IMG/VR virus record: IMGVR_UViG_3300046820_001232 | Coordinates: 1-22,518 of that record | DNA length: 22,518 bases | Source of the DNA: a virus | Reading direction: 5' to 3' (one strand) | Shown: one piece after another, positions 1 to 22,518 of the stretch | Layout of the letters: the number at the start of each line of letters is the position of its first letter | Numbering within the stretch: position 1 is the first letter of the stretch | Notes under the pieces: generated by a model | Told to the model about the DNA's origin: nothing | What the model saw: the letters and a program-made list of their open reading frames with translations, nothing else | The model's database searches: none | Made by a program: the position numbers and the translations under genes

Positions 1-2
1 AT

Positions 3-146
3 GTGGACCCACTAGAACTCCTATCCAATTTCTCTGAGTTGGGTATGGATATGACAGACGATCAGAGAGAAAAAGCCCAAGAAGTCATTATTCCAGTAAT
101 CATTGTTTCACAGGTTGCAAATGTAATGATTGGGATGAGGAGGTAA
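3..146 (+). CDS. 3' end of an unidentified gene (partial)
   Basis: An open frame runs from the left edge to a TAA at 144-146, giving the last 47 residues of a protein whose start lies outside the window. The tail is acidic in the middle (MDMTDDQREK) and then hydrophobic (VIIPVIIVSQVANVMIG), ending in two arginines. Its stop is one base before the ATG of the next gene, and the AGGAGG that serves that gene lies in its last codons, so the two are translationally linked. It may belong to the tail or lysis region, judging only from the membrane proteins that follow. No family is recognised. Confidence 0.6.
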   Translation: MDPLELLSNFSELGMDMTDDQREKAQEVIIPVIIVSQVANVMIGMRR

Positions 147-147
147 T

Positions 148-354
148 ATGAAAATAATCAAGAAGGTTGTAAAGGGATTCTTTACATGGCTAAAAGATGC
201 GGGAGTGGAAGTAATTGCACAAGCCTTTACTCTCCTAGGCTTCTTCATCGCATGGCTAACTTTGACGGGATCAGCCAGAGACATTGTTGGTATAGCAGTA
301 CTTGCAACAACAGTAATCTGGTTAATTACAATTCCGCTTAGAAAGGAAGACTAA
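148..354 (+). CDS. Small two-helix membrane protein, holin-like
   Basis: A 68-residue protein with a basic N-terminus (MKIIKKVVKG), two hydrophobic segments at about residues 22-38 and 45-62, and a charged end (RKED). An AGGAGG lies 4 nt before the ATG, so the start is well supported. The TAA shares its A with the ATG of the next gene. Size, topology and position in front of two more small membrane proteins fit a phage holin or holin-associated protein, but there is no specific motif. The CHAP lysin is 4.6 kb downstream, so the lysis assignment is inference. Confidence 0.6.
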   Translation: MKIIKKVVKGFFTWLKDAGVEVIAQAFTLLGFFIAWLTLTGSARDIVGIAVLATTVIWLITIPLRKED

Positions 355-581
355 TGAAAGATAAGGTAATTTATGTATTGGCTATTCTAGTAGGAATAGC
401 AATCATTACTGCCATTGTTGGTGATTACGTAACAGCAGCAATGGAAACTCAAGTAACCCATGAGCCTGTAGAAGTATCTGCAGAGGTAATGACATTAGTA
501 CAAACTGCTCTTGGAGGTCTCATTGGAATCATTGGTGGTTACTTTGGGGCAAAGGCAAATAATAAGGATAAGGAGGACTAA
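354..581 (+). CDS. Small membrane protein with two hydrophobic segments, holin-like
   Basis: A 75-residue protein beginning at the ATG that overlaps the previous stop (TAATG). Hydrophobic segments lie at about residues 5-27 and 48-66, separated by an acidic stretch (THEPVEVSAEV). The second is glycine-rich (GGLIGIIGGYFGAKA), and the C-terminus is highly charged (NNKDKED). This hairpin topology with a charged tail is common among phage holins. It is translationally coupled to the preceding gene and followed by another membrane protein 2 nt later. The holin role is inferred from topology and neighbours. Confidence 0.6.
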   Translation: MKDKVIYVLAILVGIAIITAIVGDYVTAAMETQVTHEPVEVSAEVMTLVQTALGGLIGIIGGYFGAKANNKDKED

Positions 582-582
582 C

Positions 583-867
583 ATGGCAACTAAAAAGGTA
601 GTAGAGGCTCCAAAGAAGGAGCATCCTCAAAAGGCTCTAACAAATATTCTGATGAGAATCGTAGCAGTATTCGCTGCTTCTGGCCTATCAGTACTTGGTG
701 CTGGTGCAGTAGTAGGAATTGATACAGTTCAGGCAGTATTACTAGCAGGATTACTAGGCGTAGCAACAGTCATCGAAAGACTGGCAAGGGCTTTTTTGGA
801 CGATGGAAAACTCACATTGGCAGAGATCAATGATGCGTTTAAGACGGTAGATAAAAAGGCTAATTAG
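583..867 (+). CDS. Membrane protein with charged ends, holin-like
   Basis: A 94-residue protein. The ATG at 583 is preferred to an in-frame upstream start at 511 because AAGGAGG lies about 7 nt before it and the frame then begins just after the previous stop. A lysine-rich N-terminus (MATKKVVEAPKKEHPQK) precedes two hydrophobic helices at about residues 25-45 and 49-68, then a charged tail (LARAFLDDGKLTLAEINDAFKTVDKKAN). The layout resembles holins of actinophages and the protein at 12895-13191. It closes the operon, as a hairpin and a new promoter follow directly. Confidence 0.6.
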   Translation: MATKKVVEAPKKEHPQKALTNILMRIVAVFAASGLSVLGAGAVVGIDTVQAVLLAGLLGVATVIERLARAFLDDGKLTLAEINDAFKTVDKKAN

Positions 868-883
868 TCATTCTTGACCTTAG

Positions 884-913
884 TTGACAGCCCTCTCTGG
901 GTAATGGTATACT
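884..913 (+). promoter_or_regulatory. Sigma70-type promoter for the Ntn hydrolase gene
   Basis: TTGACA at 884-889 and TATACT at 908-913 with an 18-nt spacer. Initiation would fall near 920, leaving a leader of about 25 nt with a GAGAGGG ribosome site before the ATG at 945. The -35 box and spacer overlap the left arm of the hairpin at 889-938. Confidence 0.75.
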
Positions 914-938
914 TGATTATATCTATCTAGAGAGGGCT
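889..938 (+). terminator. 10-bp inverted repeat, probable terminator or attenuator
   Basis: AGCCCTCTCT at 889-898 is perfectly complementary to AGAGAGGGCT at 929-938, with a 30-nt loop and a short T run (938-941). In RNA reading through from upstream, the right arm, which carries the GAGAGGG ribosome site of the next gene, would be paired. RNA starting at the internal promoter lacks the left arm. The long loop and short T run make termination less certain than the pairing itself. Confidence 0.55.
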
Positions 939-944
939 TTTGCC

Positions 945-1469
945 ATGACTTGTATTGCAGTAGTAAAACATGAAGATAAAATCTACATGGCAGGAGATCG
1001 TGGTGCCTCAGATGATGGTACTATTTTAGCATTAGATGCACCAAAAGTTTGGAAAATTGGTCCATACCTTATTGGGTATGCAGGTGCAATGGACGGAGAA
1101 AGAATCCGTTATAACTTTAAGCCAACTGCTCCCAATATTAAAGACACAGATAAGTTTATGCAAACAAAATTTGTAAAAGAACTTCGTGAATTCTATAATG
1201 AATTTTGGGTGGACACATCAAAAGACGGAGACCTTGGTTTGATCATTGCAGTTCGTGGTGAAATTTACGAACATAGTTCTGCAGACATGTCTTTATCTAA
1301 ATACACACTTCCTTATCTTGCTATGGGTTCGGGAGCAGAGTATGCTCTTGGAGCACTTCATGCAACAGATAAACAAAAGAATGCACGAAACCGTGTGGTT
1401 GCAGCAGTAAATGCAGCAATTAAATTTAGCCCATCTTGCATGGGTCCAGTTGACATCGTTAGCCTTTAA
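945..1469 (+). CDS. Proteasome-beta/HslV-like Ntn hydrolase (T1 peptidase fold)
   Basis: A 174-residue protein that resembles beta-type proteasome and HslV subunits. Removal of Met1 would expose Thr1 as the nucleophile (MTCIAVV). In mature numbering the partners fall exactly where this family has them: Asp17 in MAGDRGAS and Lys33 in DAPKVWKIG. A GSG turn follows (LAMGSGAEYALGAL), where the family has its conserved Ser/Gly loop. There is no propeptide and no alpha-subunit gene nearby, so it would act alone or as a self-assembling ring, like the Anbu and BPH proteins. It has its own promoter at 884-913 and lies 211 nt before a secreted subtilase gene. Fold and catalytic residues are well supported; the substrate is unknown. 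Confidence 0.8.
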   Translation: MTCIAVVKHEDKIYMAGDRGASDDGTILALDAPKVWKIGPYLIGYAGAMDGERIRYNFKPTAPNIKDTDKFMQTKFVKELREFYNEFWVDTSKDGDLGLIIAVRGEIYEHSSADMSLSKYTLPYLAMGSGAEYALGALHATDKQKNARNRVVAAVNAAIKFSPSCMGPVDIVSL

Positions 1470-1478
1470 GGATATAAT
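1450..1478 (+). promoter_or_regulatory. Consensus promoter giving a leaderless mRNA
   Basis: TTGACA at 1450-1455, a 17-nt spacer and TATAAT at 1473-1478, a perfect sigma70-type promoter. The ATG at 1485 is separated from the -10 by 6 nt, so its A is the expected +1. The -35 lies within the coding end of the hydrolase gene. No Shine-Dalgarno site is present. Confidence 0.85.
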
Positions 1479-1484
1479 TATAGT

Positions 1485-1679
1485 ATGAACGAAGAGTTAT
1501 CAGTAGAAGAACAAGAGTTCGGTATTTGGATTACAAATGGAATTGAGCGGGGATGGATTACAGAACCGTATTGCAATACTCATGACGGTGGATACCAATA
1601 CATGAGCGAAGAAGAGATTGAAGAGTGGGACCAAGGTGGAGACCCATGTTGTCATGTCGTCAGATTGATGATATCGTAA
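1485..1679 (+). CDS. Small acidic Cys/His protein, function unknown
   Basis: A 64-residue acidic protein (MNEELSVEEQEFG, then EEEIEEWDQGGD). Cysteines and histidines occur as C30-x2-H33 and C55-C56-H57, a spacing that could bind zinc. The type, with an N-terminal IxxGIxRGWI and a C-terminal DPCCHVVRL, looks like a hypothetical protein common in actinophages, but no function is recognised. The start is fixed by the leaderless promoter just upstream. The next frame begins directly after its stop, so it is probably cotranscribed with the subtilase. Confidence 0.7.
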   Translation: MNEELSVEEQEFGIWITNGIERGWITEPYCNTHDGGYQYMSEEEIEEWDQGGDPCCHVVRLMIS

Positions 1680-1695
1680 AATGAAAAGGAATACA

Positions 1696-2568
1696 ATGAA
1701 GAAGGCACTACTAGCAGGACTATCAGCAACACTTTTATTTTCGGTAATTGCACCAGCACAGGCAGAAGATCAAAAGGTTCTTGCCATTATTGACTCTGCT
1801 ATTAACTCTAACAACTTTCCATCAATTATTTATGAGGCTTGCTTTACAACTGTAAAGTCAAAGATTGTTTCACAAAATATGTCTTGCCCTAACGGAGAGT
1901 TGTTCATGGAAGGCAAAGGCTCAGCATCTGCACCATGGCCATCAGCAGTTAATAATGCTACATACCACGGAGACTCAATGGTAAAGTCTGCACTTACAGT
2001 AAATCCAGAACTAAAGATTGTCTTTGTTAGATTTAACGATGTAACAAGTATTGGAAATTCAAGGGGAGATGCTAAGGCACTTGCCCAAGCAATTGACTGG
2101 GTTTCAAAGAATGCTTCAAAGTACAGTATTGACGCTCTTTCAATTAGTCAGTCTTCGGTAAGTGCAGGGAACCTTGCTCTATGCTCAACAGACACGGTTA
2201 CTATTAACGCAGTGGCATCTTTAACTTCAAGCAATATTCCAGTTTTTGTTGCAACAGGTAATGATAAGCGACGAGATGTGGTTGGTTTTCCTTCCTGTGT
2301 GAGTGGCGTTATTGGTGTTGGAGCACTTGGCAATGCAACTCAACTAGAAACAGCAACAAATACAGGTCCTGGACTTGATATGGTTGCTCCTGGTAAGGTC
2401 AGCATTACCAAGTATAATGGATCCCCATTAGACACTGCTGGAAGTTCTGTAGCAACCGTAGTGTCAGCAGCATCATATGTAAACCGCAATACATTTAAGA
2501 CCTTTGTAGAGTATCTAAATGCTCTTCCAAAGATTTTGATTGGAACCGCAACATATATTCGTAATTAA
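1696..2568 (+). CDS. Secreted subtilisin-family (S8) serine protease
   Basis: The preferred start is the ATG at 1696, because AAAAGGA lies 5 nt upstream; an in-frame ATG at 1681 would add five residues. From 1696 it is 290 residues. A signal peptide (KKALLAGLSATLLFSV, ending APAQA-ED) is followed directly by the catalytic domain. Numbered from 1681, the triad is Asp38 (AIIDSAI), His96 (YHGDSM) and Ser256 (AGSSVAT), with the oxyanion Asn194 (ATGNDK). No prodomain is apparent between signal peptide and domain, so folding may need no intramolecular chaperone. The role is probably extracellular or at the cell surface, perhaps late in infection. Family assignment is firm; the target is unknown. 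Confidence 0.85.
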   Translation: MKKALLAGLSATLLFSVIAPAQAEDQKVLAIIDSAINSNNFPSIIYEACFTTVKSKIVSQNMSCPNGELFMEGKGSASAPWPSAVNNATYHGDSMVKSALTVNPELKIVFVRFNDVTSIGNSRGDAKALAQAIDWVSKNASKYSIDALSISQSSVSAGNLALCSTDTVTINAVASLTSSNIPVFVATGNDKRRDVVGFPSCVSGVIGVGALGNATQLETATNTGPGLDMVAPGKVSITKYNGSPLDTAGSSVATVVSAASYVNRNTFKTFVEYLNALPKILIGTATYIRN

Positions 2569-2602
2569 TAAAATGTCCTAGGCATGACTCAAAACTGCCC
2601 AT

Positions 2603-2675
2603 TGCCCTATAACTCAGATGGTAGAGTGCCGAACTGTTAATTCGGATGTCCCAGGATCGAGACCTGGTGGGGCAG
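2603..2675 (+). tRNA. tRNA-Asn (GTT)
   Basis: A 73-nt cloverleaf. The acceptor stem pairs TGCCCTA with TGGGGCA, with discriminator G. The anticodon stem CCGAA/TTCGG carries the loop CTGTTAA. The T arm CCAGG/CCTGG has the loop ATCGAGA, so T54 is replaced by A. CCA is not encoded. It stands alone between the subtilase and a -10 box, and is the only rightward tRNA in the window. Confidence 0.9.
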
Positions 2676-2684
2676 CAAATGGTG

Positions 2685-2690
2685 TATAAT
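2685..2690 (+). promoter_or_regulatory. Probable -10 box for the oxygenase/carbamoyltransferase unit
   Basis: TATAAT lies 10 nt after tRNA-Asn and 45 nt before the GTG at 2735, leaving a leader with AAAGGAG. No good -35 is seen in the tRNA sequence upstream, so the promoter is likely but not certain. Confidence 0.5.
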
Positions 2691-2734
2691 TGTTATATCA
2701 ATGTGCATTACATAAACAATAAAGGAGATAGACA

Positions 2735-3403
2735 GTGTTAAATTTAAATGGCCCGATGTTAAAGCCTAGCAAAGAGCATAAGTTTTTTGAAAAGTATTTA
2801 GATAACGATCTAGAAGAGTTATCAAAATTCTTAGAAAAGCAGTATGACTTAATTGAAAATGCAAAACTTGCTGGAGTTACATCAATGGAAAATGATCCAG
2901 GGTATTGGATTGATTCTAAAAGTCTGTCAACTGTAAAGTGGAGAGAGTATAACGTATTTCAGTTTTACCATTCATCAATCCATAAGTTGTATAAGGAAAT
3001 TGTAAATACTGTAAAAGAGGCATGTGAATATTACGAAGTAGACTTTGATAAGCAGCAGTATTATATCCAAGGATGGTTTAATATTAATAGTGTTGCAAAG
3101 GGCGGAAAGTTGAACTGGCATGATCATGGTGGACCATTTGCGCCTCATTTCCATGGGTATTACTGTGTCAACGCTGAACCATCAACAACGCACTACCAGA
3201 TTAACGATGGCTCAAATAGAATAGTTGAAAATATAAACAAGAACAACAGACTGATTCTTTCTGAAATGGGTCACCCACATGCTATGGGAGACTGGGAATG
3301 GGAAGGCTCTAGAATTACTATTGCCTACGATATTGAACCGCTAAGTTCTTTGCTTCGTGCTGGCAATTCTATCTCTGAGCAGCACTGGTTTCCATTGGTG
3401 TAA
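2735..3403 (+). CDS. 2OG-Fe(II) oxygenase-like protein
   Basis: A 222-residue protein starting at GTG, with AAAGGAG 8 nt upstream. The C-terminal half has the layout of phage 2OG-Fe(II) oxygenases of the PF13759 type: a metal-binding His cluster (LNWHDHGGPF, H129-D-H131), a following strand (FHGYYCVNAE), a distal His region (LSEMGHPHAMGDW, H180/H182) and a 2-oxoglutarate-binding Arg in SRITIAYDI (R193). The N-terminal 100 residues are helical and unassigned. It is the first gene of a unit with a carbamoyltransferase, which suggests hydroxylation followed by carbamoylation of the same group. That link is inference, and the ligand set should be treated as tentative. Confidence 0.65.
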   Translation: MLNLNGPMLKPSKEHKFFEKYLDNDLEELSKFLEKQYDLIENAKLAGVTSMENDPGYWIDSKSLSTVKWREYNVFQFYHSSIHKLYKEIVNTVKEACEYYEVDFDKQQYYIQGWFNINSVAKGGKLNWHDHGGPFAPHFHGYYCVNAEPSTTHYQINDGSNRIVENINKNNRLILSEMGHPHAMGDWEWEGSRITIAYDIEPLSSLLRAGNSISEQHWFPLV

Positions 3404-3404
3404 C

Positions 3405-3491
3405 ATGAAAAAAATAATAAAAAAAATTAAGATGTATTTTCTATTGAGGAAAATAAGAAAAAATGACAATACAGAAAAGTATATATACTAA
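3405..3491 (+). CDS. 28-residue basic peptide ORF
   Basis: An ATG one base after the oxygenase stop opens a 28-codon frame ending in TAA at 3489-3491, 9 nt before the carbamoyltransferase GTG. The product is strongly basic (nine lysines and two arginines) with a short hydrophobic stretch (KMYFLLRKI). Tight spacing on both sides supports translation, but the length and A-rich composition mean it could be chance. No function is assigned. Confidence 0.4.
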   Translation: MKKIIKKIKMYFLLRKIRKNDNTEKYIY

Positions 3492-3500
3492 GGATAAAGT

Positions 3501-4940
3501 GTGATAATCCTTGGTATTAATGAAACATCTCACGATGCATCTGTATCTTTAATCAAAGATGGAGAAATCCTATTTGCAGGGCATGCAGAAAGATATAGCA
3601 AACAAAAAAATGACTGGTATGTCAATAATAGTTTAATCAATGATGCTTTGTCATACGGTTTCCCTGATCAGATAGCCTACTATGAGAAGCCAATTCTAAA
3701 GGCCTCTAGGCTGCTTTTAAAGGGTGGTTCTGGTGATTGGATGCCTAGATATAATATAGAAAATATGTTTGGAAGGCCAGTTCCAACCAAATCATTTAAA
3801 CATCATTATTCCCACGCTTGCGCTGGGTACTATACAAGCCCATTTAACGATGCCGTAGTTGTAGTTCTAGATGCAATAGGAGAATACAACACATCAACAA
3901 TTTGGACAGGTGAAGGCGATAAACTTAAACTCAAATTTAAACAAAACTATCCAGTTAGTTTTGGATTATTCTATTCTGCATTTACAGATCTAATTGGACT
4001 TATGCCAAACCAAGAAGAATATATCATGATGGGGATGGCAGCCTACGGAGACTGGAAGAGATACTATAAAGAAGTAGATGAGTATTTTCCAAATTATCAT
4101 ACTCAAAAGTACAACTTTCATAAGGGAATCCACGACTGGGGTATTCCAATAACAGAGCAAGATAAGTTTGATATTGCAGCAGCGGTGCAGGTTGTTTATA
4201 CAACAAGGCTCATGGAGTTTATGAGTATGGCAAAGATAATTACAGGCAAAAAGAACCTTGTATTTATGGGTGGCTGTGCATTAAACTCATCTGCCAACAC
4301 ATCTTTATGGAATATATTTGACATGATTTGGATAATGCCAAATCCAGGAGATGCTGGAAGTTCTTTGGGAGCAGCAGCAGCGCTATATGGAAAGCATATT
4401 GAATGGAAGACCCCGTATCTTGGTTATGATCTTGGTGGAGAGTATCCTATTCAGAAAATTGTTGACGGTATATTGAAAGATGGAATCGTAGCAGTAGCAA
4501 CAGGTAGGGCTGAATATGGTCCAAGGGCTTTAGGCAATAGAAGTATCCTTGCAGATCCAAGAGATCCACTGATAAAAGACAAGGTAAACAGAATTAAGCA
4601 AAGAGAATTATTTAGACCATTTGCTCCTGTTGTTTTGGCTGATCATGCACACAAATGGTTTGATATGGATTTTGATAGCCCATACATGCAATATACTGTA
4701 AAGTGTTTACAGCCAGAAAAGATTCCTTCTGTGGTACATGAGGATGGCACCTCTAGAGTCCAGACAGTTACAAGAGAGCAGCACCCAGGACTATACAGGG
4801 CTATTAATAAGTTTTATCTTCAGACTGGTGTGCCAGTTCTTTTGAATACTAGTCTTAATATAAAAGGTCAGCCATTACTAAACGATGAGCAGGATATTTT
4901 AAAATGGGAAAAAGAGTATAGTTTTACAATATGTAAGTAA
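3501..4940 (+). CDS. NodU/CmcH/TobZ-type carbamoyltransferase
   Basis: A 479-residue enzyme that should transfer a carbamoyl group from carbamoyl phosphate, through carbamoyl-AMP, to a hydroxyl. The N-terminal domain shows the family motifs: ILGINETSHDAS (H11), HHYSHACAGYY (101-111), VVLDAIGEY, EYIMMGMAAYG, the nucleotide-binding FMGGCALNSSAN (255-266) and NPGDAGSSLGAAA. The C-terminal domain has AEYGPRALGNRSILADPR (337-354), FRPFAPVVL and PVLLNTSLNIKGQP. It is shorter than the usual 530-600 residues but keeps both domains. The start is GTG with a weak ribosome site. The acceptor could be a modified base, a cell-wall sugar or a small molecule; pairing with the upstream oxygenase suggests the hydroxyl is made in the same unit. 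Confidence 0.88.
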   Translation: MIILGINETSHDASVSLIKDGEILFAGHAERYSKQKNDWYVNNSLINDALSYGFPDQIAYYEKPILKASRLLLKGGSGDWMPRYNIENMFGRPVPTKSFKHHYSHACAGYYTSPFNDAVVVVLDAIGEYNTSTIWTGEGDKLKLKFKQNYPVSFGLFYSAFTDLIGLMPNQEEYIMMGMAAYGDWKRYYKEVDEYFPNYHTQKYNFHKGIHDWGIPITEQDKFDIAAAVQVVYTTRLMEFMSMAKIITGKKNLVFMGGCALNSSANTSLWNIFDMIWIMPNPGDAGSSLGAAAALYGKHIEWKTPYLGYDLGGEYPIQKIVDGILKDGIVAVATGRAEYGPRALGNRSILADPRDPLIKDKVNRIKQRELFRPFAPVVLADHAHKWFDMDFDSPYMQYTVKCLQPEKIPSVVHEDGTSRVQTVTREQHPGLYRAINKFYLQTGVPVLLNTSLNIKGQPLLNDEQDILKWEKEYSFTICK

Positions 4941-4941
4941 A

Positions 4942-4950
4942 TGGTATAAT
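4942..4950 (+). promoter_or_regulatory. Extended -10 promoter for the lysin operon
   Basis: TGG followed by TATAAT (4945-4950) matches an extended -10. The -35 region (TTTTAC) is poor. Initiation near 4957 leaves a 20-nt leader containing AAGGAGG at 4964-4970 before the ATG at 4977. Confidence 0.65.
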
Positions 4951-4976
4951 AGATATGTCTTTGAAGGAGGCAGATT

Positions 4977-5591
4977 ATGGCAGCAAAAGGAAGTTTAGAA
5001 GCAATCATTGAGGTTGCAAAGAAGGAAGTGGGCACAATTGAAGGCCCAAAAGATAATGAAACAAAGTACGGCGCTTGGATTAAGGTAAACTTCCAGCCAT
5101 GGTGCCAGTCATTTGTTTCTTGGTGTGCATTTACAGCAGGGGTAAAGTCATTCCCTAAGTCAGCGTCAACAGTAGCAGCAGCAGACTGGTTTAAGAAGGC
5201 TGAGCGTTGGTCAGATGCTCGCAATGATGATCCACAGCCAGGAGACTGGATTTATTTTGATTTTCCAGAAGATGGTGTAAATCGTATTTCACATGTTGGT
5301 CTTTGCATTAAGAACAACGGAGATGGAACTATCCAAGTTATTGAGGGAAATACTTCAGGAACTGCTAAGGGAGATCAACGCAATGGCGGAATGTGCGTAG
5401 AAAAAACTCGTGGATATGTAAAGAATAATAAGAAGAAGTTGATGAATGCAGTAGTTGGTTGGGGTCGACCAGTCTATGCTGGAGAAGAAAGTGCTCCATT
5501 GCTAAATAAACTAGCAGCACCTGCACCCTCTACAGCAAAGACAGCAGCAAAGACAGTAGCAAAGAAGCCAGCAGTTAAGAAGGCAAAGTAG
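4977..5591 (+). CDS. CHAP-domain endolysin with Lys/Ala-rich tail
   Basis: A 204-residue cell-wall hydrolase. The CHAP catalytic residues are clear: Cys43 in PWCQSFVSW, His106 in ISHVGLCI and Glu123/Asn125 in VIEGNTSG. PGDWIYFDF (88-96) is the usual strand before the His. The domain ends near residue 168 (GWGRPVYAG). A low-complexity tail rich in Ala, Pro and Lys (residues 180-204) follows, like those of actinobacterial DNA- or wall-associated proteins; it may help binding to the anionic envelope. AAGGAGG lies 6 nt before the ATG. The next gene begins at the base after its stop, and that gene is a small membrane protein. Confidence 0.85.
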   Translation: MAAKGSLEAIIEVAKKEVGTIEGPKDNETKYGAWIKVNFQPWCQSFVSWCAFTAGVKSFPKSASTVAAADWFKKAERWSDARNDDPQPGDWIYFDFPEDGVNRISHVGLCIKNNGDGTIQVIEGNTSGTAKGDQRNGGMCVEKTRGYVKNNKKKLMNAVVGWGRPVYAGEESAPLLNKLAAPAPSTAKTAAKTVAKKPAVKKAK

Positions 5592-5798
5592 ATGGAATCA
5601 ACAAAGAGAACACTACTAAAAACAGCAAGTTGGGAAACCTTCCACCTAGTTGGTGTTGCTGGAGTAATTTATCTTTTTACTGGCGAATGGGAGTATGCTT
5701 CTCTTGGAGCACTGCTTTATATTGGTTGGGAAGCGATTGGATATTTTATCCATGAAAGAGTATGGGCTAACATTCCCCCAAAGGTTAAGGTGAAGTAA
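5592..5798 (+). CDS. DUF2061 family membrane protein (copy 1)
   Basis: A 68-residue protein. SWETFHLVGVAGVIYLFTGEWEYASLGALLYIGWEAIGYFIHERVW, here described by its parts SWETFH, FTGEWEYASLGA and YFIHERVW, matches the DUF2061 pattern of an N-terminal K(T/S)xSWR, two membrane helices and a closing HERxW. It starts immediately after the lysin stop and its own stop overlaps the next ATG (TAATG). Two more copies lie at 7848-8051 and 8048-8251. The family function is unknown; closeness to the lysin suggests, but does not show, a lysis role. Confidence 0.75.
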   Translation: MESTKRTLLKTASWETFHLVGVAGVIYLFTGEWEYASLGALLYIGWEAIGYFIHERVWANIPPKVKVK

Positions 5799-5905
5799 TG
5801 CGTATTAAGATAATTAGGTTTGTGGTAAAGGCATTAGGATATGAGTGGGGCGGGGATAAACTAAACCTTCCATATTGGACCGTGAAAGAAAAGAAAAAGA
5901 AGTAA
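5798..5905 (+). CDS. 35-residue basic protein
   Basis: The frame begins at an ATG overlapping the previous stop (TAATG) and ends in a TAA that overlaps the next ATG in the same way. A reading frame coupled at both ends is very likely real despite its size. The product starts MRIKIIRFVVKALGYEWGG and ends in an alternating Lys/Glu then poly-Lys run. No family is recognised. Confidence 0.7.
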   Translation: MRIKIIRFVVKALGYEWGGDKLNLPYWTVKEKKKK

Positions 5906-6090
5906 TGCCAATATACGAATACAAGTGTGATTGTAACAATCAAATTGTTCCATTCAATACCAGTATTGCAAACTACAAAGAGACTTACCCTTGTGGTGAG
6001 TGTGGCGCAGACATGAAAAGGCACTACACTCCCATAGGGGCTCAGTTTACTGGTTCAGGATTTTATAGCACAGATAATAGGGGAAAATGA
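5905..6090 (+). CDS. FmdB-type zinc-ribbon protein
   Basis: A 61-residue protein beginning MPIYEYKCDCN, the typical start of FmdB-family zinc ribbons, with a second cysteine pair in YPCGECGADM and the family's ending QFTGSGFYSTD. The first pair is CxC rather than CxxC. The ATG at 5905 overlaps the previous stop and is preferred to an upstream in-frame start at 5875 that lies inside the previous gene. Its TGA overlaps the next ATG (ATGA). FmdB-like proteins are proposed transcriptional regulators, but the role here is unknown. Confidence 0.8.
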   Translation: MPIYEYKCDCNNQIVPFNTSIANYKETYPCGECGADMKRHYTPIGAQFTGSGFYSTDNRGK

Positions 6091-6698
6091 TAACTAAAAT
6101 ACCAGAAGGACAGATATGCCAGGCATTTGATCCAAAAATGAACTTGCATCCAGATATTCTAAAATCACATGGGGTTACTCAGAATGCTAATTCTTCTTGT
6201 TTAACTCAGGCATATGTTTATGTAGAGGGAAAGCACGGGAAAAAATTCCTTTGCGACTATCATTATTACTATGAACTATATATGAATAAGCAAGGATACT
6301 CTGCTCCTGGAAGTTCTTGGGAAGATATTCAACATTTTATCATAGACGAAACAGAAAGAGTAAAGGAAACATTTGCAAAGAATGTTACAACTACTGAGAC
6401 GCTGGGCCATAAATGTTCTCTAATAAATTCTTTTAACAAAAGTCATGGTTGTACGGCTGAGGCCTTTGTAAAGGTAAACCCAATCAAAATGGTCAGTGGC
6501 AAAATAAACTTTACTGTATTCAAAGATGGAAACGATATTACAAAAGATATTTTTTATTGTAATTTTCATTTTAGAAGAGAGTATCACAGATACTATAATA
6601 ATGGCGTTGTCTATGAAGACTATCACAAAATTCTAGACGAAAGATCTAGGATGACAGTTACACTTGCCGAAGAAGCAGCAAATTTAACTTATGTGTAG
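6087..6698 (+). CDS. Tandem Cys/His-domain protein related to DUF7455
   Basis: A 203-residue protein built of two similar halves. Half one has C11, C38, C56 and H59 (SSCLTQAYVYV, KFLCDYHYYY); half two has C110, C122, C158 and H161 (HGCTAEAFVKV, IFYCNFHFRR). Each half resembles the next gene's domain (SCTAEALVQV, LFCGHHYNK), which matches actinobacterial DUF7455, so this is probably an internal duplication with an insertion between the first two cysteines. Each half probably binds one zinc. It starts at the ATGA overlap with the FmdB gene. Function unknown. Confidence 0.65.
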   Translation: MITKIPEGQICQAFDPKMNLHPDILKSHGVTQNANSSCLTQAYVYVEGKHGKKFLCDYHYYYELYMNKQGYSAPGSSWEDIQHFIIDETERVKETFAKNVTTTETLGHKCSLINSFNKSHGCTAEAFVKVNPIKMVSGKINFTVFKDGNDITKDIFYCNFHFRREYHRYYNNGVVYEDYHKILDERSRMTVTLAEEAANLTYV

Positions 6699-6705
6699 GT
6701 CTGCC

Positions 6706-6734
6706 TTGACATCTTGGACAGATTGGTGTAGAAT
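6706..6734 (+). promoter_or_regulatory. Sigma70-type promoter for the DUF7455-like gene
   Basis: TTGACA at 6706-6711, a 17-nt spacer and TAGAAT at 6729-6734. Initiation near 6741 leaves a leader of about 32 nt before the ATG at 6773. This excludes the in-frame TTG at 6734 as the start for this transcript. Confidence 0.75.
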
Positions 6735-6772
6735 TGAATATATTACAAACAGTTCAAGAAGTGGGGTATACT

Positions 6773-7030
6773 ATGAATACAATGATTGAGACACCTGTAG
6801 AAGCAAAAGAGTGGGTATTAAAGGCCACTGATCGATGTGATTCTTGTACTGCAGAGGCATTAGTTCAGGTTACTGGTCTAAATGGAGAACTGCTTTTTTG
6901 CGGACACCATTATAATAAGATTATGAATAACCCAGAGGGTTATAAGAAGATGATGTCATTTATGATTAATGTCATTGATGAGCGAGACAAGTTAATTGAA
7001 AATAAAGCAAAGGAAGCGCCACACGCATGA
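6773..7030 (+). CDS. DUF7455-like zinc-binding protein
   Basis: An 85-residue protein. ATDRCDSCTAEALVQV followed by GELLFCGHHYNK closely follows actinobacterial DUF7455 (C22-x2-C25, then C43-x-H45-H46), a presumed single-zinc domain. The helical tail is longer than in host proteins of the family. The start at 6773 is chosen because a strong promoter lies just upstream; a TTG at 6734 would fall inside its -10 box. The TGA overlaps the next ATG. Host DUF7455 proteins have no settled function, so this one is not assigned. Confidence 0.7.
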   Translation: MNTMIETPVEAKEWVLKATDRCDSCTAEALVQVTGLNGELLFCGHHYNKIMNNPEGYKKMMSFMINVIDERDKLIENKAKEAPHA

Positions 7031-7788
7031 TTATTCAGATTATTGGTCTACCAGGATCAGGGAAGACAGAACTAGCAAAAGCACTAAAGGATAGAATTAA
7101 TGCAATTCACCTTAATGCAGATGAAGTTCGTGCGACAGTAAATTCTGATCTAGGGTTTGCTCCCGAAGATAGGCTTGAGCAGGCTCGTCGCATGGGAGAG
7201 ATGGCAAGGCTAATTGCCAAGCAAGGCGTTGCTCCAGTAATCGTTGACTTTGTATGCCCAACAGAATTGACTCGTGCAGCATTTGGTAAGCCAGACATTC
7301 TAATTTACATGGACACAATCAAAGAAGGACGTTTTGAGGATACGAACAAAATGTTTGAAGTACCTACAGATTATGATTGGTCATTTTTAAATCATACACT
7401 AGAGGCATATGATAAGGCTAGTGTAGTTATTGAAGAGTTTAAATTGCATGATTGGTCTGCACCAACTACCCTAATGCTTGGTCGCTATCAACCATGGCAT
7501 GAAGGTCATCATGCTTTGTATGAAGAAGCAGGGAAAAGAACAAGCCAGGTACTACTAGGTGTGCGTAATACATATAAGACAAGCGAAAAGGATCCTCTTA
7601 ATTTTGATGAGGTAAAGTCTTATATTGCAAAGGATTCTTTTATGGATGATGCCATGGTTCTTAGACTTCCAAACATTACTAACATTGTTTATGGTCGTGA
7701 TGTAGGATATAAGATTGAACAAGTAGATTTGGGAGCAACTATTCATGCTATTTCGGCTACTGAAAAGCGTAAAGAACTGGGTATTTAG
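7027..7788 (+). CDS. APS-kinase-like P-loop domain fused to a nucleotidyltransferase
   Basis: A 253-residue two-domain enzyme. Residues 1-140 are a P-loop kinase: Walker A GLPGSGKT (7-14), LNADEVRATV (29-38) in the position of the APS-kinase DGDNVR motif, and VDFVCPTE (73-80) like its FVSP segment. Residues 147-253 are a cytidylyltransferase-fold domain: LGRYQPWHEGHHAL with the HxGH motif (158-161), and ISATEKRK (242-249) resembling the ISxTxxR signature of NMN adenylyltransferases. The order resembles NadR reversed. It could act in nucleotide-cofactor metabolism (NAD or PAPS-like), but the substrate cannot be read from the sequence. It starts at the ATGA overlap with the previous gene. Confidence 0.75.
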   Translation: MIIQIIGLPGSGKTELAKALKDRINAIHLNADEVRATVNSDLGFAPEDRLEQARRMGEMARLIAKQGVAPVIVDFVCPTELTRAAFGKPDILIYMDTIKEGRFEDTNKMFEVPTDYDWSFLNHTLEAYDKASVVIEEFKLHDWSAPTTLMLGRYQPWHEGHHALYEEAGKRTSQVLLGVRNTYKTSEKDPLNFDEVKSYIAKDSFMDDAMVLRLPNITNIVYGRDVGYKIEQVDLGATIHAISATEKRKELGI

Positions 7789-7847
7789 TATCTTTTTAGA
7801 TAACAAGATAGCAGACAACGAAGCAAGATTATATTTTGGAGATGATT

Positions 7848-8051
7848 ATGACAGTAAAGAAAAGTAGGTCGTTTGCTAAGTCATTAACTTGGAGAGTTGT
7901 TGCACTAATAACAACATTTGTAACCCTTTATGCACTTAGCAAAGATATTAATATGGCTACAATGGCAACAGTAATCACAAATACTGTTAACTTTGTATGT
8001 TATTACTACCATGAAAGAATTTGGAATGCAGTTAATTGGGGGAAAGAATGA
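7848..8051 (+). CDS. DUF2061 family membrane protein (copy 2)
   Basis: A 67-residue protein with the full DUF2061 pattern: RSFAKSLTWRVVALITTF, a second helix through ATMATVITNTVNF, and YYHERIWNAVNWG. The ATG at 7848 has GGAG 6 nt upstream; in-frame TTG and ATG codons at 7836 and 7842 overlap that site and are less likely. Its TGA overlaps the ATG of copy 3. Of the three copies this is nearest to the family consensus. Small two-helix membrane protein of unknown role. Confidence 0.85.
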   Translation: MTVKKSRSFAKSLTWRVVALITTFVTLYALSKDINMATMATVITNTVNFVCYYYHERIWNAVNWGKE

Positions 8052-8251
8052 CAGTAACCAAGGCTAGATCTTTTACCAAGGCTTTAAGTTATCGTATATG
8101 GGGAACTTTGTCTTCATTTGTTGTTGCCTATGTTCTTACTGGTGACGCAACCCTTTCAGGGGCTATTGCCTTTTGGGAAACGGTAGTTAAAGTATTTATC
8201 TACTACGCACATGAGCGTGGTTGGAACAAAATCCAATGGGGGAGAAAATAA
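8048..8251 (+). CDS. DUF2061 family membrane protein (copy 3)
   Basis: A 67-residue paralogue of the preceding gene: ARSFTKALSYRIWGTLSSF, VLTGDATLSGAIAFWE and YYAHERGWNKIQWG. It starts at the ATGA overlap with copy 2, and its TAA overlaps the ATG of the nuclease gene. GGGGGAAAG just upstream can serve as a ribosome site. The tandem arrangement points to local duplication, and the divergence (about one third identity by eye) suggests both copies are kept for different roles or partners. Confidence 0.85.
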   Translation: MTVTKARSFTKALSYRIWGTLSSFVVAYVLTGDATLSGAIAFWETVVKVFIYYAHERGWNKIQWGRK

Positions 8252-8658
8252 TGTATGAATACTATGTAAGAAAAGTAGAGAACGTAGTAGATGGAGATAC
8301 CATCGATGTTCTAATTGATCTAGGGTTTGATATCCTATTTGCATCTCGTGTAAGACTGGCTGGTATTGATACCCCTGAGTCTCGCACAAAGGATCTTGCT
8401 GAAAAGGCACTTGGTCTTGAGGCTAAGGAATATCTAAAGAAGCACCTAAAGGATGCCAAGTCTGTTGTTATTAAGACTGAAAAGATGGACTCATCTGAGA
8501 AGTATGGTCGCATTTTGGGCTGGGTATATGTAGATGGCAACACTATATCCCTTAATGATATGATGATCAATGATGGCTATGCTTGGGGATACCTAGGAGA
8601 TACCAAGGTTAAGGACTTTGATGCTCTTGCAAAGGCTAGAAAGAAGTCTGGCAAGTGA
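8251..8658 (+). CDS. Staphylococcal-type thermonuclease (SNase)
   Basis: A 135-residue Ca-dependent nuclease domain with all catalytic positions: DGDTIDV (D14/D16), RLAGIDTPE (R35, D40, E43) and KYGRILGWV (R87). Residue numbers nearly coincide with those of staphylococcal nuclease. There is no signal peptide, so it should act in the cytoplasm, for instance in host DNA or RNA breakdown. The ATG at 8251 overlaps the previous stop; an upstream in-frame start at 8221 lies inside the DUF2061 gene. Its stop overlaps a GTG start (GTGA). Confidence 0.88.
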   Translation: MYEYYVRKVENVVDGDTIDVLIDLGFDILFASRVRLAGIDTPESRTKDLAEKALGLEAKEYLKKHLKDAKSVVIKTEKMDSSEKYGRILGWVYVDGNTISLNDMMINDGYAWGYLGDTKVKDFDALAKARKKSGK

Positions 8659-8909
8659 CCAATGTTCTTTACTTTACAGCAGACTGGTGCAATCCTTGTC
8701 AAAGGACAAAACCAGTTGCAGAAGAACTTCATGCAGAAGGACTAATAAACTTTGAGTTTATTGATGCTGATGCAAACATTGATCTAATCAAAAAGTTTGA
8801 TATTAAGGCTGTGCCAACATTCATATTAGTTGAAAACGACAAAGAGATTCGTCGAATGAATGGTACAAAAACTCGTCAAGACTTTTTAGATTTTATTTCT
8901 AAGGAATAG
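8655..8909 (+). CDS. Thioredoxin-like protein
   Basis: An 84-residue thioredoxin fold with active site WCNPC (C12/C15) and the cis-proline AVPTF (P54), then a GTKTRQDFLDFI ending. It starts at GTG within GTGA, overlapping the nuclease stop. The CNPC dipeptide differs from the usual CGPC, so its redox potential may differ. Phage thioredoxins can serve ribonucleotide reductase or act as polymerase factors; neither partner is in this window. Confidence 0.88.
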   Translation: MTNVLYFTADWCNPCQRTKPVAEELHAEGLINFEFIDADANIDLIKKFDIKAVPTFILVENDKEIRRMNGTKTRQDFLDFISKE

Positions 8910-8910
8910 T

Positions 8911-9240
8911 ATGGATGAGTTTGACATTGTAGACAATCTAGTGCTTAAGGGTGGTCTAGAGTTTGCAGGGAAAGATCCTGAAACTGGAGAGGCCTTATAT
9001 AGGCCTACAGATAAACTAAAAGATATTGACCATAAACTTAATCAAGAACTTTCAACATATTTTTCAGAGGTAACTTTAAAACTATGGGAAAAAAGTTTTT
9101 TAGACATGGATGTCACGGAAGAAGATCCAGTAGTTAAACTTGGGCCTAAATCTTTTAATGCTTATTCTATAAAGTCTTTACCAACAGATGAGAGGCTTGT
9201 TATGGAAGAAATCATTAAGGCTCTTTTAAATAAAAACTGA
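8911..9240 (+). CDS. Hypothetical phage protein, 109 residues
   Basis: An acidic protein with no motif I recognise. AAGGAA 4 nt before the ATG supports the start, which follows the thioredoxin stop by one base. The middle (LNQELSTYFSEVTLKLWEK) looks helical, and the end (LPTDERLVMEEIIKALL) is a probable amphipathic helix. It is probably in the same operon as the nuclease and thioredoxin. Confidence 0.65.
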   Translation: MDEFDIVDNLVLKGGLEFAGKDPETGEALYRPTDKLKDIDHKLNQELSTYFSEVTLKLWEKSFLDMDVTEEDPVVKLGPKSFNAYSIKSLPTDERLVMEEIIKALLNKN

Positions 9241-9246
9241 TATACT
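9238..9246 (+). promoter_or_regulatory. Extended -10 promoter
   Basis: TGA followed by TATACT (9241-9246), an extended -10 with no good -35. It overlaps the stop of the previous gene. Initiation near 9253 would leave an 11-nt leader in which GGAG at 9254-9257 lies 6 nt before the ATG at 9264. Confidence 0.5.
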
Positions 9247-9263
9247 AATATATAGGAGTATTT

Positions 9264-9680
9264 ATGAATAACATTTATGGTGCTATTGGAATAACAGTCA
9301 TTACCTTATTAGTTATTTATATTCTATTGCTCAGAAATAGTATAAAGAATAATAAGCAACCTATTATAAGCCAATCAATGTTGCAATACAGATATAGCAA
9401 TAGGAAAAGAAATTCTAGGAAGATAAAGGTTAGAACCCAGTCAAAGGTCCATTATGATAAAAATAACATAAAAGTTATTATTTTTGATAATGATGCCTAT
9501 TGGATCAAAGACAACATCTTCTATAAGGCACCACTCGTCAATGAACTTATTGATAAGGAAGCAGCAGAGCAAGTTGACACAATACACATGGATAAGGTAC
9601 AATTGGATAAGATGTTATTTATAATGGATAAACTAAGAGAAGGGATTGAGGATGATAGTAGGAGTTCAAGGGACGAGTAG
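9264..9680 (+). CDS. Membrane-anchored hypothetical protein
   Basis: A 138-residue protein with one N-terminal membrane helix (IGITVITLLVIYILLL, about residues 7-23), then a very basic segment (RYSNRKRNSRKIKVR, 43-57) and a C-terminal domain with YWIKDNIFYKAPLV and a helical MDKVQLDKMLFIMDKLREG. The helix followed by positive charge predicts the C-terminal part stays in the cytoplasm. The C-terminal pattern resembles hypothetical proteins seen in several tailed phages. It overlaps the next gene by 29 nt in another frame. Confidence 0.7.
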   Translation: MNNIYGAIGITVITLLVIYILLLRNSIKNNKQPIISQSMLQYRYSNRKRNSRKIKVRTQSKVHYDKNNIKVIIFDNDAYWIKDNIFYKAPLVNELIDKEAAEQVDTIHMDKVQLDKMLFIMDKLREGIEDDSRSSRDE

Positions 9681-10002
9681 TTTTGATAACTACCAGGTTT
9701 TCCTTCGATCTATGGCCGTTGCCCTTTCTGAGTTAATGGAAGGCGACAAAGACTTTCATATATATTCTGCAGGGCCAAACAATATTAATATGATGTCGAT
9801 GGAGTTTGCAAATTTGTCTGAGAAGGGGATGAAGTCAAGAGGAAAGAATATTAAGTTCTTCAAGGTTTCTCCTCAGTGGTTGGAAGAAAACATATCTGAA
9901 ATAAATCATTTTGCTTTTTTGTCTAATCCAAAAGAGCCAGTATCTAAGATTGTACATATATCAAAACTAAATAATATAAATACAAATGTATATAACTTTT
10001 AG
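9652..10002 (+). CDS. Putative Rossmann-like (SLOG/YspA-type) protein
   Basis: A 116-residue protein starting at the ATG inside the end of the preceding gene; an in-frame TTG two codons upstream is possible. MIVGVQGTSSFDNYQVF resembles the first strand and glycine turn of SLOG-type nucleotide-binding proteins, and HIYSAGPNNINMMSMEFAN resembles their next motif, where a Gly-Pro-x-x segment precedes a helix. FFKVSPQWL and SKIVHISKL would be later strands. The match is by pattern only. SLOG proteins bind nucleotides or derived ligands. Confidence 0.5.
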   Translation: MIVGVQGTSSFDNYQVFLRSMAVALSELMEGDKDFHIYSAGPNNINMMSMEFANLSEKGMKSRGKNIKFFKVSPQWLEENISEINHFAFLSNPKEPVSKIVHISKLNNINTNVYNF

Positions 10003-10019
10003 TAAAATATACACAAACC

Positions 10020-10033
10020 TGTGCTTTTGCACA
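10020..10033 (+). other. Short perfect hairpin before a small gene
   Basis: TGTGC-TTTT-GCACA forms a 5-bp stem with a 4-nt loop, 19 nt before the ATG at 10053 and just upstream of its ACGGAAC ribosome site. It has no T run. It could stabilise an mRNA end or be chance. Confidence 0.3.
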
Positions 10034-10052
10034 TAAACAGAACGGAACAAAT

Positions 10053-10265
10053 ATGAAATTAATTAATTCTTTAGAAACTATGGAATCTATAGTAAACAAG
10101 AATAAGCAACTATCTTGGGATGGGTGGACTGTTGTAGAGACATTTCCATCAGAGAAGGCATACTTCTCAAAGTTTGGGATCTATAAAAACAATAAGTGGC
10201 AGATGAAAAAAGAGTTTGTTCCTTCTACCCAAGGTTGGGAAATTCCTGATAAGTATGTGATCTAA
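10053..10265 (+). CDS. Hypothetical phage protein, 70 residues
   Basis: A basic, aromatic-rich protein: LSWDGWTVVETFPSEKAYF, then KFGIYKNNKWQMKKEF and TQGWEIPDKYV. This WDGW...GWxIPxxY layout looks like small hypothetical proteins of actinophages, which precede WhiB genes in some genomes, but I cannot assign a function. ACGGAAC lies 6 nt upstream of the ATG. The next gene starts right after its TAA. Confidence 0.65.
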   Translation: MKLINSLETMESIVNKNKQLSWDGWTVVETFPSEKAYFSKFGIYKNNKWQMKKEFVPSTQGWEIPDKYVI

Positions 10266-10547
10266 ATGAATAAATTTAAATGGAAAGATGATGCTGTCTG
10301 TTTGGACTACGATACAAATCTGTTTTTTGAAAAGTATGAAGATGATGAACTGTTAAGACCAGCGATTGATGAACTATGCTTTTCTTGTCCAGTAAGAAAA
10401 GAATGCTTCTCTGTTGGAATATCTGGAAAAGAATGGGGAGTCTGGGGTGGGGTATACCTAGAAAATGGGGAACTATCTAAAGAGTTCTCAAGCCATAAGA
10501 GCAAGAATGACTGGGGCAAAACCTGGCAGTCACTAACGATGGAGTAG
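10266..10547 (+). CDS. WhiB-family transcriptional regulator
   Basis: A 93-residue protein with the WhiB iron-sulfur cluster ligands C12, C38, C41 and C47 (ELCFSCPVRKEC) and the turn GVWGGVYL (59-66), which contacts the sigma factor. The family is essentially limited to actinobacteria and their phages, so this is the strongest host indicator in the window. The C-terminal part after the turn (SSHKSKNDWGKTW) has few basic residues and no clear AT-hook-like patch, so DNA contact may depend on the sigma factor. It begins one base after the previous stop. Confidence 0.9.
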   Translation: MNKFKWKDDAVCLDYDTNLFFEKYEDDELLRPAIDELCFSCPVRKECFSVGISGKEWGVWGGVYLENGELSKEFSSHKSKNDWGKTWQSLTME

Positions 10548-10551
10548 GACT

Positions 10552-10761
10552 ATGTGGTCATGGATTTTAGCAATATTGGGTATAAGCGGGATATTCCTTG
10601 TTGGTCGTAAAACAATATGGGGGTGGCTAGTACTTTGTACTAATGAAATTCTTTGGGTTACTTATGCAATAATGACAAAACAGTATGGCTTTATAGCGAT
10701 GGCAATTGCTTATGTTATTGTATACCTAAAGTCATATTTTCACTGGAAGAGAGAAGAGTAA
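10552..10761 (+). CDS. Small membrane protein with weak PnuC-like pattern
   Basis: A 69-residue protein with three probable membrane segments: WILAILGISGIFLVG, WGWLVLCTNEILWVTYAI and FIAMAIAYVIVYLKSYF, ending HWKREE. The order of aromatic residues (WGW, NEILW, the YGF turn and a closing WKR) recalls part of the PnuC nicotinamide riboside transporter, but it is about a third of a full PnuC and the likeness is weak. A nucleotidyltransferase that might act on nicotinamide nucleotides lies at 7027-7788. The TAA overlaps the next ATG. Confidence 0.6.
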   Translation: MWSWILAILGISGIFLVGRKTIWGWLVLCTNEILWVTYAIMTKQYGFIAMAIAYVIVYLKSYFHWKREE

Positions 10762-11003
10762 TGTATACAGATCAAATGAGGCGGGCCTTTAGTTCCGTAA
10801 AACATTTTTGTCCACCTGGTTTTGTCCTTGAAGTGATTGATAATGATAACTTCATTACTCTAAGGGCTAGTGAGCCACACTTTATGGTTCTGACTGGAGA
10901 AGATAAGATCCGTGCAGTTGAATATATGATCCGCTCAAAAAAGGCATTAGAGGATAATGGAGCAATTGTTCTTCTTGTTAGAGAAGGCGGTAAAGAACTA
11001 TGA
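10761..11003 (+). CDS. Hypothetical phage protein, 80 residues
   Basis: The ATG at 10761 overlaps the previous stop (TAATG) and is preferred to an in-frame start at 10653 inside the upstream gene. The protein is mixed alpha/beta by eye: PPGFVLEVIDNDNFITLRA, then EDKIRAVEYMIRSKKALED and AIVLLVREGG. No motif is recognised. Its TGA overlaps the ATG of the following gene (ATGA), so it belongs to the same translational chain as the WhiB gene. Confidence 0.65.
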   Translation: MYTDQMRRAFSSVKHFCPPGFVLEVIDNDNFITLRASEPHFMVLTGEDKIRAVEYMIRSKKALEDNGAIVLLVREGGKEL

Positions 11004-11407
11004 TACAGTCAATCTTATTGGTTATCCTATCGATAACATCAACAACATTTGGTTTCCTATTTTATCTTCAAAGAAAAAAGACACTGCAGGTTATTGCTCA
11101 GATACTTGAATTCATTATGATCCAAGAGTCTCAGCAGCAGGAAACGAAGACGGACAAGGATAAGGCCAATGAAGACTTTCTAAAGTTTATTTCAGATTCC
11201 CGTGACTGGGCTTATACCTATATAGATGAGGTTCAGGCTACATTAAGTAAGTTTATTACTGATATTGAGCCAGAGATAAACTATTTTAAGGAGTACGGAG
11301 ACCTTGCTTCTATGTCTCCTAACTATTACTCAATGAAAAAAATTGCAGGGGCATATGAAGAACTAAAGAAACTCTTGCCAGAAGACTATGGTAAAATAGA
11401 TACATGA
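11000..11407 (+). CDS. Membrane-anchored hypothetical protein with coiled-coil tendency
   Basis: A 135-residue protein. Residues 2-22 form a membrane helix (SILLVILSITSTTFGFLFYL) followed by RKK, predicting a cytoplasmic C-terminus. The rest is charged and helical (QESQQQETKTDKDKANEDF, WAYTYIDEVQATLSKFITD, GAYEELKKLLPEDYG). Proteins with this layout are common in actinophages; function unknown. It is coupled by ATGA overlaps at both ends. Confidence 0.65.
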   Translation: MIQSILLVILSITSTTFGFLFYLQRKKTLQVIAQILEFIMIQESQQQETKTDKDKANEDFLKFISDSRDWAYTYIDEVQATLSKFITDIEPEINYFKEYGDLASMSPNYYSMKKIAGAYEELKKLLPEDYGKIDT

Positions 11408-12006
11408 TAAAAAACCCTTCTGAAAAAGACGAGATCTATTTAGCAAATGTTGCTAAGATAGGTAAATCTATAGAGAACATACAGTATATGGAAAATGTAT
11501 TGTCTGAAGAAGAACATAAGGCTCTTCTTGATTATGTAAAAAGTGCTGACTCATGGAAAGAGCAACCATGGAAGGCTATTACGATTGAATCAGAAAACCT
11601 GCCTGAAGAAATTATTGAGATGTTGGATAAAATCTTTAAACTTGTTTATAAAAAATCTGTAGATCTCTATGATGTTGCAATCAATCCTTTTCACAACTCT
11701 GCACTACATGTAGTTAAGTTTGTAAAAGGTTTTCATTTAGGACCACATGTAGACACGCTGTCGTCCGAAGGCAATCACATTGCTTCAGTATACTATATCA
11801 ATGACGACTATACTGGTGGAGAGATAAACTTTCCAGATCATAAACTAAAGATTAAACCAAAAGCAAATAGCCTAATAATCTTTCCTGGAAATGAAAACTA
11901 CTTACACGAAGTGCGTAAAATTGTTGATAATGACAGATATAGTTCTGCTATGTGGTTTCAATTTACTGGTTCTACCTTTAATAAAAAAGCAGAATGGTAT
12001 AATTAG
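11404..12006 (+). CDS. 2OG-Fe(II) oxygenase (P4H-like), copy A
   Basis: A 200-residue dioxygenase of the prolyl-4-hydroxylase-like superfamily. The facial triad is H115-x-D117 (LGPHVDTLS) and H168 (YLHEVRK), with R178 (DRYSSAMWF) for 2-oxoglutarate. SVYYINDDYTGGEINFPD and KPKANSLIIFPG are the usual core strands. It uses Fe(II) and 2-oxoglutarate to hydroxylate an unknown substrate. The start overlaps the previous stop (ATGA). The next gene is a clear paralogue, so a tandem duplication is likely. Confidence 0.88.
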   Translation: MIKNPSEKDEIYLANVAKIGKSIENIQYMENVLSEEEHKALLDYVKSADSWKEQPWKAITIESENLPEEIIEMLDKIFKLVYKKSVDLYDVAINPFHNSALHVVKFVKGFHLGPHVDTLSSEGNHIASVYYINDDYTGGEINFPDHKLKIKPKANSLIIFPGNENYLHEVRKIVDNDRYSSAMWFQFTGSTFNKKAEWYN

Positions 12007-12009
12007 AAT

Positions 12010-12564
12010 ATGACACAGCCTAATCTAGGAAACTCTGTAGATAATATACAGATTACAGAAAATGTTTTATCTGAAGAAGAACACAAGAAACTTCTTGAGT
12101 ATGTAGTATCAGTTGATTCTTGGAATACCCAGCCGTGGGGAGTTAAGTTTGTTGTATCAGCGGAAATGCCAAGAGCAATTGTTCAAATGCTAGATAAAAT
12201 TTTTGAAATTGCTCATGAAAAATGTACTAATGCATATGGTGTAGAACTATATCCATTTAAAAAAAATCAAGTTCCTCTAATAAAATTTGAAAATGGGTAT
12301 AGCATGAATGAGCATGCAGACACAGCAGGAGATTTTGCAGCAATATATTATATTAATGACAATTACATTGGTGGAGAGATAAACTTTATGGATCATGGTT
12401 TAAAAATTAAACCAAAGGCTAATAGTTTTGTAACATTTCCAAGCAATTCAGACTACTGGCACGAGGTGCTAGAAAATACTGGAGGAGAAAGATACTCTGC
12501 CACTCTTTGGTTTAAGTTAGATGGTTCTAGCATTGAGCGACCAAAGCGTGGTCTGATTAGATAA
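12010..12564 (+). CDS. 2OG-Fe(II) oxygenase (P4H-like), copy B
   Basis: A 184-residue paralogue of the preceding enzyme sharing NIQxxENVLSEEEHK, MLDKIF and GGEINFxDHxLKIKPKANS. The triad is H102-x-D104 (NEHADTAG) and H151 (YWHEVLE), with R161 (ERYSATLWF). It lacks the first 15 or so residues of copy A. Differences just before and after the HxD motif suggest the two enzymes have different substrates. It begins 3 nt after copy A. Confidence 0.88.
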   Translation: MTQPNLGNSVDNIQITENVLSEEEHKKLLEYVVSVDSWNTQPWGVKFVVSAEMPRAIVQMLDKIFEIAHEKCTNAYGVELYPFKKNQVPLIKFENGYSMNEHADTAGDFAAIYYINDNYIGGEINFMDHGLKIKPKANSFVTFPSNSDYWHEVLENTGGERYSATLWFKLDGSSIERPKRGLIR

Positions 12565-12729
12565 ATGATAACTTTCAAGAGATATGAAGATCGTGCATAC
12601 GATGCATTTTACTCATGCAATGTGTCTGATTGTGAACTTGAAGCAGAAAAAATATATGCAACAGAAACATCAATAGTTGATGTTTGTTTAACACACTACA
12701 AAGAGTTAGTAGACAGGAACTACAGATGA
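12565..12729 (+). CDS. 54-residue Cys/His protein
   Basis: The ATG begins directly after the oxygenase stop, and the TGA overlaps the next ATG (ATGA), which supports a real gene under 60 codons. C18-x4-C23 (SCNVSDCELEAEK) and C41-x2-H44 (DVCLTHYKEL) form a likely zinc site with the spacing seen in the DUF7455-like proteins at 6087-7030, of which this may be a minimal version. No function assigned. Confidence 0.7.
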   Translation: MITFKRYEDRAYDAFYSCNVSDCELEAEKIYATETSIVDVCLTHYKELVDRNYR

Positions 12730-12884
12730 AAGATATTATATTATCAACATTAACAGGTTTTGGATGTGGCGTAGTTTTCGCAGCATTCAAATTGCCAGTA
12801 CCAGCACCACCAGTTTTTGCGGGAGTCGCAGGAATTATTGGTCTATGGATTGGTTTTACAGTACTAACAAGAGTTATATCCTAG
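12726..12884 (+). CDS. XapX-domain membrane protein
   Basis: A 52-residue protein whose LTGFGCGVVFAAF, LPVPAPPVFAGVAGIIGLWIG pattern matches the XapX (DUF1427) family, with its P-x-PAPP loop between two membrane helices. The ATG at 12726 overlaps the preceding stop; the longer in-frame start at 12684 lies inside that gene. Host XapX proteins are small and of unknown function. It is followed 10 nt later by another membrane protein. Confidence 0.8.
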   Translation: MKDIILSTLTGFGCGVVFAAFKLPVPAPPVFAGVAGIIGLWIGFTVLTRVIS

Positions 12885-12894
12885 GAGGAATAAT

Positions 12895-13191
12895 ATGACA
12901 CATCACAACGAAACAAACTCACAGATCAAGGCAGCACTTGCATCATACGGACGATCAGTTCTCGGTGCAGCAGTTGCTCTTTACGCATCAGGCGTAACTG
13001 ATCCACAAACACTTGCATACTCACTACTTGGAGCAATTGTTCCAGTGGCCTTGAGAGCAGTAAACCCTAACGACAAGGCATTTGGTAAGTTGCCATCAGT
13101 TGAAGAGGTAGATGTAGCGGTAAAGACTGCTAAGGTAGTTAAGAAGACCGCTAAGAAGGCTCCTGCTAAGAAGGCAGCAGCAAAGAAGTAA
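12895..13191 (+). CDS. Membrane protein with Lys/Ala tail, holin-like
   Basis: A 98-residue protein with TAGGAGGAATA before the ATG. Two hydrophobic segments (about residues 21-35 and 38-53) resemble the layout of the protein at 583-867. The last 25 residues are a run of Lys/Ala/Val (KTAKKAPAKKAAAKK) like the tail of the lysin at 4977. Such tails in actinobacterial proteins often bind nucleic acid or anionic polymers. It ends the long operon, with a terminator 14 nt downstream. The holin role is inference. Confidence 0.65.
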   Translation: MTHHNETNSQIKAALASYGRSVLGAAVALYASGVTDPQTLAYSLLGAIVPVALRAVNPNDKAFGKLPSVEEVDVAVKTAKVVKKTAKKAPAKKAAAKK

Positions 13192-13204
13192 GTAATTAGA
13201 TTAG

Positions 13205-13234
13205 CAGGCTAGGGTAGTTGACTAGCCTGTTTTT
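13205..13234 (+). terminator. Rho-independent terminator
   Basis: CAGGCTAG (13205-13212) pairs with CTAGCCTG (13222-13229) around a 9-nt loop, followed by TTTTT at 13230-13234. It closes the operon ending at 13191. Confidence 0.85.
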
Positions 13235-13246
13235 CTATGCTATAAT
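13218..13246 (+). promoter_or_regulatory. Promoter for hsp20, overlapping the terminator
   Basis: TTGACT at 13218-13223, a 17-nt spacer and TATAAT at 13241-13246. The -35 box occupies the loop and right arm of the terminator. The expected start is A13253, giving a leader of about 50 nt with AAAGGGG before the ATG at 13304. The leader begins with a possible hairpin (CCC 13258-13260 against the G run at 13265-13270). Confidence 0.8.
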
Positions 13247-13303
13247 ATTTATACCTGCCCAAATGGGGGGTAAATTAATTTATTCGCTTGAAAGGGGAAT
13301 AAC

Positions 13304-13708
13304 ATGGTAAAAACAGCACTGGATCTTTTTAATGATCCATTTTTTAACACCTTCTCAAATCTACAGAAGGTAACAACAACAACAAACTATCCACCTTATA
13401 ATCAGGTCAAACTAAATGACAAAGAATATATTCTTTCATTTGCTTTGGCTGGTTTTTCTAAGGATGATGTTTCAGTATCGCTAGACAATCGCAAACTTAC
13501 AATCAAGGGCGAGAAGAAGGATGCTGAATTGCCAGAGGGTGCAGAGTATCTACACAAGGGCATTGCTGCTCGGAAGTTCACAGATATCTTTACTCTTCCT
13601 GAGTTTGTTGAAGTTGTTGGGGCTGAGTTCAAGGACGGTATCCTAGATATTAGACTTGAGAAGCAGATCCCAGAAGACAAACTACCAAAGACTATTGAAA
13701 TTCAGTAG
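13304..13708 (+). CDS. Hsp20-family small heat-shock protein
   Basis: A 134-residue chaperone. A short N-terminus (LDLFNDPFFNTF) leads into an alpha-crystallin domain: YPPYNQVKLNDKEYILSF, LAGFSKDDVSVSLDNRKLTIKG, ARKFTDIFTLPEFVEVVGAEF and GILDIRLEK, then an IEIQ end resembling the IxI anchor used in oligomer assembly. It holds unfolding proteins without ATP; phage versions are often tied to virion assembly or stress during infection. It has its own promoter and probably ends at the hairpin at 13810. Confidence 0.9.
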   Translation: MVKTALDLFNDPFFNTFSNLQKVTTTTNYPPYNQVKLNDKEYILSFALAGFSKDDVSVSLDNRKLTIKGEKKDAELPEGAEYLHKGIAARKFTDIFTLPEFVEVVGAEFKDGILDIRLEKQIPEDKLPKTIEIQ

Positions 13709-13770
13709 TATAATGGACAACATTCCGCTATAAGACTTAATAGGTTTTACAACGGATGCTCCTATGAGTG

Positions 13771-13796
13771 GAGAGTTGGCAGGAGTCGAACCTTCG
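13771..13796 (-). other. tRNA 3'-end-like fragment
   Basis: Read leftwards this is a T arm with the canonical loop TTCGACT, a stem with one mismatch (GAAGG/CCTGC) and a possible acceptor strand CAACTCT. No matching 5' acceptor strand, D arm or anticodon arm is found within 80 nt. It may be a decayed tRNA or a copy of a tRNA 3' end. Confidence 0.35.
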
Positions 13797-13809
13797 TGGC
13801 CGATAGACC

Positions 13810-13852
13810 TGAGCAGTCGTCTATAAACTGCTCATTTGTTATAGTTTTTTTT
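13810..13852 (+). terminator. Hairpin with downstream T run, probable hsp20 terminator
   Basis: TGAGCAGT (13810-13817) pairs perfectly with ACTGCTCA (13827-13834) around a 9-nt loop, followed by TTTGTTATAG and eight Ts to 13852. The T run is 10 nt from the stem, so efficiency is uncertain. The right arm contains the stop codon of the leftward methyltransferase gene. Confidence 0.5.
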
Positions 13853-14530
13853 GATATATATTTCATGAAATCCTAATTCATGTAAAACTATACCATCAAC
13901 AGACCAGTTATCGTTAAAGTGTAAAAACTCATTTACGCTATTGTAAGTTCCTATATGTTTCCCATAGTTAATACTATCGTAATTTATGTAAGCAGTTAGA
14001 CCTATAACACCACCAACGCTAACTAGTTTTGAGCAGTGTCGTAAAAGTTTCCTTAGCATAAGTCTTTCTGAATCCATATCAAAAAAAATAAAGTCATACT
14101 CTTTATCTAGAGTAGGAACGATTTCTCTTGCATTCCCAACTATAGTATTTACATTTGGGTGGTAAGAAAATTTATTTTTTATATACTCTTCATGCGTCAT
14201 TGACTCATCATAAGGACGATGTGCCTCTGATTCTAAAATACCAAAAGCATTGTTATACATATCTAAAAGATCTGCACTTCTGGCATTTGTCATATCTATA
14301 AATAATTTGGCCGAAAACCCCCATGCAACACCTATCTCTAGATAAGATATATTTTTATTTAAAGTTTTTGCATAGTCTTTTCTTGAACTAAATAGTTTTG
14401 CATTATTTAATTGATCTTGAGATATAGGGTATGCCTCTTCAATCTCATGATCTTCATATGTTACTTGTTCATCATATTTTAGTGGTGGTATTTGTGTTTT
14501 TTTTGCAGTCCGACCAGATGCATCATTCAT
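13832..14530 (-). CDS. Class I SAM-dependent methyltransferase-like protein
   Basis: A 232-residue protein. The ATG at 14530 is chosen because TATACT ends 6 nt before it; a start at 14587 would lie upstream of that promoter. ISYLEIGVAWGFSAKLFID (from about residue 61) is motif I for SAM binding, DLLDMY follows, and YDFIFFDMDSER and LVSVGGVIGL are the later strands of a Methyltransf_24-type domain. The 120-residue part between motif I and the acidic loop has an insert (AHRPYDESMTHEEYIKNK). Candidate O- or N-methyltransferase; substrate unknown. It stands alone leftwards between rightward genes. Confidence 0.7.
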   Translation of the reverse strand: MNDASGRTAKKTQIPPLKYDEQVTYEDHEIEEAYPISQDQLNNAKLFSSRKDYAKTLNKNISYLEIGVAWGFSAKLFIDMTNARSADLLDMYNNAFGILESEAHRPYDESMTHEEYIKNKFSYHPNVNTIVGNAREIVPTLDKEYDFIFFDMDSERLMLRKLLRHCSKLVSVGGVIGLTAYINYDSINYGKHIGTYNSVNEFLHFNDNWSVDGIVLHELGFHEIYIKKNYNK

Positions 14531-14536
14531 AAATAA

Positions 14537-14545
14537 AGTATAGCA
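14537..14545 (-). promoter_or_regulatory. Extended -10 promoter, leaderless methyltransferase start
   Basis: Read leftwards, TGC then TATACT (14542-14537) ends 6 nt before the ATG at 14530. There is no convincing -35, and the extended -10 may compensate. A rightward -10 lies only 25 bp away. Confidence 0.65.
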
Positions 14546-14566
14546 TATTGCAAAATAATATAGCAG

Positions 14567-14572
14567 TATAAT
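14567..14572 (+). promoter_or_regulatory. -10 box for the structured RNA
   Basis: TATAAT followed by 6 nt and then G14579, the first base of a 10-bp inverted repeat. The spacing equals that of the leaderless genes, so the RNA should begin with the stem. No clear -35. Confidence 0.5.
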
Positions 14573-14578
14573 TGGTAT

Positions 14579-14662
14579 GTCCCACACAGGACCTTAGTGA
14601 TGGATTAGTTACCCATTGGATAGAGACCGTGGCGCAAGTCAGGTGAATTACTTGTGTGGGAC
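14579..14662 (+). ncRNA. Candidate 84-nt structured RNA, family unknown
   Basis: GTCCCACACA (14579-14588) pairs perfectly with TGTGTGGGAC (14653-14662). Inside, ACCT (14591-14594) can pair with AGGT (14641-14644), GATGG (14599-14603) with CCATT (14613-14617), and GAC (14625-14627) with GTC (14638-14640), giving a closed multi-branched fold. A TATAAT ends 6 nt before it, and its end is 15 nt before the -10 of the HNH gene. It is not a tRNA, as there is no T arm. The outer pairing is certain; transcription and the inner helices are inference. Confidence 0.55.
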
Positions 14663-14676
14663 CTAACATTTGGCGG

Positions 14677-14682
14677 TATAAT
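14677..14682 (+). promoter_or_regulatory. -10 box, leaderless HNH start
   Basis: TATAAT with 7 nt to the ATG at 14690. No Shine-Dalgarno site and no good -35 (TTGTGT lies 19 nt upstream). Confidence 0.55.
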
Positions 14683-14689
14683 AATATCA

Positions 14690-14962
14690 ATGACTAACAA
14701 AGAGTTAGAAACCTATAATAAGCAGCAGTATAAGAAAATGCTTGCTAAGATAAAAGAGGATTCTGGCTGTGTAGACTGCGGAATCAATAATCATATTATC
14801 TTAGATTTTGACCACATAAGAGACAAAAAATATAATGTTTCAAGGATGATCCATGATGGATTCTCATGGAAGGCTATCAAAAAAGAGATTGAAAAGTGTG
14901 AGGTAGTATGTGCAAACTGCCATAGAATAAGGACGCATAATAGGCTAAACGGCATGATATAA
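14690..14962 (+). CDS. HNH endonuclease
   Basis: A 90-residue protein with a compact HNH core: C27-x2-C30 (SGCVDCGINNH), LDFDHIRDKK with the catalytic His, and C71-x2-C74 followed by HRIRTHNR (CANCHRIRTHNR). The two cysteine pairs hold a structural zinc. A start at 14654 would lie upstream of the -10, so 14690 is chosen. Small lone HNH proteins in phages act as homing nickases or with terminase; the structured RNA just upstream makes a mobile unit thinkable but unproven. Its end contains the promoter of the next gene. Confidence 0.85.
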   Translation: MTNKELETYNKQQYKKMLAKIKEDSGCVDCGINNHIILDFDHIRDKKYNVSRMIHDGFSWKAIKKEIEKCEVVCANCHRIRTHNRLNGMI

Positions 14963-14963
14963 T
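14955..14963 (+). promoter_or_regulatory. Extended -10 promoter, leaderless dps start
   Basis: TGA then TATAAT (14958-14963), 6 nt before the ATG at 14970. It overlaps the last codons of the HNH gene. No Shine-Dalgarno site and no consensus -35. Confidence 0.7.
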
Positions 14964-14969
14964 GGTTAT

Positions 14970-15419
14970 ATGGAAGAATTGATTAACTTGCTAAAGGTGC
15001 TCCTTGCGGACAATATTACCCTCAAGTTGAAAGCCCATGGATATCACTGGAATGTAGAAGGCGATGACTTCCCACAGTTCCACGATTTTTTTGGCGATAT
15101 CTATGCAGACTATGAGTCAGCAACAGATACATATGCAGAGTGGCTTCGCAAGTTAGATGCATATGCACCTTTTAAACTATCTAGATTTATAGAACTAAAT
15201 GAAGTTGGAGAACCAGATGTTACCTCTGATTCAATGATGATGTCTAAAGATTTGCTTGCAGCAAATGATATGGTACTTGCAAAATTGACTGACGCAGTTG
15301 AAATGGCTACAGGAAATAGACAGCATGCATTAGCAAATTTCTTTGCGGAGCGAATGGATCAACATCAAAGATGGCACTGGATGCTATCTGCATCTCTAAA
15401 AGAAAATGAAGTAGACTAA
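14970..15419 (+). CDS. Dps-like ferritin family protein
   Basis: A 149-residue four-helix protein of the Dps type. KAHGYHWNVEGDDFPQFHDFF followed by ADYESATDTYAEWLRKLD carries the ferroxidase ligands seen in the family (HxxHWN, then DxxAE, here DTYAE). The end has AERMDQHQRWHWMLSASL, as in host Dps. Such dodecamers oxidise and store iron and protect DNA from hydrogen peroxide. There is no lysine-rich N-terminal tail, so direct DNA binding is less likely. It is transcribed as a leaderless message and followed one base later by the next gene. Confidence 0.85.
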   Translation: MEELINLLKVLLADNITLKLKAHGYHWNVEGDDFPQFHDFFGDIYADYESATDTYAEWLRKLDAYAPFKLSRFIELNEVGEPDVTSDSMMMSKDLLAANDMVLAKLTDAVEMATGNRQHALANFFAERMDQHQRWHWMLSASLKENEVD

Positions 15420-15420
15420 T

Positions 15421-16143
15421 ATGATTAACGAAATACTTCCAACATCAACATACCAAGGTTGCGAATGTCCAACATGCAAGGAACTCAATGTTGACTGTGC
15501 AGATTGTCCAGTCTGTGCTAATCCAGTTCCAGAAATAGATTCAGAAGTTGCAATGGCAATGTATGATTCTTCAGTTGAAAAATCAGAATGTTGTCCAGAA
15601 GATATTTCAAAGCAAGCACCTTGCTGGGATGGGTATGTCCAGCGTGGGATGAAGCCAGGAGACAATGGTAAGCCTGTTCCTAATTGTGTGCCTGCTGCGA
15701 AGGCAGATGATCTATTTGAAGATGATGACACAGTAGAATATGAAACAGATTCAGTATCAAAGGCTGATGGGTACTCACCACCAGCAGGAGCAAGATCTGC
15801 TGCTCGTAGAGCAATTAAGTTTAAAGAAGATGGCAAGGCTAATGGTGCAGGAACTGCAGTTGGCTGGACTCGTGCAGGGCAGTTAGCAAGAGGAGAGTCT
15901 TTATCTCTTAGTACTGTTAAAAGAATGTACTCATACTTCTCTCGTCATGAAGTAGACAAAAAGGGTAAAGACTGGGGAAACTCAGCAAACCCTTCTAATG
16001 GATACATTATGTGGCTTGCTTGGGGTGGAGATGCAGGATTCTCTTGGTCAAGATCAATCGTTAATCGTGAAAAAGATAAAGCACTATTTGCTGACTTTGG
16101 AAAAGATTATACAAAAAATAAAACAGAAAGATATACAATATAA
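15421..16143 (+). CDS. Cys-rich composite phage protein
   Basis: A 240-residue protein of three modules. Residues 14-32 hold six cysteines (C14, C16, C19, C26, C29, C32) in CxCxxC and CxxCxxC form, likely binding metal. Residues 67-91 (PCWDGYVQRGMKPG...VPNCVP) form a motif also seen in other phage proteins. Residues 112-215 (YSPPAGARSAARRAI, RAGQLARGESLSLSTVKRMYSYF, WLAWGGDAGFSW) resemble a conserved region found in many phage proteins, sometimes joined to capsid-maturation or portal genes. Function unknown. Its TAA overlaps the next ATG. Confidence 0.7.
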   Translation: MINEILPTSTYQGCECPTCKELNVDCADCPVCANPVPEIDSEVAMAMYDSSVEKSECCPEDISKQAPCWDGYVQRGMKPGDNGKPVPNCVPAAKADDLFEDDDTVEYETDSVSKADGYSPPAGARSAARRAIKFKEDGKANGAGTAVGWTRAGQLARGESLSLSTVKRMYSYFSRHEVDKKGKDWGNSANPSNGYIMWLAWGGDAGFSWSRSIVNREKDKALFADFGKDYTKNKTERYTI

Positions 16144-16271
16144 TGCCAAAGAAAAAAGCAGCAGCATTTAATCCTGTTCAAATCAAAGACGGATGGATTG
16201 TTAGACTATATAAAGATGGTCGCATTAAGTCTAAAGTTGCGCCATACGAACCAAAACACCCTAAAAAATAA
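16143..16271 (+). CDS. 42-residue basic protein
   Basis: It starts at an ATG overlapping the previous stop (TAATG) and ends at TAA 16269-16271, two bases before the convergent leftward gene. The product is basic (MPKKKAAAF, then KDGWIVRLYKDGRIKSK, HPKK). The central strand pair looks like a small beta hairpin. No family recognised. Coupling supports translation. Confidence 0.65.
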   Translation: MPKKKAAAFNPVQIKDGWIVRLYKDGRIKSKVAPYEPKHPKK

Positions 16272-16273
16272 TA

Positions 16274-16669
16274 CTAATCTGGTAACTTGTGAAAATAGGC
16301 CATCATCAATTTGATAAGGCGTTGATTTAATCCAGGGTGAAATCCATCAAAAAATTTTAAAAAATTCTCATCATACATGCATGAGGCAACCATATTTGAA
16401 ATAAATCTTTTATCTGTTACAAAAAACCAGTCATCAATATGTTTAATAAAAAGATCAAAGCAGTCTTCTGAAACTTTATCTTTTAAAGGAACATTATTTA
16501 TAACTAAATAAGCAAGAGAATCAACTAAATGAACTGCTTCTTCGGTCATATTTGCCCAGTCTTCTTTAGAAAATTTAGACAAACTCTCTTTACAATCTAT
16601 AACCTTTTCATCATTTGGAGAACTTTCCATCCACTCACGCCACAATTGAACACACTTTACTTTTTCCAT
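16274..16669 (-). CDS. Hypothetical protein, 131 residues
   Basis: The ATG at 16669 is chosen because TATAAT ends 6 nt before it; the longer in-frame start at 16729 would lie inside tRNA-Arg. The protein is helical and acidic (WREWMESSPNDEK, FSKEDWANMTEEAVHLVDSLAYLVINN), then DCFDLFIKHIDDWFFVTDKRF and HPGLNQRLIKLMMAYFHKL. No motif is recognised. It lies tail to tail with the 42-residue gene and has its own leaderless promoter. Confidence 0.7.
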   Translation of the reverse strand: MEKVKCVQLWREWMESSPNDEKVIDCKESLSKFSKEDWANMTEEAVHLVDSLAYLVINNVPLKDKVSEDCFDLFIKHIDDWFFVTDKRFISNMVASCMYDENFLKFFDGFHPGLNQRLIKLMMAYFHKLPD

Positions 16670-16675
16670 AAACTC

Positions 16676-16681
16676 ATTATA
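16676..16681 (-). promoter_or_regulatory. -10 box, leaderless start
   Basis: Read leftwards, TATAAT (16681-16676) is followed by GAGTTT and the ATG at 16669. The expected -35 position falls at the end of tRNA-Arg and is not consensus. Confidence 0.6.
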
Positions 16682-16697
16682 CACTACTAATGCTCGG

Positions 16698-16770
16698 TAC
16701 CCCTGGCAGGAATCGAACCTGCGACGCATGGCTTAGAAGTCCATCGTTCTGTCCACTGAACTACAGAGGT
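16698..16770 (-). tRNA. tRNA-Arg (TCT)
   Basis: A 73-nt cloverleaf: acceptor ACCTCTG/CAGGGGT with discriminator A, D stem GTTC/GAAC, anticodon loop CTTCTAA on the stem ATGGA/GCCAT (last pair A-G), and T arm GCAGG/CCTGC with loop TTCGATT. It reads AGA. CCA is not encoded. Confidence 0.9.
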
Positions 16771-16774
16771 ATAG

Positions 16775-16845
16775 TAGGCCTAGAAGGTAATGCTCCTTCT
16801 TCTCAGGATTAAAAGTCCTGAGCATCACTTTAATGCTTTAGGCCC
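16775..16845 (-). tRNA. Lys-type (TTT) tRNA-like element with aberrant D and T loops
   Basis: A 71-nt cloverleaf with fully paired stems: acceptor GGGCCTA/TAGGCCT (one G-T), D stem GCAT/ATGC, anticodon stem CAGGA/TCCTG with loop CTTTTAA, and T stem GAAGG/CCTTC, discriminator A. The T loop is AGCATTA, not TTCRANN, and the D loop TAAAGTG lacks the GG pair, so the normal elbow contact cannot form. It lies 4 nt before tRNA-Arg. It may be an unusual functional tRNA, a tRNA mimic or a decaying gene. Confidence 0.65.
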
Positions 16846-16853
16846 AAAATTAA

Positions 16854-17375
16854 TTAACTATGCCATTCGTCAAAAGATATTCCGCATCTACCACAAATAC
16901 CCTTAGCCTTGTTCTCTGGGGTAACAAACATATGATCGCAGTACTCTCTAGGATTAGTATGTTCTTTAACGCTTTCAATACACGCTGCAACAGCCTTAAA
17001 CCAGTTCTTTGCCCCTGGGTACTCCATGTTAGAAGTAATTCCACGAGAAGCATGTTTATACCAATTGATAATCAAACCATTCTTTTTATATACAAAATTT
17101 GGAGGACAGCCTTTAGCATGTGGCTCATTAGAATCTTCTGCCTCGTCAATACCCCAGCCTGCGCCACACCAACAGTATGATCGCATTTCAAAAACATCGT
17201 TTATATAGTCTGGCTCGCCAGAATTTGAGGTAAGTAAATTACCATAACCATATTCTCCGTAAGATTGTCCACGGAATTCAGCGATAACTTCAGCAATCAT
17301 ATGAAGTCCATCACTAGCCCAATCAGCCTCGTATTGTTGTACTGGAGTATTACTAAGAAACAAACCAAGTTCCAT
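16854..17375 (-). CDS. Cys-rich hypothetical protein, 173 residues
   Basis: A leftward gene starting at an ATG that overlaps the previous stop (TAATG). YCWCGAGWG with HAKGCPPNF forms one likely zinc site, and YCDHMFVTPENKAKGICGRCG a second at the C-terminus. The region between (YKKNGLIINWYKHASRGI, WFKAVAACIESV) is mixed. Proteins with this combination look familiar from actinophages, without a known role. Last protein gene of the leftward operon before the two tRNAs. Confidence 0.7.
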   Translation of the reverse strand: MELGLFLSNTPVQQYEADWASDGLHMIAEVIAEFRGQSYGEYGYGNLLTSNSGEPDYINDVFEMRSYCWCGAGWGIDEAEDSNEPHAKGCPPNFVYKKNGLIINWYKHASRGITSNMEYPGAKNWFKAVAACIESVKEHTNPREYCDHMFVTPENKAKGICGRCGISFDEWHS

Positions 17376-17638
17376 TAAAAGATACCATCAATTTCTTTTT
17401 TATCCAAAGTAAAATAGTTTTCTTGTGATCCAAACTTCATCTTCTTCAAGCGCTTATTGATCGCTCTCCACATACCCCATTCAGTATATGCAAGCCCACC
17501 CTTACAAGCGTTACCCCAGTAGCCTTCTTCTGGCTTCTTCCCCATTTGTTTCCACTCTTGAATATCCCAAAACCTTGCTCTTGGACCATACGCCCAACTG
17601 CGATGTACTTTAACTATATATCTGGGTTTATCTTGCAT
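17375..17638 (-). CDS. Basic hypothetical protein, 87 residues
   Basis: The start at 17638 is chosen because AAAGGA lies 8 nt upstream and it leaves an 11-nt overlap with the previous gene; in-frame ATGs at 17644, 17647, 17662 and 17674 remain possible. The product is basic and aromatic: YIVKVHRSWAYGPRARFWD, WGNACKGGLAYTEWGMWRAI and NKRLKKMKFG. No motif recognised. Confidence 0.65.
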   Translation of the reverse strand: MQDKPRYIVKVHRSWAYGPRARFWDIQEWKQMGKKPEEGYWGNACKGGLAYTEWGMWRAINKRLKKMKFGSQENYFTLDKKEIDGIF

Positions 17639-17867
17639 TTGCATCATCCTTTGTCCACTCATATACACTATCATACAGGTAGTTCATTACTTCGTCAATA
17701 GCCCCTCCCATAGTTGGAGCGGTAACTTCACAATAAATATCCTGTGATTCAGAATGGAGGTTTGCTTCCCAATGGCTAAAAAATCCACCATAGTTAACCT
17801 TAGTAATCTTAATAGTTACAGAGTCTGAATAGTCTAATTGATCTTCAGGCCATTCCATTTTATCCAT
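17628..17867 (-). CDS. Hypothetical protein, 79 residues
   Basis: The ATG at 17867 overlaps the upstream stop (TAATG), so it is preferred to 17888. The protein is acidic with a beta-rich first half (SVTIKITKVNYGGFFSHW, ANLHSESQDIYCEV) and a helical end (GGAIDEVMNYLYDSVYEW). The layout looks like a small alpha/beta domain; no family recognised. It overlaps the next gene by 11 nt. Confidence 0.65.
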   Translation of the reverse strand: MDKMEWPEDQLDYSDSVTIKITKVNYGGFFSHWEANLHSESQDIYCEVTAPTMGGAIDEVMNYLYDSVYEWTKDDANAR

Positions 17868-18112
17868 TACTGAAAACCACACACGCAATTATCATGAGAG
17901 CAGTTGTTCACAGTCCACTGTTGTGGCGGTACTGTTAAGGTTTGGCCAATACCTGGATGAGTAAGTGTAGGTGCAGTCATCTTCAACTGATAAAACTCCT
18001 TAGCAGTCTCATAGCCCGCACGATAAGCCTCATCTAATGCTTGTTTAATGAGTTTAACTTGGTCATCTGTTAGTCCTGTTGGATTAAATATAATAATTGG
18101 TGAATTTGTCAT
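17867..18112 (-). CDS. Hypothetical protein with Cys/His end, 81 residues
   Basis: AAAGGAGATGAA lies before the ATG, which overlaps the upstream stop (ATGA). An N-terminal helix pair (TDDQVKLIKQALDEAYRAGY, ETAKEFYQ) is followed by a proline-rich linker and a NNCSHDNCVCGF end, a possible metal site. No family recognised. Confidence 0.65.
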   Translation of the reverse strand: MTNSPIIIFNPTGLTDDQVKLIKQALDEAYRAGYETAKEFYQLKMTAPTLTHPGIGQTLTVPPQQWTVNNCSHDNCVCGFQ

Positions 18113-18288
18113 TTCATCTCCTTTGTATTAAATAAATTCCTCCATGAATGGAAAGCCCATCCATTTCGGGTACGGTAATAAGTAAGTTCAAATATAGCAT
18201 ACTCTGTTCTTACATGATCAATAACTGTCTTAGTTATATCTGAGGTATTATAGAATTTACCCTGCATTGGTCCATTAATTGCGATCAT
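18109..18288 (-). CDS. Hypothetical protein, 59 residues
   Basis: The ATG at 18288 is preferred because AGAAGAG lies 8 nt upstream and the longer start at 18333 would lie deep inside the preceding gene. The product (MIAINGPMQGKFYNTSD, YAIFELTYYRTRNGWAFHSW) looks like a small beta-rich domain. It overlaps its upstream neighbour by 14 nt and its downstream neighbour by 4. Confidence 0.6.
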   Translation of the reverse strand: MIAINGPMQGKFYNTSDITKTVIDHVRTEYAIFELTYYRTRNGWAFHSWRNLFNTKEMK

Positions 18289-18442
18289 CAAAAAACTCTT
18301 CTCTAATTGATACTCCAATAAGGTATGAAGCAAAGGCTAAACCAGACCCCATAAAAAGCACAACAAACACTGTTGTATGAAATACCCCAAGGTATAGAAA
18401 TAATCCTAGGGGAATTGCTCCTGTTATAAAATCTTTAATCAT
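18275..18442 (-). CDS. 55-residue membrane protein
   Basis: GAGGAAGGGA precedes the ATG at 18442, one base after the upstream stop. Two membrane helices are clear: FITGAIPLGLFLYLGVF (5-21) and TTVFVVLFMGSGLAFASYLIG (23-43), ending in an acidic IREEFFDDRN. This fills what would otherwise be a gap between genes. No family recognised; a small membrane effector is possible. Confidence 0.7.
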   Translation of the reverse strand: MIKDFITGAIPLGLFLYLGVFHTTVFVVLFMGSGLAFASYLIGVSIREEFFDDRN

Positions 18443-18443
18443 C

Positions 18444-18812
18444 TTATCCCTTCCTCAATTCCGCTTTTAGTTCTCGCTTAATAGTTTTCCATTCATGCTC
18501 ATGATAATACCAACGATTAGCATTATCATTAATAGCATAGGCTTCTACTTCTTCTGCTGTACCCCAAAAAATACCCTTAACGATTTCTTCCTTTAGTTCA
18601 TCAACCTGTTCTTGGTTTTCACAACTTTCAAGGGCATCGCAATAAGAGCATGATCCGTACCCAACCACAATAAAACCAAACTTATCTTCATTTTTTAGCA
18701 GGTATACATAATCACCCTGCCAATCACCAATATTCCAATCTTTAATAATGGTTCCAGCAGAGGCAACTAAAGAGTCATATGAATCACTTGGCATAAACCA
18801 TTCATCTTCCAT
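18444..18812 (-). CDS. Acidic hypothetical protein, 122 residues
   Basis: AAGGAG lies before the ATG, which overlaps the upstream stop (TAATG). Features are GDWQGDYVYLLKNEDKFGFI, then VGYGSCSYCDALESCEN with C54/C57/C63 (a possible metal site), an acidic helix (VDELKEEIVKGI) and HEHEWKTIKRELKAEL. Proteins with YGSCSxCDxL followed by a helix are common in actinophages and of unknown function. Confidence 0.7.
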   Translation of the reverse strand: MEDEWFMPSDSYDSLVASAGTIIKDWNIGDWQGDYVYLLKNEDKFGFIVVGYGSCSYCDALESCENQEQVDELKEEIVKGIFWGTAEEVEAYAINDNANRWYYHEHEWKTIKRELKAELRKG

Positions 18813-19000
18813 TACTTGCTCCTTTGGTAATCTCTAACCATTTTAATGTCTTCATCTGTTTCTGAATATGGAATTGTGGCAGGGGATTGATATAAGCAAG
18901 GCCTGCAAGGTATATGTCTCTTATGCTCTACACATACTATACCCCAATCATATCCTTTTTGAGTAATATTGTCAAATAAGGTCTTGGGCAAGTCGTTCAC
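18812..19000 (-). CDS. 62-residue protein with Cys/His cluster
   Basis: The start is a GTG at 19000 with AAAGG 6 nt upstream, inside the end of the preceding gene (29-nt overlap). VCVEHKRHIPCRPCLY offers C23, H26, H29, C32 and C35 as metal ligands. The acidic end (YSETDEDIKMVRDYQ) is probably helical. No family recognised. Confidence 0.6.
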   Translation of the reverse strand: MNDLPKTLFDNITQKGYDWGIVCVEHKRHIPCRPCLYQSPATIPYSETDEDIKMVRDYQRSK

Positions 19001-19385
19001 GATTAGCCTTTCTTATTTCATCACATGTATCACACAATGTTTTAGACCATCCACCTTCACGCAATTTTACGGTATTATCATAATACTCTTTGCCACGAAA
19101 AGATCCTTTTCCACAGGTTTCGCATGTTTTAGAAGCCTTATAGTAAGCATCGGCTTGGCAGTCATACATAATATCTCTTGCTACTCCAACATTTTCAGTA
19201 TCAAAGTAAAATCGCAAACCACCAAACTTTTCTTTGATTTGATTAATTTTATAATTAGGATCTAAATAAGTTAGTTTCTTATCTAATTCATCAAGAATCC
19301 AATCCCATCCTTTGCCACAATAGGCAATTTTATCCCATTTCAAAGGTAATTCCTCTGCAACATCCGCAACATCCATGTACTCCAT
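18972..19385 (-). CDS. Hypothetical zinc-ribbon protein, 137 residues
   Basis: The open frame extends to 19460, but GGAG 6 nt before the ATG at 19385 and the need to limit overlap with the next gene favour that start; 19388, 19391 and 19376 are alternatives. KGWDWILDELDKKLTYLD and INQIKEKFGGLRFYFD form a conserved-looking block; KTCETCGKGSFRG and LCDTCDEIRK supply two CxxC pairs for one zinc. Proteins with IKEKFGGLRFY occur in phages and bacteria as hypotheticals. Confidence 0.65.
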   Translation of the reverse strand: MEYMDVADVAEELPLKWDKIAYCGKGWDWILDELDKKLTYLDPNYKINQIKEKFGGLRFYFDTENVGVARDIMYDCQADAYYKASKTCETCGKGSFRGKEYYDNTVKLREGGWSKTLCDTCDEIRKANRERLAQDLI

Positions 19386-19665
19386 CATCATCTCCATTTC
19401 TAATACTAAATTCATCTGGGTCAGGGTGTCCGACTCCATGTTCACAAATTCTTTCCACAATCATTCTATCAAACCTAAACGATTGTGGCAAGTGCCTCAT
19501 GTGGTGATCTGAGCGATTATGCAGGGTACAAAAATCACCACGGCACACAGATTCCTCATGACAACCAATCCAATTATCAGTATGTTCAAGAAACATATTA
19601 GTACTACGTAATGGATCAAACTCACGAGTCTTATTAATTCGTCTCATTTGTGATTTACTGTTCAT
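19330..19665 (-). CDS. Cys/His-rich hypothetical protein, 111 residues
   Basis: The ATG at 19665 overlaps the upstream stop (ATGA). It has EHTDNWIGCHEESVCRGDFCTLHNRSDHH, given by parts as CHEESVCRGDFC and LHNRSDHH, then ICEHGVGHPDPDE and HGCCGCCRG. The CEHGVGHPDPD...VHGC-x-CC combination looks like a hypothetical protein known from mycobacteriophage-type genomes. Its last 56 nt are shared in another frame with the next gene, and both readings keep conserved-looking motifs. Confidence 0.65.
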   Translation of the reverse strand: MNSKSQMRRINKTREFDPLRSTNMFLEHTDNWIGCHEESVCRGDFCTLHNRSDHHMRHLPQSFRFDRMIVERICEHGVGHPDPDEFSIRNGDDDGVHGCCGCCRGITFEMG

Positions 19666-19835
19666 TTACCTTCCAATACCCAGTTAATTGATTTAATAGT
19701 CTTATATATATAATACTTATCATCATCTAGTTGATACGATTTACCTAAAGATTCTAGTTCTTTCCATGACATTCCCGCCTTTTTAAGCAGGGCATCACGG
19801 CTTGACATCAACTCTTCTTGAGTTTTAATAATCAT
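19662..19835 (-). CDS. 57-residue hypothetical protein
   Basis: It begins at the ATG overlapping the previous stop (ATGA), with GAAGGAG upstream, and ends with an ATGA overlap into the next gene. Coupling at both ends makes it a confident small gene. The sequence is helical (MIIKTQEELMSSRDALLKKA, MSWKELESLGK) and ends YYIYKTIKSINWVLEGK; the first half is reminiscent of a helix-turn-helix but too short to assign. Confidence 0.7.
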   Translation of the reverse strand: MIIKTQEELMSSRDALLKKAGMSWKELESLGKSYQLDDDKYYIYKTIKSINWVLEGK

Positions 19836-20041
19836 CCTAACTCCTTCTCAATAGCCTGAATAGTGGGGCAGGGATAAAAATTTAGTCTACCAATGCCACA
19901 GTCGCAGTAAGTTTCTTTTATTTCTGAATCTTTAAGAACAAAGTGTACTGGCTTATGTAGTTTAACTACCGCACGAAGTGCAGCCCAAGAGGAGGTGTGT
20001 CCAAGAACATCGATCTTATCTAATATCTCGTCATATGTCAT
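19832..20041 (-). CDS. Hypothetical actinophage-type protein, 69 residues
   Basis: First gene of the leftward operon. SSWAALRAVVKLHKPVH followed by YCDCGIGRLNFYPCPTIQAIEKEL is a pattern familiar from many actinophage hypotheticals (C46, C48 and C58 as possible ligands). The start is fixed by a leaderless promoter whose -10 ends 6 nt before the ATG. Its TGA overlaps the next ATG. Function unknown. Confidence 0.75.
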   Translation of the reverse strand: MTYDEILDKIDVLGHTSSWAALRAVVKLHKPVHFVLKDSEIKETYCDCGIGRLNFYPCPTIQAIEKELG

Positions 20042-20047
20042 ATACCT

Positions 20048-20076
20048 ATAATACTCCTATATCGCTGCAAAGTCAA
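20048..20076 (-). promoter_or_regulatory. Promoter of the leftward small-gene operon, leaderless
   Basis: Read leftwards, TTGACT (20076-20071), 17 nt, TATTAT (20053-20048), 6 nt and ATG at 20041. It sits between tRNA-Leu(TAA) and the operon. GGAG in the spacer is upstream of the expected start and so would not be transcribed. Confidence 0.8.
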
Positions 20077-20077
20077 G

Positions 20078-20150
20078 TGTCCCTCATTGGATTCGAACCA
20101 ATGCTGTATAGATTTTAAGTCTACTGCCTCTACCACTGGGCTAGAAGGAC
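20078..20150 (-). tRNA. tRNA with anticodon TAA (Leu), short variable loop
   Basis: A 73-nt cloverleaf: acceptor GTCCTTC/GAGGGAC with discriminator A, anticodon loop CTTAAAA on GTAGA/TCTAT, variable loop ACAGC, T arm ATTGG/CCAAT with TTCGAAT. The anticodon reads UUA. Leucine tRNAs normally carry a long variable arm, which is absent here. Confidence 0.85.
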
Positions 20151-20153
20151 TTG

Positions 20154-20224
20154 CTCTCCCCCAAGGATTCGAACCTCAATAGCCAGGACCAAAACCTGGA
20201 GTCCTACCGTTAGACGAGGGGAGA
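20154..20224 (-). tRNA. tRNA-Gln (TTG)
   Basis: A 71-nt cloverleaf: acceptor TCTCCCC/GGGGAGA with discriminator G, D region GTCTAACGGTAGGAC as in bacterial tRNA-Gln, anticodon stem CCAGG/CCTGG with loop TTTTGGT, T loop TTCGAAT. It reads CAA. Confidence 0.9.
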
Positions 20225-20228
20225 AAAG

Positions 20229-20311
20229 CGGAAGTAATAGGATTCGAACCTATGGATCTTTCGATCTACGATTTAGCAAACCGTTGCATTCGACCACTCT
20301 GCCATACTTCC
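20229..20311 (-). tRNA. tRNA-Ser (GCT)
   Basis: An 83-nt type II tRNA: acceptor GGAAGTA/TACTTCC with discriminator G, anticodon stem ACGGT/ATCGT with loop TTGCTAA, a long variable arm (GATC-GAAA-GATC) and T loop TTCGAAT. It reads AGC/AGT. Confidence 0.92.
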
Positions 20312-20312
20312 G

Positions 20313-20384
20313 TAGCCCCAACGGGAGTCGAACCCGTCTTGCCAGATTGAAAATCTGGAGTCCTAACCGATAGACGATGGAGCC
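20313..20384 (-). tRNA. tRNA-Glu (TTC)
   Basis: A 72-nt cloverleaf: acceptor GGCTCCA/TGGGGCT with discriminator A, anticodon stem CCAGA/TCTGG with loop TTTTCAA, T arm ACGGG/CCCGT with TTCGACT. It reads GAA. Confidence 0.92.
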
Positions 20385-20388
20385 TTAG

Positions 20389-20462
20389 TGCTTCTCACAG
20401 GACTTGAACCTGTAACCCCCAGATCCTAAATCTGGTGCCTCTACCAATTGGGCTAGAGAAGC
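20389..20462 (-). tRNA. tRNA with anticodon TAG (Leu), short variable loop
   Basis: A 74-nt cloverleaf: acceptor GCTTCTC/GAGAAGC with discriminator A, anticodon stem CCAGA/TCTGG with loop TTTAGGA, variable loop GGGTT, T arm ACAGG/CCTGT with TTCAAGT. The anticodon reads CUA. As with the TAA tRNA, the long arm usual for leucine tRNAs is missing. Confidence 0.85.
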
Positions 20463-20466
20463 CTTG

Positions 20467-20537
20467 CAGAGTCTCTAGGAGTCGAACCTAGGCTTACCGC
20501 TTTGGAGACGGTAGTGCTTCCGTAACACTTAGACCCT
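20467..20537 (-). tRNA. tRNA-Trp (CCA)
   Basis: A 71-nt cloverleaf: acceptor AGGGTCT/AGACTCT with discriminator G, D stem GTGT/GCAC, anticodon stem ACCGT/GCGGT with loop CTCCAAA, T arm CTAGG/CCTAG with TTCGACT. It reads TGG. Confidence 0.92.
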
Positions 20538-20707
20538 AAGTGCCAGCCACGGCTTTGGTTCTTAACCTAAACCACCTGCTGGCTGTTATACCTAGTCACG
20601 ACCACAGAGCAATCTCCATCAGCCTGAACGCCTTCGTATGATGTAGGTGACAGCGTAAGGTTCAGTATAACCATCTTTGCATGGATTGTTCAGATCCATA
20701 CTCTGAG
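20538..20707 (-). ncRNA. Unassigned structured sequence inside the tRNA array
   Basis: 170 nt between tRNA-Gly and tRNA-Trp with no protein frame and no tRNA. Read leftwards, ATGGAT-CTGAACA-ATCCAT is a 6-bp hairpin. CTGAA plus CCTT pairs with AAGG and TTCAG across about 20 nt. Near the 3' end GCCAGC pairs with GCTGGC, enclosing GGTT-TAGGTTAAG-AACC. These would be cut out with the tRNAs as stable RNA. Compare RNA C and RNA D in the T4 tRNA cluster, as an analogy only. Confidence 0.5.
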
Positions 20708-20778
20708 AGCGGATGATCAGAATCGAACTGACCCCTTCTGCTTGGAAGGCAGAGGCACTACCAATATGCAACATCCGC
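20708..20778 (-). tRNA. tRNA-Gly (TCC)
   Basis: A 71-nt cloverleaf: acceptor GCGGATG/CATCCGC with discriminator T as is usual for bacterial tRNA-Gly, anticodon stem TCTGC/GCAGA with loop CTTCCAA, T loop TTCGATT. It reads GGA. Confidence 0.92.
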
Positions 20779-20800
20779 ATTACACTATTTAATTATTTTG

Positions 20801-20874
20801 TACATCTGGAAGGACTTGAACCTTCGGCTCTCTGCATATAAGGCAGGTACTCTAACCAACTGAGTTACAGATGC
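20801..20874 (-). tRNA. tRNA-Ile (TAT)
   Basis: A 74-nt cloverleaf: acceptor GCATCTG/CAGATGT with discriminator A, anticodon loop CTTATAT on CCTGC/GCAGA (outer C-A mismatch), T arm GAAGG/CCTTC with TTCAAGT. It reads ATA directly, without needing lysidine. Confidence 0.88.
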
Positions 20875-20878
20875 TTAG

Positions 20879-20952
20879 TACACCAGGTAGGACTTGAACC
20901 TACGATAACCGAATTATGAGTTCGGGGCCTTGACCAACTTGGCTACTGGTGC
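20879..20952 (-). tRNA. tRNA-Met-type (CAT)
   Basis: A 74-nt cloverleaf: acceptor GCACCAG/CTGGTGT with discriminator A, anticodon stem CCGAA/TTCGG with loop CTCATAA, T arm GTAGG/CCTAC with TTCAAGT. It lacks the three G-C pairs of initiator tRNA, so it is probably elongator Met; a lysidine-modified Ile is less likely because tRNA-Ile(TAT) is next to it. Confidence 0.88.
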
Positions 20953-20958
20953 TAGTCC

Positions 20959-21102
20959 CTATTTAATTAATATTCCAAAGAATGTTCCAATAAGAAAAGA
21001 CATTATTCCAACAGTCCAATAGTACTGTTTCTTAATATGTTCTTTTATTATATACAACTTAATTTCTTCTGGAATCTTTTTTAACTTATCGTGATCAATC
21101 AT
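20959..21102 (-). CDS. 47-residue membrane protein
   Basis: The frame runs from the ATG at 21102 to a TAG 6 nt before tRNA-Met. The N-terminal half is charged (MIDHDKLKKIPEEIKLYIIK) and the C-terminal half is one membrane helix (WTVGIMSFLIGTFFGILI). Upstream, GGATTAACTAA may serve as a ribosome site. The tRNA array directly follows, so it is probably cotranscribed. No family recognised. Confidence 0.6.
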   Translation of the reverse strand: MIDHDKLKKIPEEIKLYIIKEHIKKQYYWTVGIMSFLIGTFFGILIK

Positions 21103-21113
21103 TTAGTTAATCC

Positions 21114-21281
21114 TTAAATATTTTGAGATGCAAGATATAAAGACTGCTGAATAATCTGCTCTCTCAAGAAAGCCTGTTTTCTTTCAAACTTAGAAAGTTG
21201 TGGTTTTGCCTGAACTCTCTTCTTGTTCTTATTTGCTCGTTTGATCTTGTGCTGAGACACCTTGTTATTAGACTGTTTCAT
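21114..21281 (-). CDS. 55-residue very basic protein
   Basis: ATG at 21281, 5 nt after the upstream stop. The first 33 residues hold many lysines and arginines (KIKRANKNKKRVQAK), then KFERKQAFLREQIIQQSLYL forms an amphipathic helix. Composition suggests binding to nucleic acid or ribosomes, but no family is recognised. Ends 11 nt before the 47-residue gene. Confidence 0.6.
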   Translation of the reverse strand: MKQSNNKVSQHKIKRANKNKKRVQAKPQLSKFERKQAFLREQIIQQSLYLASQNI

Positions 21282-21286
21282 TTATA

Positions 21287-21415
21287 TCACTGACTTTCTG
21301 CTGTATTGTCACAAGGACAAATGATTGATTCTGGTAATTCGTGAACACTTGTTTCAATTGTGATCACAGTTTCACACTCTTTGCATTCATAGACTTTTTT
21401 AATTTGTTCGCTCAT
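21287..21415 (-). CDS. 42-residue zinc-ribbon-like protein
   Basis: The start is fixed by a leaderless promoter whose -10 ends 6 nt before the ATG at 21415. C11-x2-C14 (YECKECET) and C33-x-C35 (IICPCDN) are the likely zinc ligands, similar to the FmdB-type protein at 5905 with its CxC pair. First gene of the unit leading into the tRNA array. Function unknown. Confidence 0.7.
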   Translation of the reverse strand: MSEQIKKVYECKECETVITIETSVHELPESIICPCDNTAESQ

Positions 21416-21421
21416 ATACTA

Positions 21422-21450
21422 ATCATACCATACTGAACAATCGGTGTCAA
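21422..21450 (-). promoter_or_regulatory. Consensus promoter upstream of the tRNA unit, leaderless
   Basis: Read leftwards, TTGACA (21450-21445), 17 nt, TATGAT (21427-21422), 6 nt and ATG at 21415. The TGA inside the -35 box is the stop codon of the HAD gene. Confidence 0.85.
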
Positions 21451-21896
21451 GACTTGTCTCCATCCCAGTTTCCGATCTTTGTAGTTGGAATGCCATTAGC
21501 GCCCCAAAGAGTAATTATGCTAGGATTGTCATCAACTGCATGGACTACATGCCAATACTTTTTAATTTCATTTAGTATATCTGCTTTAACCTCGTAGTCA
21601 GGTCTAACATCTCCATCTTTACGCATGTATAGCGCATTGTGTCCGATATCGTTTTTAGCAAGCCAATACGATGTAAGCCCACGCCATTTTTCCATTCTAG
21701 ATGTAACAATAATTACATCCATCTGATCAAAAAAAGCATTGTTAAGCATCTCTACTACCTCGATATGTGGCAGGGCATCAATAGAAGCCTCATGAAAGGC
21801 GTTGTAATCCTTATTAGAGCCACGAACAAGGTGTATATATGGATCTACATTGGCAAGAGTTCCATCCACATCAAATATGTATGCTGGTCTTTTAAT
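21447..21896 (-). CDS. HAD-family phosphatase (polynucleotide 3'-phosphatase-like), probable ATT start
   Basis: A 149-residue HAD protein. The first standard start codon in frame is a GTG at 21869, which would cut motif I and remove its nucleophile. Eight codons before that Val the frame reads (M)KRPAYIFDVDGTLANVD from an ATT at 21896-21894, giving D9 and D11. AAGGTGG lies 6 nt upstream, and the ATT overlaps the previous TAA by one base, like the other coupled genes. An in-frame TGA lies six codons upstream of the ATT. Later motifs are VIIVTSRMEKWR (II), a Lys region (KADILNEIKK) and HAVDDNPSI (IV). Similar domains remove 3'-phosphates in T4 PseT; the substrate here is not proven. Confidence 0.75.
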   Translation of the reverse strand: MKRPAYIFDVDGTLANVDPYIHLVRGSNKDYNAFHEASIDALPHIEVVEMLNNAFFDQMDVIIVTSRMEKWRGLTSYWLAKNDIGHNALYMRKDGDVRPDYEVKADILNEIKKYWHVVHAVDDNPSIITLWGANGIPTTKIGNWDGDKS

Positions 21897-21981
21897 TTTG
21901 ATCCACCTTATATGTCATTGCAACATAGCAGGCAACATATCCCATAACAAATGCTGGAATTAAAAATAGTGCATGAATCAT
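21892..21981 (-). CDS. 29-residue membrane peptide
   Basis: It starts at an ATG overlapping the previous stop (ATGA) and ends in a TAA overlapping the ATT start of the HAD gene. The sequence is one membrane helix (ALFLIPAFVMGYVACYVAM) with a short polar end. Overlaps on both sides support translation, perhaps mainly to couple the HAD gene. Confidence 0.6.
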   Translation of the reverse strand: MIHALFLIPAFVMGYVACYVAMTYKVDQN

Positions 21982-22112
21982 TCAGTATCCTCCAATACTT
22001 TATCAAATAGTTTATCATCTTTTGGCACCCAAACTTTTTTACCGTCTTTCCAAACTGGCCAATACCCAAGACTGCGCCAGTCCATAGACATTATTTTAGG
22101 ATCTTTTGGCAT
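21978..22112 (-). CDS. 44-residue hypothetical protein
   Basis: An ATG at 22112 within the end of the previous gene (17-nt overlap) and a TGA overlapping the next ATG. The product MDWRSLGYWPVWKDGKKVWV has a short beta-hairpin pattern, followed by an acidic helix (DKLFDKVLEDTE). The preceding gene supplies GAAAGG about 10 nt upstream. No family recognised. Confidence 0.6.
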   Translation of the reverse strand: MPKDPKIMSMDWRSLGYWPVWKDGKKVWVPKDDKLFDKVLEDTE

Positions 22113-22218
22113 TAACGCACCAAACCTTTCCATCGCTCATTGTTTGGTGGGCTTCCCAAAACCACTCTGAGCCTTTGCCCAAATTGCAAATCTCGCAGTG
22201 CTCTTCTGATGTCTTCAT
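22096..22218 (-). CDS. 40-residue Cys/His protein
   Basis: The start is fixed by a leaderless promoter. EEHCEICNLGKGSEWFWEAH gives C8-x2-C11 with H24, and KVWCVNAK gives C34, a likely zinc site. First gene of a chain of overlapping small genes ending with the HAD phosphatase. Function unknown. Confidence 0.7.
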   Translation of the reverse strand: MKTSEEHCEICNLGKGSEWFWEAHQTMSDGKVWCVNAKRS

Positions 22219-22224
22219 ATATCA

Positions 22225-22253
22225 ATTATACACTTTTTAGAGGAATAAGTCAA
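22225..22253 (-). promoter_or_regulatory. Consensus promoter, leaderless start
   Basis: Read leftwards, TTGACT (22253-22248), 17 nt, TATAAT (22230-22225), 6 nt and ATG at 22218. It lies in the gap after the stop of the right-hand partial gene. Confidence 0.85.
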
Positions 22254-22264
22254 ACTGCATATCT

Positions 22265-22516
22265 TTAATTATATAAATTGTAAAAAAATTCTGCCATGTG
22301 CGTATGGAAATGAATTCCTGGATGGCAATATCTTGTAGTTTTTTTACCATCTCTGACTGAATAGTCTCTTCCATCAAGCCATGATATATGCTCTCTAAAT
22401 ATAGAGTTATGGCCTAGTTGACATGTGTTTATTACAAAGTCTCCAGCACCAAGTTGGTTATTAGAAGGGAAGAATGGTGTATAGTTTTTTAATTTAAAAT
22501 TTCTAAACTTGCTTAA
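22265..22516 (-). CDS. 3' end of an unidentified gene (partial at right edge)
   Basis: A leftward frame open to the window edge gives the last 83 residues, ending in TAA at 22267-22265. Features are QLGAGDFVINTCQLGHNS, FREHISWLDGRDYS and CHPGIHFHTHMAEFFYNLY. The D-x-x-HPxxxxH-like end recalls the catalytic block of SGNH hydrolases, but the other blocks are outside the window, so this is only a suggestion. Confidence 0.6.
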   Translation of the reverse strand, partial: LSKFRNFKLKNYTPFFPSNNQLGAGDFVINTCQLGHNSIFREHISWLDGRDYSVRDGKKTTRYCHPGIHFHTHMAEFFYNLYN

Positions 22517-22518
22517 CT

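Follow-up and report, generated by a model that had tools for sequence, protein, structure and literature searches.

Complete and extended promoters directly before start codons

The window, a stretch of 22,518 nucleotides of viral DNA (IMG/VR record IMGVR_UViG_3300046820_001232), raises the question of why several of its genes carry a promoter -10 box only 6 or 7 nt before the start codon. An earlier note, made from the sequence alone, had listed eight such genes and proposed that they yield leaderless mRNAs. All eight sites were found in their places, and TTGAC(A/T)-17 nt-TATnAT-6 nt-ATG is exactly shared by genes 1485, 20041, 21415, and 22218. The module of gene 1485 (1450..1487, plus strand) consists of TTGACA (1450–1455), 17 nt, TATAAT (1473–1478), 6 nt, and the ATG at 1485. 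Its -35 box lies within the 3′ end of gene 945 and its -10 box beyond the stop codon of that gene. The -35 box, spacer, -10 box, N6, and ATG are kept in dozens of orthologs despite a differing N-terminus, and 31 of the 33 distinct orthologs have the -10 box at 6 or 7 nt. TTGAC falls within codons that are conserved in the upstream gene, so little can be concluded from its conservation by itself; the -10 box and its spacing lie outside that gene, and their conservation is informative.

Gene 21415 (21413..21450, minus strand) has TTGACA (21450–21445), 17 nt, TATGAT (21427–21422) preceded by TGG, 6 nt, and ATG. Among its 11 orthologs, eight have a -10 box at 6 or 7 nt, three are SD-led, and none has both; the promoter is of the -35 type in five members of the family and an extended -10 in two. 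Gene 22218 (22216..22253, minus strand) has TTGACT (22253–22248), 17 nt, TATAAT (22230–22225), 6 nt, and ATG, and its homologs in two relatives carry the same full module. Gene 20041 (20039..20076, minus strand) has TTGACT from 20076, the base adjoining tRNA-Leu (20077–20150), then 17 nt, TATTAT (20053–20048), 6 nt, and ATG. This module was not kept in the orthologs of 20041, which are SD-led and mostly overlap the upstream gene, and it appears to be the least supported of the four.

The other four sites have a -10 box with a weaker context. The HNH endonuclease gene 14690 (14677..14692, plus strand) has TATAAT (14677–14682) 7 nt before its ATG, with neither a -35 box nor TGN; in its 24 orthologs the -10 box lies at 6 or 7 nt in 18 and at 5–8 nt in 21, and outside this range at 9 nt, some orthologs starting with GTG. 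The Dps/ferritin-like gene 14970 (14955..14972, plus strand; TGA-TATAAT at 14955–14963, 6 nt, ATG) is of the leaderless type in 7/7 orthologs. The arrangement of the methyltransferase-like gene 14530 (14528..14545, minus strand; TGC-TATACT at 14545–14537, 6 nt, ATG) recurs in six records. The TipAS-domain gene 16669 (16667..16681, minus strand; TATAAT at 16681–16676, 6 nt, ATG) starts directly past tRNA-Arg (16696–16770), and all three of its orthologs keep the -10 arrangement. None of the eight sites has a usable SD. An AGGAG is present ca. 14 nt from the ATG of 20041 and ca. 12 nt from that of several 1485 orthologs; in both cases it abuts the -10 box at a distance too great for a normal SD, and at the 1485 orthologs it could serve a readthrough transcript.

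Enrichment at one distance and loss of the SD sequence

A motif scan against shuffled sequence, which the earlier note had proposed as a check, gave module frequencies far above the shuffled background. TTGAC-N18-TATNAT-N6-ATG occurs four times in the window against a shuffle mean of 0.002 (0/500 shuffles reached four), TATNAT-N6-ATG 11 times against 2.4, and TATNAT-N6/7-ATG 18 times against 4.9. When the -10 box was taken as TANNNT, 23 longer relatives contained 70 module places compared with four for the reversed pattern; redundancy among the records leaves the sites counted partly dependent on one another. We also profiled the distance of the -10 box in 15 longer relatives and the window, with starts called by coding score alone and upstream signals unused. 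TATNAT or TATACT stood exactly 6 nt upstream of 71 starts against a background of ca. 8 per position, and the SD peak at 5–8 was distinct from this -10 peak. An SD of -6 kcal/mol or better was found at 8% of the leaderless-type starts, 53% of the other starts, and 10% of shuffled sequences. The start codon was ATG in 85 of 87 leaderless-type starts. A total for the mutual exclusion of TA box and SD mixes families selected for a -10 box with SD controls and was not used as a test; family 12, an internal ATG of a carbamoyltransferase gene, was left out of the mode totals.

A scan from box to ATG was performed without a gene caller. The ATG lay exactly at 6 nt in 52/171 boxes of the -35 class and in 120/594 boxes of the extended -10 class, and an ORF of at least 40 codons followed in 81% and 88%, respectively; in reversed sequence, the corresponding counts were 0/53 and 6/312. 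In the -35 class, an ATG with an ORF occurs at 6 nt or from ca. 20 nt onward and is rare at 9–14 nt, a pattern that fits mRNAs either lacking a leader altogether or having one long enough to hold an SD. The equally AT-rich T4 showed no -10 box at 6 nt before starts. Patience, PA6, DSL-LC01, and P23-45 showed no clear -10 peak, in samples so small or GC-rich that absence is not implied.

From the spacing, enrichment, conservation, SD loss, and promoter classes, we infer that the sites are, very probably, promoters of leaderless mRNAs, recognized by the main sigma factor of the host, in a phage that infects freshwater Actinobacteria. With the -10 box 6 or, at times, 7 bases upstream of the start codon, the A of ATG would be the first base of the RNA, and the ribosome would begin at the RNA 5′ end with no need of an SD. 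This mode would be supplied by two classes of promoter, complete -35/-10 and extended -10. Genes on a shared transcript behind an upstream gene rely mostly on an SD, and so do promoter-headed genes with a leader.

A structured RNA (14567..14662, plus strand) provides a ruler for the start point. It runs from 14579 to 14662 with a 12-bp closing stem and begins 6 nt past a TATAAT (14567–14572), which supports the putative RNA start point independently. Its 5′ end lies 6–7 nt past its -10 box in 17/23 relatives and within 6–8 nt in most of 86 copies. With the spacing, SD loss, and ortholog conservation, this makes leaderless initiation, as the earlier note had claimed, well supported at the level of sequence comparison, and points indirectly to the A of ATG as +1.

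Host of the phage family

The window and its relatives form an uncultured lake phage family that probably infects Actinobacteria. A WhiB-family gene (10266..10547, plus strand; Pfam PF02467, E 2.7e-11), a host clue and possible regulator, is present in 14 of 15 records (the window and 13 of 14 relatives); of the 14 genomes used as controls, C. glutamicum alone has one. The best phage matches of the ribonucleotide reductase of one relative are an Actinomycetia phage and mycobacteriophages. In one scan of contigs, the relatives recovered for the Dps protein came from Chitinophaga-like and further sources outside the Actinobacteria. In a search for a phage sigma factor, no sigma-70 region 2 match was obtained, and region 4 matches were weak and below the cut-off.

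Two promoter classes

Most leaderless sites in the relatives have TGN and lack a -35 box, and a single shared module was rejected. Full TTGACA-17-TATNAT promoters stand on small accessory genes. Extended -10 promoters (TGN-TATAAT) without a -35 box make up nearly all leaderless sites of the virion module and are also found on many genes outside it. In five long relatives, the leaderless sites of virion regions were 35 extended and two with a -35 box versus 49 and 24 elsewhere (p = 0.0009), and by families nine and none versus 40 and 26 (p = 0.023), p values that are optimistic since the sites are orthologous. The gene sets thus differ in promoter class, a distinction that the earlier note did not draw.

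It is possible, if unlikely, that promoter class sets timing, early or accessory genes being driven by -35/-10 promoters and virion genes by extended -10 ones, perhaps with the help of a phage factor masking sigma region 4; leaderlessness would be common to both, and this is compatible with the leaderless explanation. The skew in the virion regions, whose lateness is assumed from gene content, and the conserved WhiB are consistent with it, as is Thermus phage P23-45, in which middle and late promoters are extended -10 promoters spared by gp39 (PMC7403470). However, the p values are optimistic for the reason given, extended -10 promoters also stand before many accessory genes and are common in C. 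glutamicum without infection (PMC3890552), the majority of virion genes are SD-led, and the sigma-binding phage protein is hypothetical. A specific form, in which a phage factor such as WhiB acts on sigma region 4 and shifts the host polymerase to extended -10 promoters for virion genes while leaderless translation is kept throughout (a Thermus-phage-like programme in Actinobacteria), is distinctly unlikely.

Leader length, gene position, and translation mode

Very short leaders (1–5 nt), or mainly upstream readthrough RNA translated by an SD or by coupling, are a very unlikely account of the sites as a whole. At the HNH gene, the -10 box and the ATG are a variable 7–9 nt apart, so that this gene may have a 1–3 nt leader, and the AGGAG of some 1485 orthologs and the many sites directly behind a same-strand gene also point in this direction. 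In contrast, the main peak is exactly 6, the SD is lost at leaderless-type starts, and the structured RNA gives 6–7.

Many leaderless-type sites stand inside gene arrays. A leader and an SD precede the first genes 945, 2735, 4977, and 13304. Gene 945 (884..947, plus strand) follows the promoter TTGACA-18-TATACT (884–913), the endolysin-like gene 4977 (4923..4979, plus strand; SD AAGGAGG) follows TTTACA-16-TATAAT (4923–4950), and the Hsp20 gene 13304 (13218..13306, plus strand) follows TTGACT-17-TATAAT (13218–13246); the SD is present in 51/52, 50/50, and 24/25 of their orthologs, respectively. In the relatives, leaderless-type starts followed a gene on their own strand at under 30 nt as often as other starts did (39/86 versus 532/1117, p = 0.74), and only the divergent class was enriched among them (12/86 versus 62/1117, p = 0.005). 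The proposal that leaderless genes tend to be the first of their unit is borne out only in part. Likewise, operon-internal genes mostly have an SD, as proposed, but 1681, 10266, 11404, 12565, 15421, 17867, and 22133 have no appreciable one.

Ortholog families keep one mode; where a family changes, each member has one mode or the other, and the change goes with gene position. The earlier note had suggested that leaderless versus SD translation is a temporal or selectivity switch. Conservation of mode gene by gene and the precedent of phage phiYS40, with its leaderless middle and late mRNAs (PMC3594737), would fit this suggestion. Nevertheless, virion genes and small accessory genes alike include both modes, a change of mode within a family goes with position, and the first genes 945, 4977, and 13304 have SDs. 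In mycobacteria, the ratio of protein to mRNA does not differ systematically between leaderless and SD genes (PMC7148126). The mode used goes with the gene and its position, and a switch is very improbable indeed. Of the earlier interpretation, leaderless initiation is well supported and a probable actinobacterial host has support from WhiB, but the switch is not supported: the leaderless arrangement is real and conserved, but it is a common working of such bacteria and not a new type of switch.

Chance matches in AT-rich DNA are extremely improbable for the whole set: -10-like hexamers are common at 37.6% GC and promoter-like sites overall are not enriched in the window (78 versus 69.3), but shuffles, reversed sequence, the distance profile, and T4 rule chance out, the enrichment being confined to one distance and conserved. 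Two extra sites resemble coding coincidences and were rejected: 12010, where TGG TAT AAT are conserved W-Y-N codons, and 17662, where TAT GAT lies inside conserved codons. These two and 20041 could still be chance matches as single sites.

Comparison with known systems

For an abundant lake phage group, these results give a simple conserved rule for correct gene starts; SD-based callers would misplace or miss the small leaderless genes. They also show individual genes keeping or exchanging translation mode with genome position, and point to a division of promoter classes, between accessory genes and virion genes, that can be put to the test.

Leaderless mRNAs are a frequent feature of Actinobacteria, and C. 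glutamicum has 33% leaderless mRNAs as well as extended -10 promoters (PMC3890552). The TA-led genes described in Actinobacteria (Zheng et al. 2011, PMC3160421; mycobacteria, PMC4633059; C. glutamicum, PMC3890552) have TANNNT ca. 12 bp before the start, comparable to the hexamer here, which is separated from the start codon by 6 nt, and in both cases these starts lack an SD and stand beside SD-led genes. Here, however, the genes belong to an uncultured freshwater phage family, the hexamers are stronger (TATAAT/TATACT), starts are almost only ATG, and many sites lie within gene arrays. In Deinococcus-Thermus, a different phylum, a -10 box directly before the ORF also gives a leaderless mRNA (PMC12340547), whereas a consensus -35 box or TGN element is often present here.

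Among Thermus phages, P23-45 resembles this family in that its virion genes are served by extended -10 promoters lacking a -35 box (PMC7403470), the lateness of such genes being assumed here; in contrast to P23-45, no gp39-like factor was identified in our analysis, and genes beyond the virion module use extended -10 promoters too. phiYS40 has many leaderless mRNAs, including those of late genes (review, PMC3594737), and its programme features host initiation factors IF2/IF3 shifted on infection. Unlike in phiYS40, accessory genes with -35 promoters are of the leaderless type too, and most virion genes are SD-led with several of the leaderless type, a mixture that gives no sign of a global change of mode.

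Promoter-to-ATG modules in the window and its relatives

The window is a complete virus record of 22,518 bases, possibly itself a fragment, with a GC content of 37.6%, 12 tRNA genes, and one WhiB gene. Genes are named here by the window coordinate of their start codon. Eight promoter-to-ATG sites described in an earlier note were all present at their places and in the form claimed: the full module, TTGAC(A/T)-17 nt-TATnAT-6 nt-ATG, at 1485 (+), 20041 (-), 21415 (-), and 22218 (-), and weaker versions at 14690 (+), 14970 (+), 14530 (-), and 16669 (-). In a comparison with dinucleotide shuffles, the window held 4 copies of the full module where shuffles gave 0.002, and 11 copies of TATNAT-N6-ATG where they gave 2.4. 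The TATNAT-to-ATG distance peaked at 6–8 nt. Promoter-like sites in general were not enriched in the window (78 versus 69.3); therefore, the spacing to ATG is the special feature.

Three scans of public viral contigs yielded many relatives. TTGAC-N18-TANNNT-N6-ATG was found 70 times in 23 longer relatives, versus 4 for the reversed pattern. In the window and 15 relatives (up to 116 kb), genes were called by coding score alone, since upstream signals are then unable to bias the starts. Among 1,215 distinct upstream regions, TATNAT or TATACT lay exactly 6 nt before the start in 71 and 7 nt before it in 16, versus approximately 8 elsewhere, and Shine-Dalgarno (SD) motifs peaked 5–8 nt before the start. 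An SD motif was present at 8% of starts with a -10 box at 6 or 7 nt (leaderless-type starts), 53% of other starts, and 10% of shuffles. The leaderless reading of the module is well supported.

Two promoter classes at leaderless-type starts

When leaderless starts were aligned, T occupied -15 in 70% and G -14 in 85%, representing an extended -10. Box-to-ATG distances were also counted without a gene caller, using an ORF threshold of at least 40 codons. ATG stood at 6 nt in 52 of 171 boxes with a -35 (81% then opening such an ORF) and in 120 of 594 boxes with TGN and no -35 (88%), while boxes with neither element showed little excess. The -35 class comprised 26 families (median 57 residues) and the extended -10 class 49 (median 134 residues). 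For five long relatives, the virion regions were delimited by hand from gene families: 35 leaderless sites inside them were extended versus 2 with a -35; outside them, the numbers were 49 and 24 (p 0.0009, although the family-level p of 0.023 is safer because the sites counted are orthologs). An extended -10 before 12010 coincides with conserved W-Y-N codons and is probably a coincidence; it falls within a stretch of two tandem, mutually similar genes (11404-12564, +), the first of which matches 2OG-Fe(II) oxygenases (PF13640).

A structured RNA next to the promoters

A conserved structured RNA of approximately 84 nt (14579-14662, +; z -3.6), with a 12-bp closing stem, lies between 14530 and 14690, immediately ahead of the gene for an HNH endonuclease and in one copy per genome. 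Seven of 18 predicted pairs were changed on both sides, the closing stem was never broken, and no convincing Rfam match was obtained. Its core gave at least 120 matches in a public viral scan, with 86 distinct copies among the loci retrieved. Of 23 relatives, 17 had the first base of the RNA 6 or 7 nt past a -10 box, and in most of the 86 copies the first paired base lay 6–8 nt past the box, the distance of 8 coming from copies in which bases 1 and 2 do not pair. Should the stem mark the RNA 5′ end, transcription would start at the seventh or eighth base past the -10 box, which is where the gene modules have the A of ATG; this inference makes no use of start codons. In one relative (locus L162, ~2100-2200, +; L075 is the same place), this RNA precedes a different leaderless-type gene, not HNH; the protein of that gene, MKSIYEIPLNSAEGQ..., is putatively glutathione-peroxidase-like by eye.

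Translation mode follows gene and position

Homologs of 1485 retain TTGAC, the 17-nt spacer, TATACT/TATAAT, the 6-nt gap, and ATG even where the first residues of the protein vary. The TTGAC is weak evidence because it lies within conserved codons of the upstream gene; the -10 box and gap are beyond that gene's stop. Orthologs were leaderless-type in 31/33 (1485), 7/7 (14970), 2/2 (14530), and 3/3 (16669) cases, and SD-led in 51/52 (945), 50/50 (4977), 24/25 (13304), and 30/32 (583). Family 21415 was mixed (leaderless-type in 8, SD-led in 3, both in none). In family 20041, members overlapping an upstream gene were SD-led, and the window alone had a leaderless-type member, which lies behind a tRNA. 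These changes fit gene position rather than a switch acting globally: a gene that follows another on a shared RNA needs an SD, whereas one with its own close promoter does not. Approximately 45% of leaderless-type starts lay <30 nt from an upstream same-strand gene, no lower than for other genes; therefore, many of these sites are internal promoters. The suggestion that translation mode acts as a timing or selectivity switch was not supported, the mode following gene and place.

Nine tRNA genes form a cluster (20077-20952, -); leaderless promoters lie right behind tRNA genes there, at 16669, and at 61655 of the relative G002. The leaderless-type gene at 16669 (16274-16669, -), directly behind tRNA-Arg, encodes a TipAS antibiotic-recognition domain (PF07739, E 9e-9). 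The window carries many host-like accessory genes, encoding an HslV-like peptidase (945-1469), a carbamoyltransferase (3501-4940), thioredoxin (8655-8909), Hsp20 (13304-13708), and Dps/ferritin (14970-15419).

Host and known systems

WhiB was found in 14 of 15 records, sigma-70 region 2 had no match in any of the 15, and a relative's ribonucleotide reductase was nearest to those of a lake-assembled Actinomycetia phage (PMC10611076) and mycobacteriophages. In Actinobacteria, TANNNT approximately 12 bp before the start marks leaderless genes (PMC3160421); leaderless molecules account for about one in four transcripts in mycobacteria (PMC4633059) and for 33% of mRNAs in Corynebacterium glutamicum, where TGnTATAAT promoters are common (PMC3890552). 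This family of phages is therefore most likely doing as its host does. The literature searched gave no report on freshwater actinophages, a negative that is limited evidence. Phage precedents are phiYS40 for leaderless middle and late mRNAs (PMC3594737) and P23-45 for extended -10 late promoters (PMC7403470); added here are the distinction of two promoter classes, which virion genes and the remaining genes share unevenly, a mode conserved per gene, and a structured RNA as a ruler for the start point.

Follow-up and report, generated by a model that had tools for sequence, protein, structure and literature searches.

A structured RNA gene of freshwater viruses with a conserved core complementary to helix 69 of actinobacterial 23S rRNA

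Several described systems share one or another feature with the RNA gene analyzed here, which lies in a window of about 22.5 kb comprising positions 1 to 22,518 of the IMG/VR virus record IMGVR_UViG_3300046820_001232. The c4 RNA of phages P1/P7 is likewise a short RNA of phages that needs its fold to function and carries complementary sequence in its loops (PMC12197685). However, c4 pairs with the ant mRNA around the ribosome-binding site, whereas the RNA described here matches 23S rRNA and has no target in the window: complementarity to a nearby phage mRNA start, as is typical of C4 RNAs, was not found there, the best score being 27 to 29, the level of shuffled sequences. Likewise, the RNA has no Rfam match to the C4 antisense RNA family (RF01695), which we take to be that of c4. 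RNAs C and D of phage T4 are small stable RNAs encoded among tRNA genes in a cluster that also holds the homing endonuclease gene segB, with SegB adjoining tRNA-Arg, rnaD, and rnaC; neither rnaC nor rnaD contains the core defined below, and we rejected them as members of the same family. OMEGA RNA/HEARO loci with IscB resemble the present one in placing a structured RNA beside an HNH gene, but their nucleases (IscB/TnpB) combine RuvC and HNH parts, whereas here an HNH protein of 89 to 90 aa lacks a RuvC part and the RNA survives in its absence. To our knowledge, the phage RNAs described so far pair with mRNAs, and the known phage attacks on ribosomes are carried out by proteins. Our searches of the open-access literature for a phage or bacterial RNA antisense to helix 69 found none, and rRNA targets receive no mention in a review of phage RNAs from 2025. 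According to PMC7038079, a synthetic PNA directed against helix 69, and hence against the same rRNA helix, inhibits the growth of E. coli; that molecule is man-made, whereas the RNA described here is natural, evolving, and viral.

The RNA gene, its fold, and its homologs

Positions 14579 to 14662 (+ strand) are confirmed as a real structured-RNA gene with a three-way-junction fold, on the basis of the computed fold, the homologs, and a covariance model match at 14578 to 14663 with 70.5 bits. A -10 box, TATAAT (14567 to 14572, +), is conserved while its flanking sequence is not, and G14579, the first base of the closing helix, lies 6 nt past it; this agrees with the first-pass annotation, which had placed the start of the helix at the predicted transcription start. 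The helix, described there as a perfect 10-bp duplex, is real but longer: P1, both strands of which are defined by covariation, joins GUCCCACACAGG (14579 to 14590, +) to 14651 to 14662 (+) and reaches 12 bp here, with wobbles among the last pairs, and 12 to 13 bp in most relatives. P1 encloses the further helices that had been expected inside it, namely, the hairpins P2 and P3 of the computed fold. P2, UGAUGG[AUUAGUUAC]CCAUUG (14598 to 14618, +), pairs 14598 to 14603 with 14613 to 14618 around a 9-nt loop and belongs to the covariation set, its outermost pair varying on both sides; among the homologs its 5' strand is invariant and its 3' strand drifts. P3, ACC(G)UGGC[GCAA]GUCAGGU (14626 to 14644, +), pairs 14626 to 14633 with 14638 to 14644 around a GCAA loop in the computed fold and takes the form GGC[NNNNGU]GCY in other clades. 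The predicted folding energy of the 84-nt RNA (-30.8 kcal/mol; z = -3.63) was equaled by none of 200 shuffles. Neither ARAGORN nor Rfam detected a tRNA in 14579 to 14662, which bears out the earlier statement that this is not a tRNA, and membership in the tRNA, tmRNA, or tRNA-like classes was rejected. The Rfam scan suggested in the same place matched no family at the gathering cutoffs, and with E values of up to 10 it returned just two snoRNA matches, far under their cutoffs and regarded as noise. Across all our Rfam scans, at either threshold, tRNAs and noise were the only matches.

Homologs were collected by taking the best 80 loci of an IMG/VR scan with the protein of the downstream HNH gene, and the RNA is present upstream of that gene in nearly all 80; those without it are contigs that end there. 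Pattern scans with the RNA itself added further copies. Of this family, hereafter family A, 245 copies with 93 distinct sequences were collected in IMG/VR viral contigs, with P1 paired in all. The copies share ancestry. In the DNA-level alignment, conservation jumps at the -10 box, approaches 100% across the RNA, and exceeds that of most third codon positions (silent sites) of the HNH gene. Compensatory changes in the outer helix, which the first-pass annotation had named as supporting evidence, were found: among 58 diverse copies, 8 of the 12 P1 pairs show two-sided change, with 96.8% of the P1 cells paired. Over the three helices, cells with two-sided change number 99 in the same 58 copies versus 29 in shuffles, and sliding the partner strand by 1 to 3 columns lowers whole-structure pairing to 35 to 52%. 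The covariance model scores true copies at 52 to 95 bits and the next-best matches at 16. Since all 100 wobble cells of P1 read as G.U on the + strand and none as A.C, the + strand is the transcribed one. The -10 box, the fold relative to shuffles, and the covariation thus support the initial proposal of a structured RNA that is predicted to be transcribed from its own promoter.

Of 132 distinct upstream regions, 109 have TATAAT, TACAAT, or a close relative. In one clade (L227, L230, L264, and relatives), the usual -10 region gives way to a conserved GGGAGACAGCGACATTAAATACCTGG, located some 30 nt ahead of the RNA, which is either another promoter or the end of the preceding gene. Many copies end with GGGGC-UUU directly before a new -10 box, and many have no strong terminator after the RNA. 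A pattern scan of bacterial and archaeal genomes from 84,980 species recovered only chance matches without P1, and DNA searches of cultured phages with two family A queries (the window and L238) recovered no relative. The RNA family is one of freshwater viruses infecting actinobacteria, and no Rfam family covers it. Judged from sequence, the RNA is probably an independent small-RNA gene, of about 85 nt, of phages that infect actinobacteria.

The neighboring HNH gene

The RNA is followed by a small HNH endonuclease gene (14690 to 14962, +; phrog_2255 HNH, E = 9e-24), a usual rather than obligate neighbor whose separate -10 box, TATAAT (14677 to 14682, +), was correctly recognized in the first-pass annotation and lies 7 nt before the ATG, so that the gene appears leaderless. 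A Pfam match of its product to Cytochrom_C552 (14693 to 14959) was just over the cutoff and was taken as spurious, given the HNH assignment by PHROGs; it apparently arises from the CxxC/CxxCH motifs of the HNH protein. Further leaderless-looking genes of the window begin at 14527 (-), 14970, 1485, and 12010, each, like the HNH gene at 14690, with a TATAAT-like box 6 to 9 nt before the start. We rejected the idea of a phage using leaderless mRNAs only: the genes beside the RNA look leaderless, but most others have a Shine-Dalgarno-like sequence. The usual gene order is HSP20, the RNA, HNH, and then a gene for an endolysin or for a product of unknown function. Accessory genes collect around the RNA: the window has a methyltransferase gene (13832 to 14527, -) between HSP20 and the RNA, and elsewhere a peroxidase-like or PstS-like gene is inserted (L133, 99 to 855; L221).

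Of the 166 distinct RNA loci whose downstream sequence is long enough, about 156, counted by inspection, have the HNH gene next to the RNA. At least six RNAs have a different next gene and no adjacent HNH gene (L087, L210, L225, L238/L276, L252, and L272), an unrelated 169-aa HNH protein is encoded beside the RNA in L086, and an extra gene separates the RNA from HNH in L133, L221, and L308/L309. Conversely, every HNH relative of at least 64% identity with enough upstream sequence is preceded by the RNA, with an insertion placing it 850 nt upstream in two cases, and those below about 56% identity never have it. Several such distant relatives lie inside tRNA clusters (L321, L322, L325, L326, L327, L336, L338, and L349), two of them 28 nt after tRNA-Asn, and the segB cluster of T4 offers a parallel for HNH relatives settled beside small RNA genes. 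Because the RNA occurs without HNH and HNH relatives occur without the RNA, we regard the RNA as an independent gene and HNH as a settler; the HNH gene is probably only a neighbor, of a kind that settles beside small RNA genes. The OMEGA/HEARO-like link raised in the first-pass annotation was accordingly abandoned: the RNA persists without HNH, the distant HNH relatives lack the RNA, and at this locus we found neither a RuvC part nor a HEARO match. Membership in that class was rejected, as there is no Rfam match, no RuvC-plus-HNH nuclease, and no obligate RNA-nuclease linkage.

A core complementary to helix 69 and its recurrence in other RNAs

The most conserved part of the RNA, ACCUURG...UAGUUACC (14591 to 14613), is the antisense of one site in 23S rRNA. 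Written out, this core reads ACCUURG(G)AUGG-NN-UAGUUACC and runs antisense to helix 69 plus the neighboring strand of helix 71 in actinobacterial 23S rRNA (GGUAACUAUAACCAUCCUAAGGU). In the window it reads ACCUUAGUGAUGGAUUAGUUACC (14591 to 14613, +), with 14591 to 14597 complementary to 23S CUAAGGU and 14606 to 14613 complementary to GGUAACUA; the pattern ACCTTAG-N8-TAGTTACC is found exactly, with the same spacing, in the antisense of Streptomyces 23S rRNA at helix 69, so that the two ends of the 23-nt core, 7 nt and 8 nt long, match exactly and are correctly spaced. The Streptomyces and Arthrobacter records and most actinobacterial matches carry the 23S query stretch exactly, and other bacteria differ. 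In loci picked by the HNH gene alone, the positions that never change are CTT, G, GATG, and TAGTTACC, all within the core, while the unpaired NN and the P2 strand not facing the rRNA vary. As GATG is invariant while its pairing partner drifts, it must be held by something other than P2. Core variants that are wobble compatible, such as ACCUUGGG and UCUUAGG, keep the rRNA pairing.

Helix 69 is the best rRNA-operon site for 24 of 25 distinct core variants, and for three variants 13, 3, and 2 of 30,000 shuffles scored as well; the complementarity was noticed after the fact, and these shuffles cover only part of that freedom. A test of the whole 84-nt RNA for any 7+7 bipartite rRNA match was not significant (7% of shuffles); it was replaced by the test of the conserved core, the one part that is significant. 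The window core scores 40 against actinobacterial rRNA, 30 against E. coli rRNA, and at best 27 to 29 within the window itself on either strand; family A cores in general score 40 to 43 against the actinobacterial helix and 30 to 33 against that of E. coli. A first idea, antisense to 16S rRNA, was discarded, as the best core sites fall at helix 69 of 23S rRNA, and a search for a second rRNA site for the 3' half of the RNA gave no consistent place.

Scans with the core alone retrieved more than 120 stretches per pattern, against a chance expectation that we ourselves estimate at about 20 stretches per scan. Some matches are plainly chance occurrences in coding sequence; the rest are additional copies of family A or fall into four or more further arrangements, so that other RNA scaffolds are included. 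Family B (L407, L421, L443, L455, and L400) has an insertion (an extra GGCAAGG) between P1 and the core; in family C (L391, L426, and L402) the core is followed by an intrinsic terminator; family D (L484, L496, and L371) lies directly before tRNA-Gln, tRNA-Asn, or tRNA-Pro genes; and family E (L412, L415, and L423) lies directly after a tRNA-Ile gene. A whiB gene, a key indicator of actinophages (PMC10202952), is present in 105 family A loci, many family B loci, and one family D locus, and the capsid protein of a family C contig is nearest to those of Streptomyces phages. The cultured Streptomyces phages Bmoc and NootNoot have CTTAGGATGGTTA, with 13 nt of contiguous antisense, between LysM and LamG-type genes at a place syntenic with that of family C; Coruscant and Mildred21 have close variants of it. 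These copies were located by synteny, and their UAGUUACC half is weakened to UUACUG. In these phages, an unannotated intergenic RNA-like stretch consists of GGAAATGAGTCCG..., the core, and a terminator, upstream of a capsid-module gene (MT711976, 24690 to 24828 [Coruscant]; MF155946, 21576 to 21720; MF347636, 21364 to 21512; MT310865, 21744 to 21892).

Targeting of helix 69 by the core would predict another stem in phages whose hosts have an E. coli-type helix. The pattern predicted for such hosts, CTTAGGACCG-N1-2-TAGTTACGG, retrieved nine contigs with four distinct sequences, all of one structured RNA type (family F), whose closing stem covaries (ACACC/GGTGT and ACTCACC/GGTGAGT); one decoy with another self-complementary stem was tried and retrieved no contigs. 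The predicted pattern was the query that retrieved family F, so the match score of this family is not independent; the count, the structure, and the decoy are. The family F loci (L549 to L557) belong to T4-like phages and have the core CTTAGGACCGTTTAGTTACGG followed by the conserved hairpins GGCGGCTGCTGCC and GGAGTCGTGCC. The DNA polymerase beside one of them is nearest to those of Sinorhizobium and Agrobacterium phages, no whiB was seen in these loci, and by gene content these phages resemble alphaproteobacterial phages. DNA searches of cultured phages with L371 (family D), L391 (family C), and family F queries recovered no relative. Predicted duplexes reach -27 to -34 kcal/mol for family A to E cores with Streptomyces and -36 kcal/mol for the family F core with E. 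coli, and those with the nonmatching host type are about 4 to 14 kcal/mol weaker; the correspondence of core stem and helix 69 covers two host types, with hosts assigned from gene content.

Possible function and alternative explanations

The best reading of these data is that the phage RNA pairs with helix 69 of the 50S subunit, an interaction that we consider probable from complementarity and conservation. Helix 69 forms a main bridge to the 30S subunit. It is a drug site in addition to bridging the subunits (PMC12805891), and E. coli stops growing when treated with a PNA directed against it (Kulik et al. 2017, as cited in PMC7038079). Transcription would start at the foot of P1 and yield a compact RNA of about 85 nt, in which P1 would hold up for display an unpaired strand, ACCUURG, and the hairpin P2 with UAGUUAC in its loop. 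Between them, strand and hairpin would serve as antisense to helix 69 and to the helix 71 strand next to it in host 23S rRNA, with P2 matching the helix 69 hairpin as its complement. The likeliest event would be pairing of the RNA with helix 69 of a free 50S subunit, on the face that lies exposed there; a loop-loop contact would come first, and subunit joining might then be hindered or initiation changed. In view of the bridging role of helix 69, the drug site, and the growth arrest by the PNA, interference with subunit joining would be the simplest outcome. That host translation is reduced or redirected during infection is a guess; alternatively, the RNA may shield helix 69 from a host defense. 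Against this reading, a lytic phage needs ribosomes, so that a plain inhibitor is not obviously useful, and full pairing would require the opening of both P2 and helix 69. Tentatively, and with less confidence than in the pairing itself, we suggest that unrelated phages may have repeatedly built small RNAs around a host-tuned anti-helix 69 hairpin that docks on the 50S subunit to control, shield, or shut off host translation. If so, an RNA aimed at a universally conserved, drug-binding helix of the 50S subunit would be a new viral way to control translation, and helix 69 targeting would explain a class of conserved RNA genes outside Rfam. If the pairing is wrong, what still stands is a widespread family of strongly structured RNAs from abundant freshwater phages.

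Less likely is an independent regulatory RNA that uses its conserved loop to bind a protein or to pair with mRNAs of the phage or host; the helix 69 match would then be incidental. Phage RNAs with loop-borne mRNA antisense do exist, as in c4 of P1/P7 (PMC12197685), and our rRNA statistics were computed after the match was seen; however, the window offers no comparable complementarity (27 to 29 versus 40 for rRNA), and this reading would not explain why the core recurs in unrelated scaffolds or why a stem variant matches the host type. The start of the RNA at +1 just upstream of a gene, together with the many copies lacking a strong terminator, would also suit a cis-acting leader (a riboswitch, attenuator, or put-type antitermination element), yet the next gene has its own -10 box and differs between loci, and many copies end in GGGGC-UUU just ahead of a new -10 box, which makes this improbable.

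The remaining alternatives concern the nuclease or the opposite strand. The matched rDNA stretch is a known homing endonuclease site, in the region cut by I-CeuI, and HNH relatives sit among tRNA genes as T4 SegB does beside tRNA-Arg and rnaC/rnaD, so that the locus might be a DNA-level homing or recognition site used by the neighboring nuclease. RNA-level covariation with strand-specific wobbles, the fixed promoter spacing, and the persistence of the RNA without HNH render this slightly more doubtful still than a leader. We give even less credence to a guide-like RNA of the HNH nuclease in the manner of OMEGA/HEARO; the adjacency in most RNA loci and in all close HNH relatives would fit, but RNA and HNH each occur without the other, there is no RuvC part and no variable guide segment, and the core is antisense to rRNA. 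Equally remote is an active minus strand that, by mimicking helix 69, acts as a decoy for proteins that bind the ribosome or modify rRNA: the reverse complement does contain GGTAACTA...CTAAGGT, but the P1 wobbles are all G.U on the + strand, with none on the - strand, and the -10 boxes point to the + strand.
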